Shown piece by piece: positions 1 to 64,000 of a stretch of DNA of 64,000 nt. This DNA comes from Polytrichum commune (Eukaryota; Streptophyta; Polytrichopsida; Polytrichales; Polytrichaceae). The position numbers and the translations under genes are program-made. How positions within the stretch are numbered: position 1 is the first letter of the stretch; the number at the start of each line of letters is the position of its first letter. The notes beneath the pieces are model-generated. The model saw only the letters and a list, made by a program, of their open reading frames with translations. It ran no database searches and was not told the DNA's origin. The DNA is taken from assembly GCA_950295325.1 (NCBI GenBank), contig OX485804.1:69416033-69480032 (forward strand). The letters are read 5' to 3'.

Positions 1-67
1 GTTGTTTCCTTCCATCGTGGCTATGACATAGACCCCTCCCGTGGTATGAGGTCTCCGAATTGGCTCC
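1..67 (-). pseudogene. C-terminal tail of TNP2 transposase, beyond the LTR insertion
   Basis: On the minus strand this stretch continues without stops the reading frame that enters from 2,210-2,355 once the solo LTR and one GCTCC copy are removed (about ...LETEPIRRPHTTGGVYV...). It is therefore the extreme C-terminal part of the CACTA transposase seen in this window, running off the left edge. Inference from frame continuity only; this tail is poorly conserved in the family. Confidence 0.45.
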
Positions 68-2204
68 TGATGCACCCCGTGGGTCGTTCCCTTGCAAATT
101 AGCTCAAGAAGACTCACGGTGAGACATCACGTAAATTTATATTCGCTTGAGAACTACCGTGCCTCATTAATATGCTCGGTTCCCGAATTAATAATCCCTC
201 TCTTCTCCTTATGATATGAATATAATTATTGGAGTGAACACAATCTCATTATCTTAATTCTTATTCTCAATGTAAGGCATCATTGACAATAAGAACCTTT
301 AGATTTAAGAAAGCTTCAAGAGGTGTAACAATAACATATAATAATATAGTTTCAATATGTTGTTTGAATCCTTAAGTTTTGTAGTTCATAACATCAATCA
401 TATCAATGATAATAATCTTATAATGAAGAACATATAATATTTTTGAATCTTCCTTTTTAAGCTCAAGTGTTACTACTTATAATATTGTAACTTGACAATT
501 ATACTTATAGTAGTTATAAGTTCATGCACACTTCATTAATTGTTTTGCAATGTCACGTTGATCTTCAAAGTGCTTTAATAACAAGAATAATTGTAACTCT
601 CTTGAGTTTTACTCAAGATGAGAAGAACTCTTCTTCAATTGTTAATGACATCCAACAACTCACAAAGTATTGTGAAAGAAAGAGGTTCAATAACAATTGT
701 AGTAAGTGGATTATATTATATCAATATTACTTCCTTCATATGTATTCAAACTTTGACGTGAATTAATGTCTTCATCATTCTTGTCAATCATAAGTTCAAT
801 CAATCAATATGTAGTATAATATGTATAAGTCGATTATGTAGTTTATAATAATAAGCTCCTCCTCTTTTGAAGGAGTTAAGTAATTTTGCTCAAATCATAA
901 CATGCATATATTTCTTCAATCAATTAATCACATGAATAATTATAATTCCCTTTTGAGGAGATCAATGATAAGTTCCGCTTTGAGAGATAATCTTGTTTCT
1001 TTCACTCAAGTTTAACAATCGCTTTCTCAATTCAATCTCTCTCAAAGTCCCATTGATTTTCCAATTTGTCTTGAGCGCTTTGTTCTCACCCTCGCACTAT
1101 CTTTTGAGTTCTTTCTCAAAAGAGTCTACTCAATCTACTCTACTCTCGGTTGCTCAATTACTCAAGTTCCAAGTACCGCTTGACAAACTTTGTAAGACAA
1201 TTTGAGAGAGAGGTAGAAAGGTCACACGCATTTGTAGAAAAGATAAGTGTATTGCAAAGGTTCCTCGAGAGGAGAGTTACAAAAGCTTCAAGTGATTCTT
1301 GACACTCAAATTTAAGATAACTTCGTTGTGTATAAAATGAGGTATAGGTCTCTTAAATCGCTTCCCTTATATAGTCTTTTCTTCCTATCCAAAATCTATA
1401 CTAAGAGTGGTTATTAACTTCCACTTCCTAGATACTCATCTATCTTCGACATATGTAGATGATATCTATTCTAAACGGTTATAACCGTTTTACTATTCAA
1501 ATGTTCAAATCTCTAAGATTCTACTATATCCTTGTCGTAGCTACATTGCAATTCCTTTTGAGAATGCAATCAAATCTTCTCATATGCTTGATTCCAATGA
1601 TTTGTACTAGTAGAATCTACCTTTGTCCTATATGCTCATAATGCATTTTCAAAATAGTTCTTAATCTAATATCCCAACATTTCTAATATTCCATAATCAT
1701 GTCTTTCAAAATATCCCCGATTCTCATATATACTTCATAATCATATCTCCTCAATAGTCATTTAATCCTCAAAAACCCACATTCTATATGTTCCCTAATA
1801 CTCCTTGTAATTGCTTTCATAATTGTCTTCAAAATACTTGTACTTAGACAAGTGGCATATAATCCTAGTCCTAATATGCCATATAATGTTCCTCTATACC
1901 CTTATATTCCTCCCCTATAGGACCTTACAAAAATTCCCCCTTTCCAATACTAAGTCCCCTTTGCTAAACGGCCGAGTACCCATCTCCGCGGGTAAGGGCG
2001 CCTAAGACCGTGCGTCTTCCTTGCAATGCCGTGGTAAGGGGCCTAAAGTCGCGGTTGTGCTCCTATTGCCGTGGTAGAGAACCTCCGAGCTCTCTTCGGT
2101 GTTGCATTCTTAGTTCGGTGTTGATCCTCTTCCTCTTGGTGGTGTTCTTTGTTGTTGATTGCTTCATTGTGCCTTCAATTTGTCTCATAATGTTGTTACT
2201 AACA
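68..2204 (-). mobile_element. Solo LTR of a retrotransposon (copy 1), TSD GCTCC
   Basis: This 2,137-bp sequence reads TGTTAGTAACAACATT... to ...CATCA on the minus strand and is flanked by a perfect 5-bp duplication GCTCC (63-67 and 2,205-2,209). The same family occurs in opposite orientation at 41,924-43,993, alignable along its whole length with scattered differences and a more diverged stretch near 1,950-2,150. TG...CA ends, 5-bp TSD, no gag-pol and no second LTR mean a solo LTR left by LTR-LTR recombination. It sits in the C-terminal coding part of the CACTA TNP2 gene. The small ORFs inside have no recognisable product. Confidence 0.88.
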
Positions 2205-2209
2205 GCTCC

Positions 2210-5200
2210 GTTTCCAACATCGGGGGTTGCAAGCCCTGGAAGTCCTGATCGTCACCAACGGCGATTGCATTGGCCATGGGATTTTGATGATGAGGTGCGG
2301 TTCGCCTCCCTCTCACTTCTGTTCTGCACACAATCTTCCACCCGCGTCTCGTGATGTCATCACAAAAAAAACCTGTTGGCAGTGCATGGGGAAAGCAAAG
2401 GAGTCCGGGTGTACTATGTTGTCCATGTGGTTGAAGTTAGCCACGCTGAATCCGTACTTGTCGCGTTCAATGGTGGGAATACGCACATCCCGAGACGCTT
2501 TAACCCACTCGCACAACAACACCGTGGTACAATGATTGCGGTAATCCAATTCCAATATCTCCTCGATGTACCCCACATGCTCTGGCAATATGATCTATGG
2601 GCCTGCCATTGCGAATCCCCCAACGCAATTGCTGAGTGTAGGCGGCCACCACGCCACAGTCCCGAGTCACAAGGCCCCCTTCGGCAGTCCAAACACGCAA
2701 GTGCATCCCAAATGCATGCATTTGCCGGTGGGAGGTTGCATAACGCTCCGGCGGACACGAATACTGCACCACGTCCTCATCTAGGGGAACACCGTCATGC
2801 TCAGATGCCAGCACCCGTGCCTTGAGCCAATCGGCAAAGCTTGGCAAATCACTCAGTTCGGGGGGGGGGTACGTTACCGGTCTAACAGGACGACGACGTC
2901 GAGATTGTGCTCGGAAAGCCTCTCGCTCTTCCCATCTGCGTCCCCTCGCGGTTATGTATTCCCTGTACAAGAATCCCACCTCGGCTGTCAAACATTGGAC
3001 ATGTACAGGAGATGAAGTACACCACCTGTAACATTGGAAATGATCGTTCGGGACGTATCCAGTAACATTTGGATGTCCATGTTGACATTGTAAATGACAT
3101 GCACACGTAATTAATCATAACGTCCTCCAAAACATGGCAACGTTCTGGACGATGTAAACATGGACATGCGTTTCACGTCCTAGTGTCATCCTGTCGATGC
3201 TAGTCACTGTTGTTGACAAGGGCAACTAAATGTGCTGAAAGAGGAACTCACTCTCGCCATGGTTCCAAGCATGGCGCGTTGTCGATGACAAATGCATGTG
3301 CGTAGCCGCGCACCTCGTCGGACATTCGTCGCTTCGAGTGTTCGTTGAGGCGCAGAATCTCGTCGTTCATAATGGCATCTTCGTTTGGGTCCCATACCCG
3401 GTGTGTGGTTGCGCTATGTCGTTGCATGTACTCCGTGCAAAAGCCAAGTGTGTCCTCCAGTCTATACCCTTCTGCCATACTCCCTTCTGGATGTGCGGTC
3501 GTCCGTACGTAATTTTTCAGCGTCTTCATGTATCGCTCAATCGGATACATCCACCTGCAATGGACCGGTCCACATATGAACAATTGTTCCACGAGATGGA
3601 CCGGAAGATGTGCCATGACATTCAGAAATGTGGGGGGAAACTCCTTTTCAAGCACACACGTTGCCATGACGACGTCCCACATGAGGGCATCCAAGGCGTC
3701 CTCTCGTACTTCCTTCTCACATATGCGCTGGAAAACTCTGCACATTTTGATGATAGCTACGCGCACCTCCTCGGGCAACAAGTTCCTCACAGCCACAGGT
3801 AGTATCTGCAAGACAAAGAACCGTCATCATGTGAATTTTGTGAAAGGTAAAAGCAGATGAGACGCAAATAATCATGCTATCAACAAACTCTGACTTCGAC
3901 GTCTGTGGATGTTTTGTCAGACATCAGCATTGTCTGGGAACACATTGACATGTTTTGAAAAACATCGTTGCGTCTTGCAAAACATGGATATGTTATTATG
4001 AACATCTTGAATTCAACAACCTCGTGTTTTGGAAAGCGTGCTATACAGGGATTGTTCTATACATGAGGATTCGAGGACGTGCCTGCTGCATGAGGACATG
4101 GTAATCATGTGTCTTCATGTATTGCAGCTTTCCGTCCTGTAGGCGCTTGTGAATTGCTCCCACGTAGTTCGTGGGAGTGCGGATGCTGGATACTATGTGC
4201 ACGAACTCCCGCTTCTCCTCTGGCCTCAGTATGTAGGGGGGCTGCGGCATGTAGTACTCGTCACCTCGGCGTCGCGGGGGCTGCAACCATAGCTCCTCAC
4301 GTATGTTCAAGTCCTGCACATCTTGACGACTTCCTGGGCTGTCGTTCATCCCAAACAAAGTCTTCAGGATGTTCTCGCATAGATTCTTCTCGCAATGCAT
4401 GACGTCTAGTACGTGACGAACCTTCAGATGCTGTTCGAATGAAATACGCAAGCTCGTTAGTTTTGTAATACTTCAGGGGAGTTTCCGACAAAACTGCAAT
4501 GCTGTGCTCGAAACATCCACCCATTCTTTGGGATGTCCTCTGTGATGTCCTCAGGGACATCTTCCAGAACTCCATAGACATCATCACTGACGCGATAACG
4601 TCTACCATGTTAGCCACAATGATACAATGCACTGGATATTTGTTCCCACAGACAGCCTATAGTATGTGTTTACCTGCCAATATGGGAGTTCGAAGAATGC
4701 GTTGAGACGCTTAACTCCAGTGACATGCACGGGGTCGCTTGGAGCTCCTTCCCTGCCACCAAGATCCAAGTATGACTGCCGCCACGCTGCGTAACGGATG
4801 ACGTCTGCGCCAAACATGGTTCGAGGTGCGGTCCGGTACTCACGCATGCCATTGAACCTAGTGTTTTGACAGTAAGGATGCTGACGAGGAAGGTACCGAC
4901 GCACCCCTCCATAAACAATCTTCGAACCACGTGTTGTACGGTCAGGACACATATCCCCTGTCTTTGCCATCCGTGCATCTGTCTCTGGGCCGCATTCTGG
5001 ACAACCTTTATATCCCTTACAGCATAGTCCGGAGATTAGGCCGTATGCCGGGAAATTTGAAATGGTCCACATCAGCAACCCTCGTAGATTGAAGCCCCGA
5101 GACCCCGTGGGTTGGGTGAAATCTTGTGCATGGACACCTCGCCAAAGTTGGTGCAACTCCTTCAACAACGGACGGATAAACACATCGATGTTTGATGCAG

Positions 5201-5614
5201 TTGGTGAACGCTTCCCAGATATCAAAATGCACATCGATATGAAGAACTTCTTTGTGACAAACCAGGGCTCCAGATTGTATATTAGAACCAACACTGGCCA
5301 CGTAGACCAATTGGTGTTGCTCAATTTGAAAGGGTTCACACCATCTAGTGCTAAAGCGAGACGCATGTTGCAGTCCTCATGTCCGAAGTTGTCGAACGCC
5401 GCGTCAGTGTTGATGTGTTTCCATGTTGGGCTGTCAATCATAGATCGCATCACACCGTCGTCATTGACATGCTTCGTGTGACCGGTTAACATCCTTGCTA
5501 TCTCAGGTGAACGCCACATCCGTTTCAAGCGGGGTACAAGAGGGAAGTGCCGGATCACCTTGGCGGGGATCGAGTTCGTGCCCTCCACCCATCGAGACTT
5601 GGAACACTTTGGAC
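2210..5614 (-). pseudogene. TNP2 (Transposase_21) CACTA transposase, middle and C-terminal part
   Basis: Minus-strand exons: about 5,614-4,674 (starts at the CPKC motif; SRWVEGT, IPAKVIRHFPLVPRLKRMW, then TWPVLVLIYNLEPWFVTKKF and FPAYGLISGLCCKGYKGCPEC, the Transposase_21 core), donor GTAAAC; about 4,430-4,080 (HLKVRHVLDVMHCEKNLCEN); 3,808-3,251 (LPEEVRVAI, EKEFPPTFLNVMAHLPVHL, RWMYPIERYMKTLKNYVRT, as in DUF4218); and 2,998-2,210 (FLYREYI, then VGYIEEILELDY, KYGFSVANFNH, as in DUF4216). It would cut at CACTA ends in the nucleus. There is a one-base-scale frameshift near 2,589 and another in a T-run near 2,365 (one more T restores QVFF.DDIT..GWKIV). With two insertions it cannot be functional. 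The N-terminal part is at 46,954-47,804. Confidence 0.88.
5605..5614. repeat. Target-site duplication of the 41-kb element, left copy
   Basis: CACTTTGGAC, identical to 46,954-46,963. On the minus strand it reads GTCCAAAGTG and encodes the CPK of the TNP2 CPKC motif. Keeping one copy and deleting the element gives ...VQVCPKCSKSRWVEG... in frame. Confidence 0.92.
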
Positions 5615-5700
5615 GGGGAAAGTTACAGCATGAGCGTAGAGCGGTGAGCGTCATGTTTTCGTGAATTTCTCCGCTCGCTTTTAAATTTTTTATTGAAACA
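5615..5700 (+). repeat. Left terminal inverted repeat of the 41-kb element
   Basis: Strong match to the right end over CATGAGCGTAGAGCG, weaker outside it (GGG at the tip) and inside it (TGAATTTC and a T-rich run). It includes GAGCGGTGAGCG, the same kind of GAGCG-rich short repeat that forms the ends of the inner 10-kb element. Confidence 0.82.
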
Positions 5701-7371
5701 TAAGGATCCTATTACCACTGAATTTGGTCCGGAGAAAATTGTAAATGTATATTTTTAGGGAAAAGAGTACCCCAAATCCGTGGAAGGGGTCCTACTGCAA
5801 ATTTTTGTTATTATATATATAGTGAAATTAGGGCTGACGTCATCATTTATATGAAAGGGTGATTTAAATGAGGACCGTTCAAGGTTGAAATGAAATTGTG
5901 TTTTAATTAATTCACAAATTTGTTTTAGTGTTTAAGGCTAAGGGCGTAATTAGGGCTGGCATCCTCGAAACAATAATTTAAATGGGGAAGTTTATACAAT
6001 CCAACAAGTGAATATTCTTGTGCTTGTTAATCGGTCATGTAGGTAGGTCCCCTCAAATATGTTCATTAGGTATTGCGTCTAGGATGGGGATCATACTATA
6101 GAGTATATAGTCCGATCTTTTTTATTTGTTTGGGTTTCCATTTTTGTAGCTACATCTAACCACATACCACTCAAAGATAGGTGTTCATTAAGATAAGCAA
6201 CTGAATTAAGCACGTCTACTTTAAGTCCAAAACCTCTTGACACATGGCTCTTTTGAAGTGGCTAGAAAAGGGTGATTATCACGTACGAGCATAACTTTCA
6301 TCCATACATTATCTAGACTATACAAACTAATTATGAATAGGTGCCACCTCGAAAAAATGTATTCAAATAACACACTCCAATGTAACTTATTTAAATTGTT
6401 GACTCTCCCATGCAATATACTATAAAGTCTCTTGTATTAACCTCCTTATTGACATTGCTTCTTATATCTCAAAACCCTAAAGAATGGATGTTTTGAGTTT
6501 TAATTCTCACTCCTTATTTTCATAATTCCCTCCCATACATCACAAATTTTGACATTGATGCTAGAACTATATGCTAAATTATATGATGCACTTGACCATA
6601 TTTACACTATAAATATGGACTTCAACTTAGTACTTAAATGGAGAATTTACCTCGTTAAGGAGATTAAAATATTCTATGACATGTTGCTTCTTTAAGAAAC
6701 GACTAAAGATGGAGTATAAACAAGAATTTTCATTATTATTCTCGCCAAGGCCCCCTCTGAACTTAGGCAACTTTTAAGGGTTGGCAATCATTCAGCTTTT
6801 TCAGTTAGTACAATGCTGCAATTAAAATTGGCAGCATGAGCCCATAAACATAACCAAACGCCCCACGGGTGTTTGGAGGCAATAAAACTTATTTTTTTGT
6901 GTTAAACTGCTATTCATATTTTAAAAAATGCAAAATAACCATTGAAGGAAATGCATTGTCCTTCTAGTGAGATTATCCAATTGAAGAAATGAGTTGAAAC
7001 TAGGGTTCAACAACGGTAGCATTTATGGAAGAATACAATATATATGTATATATTTCTAAGCTTTAAAATAAACAAAATGCACTTCAACAATTTATATACA
7101 ATTGACATATAAACCGAAGACATGTCCTTACTAGGTTTTGTTAGATAGAGTCAATTCAATGTTCAAGTTTGAAGTGTGCACATGCATTTCAGTGCAAATG
7201 GCTTAACTCAAACTTTCAAACTTCAACTTCTTTGAACTTCTTTGACAAGTCTACAATAGCTATGACACAAAGAAACTTGTAGATGTTTTATTTTAAAAAG
7301 AAATGGCCATTTGAAATGGCTACATTATGCACGTGGCGAGAGAAAAGAAACAAACATATGGATAGTCATGA
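5701..7371. other. AT-rich subterminal DNA of the 41-kb element, no gene seen
   Basis: No open reading frame with recognisable similarity and no convincing tandem repeat. It holds the CCGTGGAA motif at about 5,774 shared with other ends of this family. It separates the left terminus from the 3' end of gene B. Confidence 0.5.
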
Positions 7372-8854
7372 TCAAGGTGAACCAACATCGAAACTCTGGT
7401 CACATTGATCAGCCTCGACATCCATGTATCTAAGCACTGTAGGGTTGAAAAGTTGACGTGGAGAATCTGAAAGGATTGGAGATGGGGCGCGTATGAAATC
7501 CTGTGCTATACGTTCGGCATATGAAGGTAAGGCGAACGAAGTAGGAGGACTCATGTAGACATCAGCGTGGCAGATCAAACGTCGTGCGAGACCTGCGTCA
7601 CTAAACAATAAAACAAAGTCAACATGACAAATTCTATGAATACATTAAATGTTTGAGAGACTTAAGACATGGAGTTAAGACGCACCGCAATACTTGTGAC
7701 CCTTCTTCTTCTTTGGCGCAATGTCTTCCTCAGAATCAGAGTCTGTGGTTGAATCCGCGCGCTCTTCTGGTTGCGGGATCGCATCCACGTAAGGCTTGAG
7801 AAGCGCCTCAAAGATTTCTGAATCCGGCTCCAACGCGATGAGGTGTCGGTTCGAACGTTGGCAAGCAATGATAGAAGCACCTGCAGTTTGGAAAACGGAA
7901 TTTAGAAAGTGGAATTCAGTTTCAGCTATTGTAAACGATGAAGGGAGAGATTGAAAACCTGTACTAGGGCTCCAGTCGCAGACGATATCATGCTCGTCTG
8001 TAAGACACTCGATGAAGCACTGAACAAAGGATGGGTCCTTCTCACCCGAGCCACGCCAAGGAAGTCCGCTAGGGCGTAGAAGTTGGGACTCGGTTGTCGT
8101 GAAGTTCGTCAAGTCGTCGCGCTCTTCGGGAAGGATCTCCATTTGTACGAACTGTGGTCGCAATCGGCGAGTGCGGAACTTGGAACTAAGGCGTGCAAAG
8201 ACCTTAATGTTGAAGTTATGGGTCTGTAAGACAACCTCAAGGATAAGTAGATATTGAAACTGATTGTCGGATTGAGAAATTCAAATTATGAACATAAAAG
8301 ATAATACCTCTTTCTGGTGTGGAAGGGAGGAGGCCATGGGAATGGGATTATAGCCCCACCAATCCCGGACAATCGTAAAATCATAGATTTTGATTTTACT
8401 ATCTAACTTCTTCTCGATTCGACGGTCCTTGGGATGGAAGAGTAGAACAACTCCGTCATCGGTCAAGTGACAATCTGCGAAGGCGAAGAGTTGGTCAAAG
8501 TAGTCTATCTCTCGCTTGTTCCACGATGGTACGGACATGGGGGAGATGACAGGCACGACCAAGTCTTCGGGAGCGTCAACAATCACGAGATCAATTCCAG
8601 GATGCCTAGGCCGCATTTGCATCGATTCACAAGGATAAGTACGGCCGACCCCGATCTGTATGAATAAGAGTAGTGGAAAGCATGAGTTACCGATAATAAA
8701 AAACCTCACTAGTCCAAGAAAATTGTCAAATTGATAGTGTTAGTGAGATATGGGATTGTGTGACCTTGATAATGTGGTCTACGATACGGACAAGTTGCCG
8801 ATCCATGAATTTCTGGTGTTCAGACTGGTTAAGCAAGGCACAGAAGTTTCCATG
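7372..8854 (-). pseudogene. Gene B, 3' exons: methyltransferase-like domain of the ParB-like/MTase protein
   Basis: Exons: 8,854-8,765 (HGNFCALLNQSEHQKF, donor AAG/GTCACA), about 8,686-8,309 (acceptor TTCATACAG; GIDLVIVDAPEDLVV then HLTDDGVVLLFHP), about 8,163-7,960 and 7,880-7,690 joined across a short intron (AGTACAG/GTTTTC to ACTGCAG/GTGCTT) giving DWSPSTGASIIACQ and NRHLIALEPDSEIF, and a last exon about 7,605-7,372 (FALPSYAERIA). The order motif IV-like (DAPE) then SAM-binding motif I (STGAS, RHLIALE) matches beta-class N4/N6 DNA methyltransferases. The catalytic PP of motif IV is not canonical, so activity is uncertain. It is homologous exon by exon to gene A (9,062-10,329). Its 5' part lies at 19,064-21,941, cut off by the inner transposon. 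Confidence 0.72.
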
Positions 8855-8864
8855 CTCAAGAAAC
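8855..8864. repeat. Target-site duplication of the 10-kb inner element, left copy
   Basis: CTCAAGAAAC, identical to 19,054-19,063. Joining the flanks through one copy keeps gene B open: ...TTLPMFLE then HGNFCALLNQSEH.... Confidence 0.92.
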
Positions 8865-8960
8865 GGGGAGTGCTATCTTATGAGCGGTGAGCAATGAGCG
8901 GTGAGCGATGAGCGGTAACTTATGAGCAGTGAGGAAGATGAAAATTTTGGTAATAGGGCC
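8865..8960 (+). repeat. Left terminal inverted repeat of the inner element
   Basis: Tip GGGGAGTGCTATCTTATGAG, then four to five units of the form (A)TGAGCGG/TGAGCAA, ending near GAGCAGTGAGG. The right end carries the same in reverse complement, with GCAGTAAC and CATATGAGC variants. Confidence 0.85.
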
Positions 8961-9061
8961 ACCAATATCCTATAACCGTGGAATTGTGGCCTTAAAAATG
9001 ATGATTTTAGGGTTTAGTAATAAGAGGGTTGAGAAGGATAAACAACATGAAGTCCAAAAAT

Positions 9062-12000
9062 TTATTCATCAGTAGTAGCACTAGACATGAAACTATCTTT
9101 TGCCTCGTCATCTATATATATTCGAGCACCTTTGCATTGCGAATTGATTTTGGAACTATAGCAAGATTCTTCATTTGGATCCGAATCTTCGAGATTCAAC
9201 ATTGCAATTGCAACATTCTCGGCATATGATGGGAGACGCGGGCTACGGCTTGGACTTCGTAGGAATTGTCTATGTGCCCAAAACGGGAGACATGTCCTCT
9301 TTCCAATCGTATTCCTGAAATCAAATCGATGAAACATGTAAATAATGTGAAGAAATAAAAATGAACCAATGAATTGAATGAAACGAATGAATTGAATAAA
9401 AATTTATTGTATCAAAACTTACTCACACTCAAATTCAAGCATCTCCTCATCCGAGAGGTCATCATCTTCTTTTGTGAGATCTTGTATATTCTCCTTAGAT
9501 GACCCCTCTTTCAAAACCTTTTCCAAAAGCGGTTTCAATAAGTGCTCAAACATGTCATTATCACCCTCAAATGCAAGAAGATGTCTGCCACATGCGCGTG
9601 TTGCTAGGATAGAAGCTCCAGTGGAACACGTCAAATCAACAACGCGTCCATTCGATGGTGTAAACAATTCAATAAGATCTTGAAAAAAACGCGGCGATTT
9701 TTTATATGGCCCCCTCCAAGGTCTTCCCGATTTTTGAAGAAGCATGTTTTTTTCATCCACAAAATTGAAAAGCAAGTTTTTGCTTTTCAATCCAGTGCCA
9801 AAAAAAGTGGAGTTTGGTTGTCTCGTGGATTTTGTGGTAGTAAAATCCCTTACCAAGACATGAGCCATAAATGCCGGAGTCTACAAAAAAATATAAATTG
9901 TGTTAAAACTATATACAATACAAATAACACTAAAATAATTAAATAGAAACAATTGTGATGCGTTATACTTACGGTGTACGTTGGAGACTCCGGATCCTTG
10001 AACACCATGTACGAATTGAGGCAAATAAAAGTCCTAAGAACTTTCATGTTGCCGTTGTGTAAGGTTAAATTCAAAACCTTATTGGTTTGCATATCGATAG
10101 CAGAAAATACTATGAGGACGCCATCATCAGACAAGATGGACTTGCACAAGGACATTGTTGCAACCATCCAGTTCTTGTCATATTTATTCCAAAGAGGAAT
10201 TTCAGCAGGTTTATTGGAGAGGTTGAAGTCAAGACCGTCGGGAAATTGGAGAAAAACCAAGTCAACGGCAAAGGGAGTCGGACTTCCCATGACATGAAAT
10301 TCGCGATTGTCATTGAACTGAAATACCACAACATATCACAATATAAGACACAAAATAAAACCCAAATGAAAGTAAGAACATTAGAAAAAATACCAAAACA
10401 ATAACACTTACGTTTTCAATAAATTCCCGCCATTGGATCCACTTAGGAGGGCCTACATCCACCCCTTTAGACTTGTTCTTGACAGCAGTAGATCGAGCAA
10501 ACGAGAGCATGAGAAAGTTCTTCAATATGAATAACTCTTTTCTCAAAATATCCGTTGGCGCACGATGAATAGCGTCATAGGTGCTGGAGTAATGAAATTC
10601 CAATACATCGCACCCAGACTTTGAACTTTCGCATCCAAGTGGATTCTTATCCAAATCATTGGAAAGAACAAGCAATTCTTCATGTTGTGAAATTTCCAAT
10701 TGACCTTGTATTTTGGTTTCAGGAATATGTTTCCTCTTACGACGTTTTGTCTCTTTTGGTTCTGGCTCTCTAAGTTTAAGCTGCACAATTTGTGCTTGCA
10801 AAATTGCAGTATCACGAGGATCCACATTTTTAGCATCATTTATTTGACGGATTGTCTTCTCACTTGACGGACATGCATCCTTAGGACAATCAAGATACCA
10901 ACCACAATCCTCATAGTGTGGGAGCGACCAATCCAAACAAATCTCAGTAGTGAACATGCATGAATCTCCTGCACCAGTGTCACGCCAATTTGGGAAAAAA
11001 CGAGGTTCCCCTACAACGCATTTATGTGGAATCAAAACATATCGAAAATACCTACACACAAAAATATTGTAAGTCAAATATTCCATGACAATTTGACAAA
11101 TGGAATCAAAAAAATCAAAAAAATCAAAAAAATAATAAGATTAGGTTGTACCTGTATAATACACGTTTCATAGCAAGATCAATATTAGGTTGCTCATCCC
11201 AACCATTGTGTTTTTTAACTTTTCCGCTTTGGAATTCACGATAGAATATTGAATTGAAAGCCGCAAATTTCCAGGTTTGGATATACTCGGAGAGAGTAGG
11301 CACATCTGCAGGCAACTGAAGAGGAGATGAAAGAATACTTTGAAGCTCTTCGATAGCTTTTTTTTCCAACTGTGCCCAATATGTAGACTTTGATAACCAA
11401 TCATCAAGTGCAGAATCAGAGAGGGGCGATTTCGGGAAATGCAATGCATCTTTGTCAAATCTATTGCCATTCCAAAGCTTGAGCCATCCAACTTTGACTT
11501 CTGAATCCACATTACTGACAGCAACACGACGAAGTTTCTCTTGTAGCATTTCAGGCACCGAAAATGAACCCCAATGGTGCTTAACTTCTTCAAGGAAAGT
11601 AGAGGTAAGGTTGATGTCGGCAATCGCTAGTTGTTTCGTAAAACTAGAAGATAACATTGCACGTTTTTTGTTGACAGCTGCGGACATTGCTTTTGAAACT
11701 CCGTCTGATGTCCGTTCAAGAGGATAAGTTTCATTGTACTGGTTGAGAGCAATATCGCTAGCCTCAGCAAGTTCTTGCTGAAAAATCAAACAAAAGTCAA
11801 TATTTATAAGTACATATAGATATAATGTAAAATGAAGATGAATAAACCTAAGGCACATATTAGCAATGGTAGAAGAACTTACACTGTACATGTAATCCAA
11901 AAAAAGTGGTCGTGTCAAAGAATACCAAGTTTCAACGGACTTCTCCTCACATCGTTTATAATTCTTTGGATCCAGTTGCTTTCTGAAGGAAGTCAAAGGC

Positions 12001-14948
12001 ATGGTGCCTATACTTTGCATCCGATATAAAGTATGCACCAAATTGGTGGATACGTGAGAATTTTCGGTTGACATGAAAAAAAATTTAAATTGATTAGATT
12101 CATGATGATATAATTTGGAAAACAAAATATAAACTAGAAATAAGTATAAAAAAATAGGTAAGAACATTACTTGTTGATGTCATGCATAGCAGTCAACAAA
12201 CTTGGAATGTCGTCAAGCTCGGACGCCAAAATGATAGAATCCACGAAGACATGACGTTCATAATCTTCGGTATATACGCGGTCAATATAATTTTTCCAAG
12301 CAAAAAATCTGTGATTTCCATCCCATATAAAAAACATCTTGTTCTTGTATGACATCAATGACAAATCTGTATCCAATTGAGATTCAAACAGGGCATTGGT
12401 TTGAACCCAATTTGGGCTCCAAGATGCGCGAACCTCATCATCCACGAATTGAAAGTTTCCCTTAGAATCGGTGGCTGATATATAAAATACACGGTCACCA
12501 TCACGATAACCATTGAAAAAATCAGCCTCCAATTTAGTAATGTCACCCTTCAAAGCAGGACGTACAATCGGTATAGGAACCATGCGACATAAGGGTACAC
12601 GCAAGCGAGCATTAGGTCCAGCACGGATTGAGGAAATTGTGGAAGTGGAATTGACCTTTCGTTTGTTCGTAAGCTCCCACACTTTCTCTTGATAAGTTTT
12701 ATTGTCACCATCATTATCTTCATCCGAATCAAAATCATCTAGGGATTCATTTTTTATTTTTTTTCTTATTATGAAGATTTGACGATATATCCTGATGATG
12801 ATGAACCTGTTGAGATGGACGATCTTGAGTTGAATGCATTGTGCAATCATCATCAGTCGAAATAAGAGTCGTTCTCTCCAAATCCATTGATTCGTCCTAA
12901 AATAAATGAAATAAGTTTCATAAATATTCCAAAACCAGTAGCAACACATTAGCAATAATATTACAAAACCAACAGCAATAACAGCATAATACCACGAACA
13001 CAGGGAAAATGACAAAAATTATTCTACACATTGCCATTTGCACCTCTAAATATTGTACGATTACGGTGGCCGCCCACCCCAAAACTACAAGGGCAGACCC
13101 TGTGCGTTAACGCACAGGGTCTGTGAGTCCAACTACAGGTCTACAAAAGTTGGGCGCGAGGTTTGGGTCGAACGACCCAAATTGTCCATCCAGTTTCGAT
13201 CGAGCGACCCAAACCGCCTACAGCCAGTTTGGGTCGAACGACCCAAACTTTCTACGCGTGGTTTGGGTCGGCCGACCCAAACAAGGCGGACAGTTTGGGT
13301 CGAACGACCCAAACTGTCCGCAATTTACGCCTGATTATGCGCAATTACCCTGTCATCACGAAAGTACAAACAAACCTTGTACTGCACCTGTAGATGAGAG
13401 AGCTTGCAGCGACGAGCTAAGGTCCGATAGATGAGAGAAAAAAGACTGAATGCTTTGGGGGTGTGGCAATTTATACTACTCGTCCCTGTAGCCATATTTA
13501 GCGTGGCTGTTCGTGGCCCCGCATAGCCGCTAGAAAGTTGTCAGCGTAGACCCTGTGCGTTAACGCACAGGGTCTGCGCTGGCAACTTTCTAGCCACTAT
13601 GCGTTAGCGCATAAGGTCTGTGCGTTAGCGCATAGACCCTGTGCATTAACGCACAGGGCCGAGGCATGAATTTTATAAAAAACTTTTTTTTTTGAATTTT
13701 TTTTGTCTGGAATTGGTAGATTTGCCAAAACTTGTAAAATCTGGAAAAAATGCTAATGGGGTCCAAAAGAAAAAGAAAAATATGCTATATTATCTAAATC
13801 TCCGTAGCTAAAAATTCTTCTGATATTTTTTTTTGGTTTGAAATCATTTTCTTTTCTCATTCTTCTATCTATTTCCTTGTTTTAGGCCACCTCGTAGATT
13901 TTGGGTTTCGGGGCAAAAAAAAATTATTCTATTTTGTGTCATTTTCTAGCTCCTATAACGTATTGCATGAATACTTGAGTAGACATATTTCTCATTTCTT
14001 GCATTCTAACCCCGTTTTGAATAGTTTTTTTGGTCCTACGCTCTGAATATCGATTTAAATTCATACAATAGATATTTGTTTTACTTTTAAGCTCTCCTAG
14101 TCGTTTTACCTCCCAATTTTTGGCGTTCCTAAGTTGCTCTTACAAACCCTGTGCGTTAACGCACAGGCTTTTACCTCCCAACTTTGGCCTTCCTAAGTTG
14201 CTATTACATACCCTGTGCGATAACGCACAGGGTTTTAGCTCCGAATTTTGGCCTTCCTAAGTTGCGCTTACAAACCCTGTGCGTTAACGCACAGGGTTTC
14301 TCCTCCCAACTTCTCGCCTCCTAAGTTGCTCTTATAAACCCTCTGCGTTAACGTATAGGGTTTTACCTCCCAACTTCTCGACTCCTAAGTTGCTCTTATA
14401 AACCCTCTGCGTTAACGTATAGGGTTTTACCTCCCAATTTCTCGACTCCTAAGTTGCTCTTATAAACCCTGTGCGTTCTCCTCCTGACTTCTAGCCTTCC
14501 TAAATTTTTGTTATATACCATGTGCATTAACGTATAGGGTTTCTCCTCTCCAATTTATAACCTCTATAAATTGCTACTACATGACATGTGAGTGAACGTA
14601 CAAGGTTCTCCGTCCTAACTTACAACTTATGCACTATCAAATTATGTGAACGTTGAACTGACTTACCTTTTTGTTTGTCATCTTCTTTGAACCCGTCTTC
14701 AATTCGGACTCTGATATACGATCGTCTACATCTTCTTTGCTTTTTGCACCTTCATCATCCTCCATCGCATCAAAATTCAGTGTCTTCACAGTTTCTTCTA
14801 CCGTACTCAACAAGTTTATTTTCCCACTCTTATTTGCATTCTTCTTTCCCACACTCAGTTTGAACCTCTTTTTCTCGGAAGTGAAATACAAAGCTTTCCT
14901 ACGTCTTCTCTTCGGCCTCACGGGTGTTCTCTCTACATCGTCCACCAT
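9062..14948 (-). CDS. Gene A: ParB/Srx-like plus DNA-methyltransferase-like protein of the inner element
   Basis: Multi-exon minus-strand gene. Exon 1 is 14,948-14,667 (basic, VRPKRRRRK; 94 codons, donor AAG/GTAAGT). A 1.77-kb intron holding palindromic repeats follows, then exon 2 from 12,896 (acceptor TTTTAG) with a ParB-like domain: VPLCRMVPIPIVRP, GYRDGDRVFYIS and GNHRFFAWKNYI. Middle exons (12,160-10,430) include STENSHV, VGWLKLWNGN and CGWYLDCPKDAC. The methyltransferase-like part follows: FAVDLVFLQFPDG with LSDDGVLIVFS (10,329-9,970), then GRPWRGPYKKSPRFFQDLI, VVDLTCSTGASILA, GRHLLAFEGD (9,868-9,420), and a tail exon with LPSYAENVA (ends 9,062). SAM motif I is good; motif IV (FPDG) is degenerate. 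An A-run near 12,755 needs one base less to keep frame, so this copy may be damaged. Exon borders are approximate. Confidence 0.72.
13161..13317. repeat. Array of GTTTGGGTCG inverted repeats
   Basis: Three units have arms GTTTGGGTCG and CGACCCAAAC (one ending AAAT) around AA (13,161; 13,227; 13,292). One has a GGCC centre and is a perfect 22-bp palindrome (13,261). A degenerate half unit lies at about 13,195. Arms extend to 13 bp in the last unit (ACAG...CTGT). Confidence 0.85.
13521..13602. repeat. 82-bp near-perfect palindrome
   Basis: Two 39-bp arms flank a TTAA centre, with four mismatches. The arms include GCTAGAAAGTTG on the outside and CAGACCC-TGTGCG next to the centre, so the family core TGCGTTAACGCA is the middle of the palindrome. 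Confidence 0.88.
14105..14610. repeat. 64-bp tandem repeat with palindromic core TGCGTTAACGCA
   Basis: CCCTGTGCG or its variants recur at 14,147, 14,211, 14,275, 14,339, 14,403 and 14,467 (exact 64-bp spacing), with two degenerate units at about 14,518 and 14,584. Each unit holds the palindrome plus a spacer like TACCTCCCAACTTnnnGCC and CCTAAGTTGCTCTTA. Units 4-6 show TGCGTTAACGTA variants. It lies inside intron 1 of gene A. Confidence 0.9.
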
Positions 14949-15470
14949 CGTTGGTGTCTATGATATGTTTTCTATCAGGTACTATCATTTATTCTTCCAA
15001 TGTATCTATCTCACAAAATCCGGCGTATATTATGATCACATGTTGTAATTGGCGTTCAATGAGCGAGATATTTCGACGCGTTTGTCATTATGTGTTTATT
15101 TTTGTTATATCCGCCAAAATTTTCTGACACCTACTTTGTTCTATTCATAATGATCAATAATTTATTTTTCCAACCAATTTTAATTCTTTCTACATCTACG
15201 TCAGTCCACACATATATATTTTAAATTTCTACCAATATTTTTAGTATTTGACGCCATTTTGTGTATATCTTGCTCGTAAATATTCTCTGACTATTATTGT
15301 GTTATGTCGACTTCTGTATTATTAAATGCTATGTATCACACGCTTTCATCTCCATCCATTATTGTATCACACGTTTTCATTTCCATTCATTTCCTCACAC
15401 AACTCTATACAAAAGTAACATTCACCCCATATTTTTGTGATGTATTGTTCATATGTTCTTTTGATTTTCT
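14949..15470. promoter_or_regulatory. Intergenic region between divergent genes of the inner element
   Basis: About 520 bp of AT-rich DNA between the start of gene A (minus, 14,948) and the transposase start (plus, 15,471). No further gene is seen. Its position makes it the likely shared promoter of the two element genes; I could not pick a single confident TATA box. Confidence 0.45.
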
Positions 15471-18148
15471 ATGGCTACCATTAAAGCTCATGGATCTTTT
15501 GTTCCCTTCATCTTGCCACTCCAAGATGATGGTCATGTGAGTGTTTCAGAGGATTTATTTAGTTTGAGATTCAACCTCCAGATAGGAACCATGTATTTAG
15601 AGCATGAGATGTACTCTGCAAATGGAGAGGTGTATGAAACGATTTTGGTTCCAAAAAATAGAACTGATGTTGGTTTTATGTGGATCCTAGGACCTGGTTC
15701 ATTTAGGGTGATAGGACTTTCTGAGTCTCAGATGCAAGCTTCAACTGTCATTTTGACAAACGAATCCGGTACATCCACAGTTCAAATTCCCTCTATCGCA
15801 CCTGTTAAGGTGGAACCCCTTGATGATAGTGTGTTTGTGCTATCAGATTCAGAAGATGACATTTGTACATCTGTTGATCTTTCAAACACATCGCCATTTC
15901 CATTTAGAAGTGTTCATTCTACTCCTTCCCAACTTCCTATACATGTAGCCAAATTCCCTTGCGGTCTTATGTACAAGAAGGTGGTTCCCCAAATCTCACA
16001 TTCTCAACGTCCTCCACTACACCCTTCACCTTCATCTACAGGGTTGACTATGATTGATGCCTTAAAGCTGACAAAGTCAAGAAAAAGATCAAAGTCCGAT
16101 CTTGCATCCATTGATTTTGACAGTATAGATGTTCGTGAAGTCAAGTACTTACCATCTTCTTTTAATGGTGATGTTTTGTTTCTCTTGCCTCCTGTGGCAC
16201 TCAAAGCTCCAAGTACGTATGGTCGCTCAATGGACGGCATGGACAAGATGTGCGACGGTCACCCTTGGTGCACCACCAAAACCACGAATATCCAAAATGA
16301 CTTTGGACTGTCCTTCCGGCGCTCTACTTGTGCTGGTCATCTCGAATGTCATAATGACTACTGTGATTACATGAATCGCAATGGGGGCCTCCGGAACAAC
16401 ACTGAATGGGCCGGTTCAACTCCTATCCCATTTGCTGTGGGTGTTGTTCCCCCTACTAAGTCCACTGTCGAGTGTAAGGTATGTCGTTCCACACCTGTGT
16501 GCATTGCTTTGTGTAATGCTCGAATCATATACATCCACTCCACATCCGTTGGAATGTCCAGGGCTTGCATTCATCTTGGTGTACATGATCACCCTGTGGC
16601 CAATGGCACATGCCGTGAATCATTGGACATGGCATACCAATGCATTGCAAATGAGGTATTGAAAACACCCACAGCAAAAAATTCAGCCATAGTTATGGCG
16701 GCGGCGGCGAACGACCCAAACTGCCTACAAGGTTTGGCTCGCAAACGACCTTGTATCCTTGTATTTGTGTGTTGTTCATAGGATATGACAATAGAAGAGC
16801 GTGCGGAAATGCCAACATGCAACCTTGCAGAGACTGTACACAACAAATGGCTCCAACAGTCCGGCAACAAGATGACTTGTTTATATGAAGCTACAGTGGA
16901 CGACATGATCCGTGCCTTCATGCAAATTGCAAATTACCGGACATGGTTGAAAGGGGGTCTGATGGTAAAGGTCCTGATTCGGCCTCCTTGAAACTCAAAG
17001 CAGCTGCCAGGTGTGGAGATCCAAAAATGTTGGCTGATGCCATGAAGTCTTACCCAGGGGCAGAAGACGTCAACACTAGAGATTGTGCATTGGAAGGGTC
17101 AGAACTCTTTGGTTCCACCAAACGCAAACTCAACCTACCACCGGGTGCTGATTGTGACTCTCATCGACCCGACAAAGTGAACTATTCCATTCCTCGTCCC
17201 AACACCCGAGCAACTCGTCAACGCATAGAGGAATCGTTGAGTTCTGCAATTCATGGTGTGGCTCATACTACATCCGTATTAGAGACTGATTGTCTTGCTT
17301 CCAACTGGCACATTGCAAGATTACCACCCAACTCAGCCAAACGATGTTGGGCACTGCAGGCCATTACAGGGACTATGTGCAATGCTAAAATCGGGACTGG
17401 GAAACATGGCACACCTGCCCCAACATACAAAGGGCTCAGGAAGGAATTTCGATCTCCCAACAATGTGGAGTATGAATTTTGGTTTTGCCCTGACGACATC
17501 AAGCGTTGTGTGAGTGGCAGTAAGAAGAAATATGTGTTGGACTGGCCTATAGTACCCAACACGTGGCCGGTGAAGATAGGTACCAATCTATCGAGAGAGG
17601 AGGTTTTGGCACTTGAAGATGCTGGATTTCAACTACAGCAGAGGGAGGCATTGTCCCCTCGTCGTAGGCTTTCAACAATTGCAACTCTCCCCATCCCTCG
17701 CTCGCATTTTTCTATGCCACCAAACCCGGATGCCCACCCTACATTCAGGTTTGGGAAGACAGTGCGTCGTAATCCAACAGCACCGCTAGCGGATCACAAA
17801 AACAAATGGGAGAGTGCCGGACTCATGGAGGATTACTATGTGGTTGGGATCACTGCCATTCCATATCCGGGCTTTGGAGTGATAATCAACATTGTCTCCA
17901 AGCAGGATATCACTTACCATGTGACAATTGGCGACATCCCGCATTGCACATGCCCGGATTTCACGAAAATGTCCTCTCATGCATTGGGAAAGAAAGGAAA
18001 ATGGGTGTATTGTAAACATCTTTATTATGTGTTTAGATTTTTGTGCAAGGTGGATTACGAGAGTGACAAGTTCATTCATGCACCTACATATACCTTTAAT
18101 GAGGTCATGCGACTACCTGAACTTGCTGGTATTGTAGAATGTGAGTAG
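15471..18148 (+). pseudogene. Inner-element transposase: GCM-like zinc domain and SWIM finger, DDE core missing
   Basis: The start ATG at 15,471 opens a 436-codon frame. It has an N-terminal region with FRVIGLSES, an acidic Ser-rich linker, and a WRKY-GCM1-like zinc domain (GMDKMCDGH, GLSFRRSTCAGHLECHNDYC, VECKVC, CIHLGVHDHPV). It then runs into a scar at about 16,700-16,780 where the outer homologue has about 300 residues of DDE domain. The C-terminal part resumes at 16,781 (acceptor TTCATAG): CNLAETVHNKWLQQSGN. A frameshift in a G-run near 16,955 follows (one extra G restores LKGGSDGKG), then GTNLSREEVLALEDAGF and a SWIM finger (CTCPDF ... CKHLYYVF, about 17,948-18,030). Mutator-like transposases cut and paste their element; without DDE this copy should be catalytically dead. 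Retained DNA binding is possible. Confidence 0.78.
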
Positions 18149-18265
18149 TATTGCAAATGTTCTATTAAACAACATATATTTCAATGTCAATAAATGACAT
18201 GTTTTGGTTTGGATTATTATAATAAAAATTAGCAATGGACTGAAAGTATTTCAAATGATTCAGTA
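18083..18265 (+). repeat. 3' end of transposase gene, first copy of a duplication
   Basis: The last codons (from GCACCTACATATAC), the stop region GAATGTGAGTAG and the following 3' flank with ATTATAATAAAAAT reappear at 18,657-18,835 with about one change in seven to ten bases. Confidence 0.85.
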
Positions 18266-18359
18266 ACTTCATTTTTATTTAGACTACATCCAACCGTGAG
18301 TGGTTTCATTTATTCATACGGATAAATAATAACAAGTTTCTAAAAATAAAAAATAATTA

Positions 18360-18545
18360 TGAAGATTCTACGCACATCCGCGTAGTAATGTCTTCTTGGT
18401 ATCCGCCTATAGATTATTCCTGCTTTATCACTAGCTCAATTTGGGATAGCACCAGTCAATGTAACCAACCGGATTCGAACCCGGGTTGATCCAGACCTAA
18501 TACCAGTCTCTTACACAACTCGCATCCACAGGCGGATGTCTCAAA
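18360..18545 (-). mobile_element. Candidate tRNA-derived SINE
   Basis: On the minus strand, CCGCCTGTGGATGCGAGTTG (A-box-like) is followed about 50 bp later by GGGTTCGAATCCGG, a perfect RNA polymerase III B box (GGTTCGANNCC). The sequence does not fold as a full tRNA: no matching acceptor stem or anticodon arm that I could build. It lies between the two copies of the duplicated transposase 3' end and ends in an AT-rich tail. I saw no target duplication, so borders are approximate. Confidence 0.5.
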
Positions 18546-18656
18546 ACCTAGTAACTACCTACATATTGACAATTTCTATTATCTAATTTGCTTGTTTTTG
18601 TAGATTGTGGGCCTTAATTCAACCCGTGAGCGGTTTGAGTGGCTCACAATTATGGC

Positions 18657-18835
18657 ACCTACATATACGTATAATGAGGTTATGCACCTACTTGAATTTG
18701 TTGCTGTTGTAGAATGTGAGTAGTTGTACAAGTGTTGGTTGTAACTACATGTATAAGGATGTCAATAAATTACATGTATTTGTTTGGATTATTATAATAA
18801 AAATCAACAATGTATTGAAAGTGCTTTAAATGATC
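18657..18835 (+). repeat. 3' end of transposase gene, duplicated copy
   Basis: Matches 18,083-18,265: coding tail, stop (GAATGTGAGTAG) and 3' flank (GTTTGGATTATTATAATAAAAATCA). Only the gene end is duplicated, with no upstream coding sequence, so it is a fragment. Confidence 0.85.
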
Positions 18836-18954
18836 CATGGCAATAGGGCCCTTTCACTTATGTTTCATTTAAAATACTTGCAATTTACAATTGAAAATAT
18901 GCAATTAATTTGTCAAAATTGTGGTTGTGTACCCTAAACCCGTGTGTCTTTACG

Positions 18955-19053
18955 AAATTTGGATTCATTGCTCATATGTTACTGCTCATTGCTCATGTGT
19001 TACTGCTCACCGCTCACCGCTTACTGCTCATCGCTCATAAGATAGCTTCCCTC
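18955..19053 (-). repeat. Right terminal inverted repeat of the inner element
   Basis: On the minus strand the tip is GAGGGAAGCTATCTTATGAG, followed by GCGATGAGCAGTAAGCGGTGAGC-like heptamers and further ATGAGC/GTAAC units to about 18,955. It pairs with the left end at 8,865. Confidence 0.85.
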
Positions 19054-19063
19054 CTCAAGAAAC
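19054..19063. repeat. Target-site duplication of the inner element, right copy
   Basis: CTCAAGAAAC, identical to 8,855-8,864; part of a gene B exon. Confidence 0.92.
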
Positions 19064-20458
19064 ATGGGTAGGGTCGTCTTAAACGGCGAAGACGAAATGA
19101 CACCTACACCTTTCGGGGGTGGTACACCACGGCCAGAGTGTGTGACATGATGAGTTTGGCTAGATTGAACATCCAAGTTGGAACGTGGAGGTGATGGCGG
19201 ATTAGAAACCGTGCGTTGCGAAGTCTGAGTCGAAGCCAAAGGAGGTCTTGCCGGAATTTGAACTCCTGCAGGTGAGGCTGCAACAACGGAACCATCGCGA
19301 GAACGAACCTTCCCTCGACGTTGAACTTTTGGCTTCGGAGCAGGTTCAGGCTGAATTGCCTCCTCTTCGTCGTCGTCGTTTAAGTCAGTGACCATAGGAG
19401 CCGCTCCTCCTACAGATGGTTCCGGGACAAGGACGAGGTGTTTCTCCTCCTCAGGAACGAAGTTCGGTGGACACTCGAGGAACCAACCACCTGTGAGCAA
19501 CACATCATTGGGAAATCGATTGCGTTGGTCTTCGGTCCAAAGTTCATCAATAGGCGTTTGGGTAGACGGTTTGAGCTCAACATGAGCCGGAACTTCCCAA
19601 GCCGCAAGAGCACGTTTGGCGATGAGCTCTTGCTTCATGTACCTGCATATATGCGTTACATTTAGTAAGGGTGATAGAGACAAAGAGAACACTGAATCAA
19701 ACAAGAAGTCAAATCATACAAACCTATAAAACAAGCGGCCCGCTAAAATTCCACCTTCAATCTTTAGGAGGTCTGAACCTTTCAGAAACCTTGGGCTTGC
19801 ATTTTCCGAGAGGTAGAAGGGGAAAGCCTTCTTCCACAATAGAGACCTCCATTTCTCCACGTATTCCGCCGGCTTGAGAACAACGGAGCTCCACTCAATG
19901 TTGATCTTAAGTTTAGCGACATAGTTGTCGATGTGGTCATTAAGGAAAGTAGACAACTGACATACATTATGAAACGATGGGTGTTAGAAGTAACGAAGAT
20001 TACAACGGATTAAAAATGAAGAGCCTAGAGGAAGTAAGTATCGTCATACCTGAGACCAGAGAGAAGCCCTTGGCAACCAGGCGTCGAGGAATTTGTCCTT
20101 CATTGGACGATCTAGAGGAAATTGGTAGGCTGCCCATTCCTCGTCCGTTCCGTTCCACAATTGCAACCATTTTCCTTTGAAGTCTGGATGGACCTTGGTG
20201 GTTGCAATTTTATGAAGACGCTCAACGGTCAAGTCCAATGATTTCCCGCTAGTATAGTGTTTATTGAGCTGGGTGGAAAATGGATATTTATATTAGAAAA
20301 TTTGCGAGTTGAGAGTTGAGAGTTGAGTTGAGTTGAGAGTTGAGAGTTGGGAGTTGGGAGTTGATAGTTGAGATGAGAGTTGATAGTTGAGAGTTGAGAG
20401 CTGAGTTGAGAGTTGAGAGTTGGGAGTTGAGAGTTGAGATGAGAGTTGATAGTTGAGA

Positions 20459-20491
<33 letters not shown>

Positions 20492-21941
20492 ATACCTCTT
20501 GTTCAAATAACTCTCCATTGGCTGGGTTGGCGATTGCAACCATCTTGTCGAACCTTTGGCTGCGCCAATACTTGACACACTTCGTGATGGCCTTGTCCAT
20601 CGCGCTCCAGACTCCAGGCCCAGTTCTTTCATTCTCGGGCACGGTCTCGTAATAGTTCGAGCAAGCAGCGTCGGATGCAGCAGCGCATTGTCTCTGTACG
20701 AAAATAATTGAGATGCAAGAAACGCATGATGCAATTCATAATATGAAAACGATAAGCACATAACTTTAGAAAACTTACCGCGTGAAGGAATTTCACGAAA
20801 ATGTCCATGGTGAGTGGATACCATGACGGTACACGGGGTTTATGAGCCTCGCAAATAGCCATGTCCTCTTTGCTAATAAGACCTTTGAAATGAGAAAGTT
20901 TGAATGCGCCGAAGGTTCGAATTCTTTCCAACTTGGCAATAGTACTGTCTTGAACATGATCATGTTCCGTCGACTTGTGAGTGACGATATGAGTATTAAA
21001 ACAAGGCTTCCCTGAATAAATGCAATATGAAATTAATTCAAATGGATTTGGAACTATACGTACCAGTTGATATCGTTCATGGCGTTGAGGAACCTTGAGC
21101 ATTCCCCACGTGCGTCGAGAACAATACAGTCAACAGAAATGTACCAGTCAGGATTATTGGAATGGTACTTGTGGATATAACCCATCCACGCCGTCACGCG
21201 GTGATTGCCTTTGTAAACGTAAAAGTATTTATTCCGAAACTGATGGAGATCAGTATCAGAGGACAAGTACTCTTCGAATTCATCATTAGCAGCCTTCCAT
21301 AGCGGGTTAGACCAGATGGCGTCATCCACTCGAACCGCAAGGTCCTTGTCCGTGATGTCGAAAGGAGACACATACAAAACTCGATCTCCTTCTCGATACC
21401 CTTTGACGAACTCGTTCGCCAACATCTCGACGTCCGAATCGACAATTGGACGAACCTTCGGGTAGGTCTTGAGACGACACAGAGGAATTAGGAATCGAGA
21501 CTTCTTAATGGGTTTGGTGCGAAGACTGGAGATGACGCTATTGTAGTCACTCTTCTGCAGCAATCTCATCTCATTTGCGCTCCACATGGGGTCCTTGTCC
21601 TGCAGATGAGGGGGCATGTGAACAATGCCAATTTCAACACCACCCTAAGGAAGTAAGGGTTTACCCGAGCGTTTGTCGCTTGAATCGGGCGTTTCTTGAG
21701 TGGCATCTTGTATGGTATCAGCTTCCGCCACATGATGGCTAATATCGAAAGTGTGATGATCGGAGGATGGGACATTCGGAGGAACATCCTCTTCCACTTC
21801 GGCAACATCTGGGCTTCGAGAATATTGACTGTCTGGGGGAATGCTAGAATCCTCCTCCACGGAATCTATCGACGGAGGTGGGACTTGATCACGCATGGGC
21901 ACATCGGATAGTGTCATCTGGAAGGTAGGTAAGCGAAACAC
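19064..21941 (-). pseudogene. Gene B, central exons: ParB/Srx-like domain and linker of the outer element's MTase-like protein
   Basis: Minus-strand exons from 21,941 (acceptor CCTTCCAG; acidic, Pro/Ser-rich) to 21,065: IPLCRLKTYPKVRPIV, GYREGDRVLYVS, YVYKGNHRVTAWMGYIHKY, the ParB-like core, close to gene A. Then about 21,020-20,793 (STEHDHV...LSHFKGL, donor GCG/GTAAGT), about 20,695-20,498 (CAAASDAACSNYYETVPENE), 20,275-20,050 (LTVERLHK, GKWLQLWNGTDEEW), 19,950-19,725, and 19,645-19,064 (GGWFLECPPNFVPEEEKH then a Pro/Ser-rich linker with KPKVQRRGKVRSRDG). Here the frame meets the inner element and continues at 8,854. One in-frame TAG at 21,645-21,647 precedes the ParB part. The role may be DNA binding with methylation-linked regulation, by inference from domains. 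Split by insertion, so probably not functional now. Confidence 0.72.
20297..20495. repeat. Heptamer-based minisatellite in an intron of gene B
   Basis: Tandem AGTTGAG/AGTTGGG/AGATGAG units (CAACTCT on the sense strand) fill most of the intron between donor GAG/GTATTC and acceptor CACCCAG. No coding role. Confidence 0.9.
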
Positions 21942-22159
21942 AAAACACTTAGAAAAAGTATGAAGTAGTATAAACGACGACTAGCTAAGAAAGTGGAAAA
22001 ACGGCGAAGCAACTTGAAAAACACAATGTGGTAGTCATTCTCCGCTCAAAGCATTCTATCTATAGAAGCATGCACATAAGAATTAAACGAATATAGATTA
22101 GAAAAAATGCGCCATCATGAAATCACAAATAAATACACAAATTTCAAGAGCAAAGTCAA

Positions 22160-25100
22160 CATTTTCAAGAGCAACTCTGGAACCCAGAAAAAAACCCATT
22201 GCAGCTCATGAACCTACCTGACCTAACATCAGGACCCTACTGAAATTGCGAATCAAATATCAAGCAAAGAAAAAACGTTTTCAAAAATCTAACCTAAGGA
22301 CCCCTGCGCCAGCGCAGAGGTCTCTCCATTTTCAAGAGCAAACTCTGGAACCCAGAACAAAAACCCTTTGGAGCTCATGAACCTAAGTGACCTAACCTCA
22401 TGACCCTACTGAAATTGCAAATCAAATATCAAGCAAAAAACAATGTTTTCAAAAATCTAACCTAAGGACCCCTGTGCCAGCGCAGGGGTCTCTCCATTTT
22501 CAAGAGCAACTCTGGAACCCAGAAAAAAACCCATTGCAGCTCATGACCCTACCAGACCTGACATGAGGACCCTACGGAAATTGCAAATCAAATATCAAGC
22601 AAAAAAAAAACATTTTCAAAAATCTAACCTAAGGACCCTTGCGCTAGCGCAGAGGTCTCTCCATTTTCAAGAGCAAACTCTGGAACCCAGAAAAAAAAAC
22701 CCTTTGGAGCTCATGAACCTAACAGACCTAACATCATGACCCTACTGAAATTGCAAATCAAATATCAAGCAAAAAAAAACGTTTTCAAAAATCTAACCTA
22801 AGGACCCCTGCGCCAGCGCAGAGGTCTCTCCATTTTCAAGAACAAACTCTGGAACCCAAAAAAAAAACCCTTTGGAGCTCATGAACCTAACTGACCTAAC
22901 CTCATGTCCCTACTGAAATTGCAAATCAAATATCAAGCAAGAAAAAAGCTTTTTGAAAAATGTCACCTCTGGACCCCTCCGCCAGCGCAGGGGTCTCTCC
23001 ATTTTCAAAAGCAACTCTGGAACCCCGAAAAAAACCCATTGCAGCTCATGAACCTACCGGACCTAACCTCATGACCCTACTGAAATTACAAATCAAATAT
23101 CAAGCAAAGAAAAAACGTTTTCAAAAATCTAACCTAAGGACCCCTACGCCAGCGCAGAGGTCTCTCCATTTTCAAGAGCAAACTCTGGAACCCAGAAAAA
23201 AACCCATTGCAGCTCATGAACGTACCGGACCTGACATCAGGACCCTACTGAAATTGCAAATCAAATATCAAGCAAAAAAAGATGTTTTCAAAAATCTAAC
23301 CTAAGGACCCATGCGCCAGCGCAGGGGTCTCTCCATTTTCAAGAGCAAACTCTGGAACCCAGAACAAAAACCCTTTGGAGCTCATGAACCTAAGTGACCT
23401 AACCTCATGACCCTACTGAAATTGCAAATCAAATATCAAGCAAAAAACAATGTTTTCAAAAATCTAACCTAAGGACCCCTGCACTCGAGCAGGGGTCTCT
23501 CCATTTTCAAGAGCAACTCTGGAACCCAGAAAAACACCCATTGCAGCTCATGAACCTACCTGACCTAACATCAGGACCGTACAGAAATTGCAAAACACAT
23601 ATCAAGCAAAAAAAAAACGTTTTCAAAAATCTAACCTAAGGACCCCTACGCCAGCGCAGAGGTCTCTCCATTTTCAAGAGCAACTCTGGAACCCAGAAAA
23701 AAACCCATCGCAGCTCATGAACCTACCTCACCTAACATCAGGACCCCACTCAAGTTGAAAATCAAATATCAAGCAAAAAAACATGTTTTCAAAAATCTAA
23801 CCTCAGGACCCCTACGCTGGCGCAGGGGTCTCTCTATTTTCAAGAGCAAAACTTTGGAACCCAGAAAAAAAAACCCTTTGCAGCTCATGAACCTAACTGA
23901 CCAAACCTCATGACCCTACTGAAATTGCAAATCAAATATCAAGCAAAAAAAAAACGTTTTCAAAAATCTAACCTAAGGACCCCTGCACCAGCGCAAAGGT
24001 CTCTCCATTTTCAAGAGCAACCTCTCGAACCCAAAAAAAAACCCATTGCAGCTCATGAACCTACCTGACCTAACATCAGGACCCTATAGAAATTGAAAAT
24101 CAAATATCAAGCAAAAAAAAAATGTTTTTAAAATATCTAACCTAAGGACCCCTGCGCTGGCGCAGGGGTCTCTCCATTTTCAAGAGCAAACTCTGGAACC
24201 CAAAAAAAAAATCATTTGGAGCTCATGAACCTAACAGACCTAACCTCATGTCCCTACTGAAATTGCAAATCAAATATCAAGCAAGAAAAAAGCTTTTTGA
24301 AAAATGTCACCTCTGGACCCCTGTGCCAGCGCAGGGGTCTCTCCATTTTCAAGAGCAAACTCTGGAACCCAGAACAAAAACCCTTTGGAGCTCATGAACC
24401 TAAGTGACCTAACCTCATGACCCTACTGAAATTGCAAATCAAATATCAAGCAAAAAACAATGTTTTCAAAAATCTAACCTAAGGACCCCTGTGCCAGCGC
24501 AGGGGTCTCTCCATTTTCAAGAGCAACTCTGGAACCCAGAAAAAAACCCATTGCAGCTCATGACCCTACCAGACCTGACATGAGGACCCTACTGAAATTG
24601 CAAATCAAATATCAAGCAAAAAAAAAACATTTTCAAAAATCTAACCTAAGGACCCTTGCGCTAGCGCAGAGGTCTCTCCATTTTCAAGAGCAAACTCTGG
24701 AACCCAGAAAACAAAACCCTTTGGAGCTTATGAACCTAACAGACTAAACATCATGACCCTACTGAAATTGCAAATCAAATATCAAGCCAAAAAAAACGTT
24801 TTAAAAAATCTAACCTAAGGACCCCTGCGCCAGCGCAGAGGTCTCTCCATTTTCAAGAACAAACTCTGGAACCCAAAAAAAAAACCCTTTGGAGCTCATG
24901 AACCTAACTGACCTAACCTCATGTCCCTACTGAAATTGCAAATCAAATATCAAGCAAGAAAAAAGCTTTTTGAAAAATGTCACCTCTGGACCCCTGCGCC
25001 AGCGCAGGGGTCTCTCCATTTTCAAGAGCAAACTCTGGAACCCAGAAAAAAAAACCCTTTGGAGCTCATGAACCTAACTGACCTAACCTCATGTCCCTAC

Positions 25101-28100
25101 TGAAATTGCAAATCAAATATCAAGCAAGGAAAAAGCTTTTTGAAAAATGTCACCTCTGGACCCCTGCGCCAGCGCAGGGGTCTCTCCATTTTCAAGGGCA
25201 AACTCTGGAACCCAGAAAGAAAACCCTTTGGAGCACATGAACCGAACTCACCTAACCTCATGTCCCTACTGAAATTGCAAATCAAATATCAAGCAAGAAA
25301 AAAGCTTTTTGAAAAATGTTACCTCTGGACCCCTGCGCCAGCGCAGGGGTCTCTCCATTTTCAAGGGCAAACTCTGGAACCCAGAAAAAAAACCCTTTGG
25401 AGCTCATGAACCTTACTGACCTAACCTCATGTCCCTACTGAAATTGCAAATCAAATATCAAGCAAGAAAAAAGCTTTTTGAAAAATGTCACCTCTGGACC
25501 CCTCCGCCAGCGCAGGGGTCTCTCCATTTTCAAGAGCAAACTCTGGAACCCAGAAAAAAAACCCTTTGGAGCTCATGAACCTAACTGACCTAACCTCATG
25601 TCCCTACTGAAATTGCAAATCAAATATCAAGCAAGAAAAAAGCTTTTTGAAAAATGTCACCTCTGGACCCCTCCGCCAGCGCAGGGGTCTCTCCATTTTC
25701 AAGGGCAAACTCTGGAACCCAGAAAAAAAACCCTTGGGAGCACATGAACCTAACTGACCCAACCTCATGTCCCTACTGAAATTGCAAATCAAATATCAAG
25801 CAAGAAAAAAGCTTTTTGAAAAATGTCACTTGTGGACCCCTGCGCCAGCGCAGGGGTCTCTCCATTTTCAAGGGCAAACTCTGGAATCCAGAAAAACAAC
25901 CCTTTGGAGCTCATGAACCTAACTGACCTAACCTCATGTCCCTACTGAAATTGCAAAGAAAAAATGAAGCAAGAAAAAATATTTTTGAAAAATGTCACCT
26001 CTGGACCCCTGCGCTGGCGCCGGGGTCTCTCCATTTTCAAGGGCAAACTCTGGAACCCAGAAAAAAAACCCTTTGGAGCTCATGACCCTAACTGACCTAA
26101 CCTCATGTCCCTACTAAAATTGCAAATCAAATATCAAGCAAGAAAAAAGCTTTTTGAAAAATGTCACCTCTGGACCCCTGCGCCAGCGCAGGGGTCTCTC
26201 CATTTTCAAGGGCATACTCTGGAACCGAGAAAAAAAACCCTTTGGAGCTCATGAACCTAACTGACCTAACCTCATGTCCCTACTGAAATTGCAAATCAAA
26301 TATCAAGCAAGAAAAAAGCTTTTTGGAAAATGTCACCTCTGGACCCCTGCGCCAGCGCAGGGGTCTCTCCATTTTCAAGAGCAAACTCTGGAACCCAGAA
26401 AAAAAACCCTTTGGAGCTCATGAACCTTACTGACCTAACCTCATGTCCCTACTGAAATTGCAAATCAAATATCAAGCAAGAAAAAAGCTTTTTGAAAAAT
26501 GTCACCTCTGGACCCCTGTGCCAGCGCAGGGGTCTCTCCATTTTCAAGAGCAAACTCTGGAACCCAGAAAAAAAACCCTTTGGAGCTCATGAACCTAACT
26601 GACCTAACCTCATGTCCCTACTGAAATTGCAAATCAAATATCAAGCAAGAAAAAAGCTTTTTGAAAAATGTCACCTCTGGACCCTTGCGCCAGCGCAGGG
26701 GTCTCTCCATTTTCAAGGGCAAACTCTGGAACCCAGAAAAAAAACCCTTTGGAGCTCATGAACCGAACTGACCTAACCTCATGTCCCTACTGAAATTGCA
26801 AATCAAATATCAAGCAAGAAAAAAGCTTTTTGAAAAATGTCACCTCTGGACCCCTGCGCCAGCGCAGGGGTCTCTCCATTTTCAAGGGCAAACTCTGGAA
26901 CCCAGAAAAAAAACCCTTTGGAGCTCATGAACCTAACTGACCTAACCTCATGTCCCTACTGAAATTGCAAATCAAATATCAAGCAAGAAAAAAGCTTTTT
27001 GAAAAATGTCACCTCTGGACCCTTGCGCCAGCGCAGGGGTCTCTCCATTTTCAAGGGCAAACTCTGGAACCCAGAAAAAAAACCCTTTGGAGCTCATGAA
27101 CCGAACTGACCTAACCTCATGTCCCTACTGAAATTGCAAATCAAATATCAAGCAAGAAAAAAGCTTTTTGAAAAATGTCACCTCTGGACCCCTGCGCCAG
27201 CGCAGGGGTCTCTCCATTTTCAAGGGCAAACTCTGGAACCCAGAAAAAAAACCCTTTGGAGCTCATGAACCTAACTGACCTAACCTCATGTCCCTACTGA
27301 AATTGCAAATCAAATATCAAGCAAGAAAAAAGCTTTTTGAAAAATGTCACCTCTGGACCCTTGCGCCAGCGCAGGGGTCTCTCCATTTTCAAGGGCAAAC
27401 TCTGGAACCCAGAAAAAAAACCCTTTGGAGCTCATGAACCGAACTGACCTAACCTCATGTCCCTACTGAAATTGCAAATCAAATATCAAGCAAGAAAAAA
27501 GCTTTTTGAAAAATGTCACCTCTGGACCCCTATGCCAGCGCAGGGGTCTCTCCATTTTCAAGGGCAAACTCTGGAATCCAGAAAAACAACCCTTTGGAGC
27601 TCATGAACTTAACTGACCTAACCTCATGTCCCTACTGAAATTGCAAAGAAAAAATGAAGCAAGAAAAAATATTTTTGAAAAATGTCACCTCTGGACCCCT
27701 GCGCTGGCGCCGGGGTCTCTCCATTTTCAAGGGCAAACTCTGGAACCCAGAAAAAAAAACCCTTTGGAGCTCATGAACCTAACTGACCTAACCTCATGTC
27801 CCTACTGAAATTGCAAATCAAATATCAAGCAAGAAAAAAGCTTTTTGAAAAATGTCACCTCTGGAACCCTGCGCTGGCGCAGGGGTCTCTCCATTTTCAA
27901 GGGCAAACTCTGGAACCCAGAAAAAAAACCCTTTGGAGCTCATGAACCTTACTGACCTAACCTCATGTCCCTACTGAAATTGCAAATCAAATATCAAGCA
28001 AGAAAAAAGCTTTTTGGAAAATGTCACCTCTGGACCCCTGCGCCAGCGCAGGGGTCTCTCCATTTTCAAGAGCAAACTCTGGAACCCAGAAAAAAAACCC

Positions 28101-31100
28101 TTTGGAGCTCATGAACCTTACTGACCTAACCTCATGTCCCTACTGAAATTGCAAATCAAATATCAAGCAAGAAAAAAGCTTTTTGAAAAATGTCACCTCT
28201 GGACCCCTGCGCCAGCGCAGGGGTCTCTCCATTTTCAAGGGCAAACTCTGGAACCCAGAAAAAAAACCCTTTGGAGCTCATGAACCTAACTGACCTAACC
28301 TCATGTCCCTACTGAAATTGCAAATCAAATATCAAGCAAGAAAAAAGCTTTTTGAAAAATGTGACCTCTGGACCCCTGCGCCAGCGCAGGGGTCTCTCCA
28401 ATTTCAAGGGCAAACTCTGGAACCCAGAAAAAAAACCCTTTGGAGCTCATGAACCTAACTGACCTAACCTCATGTCCCTACTGAAATTGCAAATCAAATA
28501 TCAAGCAAGAAAAAAGCTTTTTGAAAAATGTGACCTCTGGACCCCTGCGCCAGCGCAGGGGTCTCTCCAATTTCAAGGGCAAACTCTGGAACCCAGAAAA
28601 AAAACCCTTTGGAGCTCATGAACCTAACTGACCTAACCTCATGTCCCTACTGAAATTGCAAATCAAATATCAAGCAAGAAAAAAGCTTTTTGAAAAATGT
28701 CACCTCTGGACCCCTGCGCCAGCGCAGGGGTCTCTCCATTTTCAAGGGCAAACTCTGGAACCCAGAAAAAAAACCCTTTGGAGCTCATGAACCTAACTGA
28801 CCTATCTCATGTCCCTACTGAAATTGCAAATCAAATATCAAGCAAGAAAAAAGCTTTTTGGAAAATGTCACCTCTGGACCCCTGCGCCAGCGCAGGGGTC
28901 TCTCCATTTTCAAGAGCAAACTCTGGAACCCAGAAAAAAAACCCTTTGGAGCTCATGAACCTTACTGACCTAACCTCATGTCCCTACTGAAATTGCAAAT
29001 CAAATATCAAGCAAGAAAAAAGCTTTTTGAAAAATGTCACCTCTGGACCCCTGCGCCAGCGCAGGGGTCTCTCCATTTTCAAGGGCAAACTCTGGAACCC
29101 AGAAAAAAAACCCTTTGGAGCTCATCAACCTAACTGACCTAACCTCATGTCCCTACTGAAATTGCAAATCAAATATCAAGCAAGAAAAAAGCTTTTTGAA
29201 AAATGTCACCTCTGGACCCCTGCGCCAGCGCAGGGGTCTCTCCATTTTCAAGACCAAACTCTGGAACCCAGAAAAAAAACCCTTTGGAGCTCATGAACCT
29301 AACTGACCTAACCTCATGTCCCTACTGAAATTGCAAATCAAATATCAAGCAATAAAAAAGCTTTTTGAAAAATGTCACCTCTGGACCCCTGCGCCAGCGC
29401 AGGGGTCTCTCCATTTTCAAGAGCAAACTCTGGAACCCAGAAAAAAAACCCTTTGGAGCTCATGAACCTAACTGACCTAACCTCATGTCCCTACTGAAAT
29501 TGCAAATCAAATATCAAGCAAGAAAAAAGCTTTTTGAAAAATGTCACCTCTGGACCGCTGCGCCAGCGCAGGGGTCTCTCCATTTTCAAGGGCAAACTCT
29601 GGAACCCAGAAAAAAAACCCTTTGGAGCTCATGAACCTAACTGACCTAACCTCATGTCCCTACTGAAATTGCAAATCAAATATCAAGCAAGAAAAAAGCT
29701 TTTTGGAAAATGTCACCTCTGGACCCCTGCGCCAGCGCAGGGGTCTCTCCATTTTCAAGAGCAAACTCTGGAACCCAGAAAAAAAACCCTTTGGAGCTCA
29801 TGAACCTTACAGACCTAACCTCATGTCCCTACTGAAATTGCAAATCAAATATCAAGCAAGAAAAAAGCTTTTTGAAAAATGTCACCTCTGGACCCCTGTG
29901 CCAGCGCAGGGGTCTCTCCATTGTCAAGAGCAAACTCTGGAACCCAGAAAAAAAACCCTTTGGAGCTCATGAACCTAACTGACCTAACCTCATGTCCCTA
30001 CTGAAATTGCAAATCAAATATCAAGCAATAAAAAAGCTTTTTGAAAAATGTCACCTCTGGACCCCTGCGCCAGCGCAGGGGTCTCTCCATTTTCAAGAGC
30101 AAACTCTGGAACCCAGAAAAAAAACCCTTTGGAGCTCATGAACCTAACTGACCTAACCTCATGTCCCTACTGAAATTGCAAATCAAATATCAAGCAAGAA
30201 AAAAGCTTTTTGAAAAATGTCACCTCTGGACCGCTGCGCCAGCGCAGGGGTCTCTCCATTTTCAAGGGCAAACTCTGGAACCCAGAAAAAAAACCCTTTG
30301 GAGCTCATGAACCTAACTGACCTAACCTCATGTCCCTACTGAAATTGCAAATCAAATATCAAGCAAGAAAAAAGCTTTTTGGAAAATGTCACCTCTGGAC
30401 CCCTGCGCCAGCGCAGGGGTCTCTCCATTGTCAAGAGCAAACTCTGGAACCCAGAAAAAAAACCCTTTGGAGCTCATGAACCTTACAGACCTAACCTCAT
30501 GTCCCTACTGAAATTGCAAATCAAATATCAAGCAAGAAAAAAGCTTTTTGAAAAATGTGACCTCTGGACCCCTGCGCCAGCGCAGGGGTCTCTCCAATTT
30601 CAAGGGCAAACTCTGGAACCCAGAAAAAAAACCCTTTGGAGCTCATGAACCTAACTGACCTAACCTCATGTCCCTACTGAAATTGCAAATCAAATATCAA
30701 GCAAGAAAAAAGCTTTTTGAAAAATGTCACCTCTGGACCCCTGCGCCAGCGCAGGGGTCTCTCCATTTTCAAGGGCAAACTCTGGAACCCAGAAAAAAAA
30801 CCCTTTGGAGCTCATGAACCTAACTGACCTATCTCATGTCCCTACTGAAATTGCAAATCAAATATCAAGCAAGAAAAAAGCTTTTTGGAAAATGTCGCCT
30901 CTGGACCCCTGCGCCAGCGCAGGGGTCTCTCCATTTTCAAGAGCAAACTCTGGAACCCAGAAAAAAAACCCTTTGGAGCTCATGAACCTTACTGACCTAA
31001 CCTCATGTCCCTACTGAAATTGCAAATCAAATATCAAGCAAGAAAAAAGCTTTTTGAAAAATGTCACCTCTGGACCCCTGCGCCAGCGCAGGGGTCTCTC

Positions 31101-34100
31101 CATTTTCAAGGGCAAACTCTGGAACCCAGAAAAAAAACCCTTTGGAGCTCATCAACCTAACTGACCTAACCTCATGTCCCTACTGAAATTGCAAATCAAA
31201 TATCAAGCAAGAAAAAAGCTTTTTGAAAAATGTCACCTCTGGACCCCTGCGCCAGCGCAGGGCTCTCTCCATTTTCAAGACCAAACTCTGGAACCCAGAA
31301 AAAAAACCCTTTGGAGCTCATGAACCTAACTGACCTAACCTCATGTCCCTACTGAAATTGCAAATCAAATATCAAGCAATAAAAAAGCTTTTTGAAAAAT
31401 GTCACCTCTGGACCCCTGCGCCAGCGCAGGGGTCTCTCCATTTTCAAGAGCAAACTCTGGAACCCAGAAAAAAAACCCTTTGGAGCTCATGAACCTAACT
31501 GACCTAACCTCATGTCCCTACTGAAATTGCAAATCAAATATCAAGCAAGAAAAAAGCTTTTTGAAAAATGTCACCTCTGGACCGCTGCGCCAGCGCAGGG
31601 GTCTCTCCATTTTCAAGGGCAAACTCTGGAACCCAGAAAAAAAACCCTTTGGAGCTCATGAACCTAACTGACCTAACCTCATGTCCCTACTGAAATTGCA
31701 AATCAAATATCAAGCAAGAAAAAAGCTTTTTGGAAAATGTCACCTCTGGACCCCTGCGCCAGCGCAGGGGTCTCTCCATTTTCAAGAGCAAACTCTGGAA
31801 CCCAGAAAAAAAACCCTTTGGAGCTCATGAACCTTACAGACCTAACCTCATGTCCCTACTGAAATTGCAAATCAAATATCAAGCAAGAAAAAAGCTTTTT
31901 GAAAAATGTCACCTCTGGACCCCTGTGCCAGCGCAGGGGTCTCTCCATTGTCAAGAGCAAACTCTGGAACCCAGAAAAAAAACCCTTTGGAGCTCATGAA
32001 CCTAACTGACCTAACCTCATGTCCCTACTGAAATTGCAAATCAAATATCGAGCAAGAAAAAAGCTTTTTGAAAAATGTCACCTCTGGACCCCTGCGCCAG
32101 CGCAGGGGTCTCTCCATTTTCAAGGGCAAACTCTGGAACCCAGAAAAAAAACCCTTTGGAGCTCATGAACCTAACTGACCTAACCTCATGTCCCTACTGA
32201 AATTGCAAATCAAATATCAAGCAAGAAAAAAGCTTTTTGAAAAATGTCACCTCTGGAACCCTGCGCCAGCGCAGGGGTCTCTCCATTTTCAAGGGCAAAC
32301 TCTGGAACCCAGAAAAAAAACCCTTTGGAGCTCATGAACCTAACTGACCTAACCTCATGTCCCTACTGAAATTGCAAATCAAATATCAAGCAAGAAAAAA
32401 GCTTTTTTGGAAAATGTCACCTCTGGACCCCTGCGCCAGCGCAGGGGTCTCTCCATTGTCAAGGGCATACTCTGGAACCGAGAAAAAAAACCCTTTGGAG
32501 CTCCTGAACTTAACTGACCTAACCTCATGTCCCTACTGAAATTGCAAATCAAATATCAAGCAAGAAAAAAGCTTTTTGAAAAATGTCACCTCTGGACCCC
32601 TGCGCCAGCGCAGGGGTCTCTCCATTTTCAAGAGCAAACTCTGGAACCCAGAAAAAAAACCCTTTGGAGCTCATGAACCTTACTGACCTAACCTCATGTC
32701 CCTACTGAAATTGCAAATCAAATATCAAGCAAGAAAAAAGCTTTTTGAAAAATGTCACCTCTGGACCCCTGCGCCAGCGCAGGGGTCTCTCCATTTTCAA
32801 GAGCAAACTCTGGAACCCAGAAAAAAAACCCTTTGGAGCTCATGAACCTTACTGACCTAACCTCATGTCCCTACTGAAATTGCAAATCAAATATCAAGCA
32901 AGAAAAAAGCTTTTTGAAAAATGTCACCTCTGGACCCCTGCGCCAGCGCAGGGGTCTCTCCATTTTCAAGGGCAAACTCTGGAACCCAGAAAAAAAACCC
33001 TTTGGAGCTCATGAACCTAACTGACCTAACCTCATGTCCCTACTGAAATTGCAAATCAAATATCAAGCAAGAAAAAAGCTTTTTGAAAAATGTCACCTCT
33101 GGACCCCTGCGCCAGCGCAGGGGTCTCTCCATTTTCAAGGGCAAACTCTGGAACCCAGAAAAAAAACCCTTTGGAGCTCATGAACCTAACTGACCTAACC
33201 TCATGTCCCTACTGAAATTGCAAATCAAATATCAAGCAAGAAAAAAGCTTTTTGAAAAATGTCACCTCTGGACCCCTGCGCCAGCGCAGGGGTCTCTCCA
33301 TTTTCAAGGGCAAACTCTGGAACCCAGAAAAAAAACCCTTTGGAGCTCATCAACCTAACTGACCTAACCTCATGTCCCTACTGAAATTGCAAATCAAATA
33401 TCAAGCAAGAAAAAAGCTTTTTGAAAAATGTCACCTCTGGACCCCTGCGCCAGCGCAGGGGTCTCTCCATTTTCAAGGGCAAACTCTGGAACCCAGAAAA
33501 AAAACCCTTTGGAGCTCATGAACCTAACTGACCTAACCTCATGTCCCTACTGAAATTGCAAATCAAATATCAAGCAAGAAAAAATCTTTTTTGGAAAATG
33601 TCACCTCTGGACCCCTGCGCCAGCGCAGGGGTCTCTCCATTGTCAAGGGCATACTCTGGAACCGAGAAAAAAAACCCTTTGGAGCTCATGAACTTAACTG
33701 ACCTAACCTCATGTCCCTACTGAAATTGCAAATCAAATATCAAGCAAGAAAAAAGCTTTTTGAAAAATGTCACCTCTGGACCCCTGCGCCAGCGCAGGGG
33801 TCTCTCCATTTTCAAGGGCAAACTCTGGAACCCAGAAAAAAAACCCTTTGGAGCTCATGAACCGAACTGACCTAACCTCATGTCCCTACTGAAATTGCAA
33901 ATTAAATATCAAGCAAGAAAAAAGCTTTTTGAAAAATGTGACCTCTGGACCCCTGCGCCAGCGCAGGGGTCTCTCCAATTTCAAGGGCAAACTCTGGAAC
34001 CCAGAAAAAAAACCCTTTGGAGCTCATGAACCTAACTGACCTAACCTCATGTCCCTACTGAAATTGCAAATCAAATATCAAGCAAGAAAAAAGCTTTTTG

Positions 34101-37100
34101 AAAATTGTCACCTCTGGACCCCTGCGCCAGCGCAGGGGCTCTCCATTTTCAAGAGCAAACTCTGGAACCCACAAAAAAAACCCTTTGGAGCTCATGAACC
34201 TTACTGACCTAACCTCATGTCCCTACTGAAATTGCAAATCAAATATCAAGCAAGAAAAAAGCTTTTTGAAAAATGTCACCTCTGGACCCCTGCGCCAGCG
34301 CAGGGGTCTCTCCATTTTCAAGAGCAAACTCTGGAACCCAGAAAAAAAACCCTTTGGAGCTCATGAACCTAACTGACCTAACCTCATGTCCCTACTGAAA
34401 TTGCAAATCAAATATCAAGCAAGAAAAAAGCTTTTTTGGAAAATGTCACCTCTGGACCCCTGCGCCAGCGCAGGGGTCTCTCCATTGTCAAGGGCATACT
34501 CTGGAACCGAGAAAAAAAACCCTTTGGAGCTCCTGAACTTAACTGACCTAACCTCATGTCCCTACTGAAATTGCAAATCAAATATCAAGCAAGAAAAAAG
34601 CTTTTTGAAAAATGTCACCTCTGGACCCCTGCGCCAGCGCAGGGGTCTCTCCATTTTCAAGAGCAAACTCTGGAACCCAGAAAAAAAACCCTTTGGAGCT
34701 CATGAACCTTACTGACCTAACCTCATGTCCCTACTGAAATTGCAAATCAAATATCAAGCAAGAAAAAAGCTTTTTGAAAAATGTCACCTCTGGACCCCTG
34801 CGCCAGCGCAGGGGTCTCTCCATTTTCAAGAGCAAACTCTGGAACCCAGAAAAAAAACCCTTTGGAGCTCATGAACCTTACTGACCTAACCTCATGTCCC
34901 TACTGAAATTGCAAATCAAATATCAAGCAAGAAAAAAGCTTTTTGAAAAATGTCACCTCTGGACCCCTGCGCCAGCGCAGGGGTCTCTCCATTTTCAAGG
35001 GCAAACTCTGGAACCCAGAAAAAAAACCCTTTGGAGCTCATGAACCTAACTGACCTAACCTCATGTCCCTACTGAAATTGCAAATCAAATATCAAGCAAG
35101 AAAAAAGCTTTTTGAAAAATGTCACCTCTGGACCCCTGCGCCAGCGCAGGGGTCTCTCCATTTTCAAGGGCAAACTCTGGAACCCAGAAAAAAAACCCTT
35201 TGGAGCTCATGAACCTAACTGACCTAACCTCATGTCCCTACTGAAATTGCAAATCAAATATCAAGCAAGAAAAAAGCTTTTTGAAAAATGTCACCTCTGG
35301 ACCCCTGCGCCAGCGCAGGGGTCTCTCCATTTTCAAGGGCAAACTCTGGAACCCAGAAAAAAAACCCTTTGGAGCTCATCAACCTAACTGACCTAACCTC
35401 ATGTCCCTACTGAAATTGCAAATCAAATATCAAGCAAGAAAAAAGCTTTTTGAAAAATGTCACCTCTGGACCCCTGCGCCAGCGCAGGGGTCTCTCCATT
35501 TTCAAGGGCAAACTCTGGAACCCAGAAAAAAAACCCTTTGGAGCTCATGAACCTAACTGACCTAACCTCATGTCCCTACTGAAATTGCAAATCAAATATC
35601 AAGCAAGAAAAAATCTTTTTTGGAAAATGTCACCTCTGGACCCCTGCGCCAGCGCAGGGGTCTCTCCATTGTCAAGGGCATACTCTGGAACCGAGAAAAA
35701 AAACCCTTTGGAGCTCATGAACTTAACTGACCTAACCTCATGTCCCTACTGAAATTGCAAATCAAATATCAAGCAAGAAAAAAGCTTTTTGAAAAATGTC
35801 ACCTCTGGACCCCTGCGCCAGCGCAGGGGTCTCTCCATTTTCAAGGGCAAACTCTGGAACCCAGAAAAAAAACCCTTTGGAGCTCATGAACCGAACTGAC
35901 CTAACCTCATGTCCCTACTGAAATTGCAAATTAAATATCAAGCAAGAAAAAAGCTTTTTGAAAAATGTGACCTCTGGACCCCTGCGCCAGCGCAGGGGTC
36001 TCTCCAATTTCAAGGGCAAACTCTGGAACCCAGAAAAAAAACCCTTTGGAGCTCATGAACCTAACTGACCTAACCTCATGTCCCTACTGAAATTGCAAAT
36101 CAAATATCAAGCAAGAAAAAAGCTTTTTGAAAATTGTCACCTCTGGACCCCTGCGCCAGCGCAGGGGCTCTCCATTTTCAAGAGCAAACTCTGGAACCCA
36201 CAAAAAAAACCCTTTGGAGCTCATGAACCTTACTGACCTAACCTCATGTCCCTACTGAAATTGCAAATCAAATATCAAGCAAGAAAAAAGCTTTTTGAAA
36301 AATGTCACCTCTGGAACCCTGCGCCAGCGCAGGGGTCTCTCCATTTTCAAGGGCAAACTCTGGAACCCAGAAAAAAAAACCCTTTGGAGCTCATGAACCT
36401 AACTGACCTAACCTCATGTCCCTACTGAAATTGCAAATCAAATATCAAGCAAGAAAAAAGCTTTTTGAAAAATGTCACCTCTGGACCCCTGCGCCAGCGC
36501 AGGGGTCTCTCCATTTTCAAGAGCAAACTCTGGAACCCAGAAAAAAAACCCTTTGGAGCTCATGAACCTAACTGACCTAACCTCATGTCCCTACTGAAAT
36601 TGCAAATCAAATATCAAGCAAGAAAAAAACTTTTTGAAAAATGTCACCTCTGGACCCCTGCGCCAGCGCAGGGGTCTCTCCATTTTCAAGAGCAAACTCT
36701 GGAACCCAGAAAAAAAACCCTTTGGAGCTCATGAACCTAACTGACCTAACCTCATGTCCCTACTGAAATTGCAAATCAAATATCAAGCAAGAAAAAAGCT
36801 TTTTGAAAAATGTCACCTCTGGACCCCTGCGCCAGCGCAGGGGTCTCTCCATTTTCAAGAGCAAACTCTGGAACCCAGGAAAAAAACCCTTTGGAGCTCA
36901 TGAACCTTACTGACCTAACCTCATGTCCCTACTGAAATTGCAAATCAAATATCAAGCAAGAAAAAAGCTTTTTGAAAAATGTCACCTCTGGACCCCTGCG
37001 CCAGCGCAGGGGTCTCTCCATTTTCAAGAGCAAACTCTGGAACCCAGAAAAAAAACCCTTTGGAGCTCATGAACCTAACTGACCTAACCTCATGTCCCTA

Positions 37101-37840
37101 CTGAAATTGCAAATCAAATATCAAGCAAGAAAAAAGCTTTTTGAAAAATGTCACCTCTGGACCCCTGCGCCAGCGCAGGGGTCTGTCCATTTTCAAGAGC
37201 AAACTCTGGAACCCAGAAAAAAAACCCTTTGGAGCTCATGAACCTAACTGACCTAACCTCATGTCCCTACTGAAATTGCAAATCAAATATCAAGCAAGAA
37301 AAAAGCTTTTTGAAAAATGTCACCTCTGGACCCCTGCGCCAGCGCAGGGGTCTCTCCATTTTCAAGAGCAAACTCTGGAACCCAGAAAAAAAAACCCTTT
37401 GGAGCTCATGAACCTAACTGACCTAACCTCATGTCCCTACTGAAATTGCAAATCAAATATCAAGCAAGAAAAAAGCTTTTTGAAAAATGTCACCTCTGGA
37501 CCCCTGCGCCAGCGCAGGGGTCTCTCCATTTTCAAGAGCAAACTCTGGAACCCAGAAAAAAAACCCTTTGGAGCTCATGAACCTAACTGACCTAACCTCA
37601 TGTCCCTACTGAAATTGCAAATCAAATATGAAAAGAAAAAAAAACGTTTTGAAAAATATCACCTCTGGACCCCTGCGCCAGCGCAGGGGTCTCTCTATCT
37701 TCAAGAGCAAACTCTGGAACCCAAAAAAAAAACCCATTGCAGCTCATGAACCCACCTGACCTAACATCAGGACCCTACTGAAATTGCAAATAAAAAATGA
37801 AGCAAAAAAAAAATGTTTTCAAAAATCTAGCCTCTGGTCT
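22160..37840 (+). repeat. 169-bp satellite array, about 93 monomers, each with a palindrome
   Basis: Period is exactly 169 bp in the core (e.g. CTCTCC at 33,125 and 33,294). Each monomer holds an inverted repeat with arms GACCCCTGCGC and GCGCAGGGGTC around CA, an A-run after GGAACCCAG, and AAGCTTTTTGAAAAATGT. Monomers at 22,160-24,900 and after 37,640 are more diverged; the centre is highly uniform. A 12-monomer higher-order repeat of about 2,028 bp is visible: blocks at 28,697/30,724 and 29,703/31,730 (offset 2,027), and 32,357/34,386 and 33,541/35,570 (offset 2,029). It lies between exons of gene B, probably in an intron. ORFs inside it are chance products of periodicity. Confidence 0.97.
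26681..27520 (+). repeat. Two-monomer higher-order unit within the satellite
   Basis: The variant ACCCTTGCGCC recurs at 26,681, 27,019 and 27,357, exactly 338 bp (two monomers) apart, alternating with ACCCCTGCGCC monomers and co-varying with GAACCGAAC/GAACCTAAC. It marks a local dimer expansion. Confidence 0.85.
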
Positions 37841-37975
37841 CTCCATTTTTGAAAAATCTAACCTCGGCCTACCTCCTCCGACGTCCGCTCGCGTCCCTCC
37901 TCCGACTTCTCCTCGCCTTACCTCCACTTCCCTCGGCCTCCCTCGTCCCGAACTCCCAAACAGAGTTGGGACACT

Positions 37976-38426
37976 GCCGCCTGCCAGAGGGGCGGGGGAG
38001 GGTTCGGGAGACTTTGGAACTCAACCAGCTAAAATCCGGCCCTTCCCAACATCCACCGGTTTCTTCAGAATTTGACCGGTTGCAAACTTGTTGACATTAA
38101 TTTGGACCGGCCAATATTCTATAATATGTTTTTTCAAGTGCCGGTTAATTTATTCTTGATTGTAATGACAACCGGCCAAGAACTTGGGCATGTGTTGCTC
38201 CTACTTAACATATGCCCAAGTTTTTGGCCGGTTGTCATTACAATGAAGAATAAATTAACCGGCACTCGAAAAAAAATTATAGGATATTGGCTAGTCCTAA
38301 TTAATGGCAACAAGTTTGCAACCGGACAAATTCTGAAAAAACCGGTATAAGTTGTGAAGGGCCGGATTTTAGCTGGTTGAGTTCCAAAGTCTCCCGAACC
38401 CTGCCCCGCCCCTCCGGGCAGGCAGC
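37976..38426. mobile_element. 451-bp fold-back element
   Basis: Long inverted arms: the outer part GCCGCCTGCC...GAGGGGCGGGG...GGGTTCGGGAGACTTTGGAAC pairs with its reverse complement ending at GGCAGGCAGC. Further inside, CCGGTTAATTTATTC, TGTAATGACAACCGGCC and CTTGGGCAT also have mirrored partners. The centre is near 38,195. I see no clear target duplication, so transposition is inferred from structure. It lies at the right edge of the satellite, beside gene B exon 3. Confidence 0.75.
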
Positions 38427-38445
38427 AAGAGAACTAGATGCCTAC

Positions 38446-39434
38446 CCCTTCTAATGCTACCAGAACTAGATTGCAAGTCACTATAAGATGGAATGGGTTC
38501 CACCTCACAATCCTCTCCCTCACAATCACCATATGTGATTTTACTGGATGTGTACTTTTTATCATCCATATTATGGTTGTATTCCATCTGTTAACATTTA
38601 TAGAGTCAAATTTGCAAATAATGGAGTAACATCGTTTCATCGTCAACTGCCTAAGAAAGACATCTATAATCAGGTGACCAACAATTGATATAAACAATCG
38701 TAATATATCCTTATGACATCTACCCAACATGTGTTCCTAATCCATCGTCAAATTATCATAAACATCGAATTTCCAGGGTTTGGGATAAGTACCAGGAATC
38801 CTTCATCTAATTCTTCTTCCTCTCCTAGTTTCTTGCAGTCCATCACATCGCGTTCTTCGACTTGATCTTCGTTGGGTGCGCCCTCAATTGCAGCACTTCC
38901 GTGCTCGTCTTGCTGCCCAAAAATTTCACCAACCAGTGTCTCACTTTCTTCGTACTATACACATCAACGCAAGGTAGAATATGACTTAGGTTTAATACTC
39001 ATCTTTCAAGGCTTTAGGGTCTTGGAACTTACAACTTTATCGATCCCTTCTTCGTCACTGTCATGTTCGAATCCCAAAGAATCACTCCTCGATGATGAGG
39101 GCCTTCTACATTCTTGCTCTTCAACTTCATTGTCCTTTTCCCCTCCATCGTCTTCTTCTTCACCATCAACATTTTCAACAACAACATCCAAGTTCAACGG
39201 CTGCATCTCGATAGTCTTTCTAAACATTCCTGGCTCGTCCTCATCGTTCTTATCTACTTCATTTACTATTCGATCGTCTTCGCAAGAACCCGGGGCATCC
39301 CTCTTCCGCAACGCGTTCCATCGCAAAGCCTTGGCTCCACTGAATTTTATACCACCTCTCTTCTTCTTCCTCCCCCGCCCTCCCTCGTTCACTTTGTCTG
39401 TTTTACTACTCGTACCCTCCATAGTTGGCTCCAT
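38446..39434 (-). pseudogene. Gene B, putative 5' exons (acidic/basic N-terminal region)
   Basis: Exon 1 39,434-39,033 (134 codons, basic GRGRKKKRGGIKF then strongly acidic; donor GTT/GTAAGT), exon 2 38,954-38,793 (54 codons, phase 0; YEESETLVGEIFGQQDEHG, acidic; donor CTG/GTACTT), exon 3 from 38,587 (acceptor TTAACAG; MEYNHNMDDKKYTSSKITYG) to about 38,446. Position, orientation, basic-then-acidic composition and phase-0 first donor mirror exon 1 of gene A, so I assign these to gene B, which implies a roughly 16.5-kb intron containing the satellite. The phase of the exon 3 donor does not obviously match the next known exon at 21,941, so a missing exon or a separate gene remains possible. Confidence 0.5.
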
Positions 39435-40053
39435 AGCTGATCAAACTACACAAATTTATAGAACAATGATAATACCCTAAACCGAACTACAACACAACTT
39501 GTATTTGAATAACCTAGTCCACCGAATCCCTTTCCTTTATATTTAATTTCTAGGAAGCTACGTCATCGAATTATAATCCCGCGTTTAATAAAACGCGGTA
39601 TCCGAGATTAGGTCACTAACAACACTGACATCGGTTACTAATCTATTTTCAATTTGTCGATATATTTACGCATCTCCCTTGACAATGACGGCCTCCATAA
39701 ATTTTCAAATTATCATATGTTTCCATAAAAGGTTCATACACCGTTAAGGTTTACCTTCATCATTTCGGCGTAGCATATATTAGGTTATCAAGAATGAGTT
39801 ATTTTTTAGTTCGTAGGAAAATTAGTCTATACTGACATGTATCATATTTAGGGGCCATAAGGTAATGACTATTACTAGAGTACATTCTAATCCTACATGA
39901 AACATGTTGTCTAGAATTGACATGAATAAATATTGACTATTAATTGATCTAATAGGTTGTCATGTATTTGGGTATTGGTGTCTACCCAAGGTATATATAA
40001 TACCCGATTATTGGTACCCTTTTTTTCATGTCATCTCATCATATTCTTCTCCA
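39435..40053. promoter_or_regulatory. Intergenic region between divergent genes of the 41-kb element
   Basis: AT-rich DNA between gene B exon 1 (minus) and the plus-strand reading frames. A TATA box (GGTATATATAATACC, about 39,990) lies some 60 bp before the ATG at 40,054. No gene is seen inside. It is the counterpart of 14,949-15,470 in the inner element. Confidence 0.5.
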
Positions 40054-40485
40054 ATGGGTACTGACTCACGTCTCCCAAGCCTTGCTCCATTAGGTGCTCC
40101 TAGTTCATCGCAAATTCACACCACGTTTTCATTCGATGGTTCTCCAGGCGTCAACAACCTGAAGATTCTCAACCCACCTGACTGCTCAGTTACTCCGGCG
40201 GTCGTCGTTCCTAAACCACAGACTCCATCTTTGCAGGCAGTTGATGCAACACTGATACAGAACAAGTCTACTTTCAAGATTCATGCATATTCTAGAGCAG
40301 GTGTTATTAAACCTGGCACTTACTCTAGATCCATATTCAGGAGTGCCAAAGGTCAGAAACTCGATTGCGCAGGATGCACTGCAGTTCGTAGCTTAGGGAT
40401 TGACCATTGTCATAAACATGACGGTGACAAATATGGCAAAGGGCCCCATATGGCAAAGGCCCCATTTTCGTCTGGCACTCCATGA
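40054..40485 (+). CDS. Small Cys/His protein of the 41-kb element, unknown function
   Basis: A 143-codon frame starts at an ATG about 60 bp after a TATA box. The N-terminal half is Pro/Ser-rich; the C-terminal half is basic and ends with a compact Cys/His pattern (LDCAGC...IDHCHKHDGDKYGKG) that could bind zinc. I do not recognise the family. It could be an accessory gene or a 5' exon of the transposase that starts at 40,679; I see no counterpart in the inner element. No ParB, MTase or SWIM feature is present. Confidence 0.4.
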   Translation: MGTDSRLPSLAPLGAPSSSQIHTTFSFDGSPGVNNLKILNPPDCSVTPAVVVPKPQTPSLQAVDATLIQNKSTFKIHAYSRAGVIKPGTYSRSIFRSAKGQKLDCAGCTAVRSLGIDHCHKHDGDKYGKGPHMAKAPFSSGTP

Positions 40486-40678
40486 TTTATTGTTCACAAT
40501 CCTGTTCATACATGTTATTATTATTTCTCATATTTAACCAAACATTTTCTGACTACATTCTGTACATGTCTGGGATGTCCAACGTCTTTATCAACCTCTC
40601 ATATATATATCCCATTGTTTCTTTTCGATCCCTCTTTTGCAAATTCCCTCTCCCATTACATTGTCAAATTGTTTCTCA

Positions 40679-41923
40679 ATGTCTTCCGCTGCTGTCCAAG
40701 CTCCACTCGTCGATGTCATCGAACTTGTTTATCCTGGATCTCTTATCCCTACATGCATACCTCCTGGCCCTGATGGAACTGCTGATCTCACTCCCCAGTG
40801 GCTATCCATTCGTTATGGTTTCGATGCTGATAGCTTGTGGTTAGAGACAGATGTTGTCGATCCGGATACTCGAAATGTCCTTTATTCCTTATACGTCCAG
40901 CCCGTAACGTTAGACAATAATGCTCGCGTTTGGAAACTCAAGCCCGGAAGGTATCGTGTCTTTGGCTTGTCGGAGTCCATGAACGCGACTACAGTCCTAC
41001 TCACTCCTCGCAGTTCCTCCACACTGTGCACTGAAGCCCCCTTACTGTCTCGTGTCAAGATCGAACCAGGTCTCCGCGTTAGCATCGATTTGTTTGATTC
41101 TTCTGATGAAGAGGGGAGGCCTTCCCATCCATCAATCCGGTCTAGTGCTAAACGTCCATCTCCCTCATCTTCTCAAGATTCACGTAGGACTACTCCTTCC
41201 CTTATACCTTCGCAAACTACTAAACTCATAAACATTCTTCCCTCCCTTCGTTCCCTGGGTAGTATGCCGAAGCAAGTCAGTACTTAAAAAACTGAATTAT
41301 GATTCCATCCGTATTGAGATTGTAGATTTCCTGCCACCGTCGTTCAATGGGGATGTAATCTTCATTCTTCCTCCCACACTTCCATCTGCCCTCCATAAGA
41401 ATGCTAAATCTATGGAAGGTATGGACAAACGTTACGATGGCCATATATGGACAAAGACTATGACTACTAACATCAGTAACACGCTGGGGCTGTCATTCCG
41501 GTCGTCTAACTGTGTAGGTCATCTTCAATGCCACAATCCCACATGTGGGTTTCTGCAGCGGCCTGAACGCGCATATGGAGTGAACGAGGTCGAGTTCGAA
41601 GGTTCTTCCAAAGATGTTTTCCCTGTTGCAGATGCTCCACCTCCAACTTCAACATTAGTCTGTAAGATCTGTAAAGAACCTCCTGTTTGTGTAGCTTCTT
41701 GTGATGCAAAAATCTTTTACGTTTTTGGAGATGATACGCAAGAGCGTGCTTGCGTCCATGTAGGCAACCATAAACATCATGTCAAGGTAGGAGACTATAG
41801 GGGCACGCGGAAGATAATCGACGATTTTATCGAACAACATGTTGAGCGCAACCCGCAGGCTACCATTTCCAAAATAGTCTTGGAAACGTCCAAGGATGTT
41901 TTAGGTAACGTCTTGCTCCGCGA
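40679..41923 (+). pseudogene. Outer-element transposase, N-terminal part (GCM-like zinc domain)
   Basis: I chose the ATG at 40,679 (CTCAATGTCTTCC) because the downstream sequence aligns with the inner transposase start. The frame gives a region with LKPGRYRVFGLSES (cf. FRVIGLSES in the inner copy), an acidic SSDEEGRP stretch and a Ser-rich linker. A frameshift at about 41,260-41,275 moves to the frame RSKSVLKKLNYDSI, then FNGDVIFILPP, GMDKRYDGH, GLSFRSSNCVGHLQCHNPTC, LVCKIC and CVHVGNHKHHV, the WRKY-GCM1-like zinc domain. The frame is then cut by the solo LTR at 41,924 after ...GNVLLR and resumes at 43,999. The zinc domain probably recognises element DNA. Confidence 0.75.
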
Positions 41924-43993
41924 TGTTAGTAACAACATTCTAAGATAGATTGAAGGCACAAAGAAGCAACAAACGACACCAAAACATTATCCCCGAGAAA
42001 AGAAGTGCAACACCGAAGAAAAACGATGAAGAAGCTTTCGGCCATGGAGCTCGGCCACGGCCTTAGGGCCCCTTTCCCACGGCTTTGCGTACTCGACGCG
42101 CGGTTATAGGTCTTCTTACCCACGGCAATGGGTGCCCAACGGGTTTTTGAGGAAGAACTTAGAAATTAAGAAGAAGGGCTACTACATTAGTATTAAGGAA
42201 TTAGTATTAGGCATTATGAAACATATTAGGGCATATAGAAATAGGATTTTGAGATTAAAGGACCATTTAAAGAGGCAATATGGGAGGAATGAAAGATTTT
42301 GAGGATCAATGACTATGAGGCATAATGGCGGAGAATATAGGAATGTAGTATTTCGATGGGCATGATTATGGAACTTGTGAGAATGTTGGAATATTAAGAA
42401 TTATTTTGAAGGTGCATTATGAGCATATAGGACAAAGATAGACTCTACTAATATGTTTTACAATCATCGGAATCAATCAACATGGAGATTTGAATTAATC
42501 CTCAAAAGGGAATTGTGATGTAACCACAATGAGGATATAGTAGAATCTTGAGAATACAAACATTAGGAAGGAAGAACGGTTGTAACCGTTTATGGTAGAT
42601 AGAATCTACATATTTTGAAGATAGATAGTTATTTAGAAAAGTGGAGATCACAACCACTCTTAATGTAGATTTTGGATTAAAAAGAGAAGACTATATAAGG
42701 GAAGCAAATTAGGAAACTATTACCTTATTTTCTACACAACGAAGTTATCTTAAATTTGAGTGTCAAGAATCACTTGAAGCTTTTGTAACTCTCTTCTCGA
42801 GGAACCTTTGCAATACACTTATCTTTTCCCACAAATGTATGTGTGACATTTCTATCTCTCTCTCAAATTGTCTTACAAGTTTGTCAAGCGGTACTTGGAA
42901 CTTGAGTAATTGAGCAACCGAGAGTAGAGTAGATTGAGTAGACTCTTTTGAGAAAGAACTCAAAAGATAGTGCGAGGGTGAGAACAAAGCGCTCAAGACA
43001 AATTGGAGAATCAATGGGACTTTGAGAGAGATTGAATTGAGAAAGCGATTGTTTAACTTGAGTGAAGGAAACAAGATTATCTCTCAAAGCGGAACTTATC
43101 ATTGATCTCCTCAAAAGGGAATTATAATTATTCATGTGATTAATTGATTGAAGAAATATATACATGTTATGATTTGAGCAAAAGAGGAGGAGCTTATTAT
43201 TATAAACTACATAATCGACTTATACATATTATACTACATATTGATTGATTGAACTTATGATTGACAAGAATGATGAAGACATTAATTCACATCAAAGTTT
43301 GAATACATATGAATGAAGTAATATTGATATAAGATAATCTACTTACTACAATTGTTATAGAAGCTTCTTACTTTAAGATTATTTGTGAGTTGTTGGATGT
43401 CATTATAATTTGAAGGATTATCTATTCAAGAGAAGATCTCTCTCTCTCTTGAGCAAAACTCAAGAGAGATAGGTTTACTTCTCGTCATCAAGAAACACTT
43501 TGAAGTTAAACGTGACATTGCAAAACAATCAATGATGTGTTCATGAAATTATAACTACTATATGTATACATGACAAGTTACAATATTATAAGTAGTAACA
43601 CTTGAGCTTAAAAAGGAAGACTCAAGAATATTAGATCTTCCTCATCGTTATAAGATTATTATCAATTGTATAATTGATGTGTATGAACTACAAAACTTAA
43701 TGATTCATAGAACTTATTGAAACTATATGTTATTGTTACACCTCTTGAAGCTTTCTTAAATCTAAAGGTTCTTATTGTCAATGATGCCTTACATTGAGAA
43801 CAAGAACTAAGATAATGAGATTGTGTTCACTCCAATAATATATTCATATCATAAGGAGAAGAGAGGAGTTATTAATCCGGGAACCGAGCATATTAATGAG
43901 ACACGGTAGTTCTCAAGCGAATATAAATTTACGTGATGTGCATCGTGAGTCCTCTTAGCTAAATTGCAAAGGAGCGACCCACGGCGTCCATCA
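41924..43993 (+). mobile_element. Solo LTR (copy 2), inserted in the outer transposase, TSD CGCGA
   Basis: TGTTAGTAACAACATT... to ...CATCA, 2,070 bp, flanked by a perfect CGCGA duplication (41,919-41,923 and 43,994-43,998). Removing it with one TSD copy joins ...GNVLLR to EEDDPPTLLSLEQ in frame. A TATA box (CTATATAAGG, 42,691-42,700) lies in the LTR sense strand. Same family as 68-2,204 but opposite orientation. No internal retroelement genes remain. Confidence 0.93.
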
Positions 43994-43998
43994 CGCGA

Positions 43999-46506
43999 AG
44001 AAGACGACCCTCCCACCTTACTTTCTCTCGAACAGCTAGAGCCTATCTTCCAATGCTGCAAGGAGCTCAATTCCCCTAACTTAAAAAACCGTGTCTACAG
44101 TTTCAAGTATTTGCGCAGATATGGCGTTCTTGATGGCATCACTAAGCTCAGAGGGCTTAGCAATTGGGCCTACGTGCAACGAAACATGTTTCCAGGCCAA
44201 GGTGACGACTCCGACAAGGTCTTCATATTCAAGATGTCCGAGGTGGGACCTGGCAGCGGTGTTGACCTTGTCCGCCGAATGCAACCTAGCGGCGATTTAG
44301 AGCTCTCCTGGATGATGTTCGACCACGTCAAACGAGTTGCCAATTGGACCACCATGGCCTGCCACGTGTACGACTCCTCTTACCAACGTGTACTCACCAT
44401 TGGTTGCTGTGATTTCCAGTCTGAGGACAAAGATGCTCAACTCGTTTTCTGGAAGAACCTTAACCATGTCATGGGTAGGCATGGAATACACAAGCCGCAG
44501 TTCAAAGGTTTCATGGTTGATAGTGCGCAAGCCAATTGGAACGCTGTGCGCATCATCTACGGATCCGGAGACCCAAAGATACCCATGGAAGGCTGCGAGC
44601 GAACGTGTTATTTCCACTGGGCGCAATCCCTAGAAAAACACACCAAACAATACATCGTGCACGAATTGCAAGATCAACACAAGAAATTGTGTATGCAGTA
44701 CAAAGATGCACGGTCTGTGGCAGAGGCTGAAACACGTTACTTGGAAATCAAAGCCTGGTGGACATCTTCGGGTGCCACCTCTGACGCTGGCCTCCACCAT
44801 TTGAACCACTGGCTTGCGTTTTGGCATTTCCGATACAGGCAGTGGGGTGGATTCATGGAACTGGTAAATATACACTCTTTCATTCAAATTATTTAATTCT
44901 TTAAGTTTGCATTCTTTTCTCTGCGTCTAATGTAGTATCTAAACAATATTAAATCTTTTGCTTTTAAATGGCATGGCCCACCACGACTACTCCTTGCTCA
45001 CTTGAGTTTCCGAACATTTTCTAAACAGTTGCCTTCGTACAGGAGAAGAAATATTCTCCGGATGAACTAGCTGAAATGCCCTCTTGCAATCTTGCTGAGA
45101 CCGTTCACAACAAATGGTTGCAAGCGTCCGGCAATAGGGGTGGCGATCTCTACGTGGCAGCCGTCGACGATTACGTTAGAGCATTCTTGCAAGTGGTGGG
45201 GTACTATCAATACCTCAAAGGTGGAGCGGGAGGCTCTGGACCCTCGAGAGAAGAACTTCGACTTCGCACAGCCCAACGCCGAGCTCACCGAACTGGGGAT
45301 CCGACTACCCTGAACGCAACCGTCTTGAACATGCCCGGAGCCGAAGATTTCTGTACTCGAAACGCACACCTCGAAGGAGCTGAGGTTTTTGGGTCGAGGA
45401 AACGGAAGCCGGATCTTCCCCTTGGCACCGAAGAAGAAACTCATAGGCCAGACACTGTTAATTTTTCACGTCCTCGAGTGGGTCGGAGGGTGACACGTGC
45501 TCGTGCTCAAAATTTGAGTACCATCCATGAGGAAGTTCACGTGGAAGTGGAACGCCCAGCACAGCCCCCTGCCTCAACTGGCATAGATATTGGACGGGTG
45601 ACGGCCGTGGAGGAGACTCGTGTGAATGAGAAGCTATGGCACATTGCCCGAATTAATAAGGTTTCTGCGAAGGCTTGTTGGGCGCAGATGGCTGTCACTC
45701 GAAAAAAGTGTACAGCCCGTATCGTCCAAAACGGGAAGAGCACACCAGCTTCCACATACACTGGCCTTTGGACCCACCCTCAAAAAGGCAACCAGAAGGT
45801 GGTAGAGCAGTTTTTTTTCTGTGCTGACGATATTGAGAGGTGTGTGAAGGGGTATCGTCGACGATGGATAGAGCCATTTTCGGATTACGAGGAACGACCT
45901 CCCATCCCGTCGGTTTGGCCTGTGAAGATAGGGACCAATCTCACACGTTCCGAGATTGAGGCGTTGGAGAATGCGGGATTTCAACTTCCCCAAAAGCAAA
46001 GCGTTCCTGTGAGCCGCATGTTCAACAGTTCAGCACCGCCACCGGATCTGTTACAGGTTCCAATGCCAGATAATGCGGACGTTTATCCTAAAACACGAAA
46101 GTCAAAGAACATGCGCCGCTCAATCACTTGTGCCAGTTCGAAGCACATGCAGAACATTGATTCCGCTAGAGCAATGAAGGCAAGTATTCTGAAGGTAGTA
46201 ATGATACCTCAACCCGGTTTTGGATGCGTTGTAACTTTGCAATCTAAACCAGCTCCCACGGAGTCAGTTTACCATCTCTCAATCAGTGCCTACCCAGACT
46301 GCAATTGCCCGGCGTTCAAAAAGACAATGGCTAAGCTGGGTAGACGCGGGTGTCCATTCCGACCTTGTAAGCATCTTTACTATATATACGTACAAGTCTG
46401 CAAACTAGAGGCCGACCATGACCTCTTCATGCATGCGCCTACCCTCAGTTTCTTGGAGGTGAAAACAATTCTTGAAAGGGGGATCTTAGCCCATGCTACA
46501 GTTTAG
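43999..46506 (+). pseudogene. Outer-element transposase, DDE core and SWIM finger
   Basis: Continues the frame from 41,923. The MULE-type DDE region is IGCCDFQSED (first acidic site), KGFMVDSAQANWNAV (second), and CERTCYFHWAQSLEKH (the C...H pair between second and third sites). An intron runs from about 44,863 (donor CTG/GTAAAT) to 45,042 (acceptor CGTACAG), phase 0. The C-terminal part has CNLAETVHNKWLQASGN, GTNLTRSEIEALENAGF, and a SWIM zinc finger CNCPAF ... CKHLYYIY (46,300-46,390), stop at 46,504-46,506. This half looks intact; the gene is disabled by the upstream frameshift and the LTR. The protein would bind element ends and cut and paste the element in the nucleus. Confidence 0.8.
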
Positions 46507-46603
46507 AGTAATCAGCTTTATTTATTAGTCTCATATATATGTTCTTTTTCATAAACGTGTATGACACACGTCACTCTATGTAATTTCACAATTTAGTGAA
46601 TAC

Positions 46604-46620
46604 GTATATATATATATATA
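46604..46620. repeat. (TA)n simple repeat
   Basis: GTATATATATATATATA downstream of the outer transposase stop. Flanking 46,507-46,860 is AT-rich with no gene seen. Confidence 0.9.
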
Positions 46621-46864
46621 ATTTTTTCGCTATGTTAAATTTATGAATCACTTATACTTGTCCTTCACTTGTGCTCTTCCGTGAACATGTGTCCTTGTAG
46701 TTCTCTTCAATGAAGTCAGCTATTTCCTCCAAAACTCAGTCACATATAAATTTTTTCCATATGTCAAGCCCATTTTGCACGGTTATGGGTACTAAATTCC
46801 ACGGCCATAAGGCTCAAATATTTGGATATTCTGAGGAATATACCATTAAAAATAATAATGTTTT

Positions 46865-46953
46865 TATTTTTGGAAATTTTATTACTAAAACTAAAAAGTC
46901 TCCGCTCGAAATTCAGAAAATCTACGCTCTACGCTCATGCCCTAGCAACGCCC
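46865..46953 (-). repeat. Right terminal inverted repeat of the 41-kb element
   Basis: On the minus strand GGGCGTTGCTAGGGCATGAG then CGTAGAGCGTAGATTTTC and TGAATTTC, pairing with the left end. CTCCGCTCG occurs on the plus strand at both ends (5,669 and 46,910), i.e. in the wrong orientation for a simple inverted repeat. Confidence 0.82.
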
Positions 46954-46963
46954 CACTTTGGAC
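46954..46963. repeat. Target-site duplication of the 41-kb element, right copy
   Basis: CACTTTGGAC, identical to 5,605-5,614; codes for part of TNP2 CPKC on the minus strand. Confidence 0.92.
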
Positions 46964-47804
46964 ACACTTGCACATCCGCATGCTCGTCCTCATAGAGGAC
47001 ACAACCATCGGGACATGCATGGATGTTGTTATAGTTCAATCCCAGCCTTCGGATGGTCGAGGACGCAGCGTAATGGCTATTGGGCAGCTTGTTCCCGACC
47101 GGAAGCAAATCCTCTGACAAGTACCGCAACAACTCCGATGTGAACTTGTTGCTAACCCCGAAAACAACACACATGTTCATGATCACGACAGTGGCTGACA
47201 CAACACTGGTCTTGGATCCCGTGTACAAGGGAGTGGTGGCCTGTTCATACAACCGATGCAAACCATCAATAGTCTTGCTGTCAAGGTCATCGCCATCTTC
47301 CACATGCTGCTGCCCATCTGCATCTATGTGCAATGCGTCGCCTTGGTCCAGCGCCTCCATAACCTGCCGCTGGATGTCGTGATTTGCATCCAGTGGTGCA
47401 CCGTCTTCAGTAACATGATGACCTTCTGTAACGTCTCCGCCGACGTCCGCCAGGACATCGCCGTGGATGTTGGGAGCGTCTTCGACGACGTCGTCGTCAT
47501 ATGCAATGTCGTCCACCCACACACCATCTTTTGGATATCCGTTCGTTGGGTCTCCCCCTACCATGGAAAAAGACAAACAAGGGTGTCTGCCCACTTTTCG
47601 GTGGTGCTCCCGGATGACATCTATGCGCCTGCGCCGACTGCCATTACAATCTCGGCAGGGGCATGGGTATGATGCTATGTTCTGCGACGTCGCCACTCGT
47701 AGCTCTGTCTGTAGTATGAGGTCCCCAAGGGGGATGTGACGTTTAGTGCGGCCATCTCCATCAACGCGGATACGTGCGCCCCTGCCATGCCTTCTGGTAC
47801 TCAT
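46954..47804 (-). pseudogene. TNP2 CACTA transposase, N-terminal part
   Basis: Starts at the minus-strand ATG 47,804. An N-terminal zinc-type motif YPCPCRDC with DVIREHHRKVG is followed by an acidic, repeat-like linker. The conserved TNP2 block comes next: SNKFTSELLRYLSEDLLPVGN, ASSTIRRLGLNYNNIHACP, CVLYEDEHADVQVCPK. The frame then enters the transposon end and stops at 46,935. It continues at 5,614 with CSKSRWVEG. The stretch is short of Trp/Tyr residues usual in the HACPxDCxLYW block, so it was diverged before or after insertion. Confidence 0.88.
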
Positions 47805-48532
47805 GGCGCCAACGTTGCACGTCTGACATATATAAATTGTGTGTTAGAATGCTCTAAAAAACGCAACTGAACTCACAAAGCACTTAGATGCAGGAGTTCA
47901 GTAATGCATACTGATGCGAAACGTCACGATGTCCGCGACAACGTCTACGACTATGTCCATGCGAACGCTTTGTGGTTATTCAAGGCATCCTTGCGGACGT
48001 CCCAACAGACATCCCAACGTCCGTGGACGTGGACAGTACTTACGAGTTTTTGTTTCCCATGTAATCCTTTGTTCTGCACTTCAAAATTGAGTCATGGATG
48101 TAGTAACCATTGCATCAAGACTGAAGTGCCCAAAATCCATAAAAAATCCAGAAAGGATAAAACGCACATGCTTGTACACTGAACTTATGAGATAGTCTTT
48201 ACAGAGGCAACGCATGTGCAACTTTGCAAGCAACTGTACATTCGAACTATGTCTCTATTTCGGACTGTGGATTAATTTGCGCATGAAGCGTCGCCAACCA
48301 CAATCCATGTCTACTTGTCCTGGGCTACTCTACTTTAGGGCACCGCGAAACCTCTATCCGGTTGAACCATTCCGCGTCAATGGGGATGTTTTACGCAATG
48401 GCCTGCATAGCGGTCTCTAACGCAATCGTGTTCCCACAGACACGCTTCAACATCCTCACGTCATGAAAGACGTCCTCCTTCAACAGAGGTACATCCACGC
48501 GGATCGTATTCATTTTCACGAATGGATGATCA

Positions 48533-48958
48533 AGATGACAGTGTTGTGGTTCCACGTCTCCAAGATGGCACCAGATCATCGCCACGTTTCATTGCCAAAA
48601 ACACTTGGTCATAAAGCCAGTGGTCGTAGTTGTCCTCCCAAGTGTCAAATGGGTAACAACCCTCGTAGAACCAGGACATGCTATAGAGGTTCGTGTTGTA
48701 GACATCTTCCATCGTCTCTGGCAAGAAATCATGCTCATTGAGGAGCCCACTTTCGACAAAATACATGTGTTCTCTATGGAGAAGCGCTAGCCGTTGCAAG
48801 TAAGTGCTCGGCTGTTGTTCGTATTCTTCGAAAGGATACGGTTCATGCAAGTGAGTGCTCAACTCTTGTTCGTATTCTTCGAAAGGACACGGTTCATATG
48901 GATAATCGCACTCGCCCACGGATGAGACATCGGATCCAGCCTCCTCTTGCAGCGCCAT
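48533..48958 (-). CDS. Hypothetical acidic protein or TNP2 5' exon
   Basis: A 142-codon minus-strand frame, very rich in Glu, Tyr and Trp, with an internal duplication (PYEPCPFEEYEQELSTHL / EPYPFEEYEQQPSTYL) and FVESGLLNEHDFLPETMEDV. I do not recognise it. It lies upstream of TNP2 in the same orientation inside the CACTA element and may be a 5' exon or an extra element gene. Codon use is gene-like; the start at 48,958 is the first ATG. Confidence 0.4.
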
Positions 48959-49155
48959 GGGTACGGGGCAGTACGGCTCGGAGGCCCTGTAATCGTGTCA
49001 CATTACACCTTCAGATGTACACACTCTCAGAATATCGCTAAGAATGTTCTTTACGACAAGACATTTTAACTACAGATGTCCTTGGCAACATTTACGATGA
49101 CATCCACGAAGACGTCATCGCGTTACGCAGAGGTCTGATAGGCATTTACCAAAAA

Positions 49156-49410
49156 TCAAGTCGCCTTGACTTTGCACTTGCACATCCACCTTGGAAGCAC
49201 CCGACCGTTCTTCCAGCGGCACTTGCACTTTAAACGTTGTTTGCGCACGGCGAAATCCAACCCGAACGTGCACTTCACCTGCAACGGACATATGCAAGGT
49301 GGTTTAAGGCAGCCCCACCTATCACGGCCACAATTGTGACATAAGCAGTCACATGGCTTCTTCGTCTTGGAACACACATGCTTCATCTGCAAATAAGCCC
49401 CAGTGCACAT
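49156..49410 (-). CDS. Cys-rich minus-strand frame, unknown
   Basis: Eighty-four codons dense in cysteine (CSKTKKPCDCLCHNCGRD, CLKPPCICPLQ, KCKCRWKNG). An acceptor-like TTGCAG before GTGAAGTGCACG suggests it may be two exons. It lies in the same orientation upstream of TNP2. It may be a zinc-binding N-terminal exon of a CACTA protein or chance; no family assigned. Confidence 0.3.
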   Translation of the reverse strand: MCTGAYLQMKHVCSKTKKPCDCLCHNCGRDRWGCLKPPCICPLQVKCTFGLDFAVRKQRLKCKCRWKNGRVLPRWMCKCKVKAT

Positions 49411-49741
49411 GCATTATTGACAATGAAGCATGCCGCAAACAGCTTGCAAACGTGGTCATTGACGTTATAGGTGACGTCGTCGTGTTCTTAGTGACATATC
49501 TGTCAGCACGTGCATGTCACCGTGTCTCCTGGAATTGTCAGTGACTTTTATGACATCAATTAGATTAGTCCATAATGTTGACCCATTCCCTACATCCTGC
49601 ACCTATACCTCTTTAGTCGCCGTAGATTCGAGCACGTTTCATCTACAAGCAGTACAAACAGCGAAGGGCCCATGCACTTCATGTATGGGTTTTTTCGAAA
49701 CCCTACTTTAGGGCATTTTGCAAAAGAGAGTTCATATCATC
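49411..49741. promoter_or_regulatory. Divergent promoter region of the CACTA element
   Basis: A 330-bp gap between the minus-strand frames and the start of the plus-strand gene at 49,742. It holds GACGTC-type motifs and no evident gene. Assignment as promoter is from position. Confidence 0.4.
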
Positions 49742-52700
49742 ATGGCATTAAACCCACAAATCGCATTGCCTGATTCTGGTGTTGTAACCCTAAACACATT
49801 ACCTGCGCAGGTGCAACAAATGAGCGTGAATGACGCCGCTGTATCAATCTTCAACAACTTTGTCGAACAAGTTGTCAGGGTCTCCCCCGGAGCCTCAACC
49901 ATGAAGGAGAAGCCTCCGATACCCACAACGCAGTTGCGCCGTAGCCAGCGATTCCTGAAGCCTGTGGAGGCACTCCAATCACTTCCATCGACGTCGGAGC
50001 AGCCCACATCGGAGAAGCGCACAGCACAAAAGGTATTGCACATTTGAAATTCACTGCAAACCCTACAAGTTCTGCAGGTACCGAGAGTTAAGACCTTGGC
50101 GGCGTTGCTAGTGCATGCCCAGACACGTCAGTGCACATGTATAGCTTGGTAGGTCACTTAGACGCGGTTATGGGTCCTAGGGGGTCGGGTTATTGGCTCT
50201 CGGCAGGGGTATTAGTTCCCTGCACCTAACCCCAGAGACGTCTTCGCGTCACCTCGGGAGACGCCGCATTCGGCACTCGGCTCCAGGCACTCCCGCATTC
50301 GGCGATCTGGTATTAGGGGGCGGCGGTTTCTTGCTCCAGGTTGGAGCTCTCCAGCAGTGGCGCTCCTCCGAGGAGCTGGACAGTCGGCCTCGTTGACGGA
50401 GGTCTGTGAAACGCACACCATGGCTCCCCAACGCTCGTTAGTTTCGAAATGTGTTTCCAGCTTGTTCTCTCGAACTTGCATGCGAATGTCAGCTCTTAGT
50501 GTACTCCTGTGACCTTCTTAGTTTTTGGAAATAACAATTGTAGTGTTGGGTAACTCACAGCTGCAATTGTGGAATGTAGCACCCAGGCTTAGAATTCTGT
50601 ACTGATGTATGAGCCAGCAACAATTCATTTGTGAAGGGTTTAGGGTCATGTTACTTTATCCTGCCATTCTTGACGCTGTCGGAGGCGTCGTTGCTTTTGA
50701 AGGCCGATGTTGCGAGCGAGGTAGGGCTTTTAGACATGTCCACGTTTTGTGTAATGTTTTAGCGCAGTCGGGGACGTCACCATGTTATGCGACACGGTCC
50801 CCTTTACTCGAAGACAGCTTAAGGGTTCGGTTAGGGTTTGCCGCATGTAGCATGCCGTGCACAGCTTGGAGACGTGTTCCATCTGTGGGCCCTTTTGTGA
50901 ATTCACCCCTTATAACCTCCTGCCTTAGCCGTGATCGTTGCTAGTTTGCTACTTTCATCTGTCGCGATCCGGACGCTGTCGGAGACGTCTGGCGGTTTTA
51001 GGGCGTGGGAGCTTTATATGTTTCGATTGACGTGTCGACGTATTCTGTAATGTTGCAGGGCTGTCCTCAGGGACGTCACCATGTTATGCCTCTAGGTCTC
51101 CCTATTTATGAGTGGCTCTTGAAATTCTGGTAGTTGTGAGGGTAAAATACCCTCTTACAACAACTTCTATGTATATAAACCAGCAGGGTCACTTACAGTC
51201 CTGACTCGATATTTCTACCATTAGGCAAAAGTGTGTCCAAAACTCATCTTGCACATCTCGGGTATTAGCTCCACGACGTAGTTACAGTCCTGTACATAGA
51301 CAAAGAAGGGTGCTTTATATGTTCAGAAAGACGTGTCGCCGTATTGTGTAGTGTTGCAGGGATGTCCTCAGGGACGTCACCATGTTATGCCTCTAGGTGT
51401 CAAGAGGTGGAAAAAGGAAAAACAGTGGATGTCAATGTAGAGTCAAGAATTGTGGCAAGCACAAAAGATGTGTTGGATCATCACATCGGAGAGGTTGACA
51501 AGGAGCAGCCATGGCGTTGCAGATCTCCTGCAGTCCCCATTTGCTGCATCCTGTCAACTAGGGCAGGGTCTTTTTTTAACCCTGAACAATTAGGGGTCTT
51601 TGCATTTTCCAGGTGAGTTTTGCAAGCTTTGGGGTTTCCAGAAAGTGTTTCTCTCTCCCATTTGCATGCATCTCCTCAGGATCAGTCAGTCTATGATTTG
51701 CAAAATGATTTAGTGGGCTTCGCCATCTGTTATGGGGAAAGTCATGCGTATGTTGTGAGTCAATTCGGAGTTGCGCCACATTGGTTTATGGGCATAGAAA
51801 TGGTGGGCATTTCTTACTTCAACCCAGTTAGGTTGATGTGGTGTCTACCCTACCAATCAGTCAGTCTAATTTGCAAAATGATGTTAGCCCATGATTTGGT
51901 GGGCCTCACCATCAGTAACAGCAAGGTTGGTTTAGGGCGTGGGTGCTTTATGTGTTTCGAAAGACGTGTCGACGTATTATGTAATGTTGCAGTGATGTCC
52001 TCAGGGACGTCACCATGTTGTGCAGGCGACTACTATGTGAGGTGAAGAATCATCTCGTTCCTTCAGTCTTCATATATGAGTTTAAGGAAAGTTCTACAAA
52101 AAAATTAGGCAGAATTCTTCTTGCTGATGACACTGTCCTCGTTAATCGCTATTATAAGGTCCAAGTAGTAATTTCTAGATATATATTTGCAGCTTTTCTT
52201 TTACTATTTTTTAAGTGAAGCATATTGAACAATAAGAAGAACATCAGTGTTGTGGCGGCTAGATGTCAGAGGATGTTGTCAGTTTGAATCGTCGTCATCA
52301 TCTCTTGCGTATTCGGCACTTTGCATTTTCCACATGAGTCTTGCAAGCTTTGGGGTTTCCAGAAAGGTGGCTATTCTTAAAAGGAGAGGACTTACACTTT
52401 AAGGACCGACAAAGAGTCTGGCAACTTGAAGTTCTCTTTTGAGCTTGCATGAGGAGTGGGATTACGGGTGGTAGTCAGTACTATTACTCTCTACTAGGTG
52501 AGTTTAACTGGATGAGCTGCATGGTCACCATGTTCCATGAATTATCATGCTCGCCTTCTTTATGTTATTCTTTGTTTTTCGTCATGAATCACCATGCTAG
52601 CTCTGTAGTTTTTTTAGGTCAATGCAACCAATATGCAAGAAGTCTGTGCTGGTGCTCGGAGAAATTTATGTGTGACTCACCTGGTAAATTCAATATGTGT

Positions 52701-55700
52701 TGAGTGCCGGTTCAAGAATTCTTGTGCAGGCGAACAACTACGTGAGGTGAGGCTTAAACTTGGCAAATCTACGAGTGTTGTTTATCATTTCGTGCTGTTT
52801 ATGATTGGGTTTGCTCTGATGTTATTTCGGAAAACTTAATTTGGAACATCTCCTCGCAGATTTCAAGAGATAATTTTCTAATTTTTGTGTGCCACAAGAC
52901 TGTAGAAACTTTCGAGATATAGTGCTAGTGACTTTTTATTTCTAGTCTGTGACTAGAGTATAGAGGTTCATTGTCACTGTAAAAATGGTGTTTGATAAGA
53001 AACCCGCCTCGGTGTGCGAGGTTTATAAGTCGGTCCCGAAACACATATCCCCTGACCGATGGACAAATTAGCTCAGAGGGCAAAAGGCATTTGAATTTTT
53101 TTGATACAGCACAAACAAGAAAGCTTTCTCGATTCATCTCACCTTTGGCTTTTGACTTTCCAAATTTCGAAATTCAGAGTTTTTTTTGATCTGTCAAGGA
53201 CATTTGTGTCAGGCGGCCATTCTTCTACACATGCTATACATCAATTACCTTGGATGCTTTCCCGAGCAATTGGTCCCCAATGATATTCAATTCATTTCAA
53301 TGACAGCATTTGGGCTACCGCCGCACTGATTCGGTTCTATTCATTATACTTTCTGTTTCGCGAGACTTATATAGATTGTTGTGTATTGAGTATGTGTATC
53401 TAGCTATCCCTCTAAATTTTGTGTGTACTGCTCCTGGCCTTAGCCGAAGCAGGGGGAGGCCTTTGTTGGGTGGCCGCGCAGACGCGTGAGAATGCCAAAC
53501 GCTCACGCCAAATCGAAGAAGCGACCTCGGTCTCCACCATCGAGGTGGGAGACCGAGGCAAGCGATGGGGACGACGCTGATGATGTAGAGGCGGTTGTGG
53601 AGCGGCGGACGAAGAACAGGCACGACATCCGCGCGGCGCCGAGAGGAAATGGCATCCGCCACGAAGTGCGACCCCTCATCCGTGCAAAAGATAAGGCCAC
53701 TTTGCGGATGAAGGAGCCGGAGCAGGAACGGGAGATACAGTGAGTGTCTTCTACATATATCCGTAGTGTAACATGTGTCTTTGGAAGTTGGTCGCCCCGT
53801 GTTGTAGACTCACACATCTCCTGTATCGCGGTGGAGAACATGGAGATGTCCATGTGGACGTCATGGTGTTGGTTAGACGCTGTCGGGGACGTCACCATGT
53901 TGGACACTGCTTCTTTTAGACGTCACTACGGTGATCTTAGACGTTTGGCAGGACACGCTCATGTTCTCCGGGACGTGCAGACATCATCCACAATGTAGGT
54001 GATGCCAGGGCTGCCTATGTTTGGAGTTTTTCATGTGTAATGAAGGATCGGCTGTCTGTTGTGCAGCCGGGGATTCGAGAACGAACACAACGAAGAGGAG
54101 GAAGAGGATGCCGAGGACGAGGACACCGAAGATGACGAAATGTCCGAGGAGAATACACCTCCTCCCCGCAACGTCCGGCGGGTGTCGATGCAGCGCGAGC
54201 ATGCAGTCGAAAAAAAACCCATCACTGTGGACGAGAAAGGAGAGCCTTACGGGGCATTGGTGGGAGCCTTCCACGCGGATCTTCGATCTCTGGCGAGGGA
54301 CTTGGATCCCAATGGGAACTTTGTGGAGCAAACGGAGGCGACAAAGGATCGATTTTTCAAACGCCTATGGCAAGGTACGACATGACTGTCACTCCAGAAA
54401 CCCTCCCACCTTTTCGCATTTAAACTCCTTTGACTCGTGCTGTGTCGAACATCCTCTCTACCTTCAGTAACATTATGTGACATTCCTGTACAATTCGATG
54501 CGCGGCTTTCCTGTGAAGTAGCCTTCATCAACTTACATTGGATAGGATGTTGTATTCTTTGTGAACCGGACGATGTCCATGTCGACACAAGCCTGTGGAA
54601 CTGTACGTTTGCACGTTGAGGGTGACATACGCCGACGTCCAGGATGACGTCGATAGATGTCCCAGAGAACACTTCTGGAAGCCCCGCAAAAACTTGCTGG
54701 CGGTGCTCTACTGTGAACGTGACGTTGCATACTTCTCCCAGCGGAGTAACCTCGCCCTTTTGGGAATGTTGTCCATGCGTTTGTAGGCTGGGTGGTGAAG
54801 GGGGCGCGGAAGTCTATGGAACCGGAGTACATCCGAGTAAGAGTGAACAAGATATTGATCAACAGGCGATTCCGGTTGAACCGTATGATCGACCAGAAGG
54901 AGCGCAAGCCACCAGAAGTTTCTGATGATCAATGGAACAGGCTTGTGCGGAAGAGGGCGACTGAGGAATCCAAACTGACGACGGAGAAGATGCGGAAAGT
55001 GGCAAAGGGAAAAGGTTCCAACTCCAAAACTCAAATGGCATCACTTCGAGAGGCTGCGGTGGTGAAACTGGTATTGGCCTGCACTTTGTAATAGAGGACT
55101 CTAAGTCTGTGTAGATCGTCCTGAAGTAGTTTTTTTATTGTGTAGGAGGAAATCTGGCATTCCCGACCGATCCACTGCGTATTGTTTGGCAGAGAATATA
55201 CGACTCTGTGTGCATGCCAAAGGGTCCATGGAACTGCCTCCTAAATTGTTAGAGACGTCAGAGGATGTCTGTGAAAACATCCTCACGTCGCATCGTCGTT
55301 GCTCGTTACGTCTTTCAGGACGTCCTCGTATATCTCCGTAAACGCATTCGAGAATATTGACTCTGAAATCGTTGCATGTTTGTCGCTGGTAGACTCTGCG
55401 TCATTCCCGGGAGCCTTGGGAGTCTGAGATAGTCGAAGAGATTGAGGAACGACTACAGGAGGAGAGGGAAAGCGCGCGAGGTGATCCGGACGAGGACGTA
55501 CAGGACTTGGAGATCCGGTTGGTTGAGCTGCAGGGCCAGATGGATGCAACAAATGAGCGACTAGAGGCCAAGATAGACACTTCCAACAAGCGCCTGGAGA
55601 CCAAGATAGATGAGTCCACCTCCCGCATGGAGGCCATGTTCCGGGAGATCCTAGCGGAAAAGGCATCTCACACGGACTCTACTGTCACGCAATCCACTAG

Positions 55701-56871
55701 TCTTCAGGATACAGTTCATCTTGTGGCTTTGCAGGTGACCCCAACGCCCACGGCCATCATAGAGACTGCGAGGCCACCTTCGCCAACTCTTGCTGCGTCG
55801 GGGGTGTCGCATCCGCATGGGCAAGAGCAGGTGGAAATGGCCGCTGTGGAGGATGTCGGGGGAGGGACCTCGATGGTGGAGGCCGAAGGAGGGGGCACAA
55901 TGGACGGAGAGGTAGATGCCGGTGCAACAGCACCACCGGAGGTGGTGGACAAGGCTGTAGAGGACGACGCCTACGCCATTGTGGATACCCCCGCGCCTGG
56001 AGAGCTCGCCCAGAAGGTAAACTGATGTAGGTCGTGTTGTGATGGTCATGTAGACGTCACCATGTTCAGAAAGACGTCTGCAAAATAAACTAGGAAACGC
56101 AGTGACATCTTCTGTGACGTCCATGAAGACATCTATGGACATGTTCACGAAGAGGAGAATGTTGAGTTGTTGTCAAGACAGTTTTGCGACGCTGAATTTT
56201 GAGTATTTTGTTTTTTCATTCATTCGTGTAATGACTATGAAGCGCATGGATTCATATATTTAATTGTGTGTATCGCATACTACCACGTTTGCAAGTAGGC
56301 CAATTAGCATTTAGGTTGGATGAGTGTACATGGGCCTGTAACTTCTCTTCTCTACATACCACAATGTGAATGTCTACTGTGCATGTTGGGACAAGTGTCT
56401 TCATGTAATGATGAATTGGCGGTGCAGGAGGACATGGAAACACCTGGGGGAGAGGGAGGTGCAACGCTGAGAATGCAACAAGGTAACATGCTGAAGTCTC
56501 TATCAAGGACATTTAAGCCTGCAAGACTTTCTAAACCGGGGAAGAGCGACACACAGAAGCCAACAGCTGCATCGAAAGCAACAAAGCCTGATGCAACAAA
56601 GCCAGCAGGAGTGTCCAAACAGGGGAAACAACCTGAGAAGGTTAGAAAACTCTGAACCCGCTCCATGTGCAGACTTGTTTGTCATAACATTTCATTTTGG
56701 ATCTTTGTGTTTGGGTAGGTTGAACCCTGAACCCTTTGGTGTCGTGAAAATGGGGAAAACTACATTATTCCTAAATGATGATATCTTGTGCAAAGACATC
56801 ATCCATAACATGCCTTCATTTTGCAAGTGCAGGTAGGCACCTCAACAAGAGCAGAGGCGGCAAAGAAGAAA
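49742..56871 (+). CDS. CACTA second gene, Transposase_24-like with coiled coil
   Basis: Plus-strand exons: 49,742-50,032 (MALNPQIALPDSG..., RRSQRFLKPVEAL; donor AAG/GTATTG), 53,482-53,739 (basic, SKKRPRSPPSR), 54,067-54,374 (acidic EEEEEDAEDEDTEDDE, then VDEKGEPYGALVGAFHADL), 54,787-55,070 (YIRVRVNKILINRRFRLNRM, PPEVSDDQWNRLVRKRATEE), 55,146 on, about 55,390-56,014 (EIVEEIEERLQEERE, then heptad coiled coil LQGQMDATNERLEAKIDTSN), 56,428-56,640, and a short last exon (VGTSTRAEAAKKK, stop 56,871). The GKPxG and PPxxxxxxW blocks fit the Transposase_24 (Ptta/En/Spm) family, which pairs with TNP2 and probably binds subterminal repeats. The exon at 55,146 hits a stop in the expected frame, so this copy may be damaged. 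Borders approximate. Confidence 0.62.
50033..53481 (+). other. Long intron region of the CACTA gene with dispersed internal repeats
   Basis: No large gene seen. It contains three well-matched 77-87 bp units (51,011-51,096; 51,312-51,398; 51,944-52,020) of the form GCTTTATATG...GACGTGTCG...TGTTGCAG...TCAGGGACGTCACCATG, a partial fourth at about 50,735-50,785, a duplicated tract GCAAGCTTTGGGGTTTCC (51,622 and 52,344), and two short blocks flanked by AG and GT (GCGACTACTATGTGAG at 52,023; GCGAACAACTACGTGAG at 52,729) that look like a duplicated micro-exon. Confidence 0.6.
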
Positions 56872-57304
56872 TGAACAAAAAGGGCCTGCAACAAAAACTC
56901 TGGAACGGGTTATTTTGGTGCTTCGTGAGAACAGTGCATTAGAGTAGAGATGTGTCGTTGGACATGTAGGGCATGACGTAGGGATGTCTCAAGAGTCTGT
57001 GGGGACGTCGCAGAGGACGTCTGAATGTTGACGTCAGTATGCCACAAAGACTTTAGGTATGTCGGCGGATGTCTTGTATAATTCGTCCTGCACGGCGTGG
57101 GAATGTTATCCCGGAGGACTGCATCATTAATATGATGTTTCTTATGACATTTTCTAACTAACAGGGGGGTGTTCTATTGAACAAGTCTGCGATGAGGATG
57201 ATGTTCATGGCGCATGTTTAACATGATGTGGGGATATTTTATGCGGCGTCTACCAGGGTTGTCTATCGCGACGTCATGACGGTGTCGTGCCGTCATGTCA
57301 GGTC

Positions 57305-57334
57305 GTGTCGTGACGGACCCCTCCGTCACGACAC
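57305..57334. repeat. Perfect 13-bp-arm hairpin
   Basis: GTGTCGTGACGGA and its exact reverse complement TCCGTCACGACAC are separated by CCCC. An imperfect related motif (GACGTCATGACGG...CCGTCATGTC) lies just upstream. No T-run, and not a bacterial terminator context. Confidence 0.85.
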
Positions 57335-57519
57335 AATAGGGTCCACGTAGGGTCAACATAGGGGGAATGGACTAGGGTGGGTAAAATACTTACCTTCTTG
57401 CCAAGGTGGCGTCCTATGTGGCAGAAAACGCCGACGTGGATGTGCATATTTCCCTTGCCAAGTAAACCATTTTGCCATTGTGTTTAGGGTTCTGTTAAAA
57501 TCAAAGTAGAAAAATATGA

Positions 57520-57945
57520 CTAAGGAGGGTGTGGGGCGGCCGGGGGCGGACGGGAGAGGGGGGTGGTGCGGACGGCGGAGGGGGGTGGTGCGGACGGCGG
57601 AGGGGGGTGGGGCGGACGGGGGTGGGGCGGACGGAGGGGGGTGGAGCGGACGGGGGAGGGGGTGGAGCGGACGGGGGTGGGGCGGACGGAGGGGGGTGGA
57701 GCGGACGGGGGAGGGGGTGGAGCGGACGGAGGGGGGTGGAGCGGACGGGGGAGGGGGTGGAGCGGACGGGGGTGGGGCGGACGGAGGGGGGTGGAGCGGA
57801 TGGGGGAGGGGGGGGGGGTGGAGCGGACGGGGGTGGGGGTTGAGCGGACGGGGGTGGGGCGGAAGGGGGTTGGGAACGGGGGGGAGAACGCTGGAGCGGA
57901 CGGGGGAACGCGGGGGCGGACGGGGGGAACGCGGAGGGCTCCGTC
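57520..57945 (+). repeat. G-rich minisatellite (TGGAGCGGACGG units)
   Basis: Over a dozen irregular units of GGGGTGGAGCGGACGG with long G-runs (up to nine), nearly free of C on the plus strand apart from GCGGACGG. G-runs give strong G-quadruplex potential. Both strands show long proline/arginine- or glycine-rich frames that are repeat artefacts. Confidence 0.92.
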
Positions 57946-58495
57946 CGCCCCAAGTTCCCTCACGTCCGCCCCACGTTCCCCGCACCCGTTCCCTACCGAG
58001 TTAAACCCAGTCCGCCCACGTTCCCCCCCAGTCCGCACCCGTTCCCCCCCTACGTCCGCACCCGTTCCCCCCCAGTCCGCGCCCGTTCCCCCCCAGTCCG
58101 CACCCGTTCCCTTCCCGTCCGCCCCGCGTTCCCTTCCCGTCCGCCCCGCGTTCCCTTCCCTTCCGCCCCGCGTTCCCTTCCCTTCCGCCCACGTTCCCCT
58201 CCCGTCCGCCCACGCTCCCTCCCGTCCGCCCACGTTCCCTCCCGTCCGCCCCATGTTCCCTCCCGTCCGCGCTACGTTCCCCTCCCGTCCGCCCGCGTTC
58301 CCCTCCAGTCCGCTCCACGTTCCCCTCCCGTCCGCTCCACGTTCCCCTCCCGTCCGCTCCACGTTCCCCTCCCGTCCGCCCCATGTTCCCGTACGTTCCC
58401 TCCCGTCCGCGCTCCGTTCCCTTCCGTCCGCCCGAGTTCCCCTACGTCCGCCCCCTCGTTCCCTCCGTCCGCCCCCGCGTTCCCACGTTCCCCAT
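57946..58495 (+). repeat. C-rich minisatellite, opposite strand bias
   Basis: Units of about 21 bp, CGTTCCCCTCCCGTCCGCNCC, carrying CCGTCCGC, the reverse complement of the GCGGACGG core of the neighbouring array. The strand bias flips at about 57,940, so the two arrays form a large imperfect inverted structure. Confidence 0.9.
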
Positions 58496-58560
58496 ACGTC
58501 ATTTTCGTGCCCCATGTCAAATCCGACCGGGATCCCATAATGATTGTGCTCCCCTTTGCC

Positions 58561-58568
58561 TATATAAA
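58561..58568 (+). promoter_or_regulatory. TATA box of the kinase-like gene
   Basis: TATATAAA about 210 bp before the chosen ATG, right after the C-rich minisatellite. The upstream frame (from 58,507) runs over this box, which argues that translation starts later, at 58,774. Confidence 0.75.
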
Positions 58569-58773
58569 GCCGTGGGGTTTTAGTTCCCCTCACTTTCCTC
58601 TCCTCCCACCACAAAGGGACCCGAGACCTTGTTGCCGTCCCAAGGACAGCGACACCGCGCGGGTCTCAGGGGGTTTGGGAGGGCAGGGCAAATTGTGGGG
58701 GAACCCTCGCAATTTTTTTTCCAGATTCACGCACTCATTTCTACATTCACTCACTCACGCGGTTTTTTTCACG

Positions 58774-60690
58774 ATGGAGGGGGAGGACATTGCTCCTTAC
58801 CAAGACGAGGATACGAGGCTGCACCGTGCTTGGCTCCAAAGCACTGCACTTGCGCATACTGGAGAGGGTACGAGAAGCGAGGCCGGAAGTGGAAGCACTG
58901 CAGCACGTCCCCCACGTCCAAATCCTTTTCGGTTTGACGAAGAGTTCTTTGCAGTTGGCCATTCAGGAGGCAACCAAACACGTGGAAGCCGTGGAACACG
59001 TGGGAGTCGGGGAAACAGTGGACATAGAGGGAGAACAGGAAGGGGACCAAGCTCAGGCAGTTCCACCGATATAAATGCAGCCACTCATGGAGAGTCCGTG
59101 CCACCACGATCTCCGACACGGCGGACATCAAGACCGGAGAGCCCTGCACGTGATGTACCTCAGGGTTCGGAGCATGGTGAAAGACGGGGACAAAAACGCC
59201 CAGCAATTTCGGAAGGGACGGAGGAGGGGTCCGGGGTTTCAGGTTCGCAATCGAGGAAAAGGAAAAATAGAGGCAAACGCGACCCGCGGATCGATGAGGC
59301 TCGAAACCATTGTAGGGTCATGCTGTTGGAATGGTTTAGAAATAACAGCATGGTTTATTTGGAAAAAAAATACCTCAATGATGGTACAAAGGGGTTGGAT
59401 TTGGTGAGGAACGATTTGATTCTTATTCTCACGGAAGCCACGGCTGGAGCGGAGTTTGAAGATGCTAGGGGCATGAGCGATTGGGGCACCTGGATTGAAC
59501 AACAAGCCGTGGAAGCAATCTACAATCCAACAATGGCATATGATGCTGTGCATCCTAGCGAGGGAAGTAGTAGTGGCAGGAAGTCCGAGCTGTACATGAA
59601 GCTAGAGAATTGGAAAAGAGGCGTAATAGCAGCAAAAGGAACATCCGCCCGCAACCTTCCCATTTTTATTGACAGGCAGATGGCAGACAACATTGCCACT
59701 CAGGGCCGGCAGGGTGTCATATGGTTGCCTAGGAATGCGGAGATCAAAGCCTTGGATAAGGAAATCTTCCAAGGGACCTTCGGAGTGGTGCGGAAAGTCG
59801 CAATTCATGGAGCATCATTCATCCCTAGCTGGATAGAGTGGGCTGGGAAGACCATGAAGGCCACGAATAGTTTGGAGAATCGAAAGGAACGTTCAGTTGA
59901 AGCATTGGCGTGTCCAGTAGATCATCCTGGGGTAATCAAGCTACAATACCTCAATATGAAAACATACGAATCCTATTCGATGTGGTGGAATGGAGGCTCC
60001 TTGAAAAACATGAGGATCTATGACTTCAGCGTTCCGGAAACCCACGAGCGCACAATCCTTCACATGCATGGGCCAGACTTTGAAGCACGGAAACGGTTGG
60101 TTGTATATCAAAGGCATCGAGCTTATTTGGCATGGGCTCTAATGTGCATTGTGGATGTAGTGCACAAGCATGACGTGTTGCACAATGACCTTAATCCCAA
60201 CAATGTCATGCTGCATTTCCCACAAGACCGTGAGAACACGGTTTACATTGGTGTGTGTGATTGGGGCATGGCATCCTGGGGAGGTGAAGACGCACCCTCC
60301 AACTATGGAAAAGATTCAGTGGATGAGATGAACAAGCACAAAGCAAAATACAACTGTGCTGGTCCAGAATTATTCCATGTACGAGGGCAGCGTGGAACAT
60401 CCACCTCTCCGATGAGGATGGCTCGGAAACATAGGCACACGTTTCTATCGGAGTCCTTCTCAGTGGGTGCTTTGGCAAAGAAGATTTATGCCAGGGATGC
60501 GACTTCCCCCTTGTTTCAGCTAAACAGTGATCCAAATGGCTTGAATATGCGGTTTGAGTTAGCATTGGATTCATTGACGAAGACCAATCCAGCGGAAAGG
60601 TCAACCATCACACACGTAGTGAACATTTTGAAGTCCCCTCCATACAACATGGTTAACCCGACAATGTGCTTCCGTGACACTGCAAAATAG
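58774..60690 (+). CDS. Protein-kinase-like protein, 638 aa
   Basis: Uninterrupted frame from ATG 58,774 (CACGATGGAGG) to TAG at 60,688. The N-terminal 200 residues are low complexity (Ser/Arg/Gly; a likely nuclear signal GSQSRKRKNRGKRDPR). The kinase fold follows: Lys candidates near residues 359-362 (WAGKTMKA), acidic RSVEALA as helix C, VDHPGVIKLQYL, then HNDLNPNNVML (residues 470-480; D472 and N in place of HRDxxxxN), VCDWGMAS (D496, DWG instead of DFG), and AGPELF for APE. All key catalytic residues seem present. No transmembrane segment seen. Single exon, own TATA box and AATAAA signal, so possibly an active gene or a captured retro-copy. Substrate unknown. Confidence 0.8.
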   Translation: MEGEDIAPYQDEDTRLHRAWLQSTALAHTGEGTRSEAGSGSTAARPPRPNPFRFDEEFFAVGHSGGNQTRGSRGTRGSRGNSGHRGRTGRGPSSGSSTDINAATHGESVPPRSPTRRTSRPESPARDVPQGSEHGERRGQKRPAISEGTEEGSGVSGSQSRKRKNRGKRDPRIDEARNHCRVMLLEWFRNNSMVYLEKKYLNDGTKGLDLVRNDLILILTEATAGAEFEDARGMSDWGTWIEQQAVEAIYNPTMAYDAVHPSEGSSSGRKSELYMKLENWKRGVIAAKGTSARNLPIFIDRQMADNIATQGRQGVIWLPRNAEIKALDKEIFQGTFGVVRKVAIHGASFIPSWIEWAGKTMKATNSLENRKERSVEALACPVDHPGVIKLQYLNMKTYESYSMWWNGGSLKNMRIYDFSVPETHERTILHMHGPDFEARKRLVVYQRHRAYLAWALMCIVDVVHKHDVLHNDLNPNNVMLHFPQDRENTVYIGVCDWGMASWGGEDAPSNYGKDSVDEMNKHKAKYNCAGPELFHVRGQRGTSTSPMRMARKHRHTFLSESFSVGALAKKIYARDATSPLFQLNSDPNGLNMRFELALDSLTKTNPAERSTITHVVNILKSPPYNMVNPTMCFRDTAK

Positions 60691-60753
60691 ATTTTTTTTG
60701 TTTTTTTTGCAGCAATTTTGAATCATACCAATTTTGTAACCGTTGGAGATGTA

Positions 60754-60759
60754 AATAAA
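60754..60759 (+). terminator. Polyadenylation signal of the kinase-like gene
   Basis: AATAAA 64 bp after the stop codon, preceded by a T-rich tract. Confidence 0.65.
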
Positions 60760-60828
60760 GCCATCATTTTTTTATACAAAACTTGTATATTGTATGAGGT
60801 TTATGGATCTTAGTGCAATGTTCATACT

Positions 60829-61053
60829 CACTAGAAGAAATCTTGTCCATTTCAACCGAGGCCATCGCGACTCGTGCACCCAAAAAATGCATAAACAAAT
60901 CAATTTGTTGGCACCCGGAAGGTACCCGTGGTGTACCCATGGAGGGTGCCCCCCTGGTTGCCAACCAAATTGATTTGTTTATGCATTTTTTGGGTGCGAG
61001 TTGTGATGGCCTAGTCGCAAGGCCGGTTGAAATGGACAAGATTTCTTCTAGTG
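60829..61053. mobile_element. 225-bp CACTA-type MITE, TSD ACT
   Basis: Starts CACTAGAAGAAATCTTGTCC and ends with its reverse complement; inverted arms extend to ATTTCAACCG and, further in, to GCACCCAAAAAATGCATAAA and CAAATCAATTTGTTGG. It is flanked by the 3-bp duplication ACT (60,826-60,828 and 61,054-61,056). CACTA tips, 3-bp TSD and lack of coding capacity make it a non-autonomous CACTA derivative, unrelated in sequence to the large CACTA genes here. Confidence 0.93.
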
Positions 61054-63297
61054 ACTCCATGAGGCCTTTGCTCCATAATCGAGAAGAAGTCTATGGGAGG
61101 CTAACCAAGGTTCTCGCCTCTCGTGAGGCCACATCCTTCTTTCACATCGTTGTTATCACATCCATGTGCTAAGTTCAAGTTAACTATAGTTGTTTGTGAT
61201 ATGTCTTGAAAAAATGCAGTCACCTATATTTATTCTAATTTTGGTATGCCACAAAATGTAGTCAACTATAGTTATATCTAGTTAACTAAAGTTGAGCACA
61301 ATATTGCAATAGTTATATCGGTTGTACACGTGATCCAAAACATCTCTAAATGTTATCTTTCTTCTACTCCCCACATATTGCACACTATAAATGTTAAACG
61401 TGTTAACAGTTAACAAAATGGTCCTCCCTTCTTTGTAAATCTGACTCTATAAACTTTAACGGATGAAATACAACCATAATATGGATGATAAAAACTACAC
61501 ATCCAGTTACATTGATTCATATTCACTCGTGATTTGTAAACTTGATATTGAATAAAGTTTTGATTGGGTGTGCAATTTTATGAATGGTATTCTCTCACAA
61601 GGAATCTTCACAATTGCTTATATTTATATTTATATAATTCACAATCACTTTTTTTTGGAAGTTTGGACATATTCTTGGCCGTCCAAGTTGAGAGGCCGTG
61701 CGATTGAGTGGCCCAACTTTGTTGATAGTCCAAAGAAATGAATTGAAAATAGCCAAGAAAATATAGTAAGGGTAGCCTTAGTTGGGCATAGTGTAAAGCC
61801 TCCAAAGGCCAAGCGCAAAGTCCAAACCTTTGGCCATGAACTCCCACGGCCTCTTGGCTTGGATGGCCAAAGTGTGAAGCCTCCAAAGGCCAATCCCAAA
61901 GTCCAAACTCAAAGGAGCATGCCACTTTATTCCTTGCTCAAAATAACCCCTCCAATCTAACGGCCAAGATCTTGTCAATGATTGATTATTTTAATGAAAA
62001 AAAAGTTCGGCCTCTCGACGGAAGTTTGGGTTGAGCATTTTGTTATACCCAATCTTTGCTCGAGAGGCCGAACTCTTGGCGCCATAACTTCCTAAAAGTG
62101 TTGCCACCTAGGCTCTTTTGGAGGCCATGTCCTTTGGACTTCGGCCTCTAGTGTGAAGGCCGAGAGGACGGACTTTGGGCATTTCAGCATTTTCATTGGT
62201 CCAAATGTTGAACCTCTCAAAGTTTGGCCATATTGTGAACCGGCCCTTATATTTGCAATACATGTCTTATTCTTTTTTTGGCACAAATTGAAAATTCAAA
62301 TTCAAAATACAACCAACCCAGCCGAAACAGCGCAGCCTAAGTGGAAATCTAGAAATAATGCTCATTTGAGGCCTATCCTTCCAAGTAGGGACTAAGTTGC
62401 TACGGGTCACAATAAGACCTTTGACCCCCCAAATCAAATCAAATTTGTTAAGAATGTCATGGTAGGCCACGTCCGGGGTTTTTTCCAAGTCCCTAAGCAT
62501 CTGTTTCCATTCAATCCTCCCATACTCTGATTTGTAATACATGTCATAAAAGCTAATGCAATTATTGTTTTGAAGTCTACCATCAAATGATATGTAAGAT
62601 CGTATGTTCACTTGTGGTTGGTTCTTCTTATGTACCAGTTTAAGCCAATACTAAAATAAAATAAACCTTATTCTATAAAATCTAGTGACACTACCATACA
62701 AGTTAGTAGAGATGTTGTATATTTTTTAAAATTATTCTATATATTTACATAACTACAACTTATAATTTTGTGAAGAATAATACATAATACAACAAAGTTC
62801 AAATCAATACCTCTTTTGTGCACTCACATATACTCATACGGATTTAGTATAGTGCACCCCCCCCAAATGATCACTAATGTGGGCCACATTAAATTCAAGC
62901 CCACACCAAATCCCTAGTTTAATATCAATGTGGACCATATTAATTTGCTTTTCTAGAATGTTCTAATTTGTGTAAGGTGTTGGTAAGATATCTTTATGAA
63001 GCCTATAGGAACTCGGGGGATGCACTCTACATTATGTTTGAGAATCACGTGCGTTCATGACCCCTTCTAAAAACCCCAATGTATACCATAAGTTATATGT
63101 CTAAGTAGAGATTGTGCCAACTTGAAGTAGTCCTCGCGATTTGCGAACGTTTAACTTTCGTTGTAGGCATCGTAAAAAAAAGCGGGTGGGTTCGTTGGAA
63201 AGCTGGGAACCTAAACCCTCAAACCATGTATGGAAACACTTTTACATGACTGTGAGAACAAAACAACGGCACATATGTGGTAGCAATTTGGAATGAC
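61054..63297. other. AT-rich DNA without a recognised gene
   Basis: No frame with recognisable similarity. Contains a fragment similar to gene B exon 3 (61,432-61,510), repeated GGCC-rich words (GAGGCCG, CCAAAGGCCAA) at 61,680-62,170, and a 15-bp inverted repeat AGTTCGGCCTCTCGA (62,004-62,018 with 62,060-62,074) that could end a small element. Confidence 0.5.
61432..61510 (+). repeat. Copy of gene B exon 3 border sequence
   Basis: AAATCTGACTCTATAAACTTTAAC followed by ATACAACCATAATATGGATG and ATAAAAACTACACATCCAG matches the minus strand at 38,612-38,540 with a few changes, including the acceptor region and the first 15 codons. It then diverges. Confidence 0.75.
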
Positions 63298-63326
63298 GTA
63301 GGGTTTAGGGTTTAGGGGTTTAGGAT
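63298..63326 (+). repeat. Short telomere-like tract
   Basis: GTAGGGTTTAGGGTTTAGGG then GTTTAGG: about three TTTAGGG units, the common plant telomere repeat. Too short for a telomere; an interstitial telo-box. Confidence 0.75.
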
Positions 63327-63327
63327 T

Positions 63328-63628
63328 TATGAACCACAAAGGTTGAAACACAAATATGTGAATTGTCGAATGAAAGGGCAAGGGGATGCGTGTGGATTGT
63401 GAAACCATACGAACCACTAAGGTTGAAGCTCAAATATGTGAATTGTTGAATGAAGATGGCATTCGGATGCCTAATATGCGTTGTGAAACCATATGGACCA
63501 CAAAGGTTGAAGCACAAATATGTACTTTGTTGAATTAATATGACATTCGAATGCATGTGGGTTGTGAAACCATACGAACCACTAAGGTTGAAGCTCAAAT
63601 ATGTGAATTGTTGAATGAAAGGACAACC
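63328..63628 (+). repeat. About 82-bp tandem repeat, four copies
   Basis: GAACCACTAAGGTTGAAGCT-like starts at 63,331, 63,411, 63,495 and 63,576 (spacings 80, 84, 81), each followed by CAAATATGTGAATTGTTGAATG. Copies 2 and 4 are most alike, as are 1 and 3 (CACAAAGG), hinting at a two-unit order. Confidence 0.85.
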
Positions 63629-63875
63629 CATCAAATATAGAAGCTTCAAAGAGGTTTCCAATGCGGGTGTCAGGGGACTTTTTCAAAAAGTGCAACTAAC
63701 TTTTTGACTTCACCAACTTTCTTTTTATTCCTATTGTGTTGTCTTTATCCTACCAACGAGAATTGGATCCTCTACATCTTGGATTACATCAAATATTGTA
63801 TATTTCATAAAGTCCTTTGAGCTCAATATATAAGTAGAGCATTTAGACTCATACATATAACGAGGGTAGAGTATC

Positions 63876-64000
63876 ATGGATAGGATGGGAGAGAAGAGAG
63901 ACATGTTTGAGGGTCTAGGATGTGATGAGAAGATAGAAAATTTAGGTGAACCCGATATTCCATTCAATCCATCACCCGAGCGTGAGAGAGATGAGAGAAG
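63876..64000 (+). CDS. Possible gene start, runs off window end
   Basis: ATG at 63,876 opens a hydrophilic frame (MDRMGEKRDMFEGLG..., PDIPFNPSPERERDER) with no stop to the window end. A TATA box TATATAAG at 63,827 lies about 45 bp upstream. Product unknown; only 41 codons visible. Confidence 0.35.
   Translation, partial: MDRMGEKRDMFEGLGCDEKIENLGEPDIPFNPSPERERDER

Follow-up and report, generated by a model that had tools for sequence, protein, structure and literature searches.

A probable nest of two related Mutator-like elements with DNA-methylase-like genes and palindrome-bearing spacers in a CACTA gene of Polytrichum commune

Results

Outer borders and the interrupted host gene

The window analysed here is a 64-kb stretch of Polytrichum commune DNA (contig OX485804.1), in which a segment at 5615-46953 interrupts the TNP2 gene of a CACTA transposon. 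Its borders are made up of the following features, where TSD stands for target site duplication.

4602-5604, minus strand: part of the host CACTA TNP2 gene lying 3' to the insertion
5605-5614: left copy of the outer TSD, 10 bp, CACTTTGGAC
5615-5643, plus strand: left end of the outer element, GGGGAAAGTTACAGCATGAGCGTAGAGCG
46925-46953, minus strand: right end of the outer element, GGGCGTTGCTAGGGCATGAGCGTAGAGCG on the minus strand
46954-46963: right copy of the outer TSD, 10 bp, CACTTTGGAC
46964-47843, minus strand: part of the host CACTA TNP2 gene lying 5' to the insertion

The outer terminal inverted repeats (TIRs), a feature of the Mutator (MULE) superfamily, share 16 bp exactly and have GGG at the tip. 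CATGAGCGTAGAGCG occurs exactly only at 5629-5643 (plus) and 46925-46939 (minus) in the window, and with up to three mismatches it has 4 matches against 0.68 expected, a number reached in 0 of 100 shuffles. Exact copies of CACTTTGGAC are likewise confined to 5605-5614 and 46954-46963. With up to one mismatch allowed, this 10-mer is about as frequent as chance predicts (7 found, 5.65 expected), so that the evidence for the TSD is its exact placement at both ends.

When 5615-46963 is removed, the host gene becomes one minus-strand frame of 630 codons, 293 before the junction and 337 after it, which reads ...VQVCPKCSKSRWVEG... across the junction. The host protein matches TNP2 (Pfam: PF02992) at residues 346-567 with an E-value of 1.5e-55, as expected of a CACTA transposase gene; the profile itself does not span the junction, because the match lies wholly on one side. 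DUF4218 is found further along the left flank. The original prediction of matching ends, a perfect 10-bp TSD, a CACTA gene made continuous by removing the unit and one TSD copy, and an internal satellite of 15.7 kb is confirmed on each of these points. An assembly join as the cause of the arrangement was rejected on the assembled sequence alone: the window contains zero N, and three TSDs are present with frames that read on.

Two insertions within the outer element

Inside these borders, both genes of the outer element are interrupted.

7678-8854, minus strand: 3' part of the outer left gene with the DNA-methylase-like domain, introns placed by eye, split from the 5' part by the inner element
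8855-8864: left copy of the inner TSD, 10 bp, CTCAAGAAAC
8865-19053, plus strand: related element of 10,189 bp (the inner element), an insertion in the outer left gene
19054-19063: right copy of the inner TSD, 10 bp, CTCAAGAAAC
19064-21644, minus strand: 5' part of the outer left gene, which has the ParB-like motif GNHR and, over the compared stretch, 38-39% identity to the inner gene
41924-43993: solo LTR, TG...CA, 2.07 kb, inside the outer transposase, with TSD CGCGA at 41919-41923 and 43994-43998

The inner TIRs are 87% identical over a 62-bp stretch. All four ends of the outer and inner elements carry ATGAGCG at bases 16-22, a common offset that was noticed after the fact. Aligned over its whole length, the outer right end does not match the inner ones strikingly, with 33 and 35 of 2,000 window segments scoring equally well. 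Within the window, no relative other than the inner element was seen. At the inner empty site the frame of the outer left gene is open across, with 216 codons before and 46 after. The empty site of the solo LTR is also in frame and reads NVLLREEDDPP; another copy of the solo LTR sequence lies at 68-2204 with its own TSD, GCTCC.

The segment 5615-46953 is thus very probably a nest, in which both elements follow one shared plan, and not one 41-kb mobile element. A 41-kb Mutator-like element had been proposed as what moved, and this does not survive: 10.2 kb belong to a later relative (TSD CTCAAGAAAC), 2.07 kb to a later solo LTR (TSD CGCGA) and 15.7 kb to the satellite, which leaves about 13.4 kb for the outer element without them. 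Everything is enclosed by one outer end pair and one outer TSD, as a single element that moved as a unit would be. We nevertheless reject such a unit as extremely improbable, since the inner element and the solo LTR have their own TSDs and lie inside outer genes, breaking them. In its present form, with both the transposase and the left gene interrupted, the 41-kb unit would scarcely have been capable of its own transposition. The original prediction did not include the related inner element, the solo LTR, the common gene plan or the palindromes described below.

Under the nested reading, a Mutator-like DNA transposon, about 13.4 kb long apart from any satellite that it then carried, would have entered the TNP2 gene by cut-and-paste with a 10-bp duplication. 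Later enlargement would have come from the related 10.2-kb element entering the outer left gene, from an LTR retrotransposon entering the outer transposase and then shrinking to a solo LTR, and from a 169-bp tandem repeat in the spacer growing to 15.7 kb, partly via duplication of blocks of about 2 kb. Nested insertions are common in coding MULEs, being reported for 191 of 530 candidates in maize and for 195 of 476 in rice (PMC3903597). As at this locus, LTR retrotransposons and other transposable elements are described inside coding MULEs there (PMC3903597), whereas here one nested element is a relative of its host element and a satellite adds 15.7 kb.

Transposases and superfamily assignment

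The right-hand gene of each element is a transposase, intact in neither.

40679-41923, plus strand: outer transposase, N-terminal part, with one frame change near 41273-41280
43999-44863, plus strand: outer transposase, middle part, with CxxH and two D residues as catalytic candidates
45025-46503, plus strand: outer transposase, C-terminal part, with the E-region (CNLAETVHN) and a SWIM-like CxC...CxH
15471-18145, plus strand: inner transposase remnant, with an N-terminal Cys/His-rich part, E-region and SWIM-like C-terminus

Candidate DDE triad, CxxH and SWIM motifs can be read in the outer copy, with the catalytic residues assigned by eye. The inner remnant is missing the D-containing catalytic part and has a stop at 16779-16781; its C-terminus matches SWIM (Pfam: PF04434) below the cut-off, with an E-value of 0.18. 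A Pfam search with the 1194-residue read-through of the outer transposase returned 0 families at E-values up to 10, and thus not PF10551, the MULE domain profile. The AlphaFold model of the catalytic ORF had a mean pLDDT of 37.3 and was unusable, and the transposase C-terminus had 0 relatives among viral contigs.

Mutator transposases have the motif order D...D...CxxH...NxxE...N plus SWIM, and SWIM is also carried by KDZ/Zisupton. Because Pfam gave no match for the outer transposase, the term Mutator-like rests on the TSD length, 10 bp in both elements, and on the motifs seen by eye; to this extent that part of the original prediction stands, while the profile match is missing. The missing MULE match would also suit a distinct Mutator-related superfamily, separate from Mutator proper. 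Against this speaks the motif order read by eye, which together with SWIM agrees with Mutator. The 10-bp TSD of the elements likewise falls inside the 8-11 bp range of MULEs (PMC6446971), and we regard a distinct superfamily as unlikely.

The left genes encode a DNA-methylase-like protein

9419-12757, minus strand: inner left gene, with a ParB-like motif at the N-terminus (by eye) and a DNA-methylase-like C-terminus
20302-20491, minus strand: 7-bp minisatellite inside the outer left gene, encoding peptide repeats of the STLNSQL type

The last four exons of the inner left gene are joined by three GT-AG introns and are open over 690 codons; the gene model is provisional at its 5' end and at the first two exon joins. 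The C-terminal domain matched a PHROG DNA methyltransferase family with E-values of 3.4e-6 (inner) and 0.0012 (outer), and the inner protein matched PF01555 with an E-value of 0.01 and 16.3 bits, below the gathering score of 26.7. For a two-row profile searched against the PDB, the best two matches were the DpnA adenine methyltransferase (E-values 0.011 and 0.012). All 10 weak tblastn records for this domain, with E-values of 0.06 to 1, fell on genes whose annotation is DNA methylase or methyltransferase (6 phage and 4 plasmid records, two phages counted twice). A reversed-sequence control found no methylase in PHROGs.

In beta-class DNA methylases the catalytic-motif region precedes the SAM-motif region. 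The left genes share this region order with the beta-class N6-adenine/N4-cytosine DNA methylases (PF01555, DpnA), to which the weak profile and PDB matches also point. They differ from them in that the DPPY-type catalytic motif, (D/N/S)PP(Y/F/W), is absent from the inner conceptual protein and from the outer domain. Judged from sequence, the C-terminal class is likely DNA methylase; it is not certain, because a PDB search with only the inner methylase domain returned no methylase (best match a Tc3 transposase, E-value 1.4) and the domain also weakly matches non-DNA methyltransferase families.

The GNHR motif was recognised by eye only, and no match named ParB was found in Pfam, NCBIfam, the PDB profile search or the phage tblastn search. 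The inner ParB-like piece matched two PHROGs of unknown function (E-values 0.017 and 0.058), and an AlphaFold model of the ParB-like pair was unusable (mean pLDDT 36.9). Neither the methylase alignment nor the ParB-like alignment had relatives among viral contigs, and the methylase domain had 0 among prokaryote genome contigs. Between the middle parts of the two left genes similarity is weak, with a best score of 61 where 200 shuffles reached at most 53; no similarity was found across the inner insertion site itself.

Repeat spacers and palindromes

Between the two genes of each element lies a spacer of repeats.

22161-37841, plus strand: 169-bp satellite array, 15.7 kb, in the spacer that separates the two outer genes
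37975-38427: foldback of 453 bp, 88% self-complementary, adjoining the satellite
13094-14599: inner spacer palindromes with 34-, 21- and 64-bp tandem repeats, a palindrome in most units

The satellite comprises 92.8 copies of 169 bp, with 93 matched monomers of which 90 are full-length. GC-rich palindromes are arrayed in both spacers and hardly occur in the rest of the window. Counting perfect arms of at least 10 and a GC of at least 0.3, the inner spacer has 8 palindromes, the satellite 57 and the nine other parts of the window 2 together; 10 resampled inner spacers gave 0. The GC palindrome forms at least 8 of its 12 pairs in 90 of 90 full-length satellite monomers. Satellite and inner half-sites lie within an edit distance of 2, a closeness reached by 625 of 200,000 random GC-rich 10-mers.

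The array shows no sign of selection on the palindrome, since conservation in its arms does not exceed that elsewhere in the monomer (of 144 windows, counting the palindrome's own, 60 do at least as well) and few of the arm changes are two-sided (7, against 41 one-sided, of 1,080 cells). Selection on the satellite palindrome was therefore rejected as something shown by the present data. The palindrome had 0 matches in viral contigs, and searches with Rfam at the gathering score and for tRNAs returned none.

The size and homogeneity of the array, as in ordinary satellite DNA, and its abrupt right edge would fit a genomic (e.g. pericentromeric) satellite that invaded or was captured, and is not a product of the element. 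This origin is possible but doubtful: the same spacer position in the inner relative also holds palindrome-bearing tandem repeats, and the array looks like a product of local growth, with a homogeneous core and with 14 of its 16 leftmost full monomers diverging from the consensus by 8-16%. An origin of satellite DNA from a DNA transposon is described for the foldback transposon Tetris of Drosophila virilis (PMC4079207), although the transposon kind and the host are different.

Discussion

In both elements the order is the same: a leftward methylase-like gene without DPPY, then the spacer, then a transposase that reads rightward and shows Mutator-type motifs. Their aligned protein pieces are 28-61% identical. 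By gene order and sequence, they are one lineage, in which a leftward methylase-like gene and a rightward transposase flank a palindrome-bearing repeat spacer.

We tentatively propose that the methylase-like protein may be a catalytically weakened DNA-binding accessory factor, which would recognise the spacer palindromes and keep the element expressed. The spacer array is then predicted to be its binding platform, a role which would explain the array's tolerance of expansion. A chance capture of the gene in Pack-MULE style, with no role in the element and with palindromes as ordinary satellite features, is another possibility to which we give limited credence. Mutator-like elements tend to capture gene fragments (PMC6431247), and the absence of the catalytic motif from both copies and the lack of extra conservation of the palindrome arms agree with it. 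It fits less well that the same gene is kept in the same place and orientation although the aligned pieces differ at 39-72% of residues, and that the inner copy is open over its last four exons.

The proposed accessory role has a parallel in VANDAL elements, where VANC proteins bind motifs in tandem-repeat arrays of the non-coding regions (PMC5735166). Like VANDAL / Hiun of Arabidopsis, a member of the Mutator superfamily with VANC anti-silencing, the elements described here combine a transposase with an accessory gene, and the accessory protein contains peptide repeats (PMC5735166). Here, in contrast, that protein has a DNA-methylase-like domain, and the motif is a long palindrome. With MuDR and other two-gene plant MULEs the elements share an antisense second gene, SWIM (here a SWIM-like motif) in the transposase and a TSD of 8-11 bp (PMC6446971). 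In those MULEs PMD is often in antisense, and the other ORFs and motifs named are PMD, SET, an ovarian tumour gene, mudrB, mutB, vanB/vanC and unknown ones; the word "methyltransferase" is absent from the main text of that source (PMC6446971). No Mutator-like element with a DNA-methylase-like gene was found among the literature matches listed, which came from a mainly open-access collection.

At its broadest, and as a speculation that we think improbable, this would be a Mutator-related lineage with a fixed DNA-methylase-derived protein targeting its own spacer palindromes. In some copies the platform would run away into a satellite whose monomers are centromere-like in size, and satellites would thus be seeded by a transposon together with the DNA-binding protein that it encodes.

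As the 41 kb are a nest, they provide no proof that a Mutator-like element of this size can move, and the size claim dissolves. The putative methylase-derived accessory gene and the motif arrays offer a testable second case of such a pairing in a Mutator-like lineage. If the protein binds the palindromes, it would represent a system of anti-silencing or regulation separate from VANC, and a path from transposon spacer to satellite DNA.

Boundaries and nested composition of the outer element

The outer Mutator-like element starts at 5615 with GGGGAAAGTTACAGCATGAGCGTAGAGCG, and its right end, read on the minus strand from 46953, is GGGCGTTGCTAGGGCATGAGCGTAGAGCG. The original prediction had described a 41.3-kb Mutator-like element with exact ends in a CACTA transposase gene, and these ends are borne out by CATGAGCGTAGAGCG, whose only exact matches in the window are at both outer ends. 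The predicted 10-bp duplication, CACTTTGGAC, was likewise found exactly in the window only at 5605-5614 and 46954-46963. The predicted host also holds: joining the flanks of the CACTA gene gives a single 630-codon frame, which runs through VQVCPKCSKSRWVEG. The TNP2 profile match (E 1.5e-55), accompanied by DUF4218, is confined to one side of the insertion junction, so the continuity of the host gene rests on the frame and the CPKC context and not on the profile. The window contains no N bases.

Parts nested in the outer element
8865-19053, complete inner element, related to the outer one, flanked on both sides by the perfect 10-bp duplication CTCAAGAAAC
22161-37841, satellite, an array of 169-bp units in the outer spacer (the region separating the two genes)
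41924-43993, solo LTR in the outer transposase, TG...CA, flanked on both sides by CGCGA

A blast of the window against itself returned the inverted pair 8872-8933 and 18985-19046 of the inner element with 87% identity, and an inverted match of 42284-43993, in the solo LTR, to 68-1770 with 86% identity. The inner element lies within the leftward gene of the outer element, and removing it with one duplication leaves the outer frame open across the empty site, with 216 codons before and 46 after. The transposase frame continues across the empty site of the solo LTR. All four ends of the two elements carry ATGAGCG at bases 16-22, a motif spotted after the fact, and the likeness of the outer right end to the inner ends over 45 bases was equalled by 33 and 35 of 2,000 window segments. 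A second solo LTR copy is positioned at 68-2204 in inverse orientation, with the duplication GCTCC at 63-67 and 2205-2209; the two copies are 86% identical over 1.75 kb.

The 41,339 bp unit includes the inner element with its duplication (10,199 bp), the satellite (15,681 bp) and the LTR with its duplication (2,075 bp), and subtracting these leaves 13,384 bp. The giant element is real and well-bounded, but ordinary once its nested parts are taken out. Counted within the 13,384 bp is a 453-bp foldback (37975-38427, 88% self-complementary) near the right edge of the satellite, which may be a further insertion, possibly a MITE. According to PMC3903597, over a third of the coding MULEs of maize and rice have nested insertions, and PMC6431247 tells that no Pack-MULE in the first such report was longer than 7 kb.

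Several other features were observed in the window. A 90-bp inverted repeat pair (88% identical) links the outer spacer (38543-38632) and the right flank (61418-61507). At 57543-58484 a G-rich minisatellite turns C-rich and complement-like at about 57940, forming an inverted minisatellite pair. An open frame at 59299-60687 (+) partly matches the protein kinase profile PF00069 (E 5.2e-07), its 29.8 bits falling just short of the cut-off of 31.7. A tandem repeat with 3.6 copies of an 81-bp unit (63331-63620) lies next to a GGGTTTAGGATTTAG repeat.

Genes shared by both elements

Two genes, in matching order, are common to both elements. The one pointing rightward is a transposase, and its cysteine/histidine-rich N-terminal part is alignable between outer and inner copy (score 561). 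Next comes a part with two candidate D residues and CxxH, present in the outer transposase only; the E-region CNLAETVHN follows, and the C-terminus is SWIM-like. In the inner transposase the D-containing part is missing and a stop precedes the E-region; between the two copies, the C-terminal pieces show identities of 61% (over 59 residues) and 43%. In Pfam, neither the read-through outer transposase nor any of the separate ORFs showed a MULE domain; the search gave a Cas3-type match in one ORF at chance level (E 0.061) and a SWIM match at the inner C-terminus (E 0.18). The DDE/SWIM reading is presumed, from motifs picked out by eye.

The N-terminal part of the leftward gene has a GNHR motif, is 38% identical between the elements and is tentatively called ParB-like. 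A supporting profile was found in none of the searches, and the two PHROGs matches of this part (E 0.017 and 0.058) are both of unknown function. The C-terminal part, 28% identical between the elements, resembles beta-class DNA methylases in sequence. It matches PF01555 (E 0.01), a PHROG DNA methyltransferase (E 3.4e-6 for the inner and 0.0012 for the outer copy) and DpnA in the PDB (E 0.011, two-row profile). The ten weak tblastn records, six from phages (two phages being counted twice) and four from plasmids, all fall within genes that carry a DNA methylase or methyltransferase annotation, and a reversed-sequence control in PHROGs gave no methylase matches. Against this class speak a PDB search with only the inner domain, which returned no methylase, and weak matches of the domain to other methyltransferase families. 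The catalytic DPPY-type motif is absent from both copies.

In the inner leftward gene the last four exons, with three GT-AG introns between them, stay open over 690 codons; its introns are about 70-100 nt long. Such introns, together with TNP2 and DUF4218 in the host gene, point to a plant. The 5' end and the first two exon joins are provisional: the first intron yielded no canonical acceptor, and the join ahead of the last four exons was picked by eye. The outer copy contains a 7-bp minisatellite (20302-20491), which calls to mind the repeated peptides described in VANC proteins.

Spacer repeats and palindromes

The spacer between the two genes contains in both elements tandem repeats bearing GC-rich palindromes; that of the satellite is GACCCCTGCGCCAGCGCAGGGGTC, and the inner spacer has AGACCCTGTGCGTTAACGCACAGGGTCT and GTTTGGGTCGAACGACCCAAAC. 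With the arms required to be perfect and no shorter than 10, and a GC of at least 0.3, the window yielded 67 palindromes, of which 57 lie in the satellite, eight in the inner spacer, one each in the solo LTR and the right flank, and none in the remaining seven parts. Ten first-order resamplings per part, covering all parts except the satellite, gave means of 0 to 0.2. The half-sites of satellite and inner element are within an edit distance of 2, a closeness that 625 of 200,000 random GC-rich 10-mers also reach. Within the satellite the palindrome showed no extra conservation, as 60 of 144 windows (its own included) were as good, and arm changes were one-sided in 41 and two-sided in seven of 1,080 cells (90 full monomers of 93 matched). 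Both results count against a palindrome function.

Among the leftmost full monomers, 14 of 16 are 8-16% off the consensus, and most of the remaining monomers are 0-4% off. At 32.5 kb, a stretch of 1 kb recurs 2,029 bp further along with 100% identity, and another such stretch, at 28.5 kb, recurs after 2,027 bp with 99.8% identity. From the divergent left monomers and these near-identical stretches, the satellite reads as having grown through unequal exchange and the duplication of blocks, its left edge being old.

Proposed history and function

The outer element entered the CACTA gene first. Later additions, in any order, are the inner element, the LTR element that is solo today and, as we infer, most satellite growth. 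With neither outer gene intact, the unit as it now stands can move only with help in trans.

In VANDAL elements, accessory VANC proteins bind motifs in non-coding tandem repeats, according to PMC5735166 and PMC10398659. By analogy, the methylase-like protein may recognise the palindromes and either counter silencing or control divergent promoters. MULEs carry additional ORFs of several kinds (PMC6446971), and the word methyltransferase is absent from the main text of that paper. The part worth following is the methylase-like gene together with the palindrome arrays common to both elements.

Follow-up and report, generated by a model that had tools for sequence, protein, structure and literature searches.

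Accessory proteins that join a ParB-like domain to a DNA methyltransferase have been reported from transposons of brown, green and red algae (PMC12477816). Proteins of this kind are therefore already known in transposons, and the family analysed here is a further variant among them; the claim of the original prediction that no described plant element joins the two parts needs to be limited, because of these algal reports (PMC12477816). The algal (Ectocarpus) system is alike in being a DNA transposon with a gene for a ParB-like and 4mC/6mA-type methyltransferase protein on the strand opposite to the transposase. However, it is a Sola1 element of a brown alga, while the elements described below are MULE-type, have 10-bp target site duplications (TSDs), lie in a land-plant-like genome and fall into several subfamilies (PMC12477816). 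Compared by description only, the sections of the algal account used here make no mention of palindrome arrays or of an altered motif IV (PMC12477816).

In the VANDAL MULEs of Arabidopsis, noncoding regions contain tandem repeats to which VANC binds (PMC10398659). In their arrangement both systems combine a MULE with an extra protein and with subfamily-specific tandem repeats in noncoding DNA (PMC10398659); in contrast to VANC, the extra protein found here (B) has ParB and methyltransferase domains, and its anti-silencing role is putative. Bacterial ParB-methylases such as Bacillus cereus Bce_0392 likewise join a ParB/sulfiredoxin (Srx) domain to a methylase (PMC5512222), but B is split by introns, lies in a eukaryotic transposon, has a replaced motif IV and has no match to the Pfam ParB_N family. 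Fungal DNA transposons carry TET/JBP dioxygenases, discussed as a means of counter-silencing; they share a DNA-modification gene on a DNA transposon with the present family, although the enzyme class and the transposase superfamilies are others than here (PMC12730594).

The stretch analysed, 64,000 nucleotides and here called the window, contains two nested elements (Table 1). The elements seen by the original prediction at 7372-46506 are real, but the true ends fall outside that span, at 5615 and 46953 for the outer element. The outer element is bounded by the 10-bp TSD CACTTTGGAC (5605-5614 and 46954-46963) and the inner one by the 10-bp TSD CTCAAGAAAC (8855-8864 and 19054-19063), the insertion site of the latter being gene B of the outer element. 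Two further TIR-bounded copies of the inner type, with both ends and a 10-bp TSD, were recovered elsewhere, giving three such copies together with the inner element of the window. Since copies with ends and TSDs occur in several places, an assembly artefact was set aside. For third-type and outer-type copies beyond the window, no ends were found in the stretches read, which need not reach them. The 10-bp TSDs of the outer, the inner and the two further inner-type copies fit the MULE criterion of terminal inverted repeats (TIRs) with duplications of 8-11 bp (PMC6446971). We interpret these elements as a large family of two-gene, Mutator-type DNA transposons in a moss-like plant. On both sides the outer element is flanked by stretches of what we take to be a CACTA/TNP2-like gene. 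The genome holds well over a hundred copies, which fall into several subfamilies.

Table 1. Features of the two nested elements, in order of position in the window.
Feature	Position	Strand	Remarks
Outer element, TIR to TIR, 41.3 kb	5615..46953	.	inverted ends with GCATGAGCGTAGAGCG in common
C-terminal stretch of outer B, with C-terminal half of methyltransferase domain	7693..8223	-	intron-like piece inside
Outer B exon with N-terminal half of methyltransferase domain	8311..8655	-	motif IV DAPE
Inner element, TIR to TIR, 10.2 kb	8865..19053	.	62-bp inverted repeat, 87%
Last exon of inner B, with C-terminal half of methyltransferase domain (DLTCSTGAS...RHLLAFEGD)	9419..9880	-	open frame and splice joins
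Inner B exon with N-terminal half of methyltransferase domain	9973..10317	-	motif IV QFPD
Inner B exon of the middle region, no recognised domain	10412..11051	-	part searched against PDB, no match
Inner B exon, middle region	11152..11777	-	PDB search without match
Inner B exon next after ParB exon	11883..12071	-	5' end uncertain
Inner B, ParB-like exon (GYRDGDRVFYIS, GNHRFFAW)	12171..12751	-	5' end provisional
Palindrome array of the inner element, lying between the proposed exon 1 and the ParB exon of B	13090..14580	.	TGCGTTAACGCA and GGTCGNNCGACC types
Proposed exon 1 of inner B, basic peptide	14667..14948	-	GTAAGT donor; read from sequence
Inner gene A, transposase, SWIM-like C-terminus	15465..18148	+	DDE part missing; relatives carry DDE
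Outer B, ParB exon (21066-21551) and middle region	19054..21644	-	parted from C-terminus by inner element
Outer palindrome array, 169-bp satellite x92.8	22160..37837	.	59 perfect palindromes, 56 of them GACCCCTGCGCCAGCGCAGGGGTC
Proposed exon 1 of outer B, basic peptide	39033..39434	-	GTAAGT donor; read from sequence
Outer gene A, transposase	40553..46506	+	interrupted in this copy; other copies have 756-aa open frame

The presence of the same pair of divergent genes in each of the nested elements was confirmed by these TIR- and TSD-bounded elements and by pairing throughout the genome, with the qualification that inner A lacks its DDE part and that outer A and outer B of the window are interrupted or frame-broken, open copies being present elsewhere in the genome. 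Among the loci listed, 97 of 130 A loci had a B upstream and divergent within 40 kb, where random placement (C4 and C6 lengths rounded) gave a mean of 1.2 and a maximum of 5 in 1000 trials. Conversely, a divergent A was located within 20 kb of 35 of the 47 inner-type B loci listed (random mean 0.35, maximum 3 in 500). These lists comprise the best-scored A and B places, the 47 inner-type B loci having been drawn from exon matches; one further listing added only 33 places judged absent from the earlier ones. A and B thus occur together more than by chance, because three copies have both ends and TSDs and because of the genome-wide pairing, and most of the listed copies with A have B. At C7:40.43M, the B queries had no match in the 17 kb read. 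A commonest A subfamily devoid of B was considered and rejected; B was found farther upstream, past the array, in both copies tested. Homologues of A and B were both found in a second organism.

The labels WRKY-GCM1, SWIM and MULE for gene A are based on weak profile matches and on the type of TIR and TSD, the GCM part having been judged by eye. Pfam Transposase_mut matched the A of the second organism only, below the cut-off (E 0.038), and SWIM matched two cuts of inner A (E 0.18 and 0.41, both below the cut-off) and none of the remaining A C-termini scanned. The structure model of the transposase was poor (pLDDT 46), and a profile search of it against PDB gave no matches.

In gene B of the inner element, the five exons downstream of the ParB exon join into one open frame, to which the ParB exon is joined tentatively. 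We infer the splicing of B including the proposed exon 1, which would make the B-A interval the first intron of B. The motifs noted in the original prediction exist, with a correction of their assignment: GYRDGDRVFYIS with GNHRFFAW as well as STGAS and RHLLAFEGD all belong to inner B, while GYREGDRVLYVS with GNHRVTAW is the ParB core of outer B. A ParB-like fold is supported by the AlphaFold model of the domain (pLDDT 79). As modelled, B carries a ParB/sulfiredoxin-fold domain with a conserved G..R pocket motif; in GNHR, the residues G, H and R were invariant in 13 of 13 B sequences compared. In a structure comparison, the 30 matches shown had Z 4.3-6.1, a range in which the tool warns of possibly just a common arrangement, so that by score the match is weak; 20 of them were named ParB, Noc, KorB, PadC or sulfiredoxin. 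The other ten (SbnI, free serine kinase, 1vk1, Atu1540) belong to the same ParB/Srx superfamily. Foldseek with the ParB model reached E 0.11 at best, and its first 30 matches were of the same kinds.

Profile searches did not recover this domain. ParB_N (PF02195), which had been proposed as a check, matched none of the 13 B members, and over the whole genome it matched only on the small contigs C12 and C23, which are probably bacterial. A search of PDB sequences and PHROGs with ParB-domain profiles gave nothing credible. For the middle region of inner B no PDB relative was retrieved, no helix-turn-helix was found in the middle region, and two pattern scans of viral contigs yielded no B relative.

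The C-terminal part of B is, judged from its profile matches, a beta-class DNA-methyltransferase domain, as had been predicted. The CcrM NCBIfam model matched five of eight B copies, the outer copy of the window not being among them (best E 2.8e-8), and a PDB profile search with the domain retrieved DpnA (6.8e-6) and CcrM (3.6e-4 over 15-226). The suggested comparison with Pfam N6_N4_Mtase was partly positive: two of three members matched, at E 4.5e-4 over the joined domain of inner B, but the 20.7 bits lie below the cut-off of 26.7. Catalytic motif IV of beta-class DNA amino-methyltransferases is [DNS]PP[YFW]. It was present in none of the 16 B copies read, some of which contain stops, and was replaced in all 16; the first position was D in 13, N in 1 and Q in 2, the fourth was acidic (E or D) in 15 copies and K in the remaining one, and no copy had the aromatic residue.

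B might be catalytically active, a DNA amino-methyltransferase (6mA or 4mC) that would bind its own element and methylate it, as has been suggested for the algal proteins. The nearness of the domain to CcrM and DpnA would fit, as would the SAM-binding stretch, in which the glycine and the acidic residue after it were invariant in 8 of 8, the adenine in the 4-bp centres of several of the palindromes described below (GATC, GTAC, TTAA), and the same activity proposed for the Ectocarpus protein (PMC12477816). However, the absence of the aromatic residue from motif IV in all 16 copies argues against it, and we regard it as unlikely. Self-methylation, one of the roles first suggested, appears doubtful, since motif IV departs from the catalytic form.

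In most copies read, the interval between B and A is rich in arrayed palindromes, which were absent from the first account of this DNA. The inner array holds 9 perfect palindromes in 1.9 kb, with a 64-bp tandem repeat x5.8. Within the same elements, long perfect palindromes numbered 222 in 95.5 kb of B-A interval and 16 in 98.0 kb outside it. They occurred in 13 of 17 copies and were absent from four, including an outer-subfamily copy (L006). These four copies, the growth of satellites in introns and the situation of some palindromes outside B would agree with B being a passenger gene and the palindromes ordinary hairpin-prone minisatellites spreading in a tolerated intron, and so would dN/dS values of 0.4 and 0.94 for two very close B pairs, on few changes. 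Nevertheless, three more distant pairs gave 0.08-0.17 (15 pairs in the set, dS not computable for 9), several subfamilies retain B together with A, both of which also occur in the second organism, 20 shuffles of each of two B-A intervals produced no such palindrome, and different B subfamilies carry different palindromes at the same place. A passenger gene is, in our estimation, highly improbable.

The outer palindrome had 63 exact copies genome-wide, 57 in the interval of the window and the other six all in outer-type intervals. For the third-type palindrome (1903 exact copies genome-wide; reversed control 0), 49 of 50 listed places, all on C1, lay within A-B intervals (about 0.29% of the genome in total), although these 49 stem from just three C1 intervals. 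In the L021 type, 20 of 50 listed places were without a listed A or B nearby. Before inner-type A was searched, none of 50 listed places of the inner-type palindrome lay inside listed intervals, and with inner-type A added 15 remained outside the region upstream of any listed A. Some palindromes of this type lay elsewhere, between exons of A in copies L009 and L011 and beyond the TIR in copy L010. In three of four arrays measured, no part of the repeat unit varied less than the palindrome, a biased test since units were picked by likeness to the palindrome and spacing varies; in the outer satellite its conservation did not exceed that of the remaining unit (rank 70 of 168).

Outer-type A (94-98%) partners two B types, each with its own palindrome; the palindrome type thus tracks B rather than A. 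Because the array lies next to B, however, the fact that the two are inherited together does not count as a separate proof. The tracking of B rather than of the transposase speaks against B as a regulator of transposition, which would repress or activate the divergent promoters or aid the transposase, for example by nicking, and so control copy number. The position of the array between the ParB exon and divergent gene A would suit such a regulator, as would the non-specific nicking by the ParB domain of B. cereus Bce_0392 (PMC5512222), but on the whole we find it improbable.

Chromosome partition was considered as the role of B and set aside. ParB of ParB-parS systems acts on palindromic sites, and the arrays look like a cis target of this type, a candidate landing site of B. 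We consider it about an even chance that B is a sequence-specific cis-recognition protein that binds the palindromes of its own subfamily and marks copies as 'self'. Its ParB part would bind the subfamily-specific palindromes arrayed between the ParB exon and gene A, and B bound to the array would mark copies of its own family, comparable to VANC on VANDAL elements. Most likely B would serve to shield the divergent promoters from silencing by the host, so that they stay open, and would license transposition; both the DNA binding and the anti-silencing role are what we infer for B. The wider reading, in which plant transposons hold a complete eukaryotic counterpart of ParB-parS and each subfamily's B, having lost its methylating motif, loads on its own palindromes as a co-diverging private code against silencing, is possible but somewhat short of even.

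The second gene and its palindromes suggest a bacterial-type recognition system inside a plant genome; if true, bacterial-type site recognition would work in plant nuclear chromatin. Escape from silencing, which VANC achieves in Arabidopsis, may have been solved here a second time and independently. In this genome well over 100 copies in several subfamilies, most of those read with their own candidate site, make target recognition directly testable in vitro.

The core CTCGGATCCGAG was common to the palindromes and to the B contig of the second organism. The module of B plus array was found with more than one type of transposase partner.

Pairing of the transposase (gene A) with the divergent ParB-like/methyltransferase-like gene (gene B) was assessed in the 408 Mb, 64-contig genome, whose large contigs C1-C7 each span 42-78 Mb. 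For A we used the best 130 of 1795 candidates with the outer element's query and the best 138 of 2052 with the inner element's; for B, the best 47 of 3238 with the full inner B, the best 150 of 1274 with the ParB part of a third subfamily and the best 150 of 1215 with the outer ParB. At 97 of the 130 listed A loci (16 of 23 and 81 of 107 when split by subfamily) a listed B was encoded on the opposite strand no more than 40 kb upstream, while random placement gave a mean of 1.2 and a maximum of 5 in 1000. Conversely, a divergent A was found within 20 kb at 35 of the 47 listed inner-type B (random 0.35, maximum 3 in 500); the window's inner B is counted among the unpaired because its A lacks the part used as query. 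Only 45 of 138 inner-type A had a listed B, as few inner-type B were among the matches listed. In ten B copies picked for diversity, the ParB part and the first methyltransferase half were matched in all, and the second half, at least partly, in nine; it is missing for L024 (L numbers denote individual stretches read) because that stretch stops short of it.

The two nested elements, further inner-type copies, the palindrome cores and other features are summarized below.

Locations of elements, palindrome cores and other features (window positions unless a contig or copy is named)
Feature	Location or copy	Observation
Outer element	5615-46953	inverted ends, perfect 10-bp duplications
Inner element	8865-19053	inverted ends, perfect 10-bp duplications
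Inner-type copy	C1:63.98 Mb	both ends, 10-bp duplication CTGCCTACAC; A with DDE part, and B
Inner-type copy	C3:17.50 Mb	both ends, 10-bp duplication GTCCGTAGAC; A with DDE part (one stop within the DDE stretch), and B
Transposase gene, minus strand	2500-5708 and 46935-47843	seemingly split by the outer element, insertion point marked by the 10-bp duplication; presumably CACTA/TNP2-like
Extra ~2 kb in outer gene A	41948-43949	open in other outer-type copies; probably another insertion
TTGAGAG-type minisatellite	20302-20491	in an intron-like gap of outer gene B
Open frame, 948 aa	57556-60690	protein-kinase-like end (by eye); starts within a GC-rich minisatellite (unit length 15-95 bp)
Palindrome core CTCGGATCCGAG	third B subfamily, L024	
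Palindrome core CACGGATCCGTG	L021/L023	
Palindrome core TTCGGTACCGAA	L016	
Palindrome cores TGCGTTAACGCA and GGTCGNNCGACC	inner	
Palindrome core TGCGCCAGCGCA	outer	
Palindrome core CTGCAATTGCAG and kin	L018	
Six GGTTTGGGTCG..CGACCCAAACC-type palindromes	L010 4448-4919	~78-156-bp spacing, outside the TIR of an inner-type C1 copy; possibly part of another element
14 light-harvesting genes	C5:1.75-1.85 Mb	identical scores, within ~95 kb; looks like a recent tandem expansion

Gene B comprises a ParB-like part, a middle region and a methyltransferase domain spread across two exons. The inner B is a single open frame across the five exons downstream of the ParB exon and reads as ~950 aa, excluding exon 1 and with a putative junction linking the ParB exon to the exon that follows it. 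In both the inner and the outer copy the predicted exon 1 would encode a short basic peptide adjoining gene A and end in a GTAAGT donor. The window's outer B is broken up by the inner element; its ParB exon is open for 196 aa, versus up to 308 aa in several other outer-type copies.

The ParB-like core of the original prediction was upheld at the level of the fold. A model of the ParB exon from 13 aligned copies (pLDDT 79, pTM 0.76) returned sulfiredoxin, ParB, Noc, PadC, free serine kinase and Atu1540 in the top 30 Foldseek rows (E at least 0.11), followed by unrelated proteins. A second structure comparison listed 30 rows at Z of 4.3-6.1, values that, per the tool's warning, may reflect merely a common arrangement; 20 of them were named ParB, Noc, KorB, PadC or sulfiredoxin. 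The other ten (SbnI, free serine kinase, 1vk1, Atu1540) we take to belong to the same superfamily. We accept the ParB/sulfiredoxin fold because of the consistent match list and the GNHR motif. The Pfam ParB_N profile matched 0 of 13 members, which therefore belong to the ParB superfamily but outside the ParB_N family.

The predicted methyltransferase region was supported at the profile level. The N6_N4_Mtase profile reached E 4.5e-4 in two of three members, yet stayed under the cut-off. Among solved structures the domain matched DpnA (6.8e-6) and CcrM (3.6e-4), and the NCBIfam CcrM model matched five of eight members (best E 2.8e-8), the window's outer copy not included. Bacterial enzymes carry [DNS]PP[YFW] at motif IV. 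This catalytic form was found in none of the 16 B copies read, some of which contain stops; motif IV was DAPE in the outer copy, DQPE in a nested copy in L007, DIPE in the third type (L015, L019, L024), DLPE in L016, L017, L018, L020 and L022, DVPD in L021 and L023, NVPK in L025, QFPD in the window's inner copy and L010, and DVPE in a second organism. In the SAM-binding stretch the glycine and the following acidic residue were invariant in 8 of 8 copies. Since motif IV is replaced yet conserved, its alteration looks more like a new use than decay, and it makes plain methylation less likely. For ParB exons, dN/dS was 0.17 (L018 and L022), 0.08 (L015 and L024) and, with saturated dS, 0.08 (L016 and L018); two very close pairs with few changes gave 0.4 and 0.94. 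One A pair gave 0.15, and the other 9 of the 15 pairs gave no computable dS.

A scan of prokaryote genome contigs yielded one B relative, that of the second organism, CADCWO010000058.1, in the cyanobacterial bin 'Synechococcales AVDCRST_MAG81', with ParB (41% identity) and methyltransferase parts in different open frames. The bin also holds an A gene (49% identical across 457 aa), on a different short contig. From intron-like gaps we infer that these contigs (L026, L030; G001) are eukaryotic contaminants, and the public bin is probably contaminated. Both contigs are intron-bearing and transposon-derived.

In most copies read, the interval that separates B's ParB exon from gene A holds a tandem array. 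Perfect palindromes (inverted repeats with arms of at least 9, spacer of at most 4 and arm G+C of at least 0.4) numbered 222 in 95.5 kb of this B-A interval versus 16 in 98.0 kb of the remainder (exons, other introns, ends) across 17 copies, the stretch read stopping before A in five and being 551 bases in the second organism. At least two were present in 13 of the 17 copies; the intervals of L006, L017, L019 and L025 held none, the last three nonetheless carrying tandem repeats there. Twenty shuffles of each of two intervals gave zero such palindromes. The third-type core CTCGGATCCGAG also occurs twice in the 551 bases ahead of the second organism's ParB exon.

Genome-wide, the outer 24-mer occurred 63 times, 57 in the window's interval and the remaining six all within outer-type intervals. 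The third-type 22-mer occurred 1903 times (reversed control 0), and 49 of 50 places listed, all on C1, fall in three A-B intervals; all listed intervals combined cover ~0.29% of the genome. For the L021-type palindrome (84 occurrences), 22 of 50 listed places lay within intervals, and 30 were near a listed A or B and 20 not. The inner 24-mer occurred 411 times. With inner-type A left out, none of its 50 listed places (all on C1) was inside an interval and ten were near a listed A or B; with inner-type A included, 35 had an A no more than 20 kb downstream, compared with 0.6 (maximum 4) of random points, and 15 did not.

Outer-type A (94-98% identical) stands beside outer-type B, e.g., at C1:1.53, C3:40.73 and C7:40.36 Mb; at C6:44.20, C1:54.00, C2:22.69 and C2:37.56 Mb its neighbour is an L021/L023-type B. 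The former carry the outer palindrome at C3:40.73 and C7:40.36 Mb (absent at C1:1.53 Mb), the latter CACGGATCCGTG. As the palindrome differs with the B type, the transposase does not determine it; the palindrome may travel with B merely through adjacency. In third-type arrays and L036 the palindrome was the least variable part of the unit (ranks 1/96, 1/96 and 1/64, for units selected by palindrome likeness and unevenly spaced); its variability was unremarkable in the outer satellite (rank 70/168), and array L037 lay outside the ranking.

Bacterial ParB works at palindromic sites. B and its palindrome, each differing by subfamily, could form a private recognition code, with the array on B's side of the divergent pair, within the putative first intron of B. 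We hold the chances to be even that B acts in cis recognition and serves in anti-silencing or licensing; binding of the array would be the firmer step, and anti-silencing the weaker. Two reports describe a bacterial ParB-methylase whose ParB domain nicks DNA (PMC5512222) and, for VANC of VANDAL MULEs, binding to noncoding tandem repeats with subfamily-specific removal of silencing marks (PMC10398659). Transposon ParB-methyltransferase proteins are already known as a kind, since an algal report describes them (PMC12477816). Relative to the literature surveyed, in the portions available, the following appear new: that the carrier is a MULE-type element and the genome land-plant-like, how widely and constantly A and B are paired, the replaced motif IV and, in a survey directed at other matters, the palindrome arrays.

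The chlorophyll a/b-binding family had 58 matches in the genome, which marks it as that of a photosynthetic plant. One of these proteins matched best, among PDB chains, the two-repeat LHCI-2 chain 9vfj_2 and next 8htu_U, a moss chain, so the plant is probably moss-like. Small contigs C12 and C23, whose open frames of 301-501 aa contain ParB_N matches above the cut-off, are probably bacterial contamination of the assembly.
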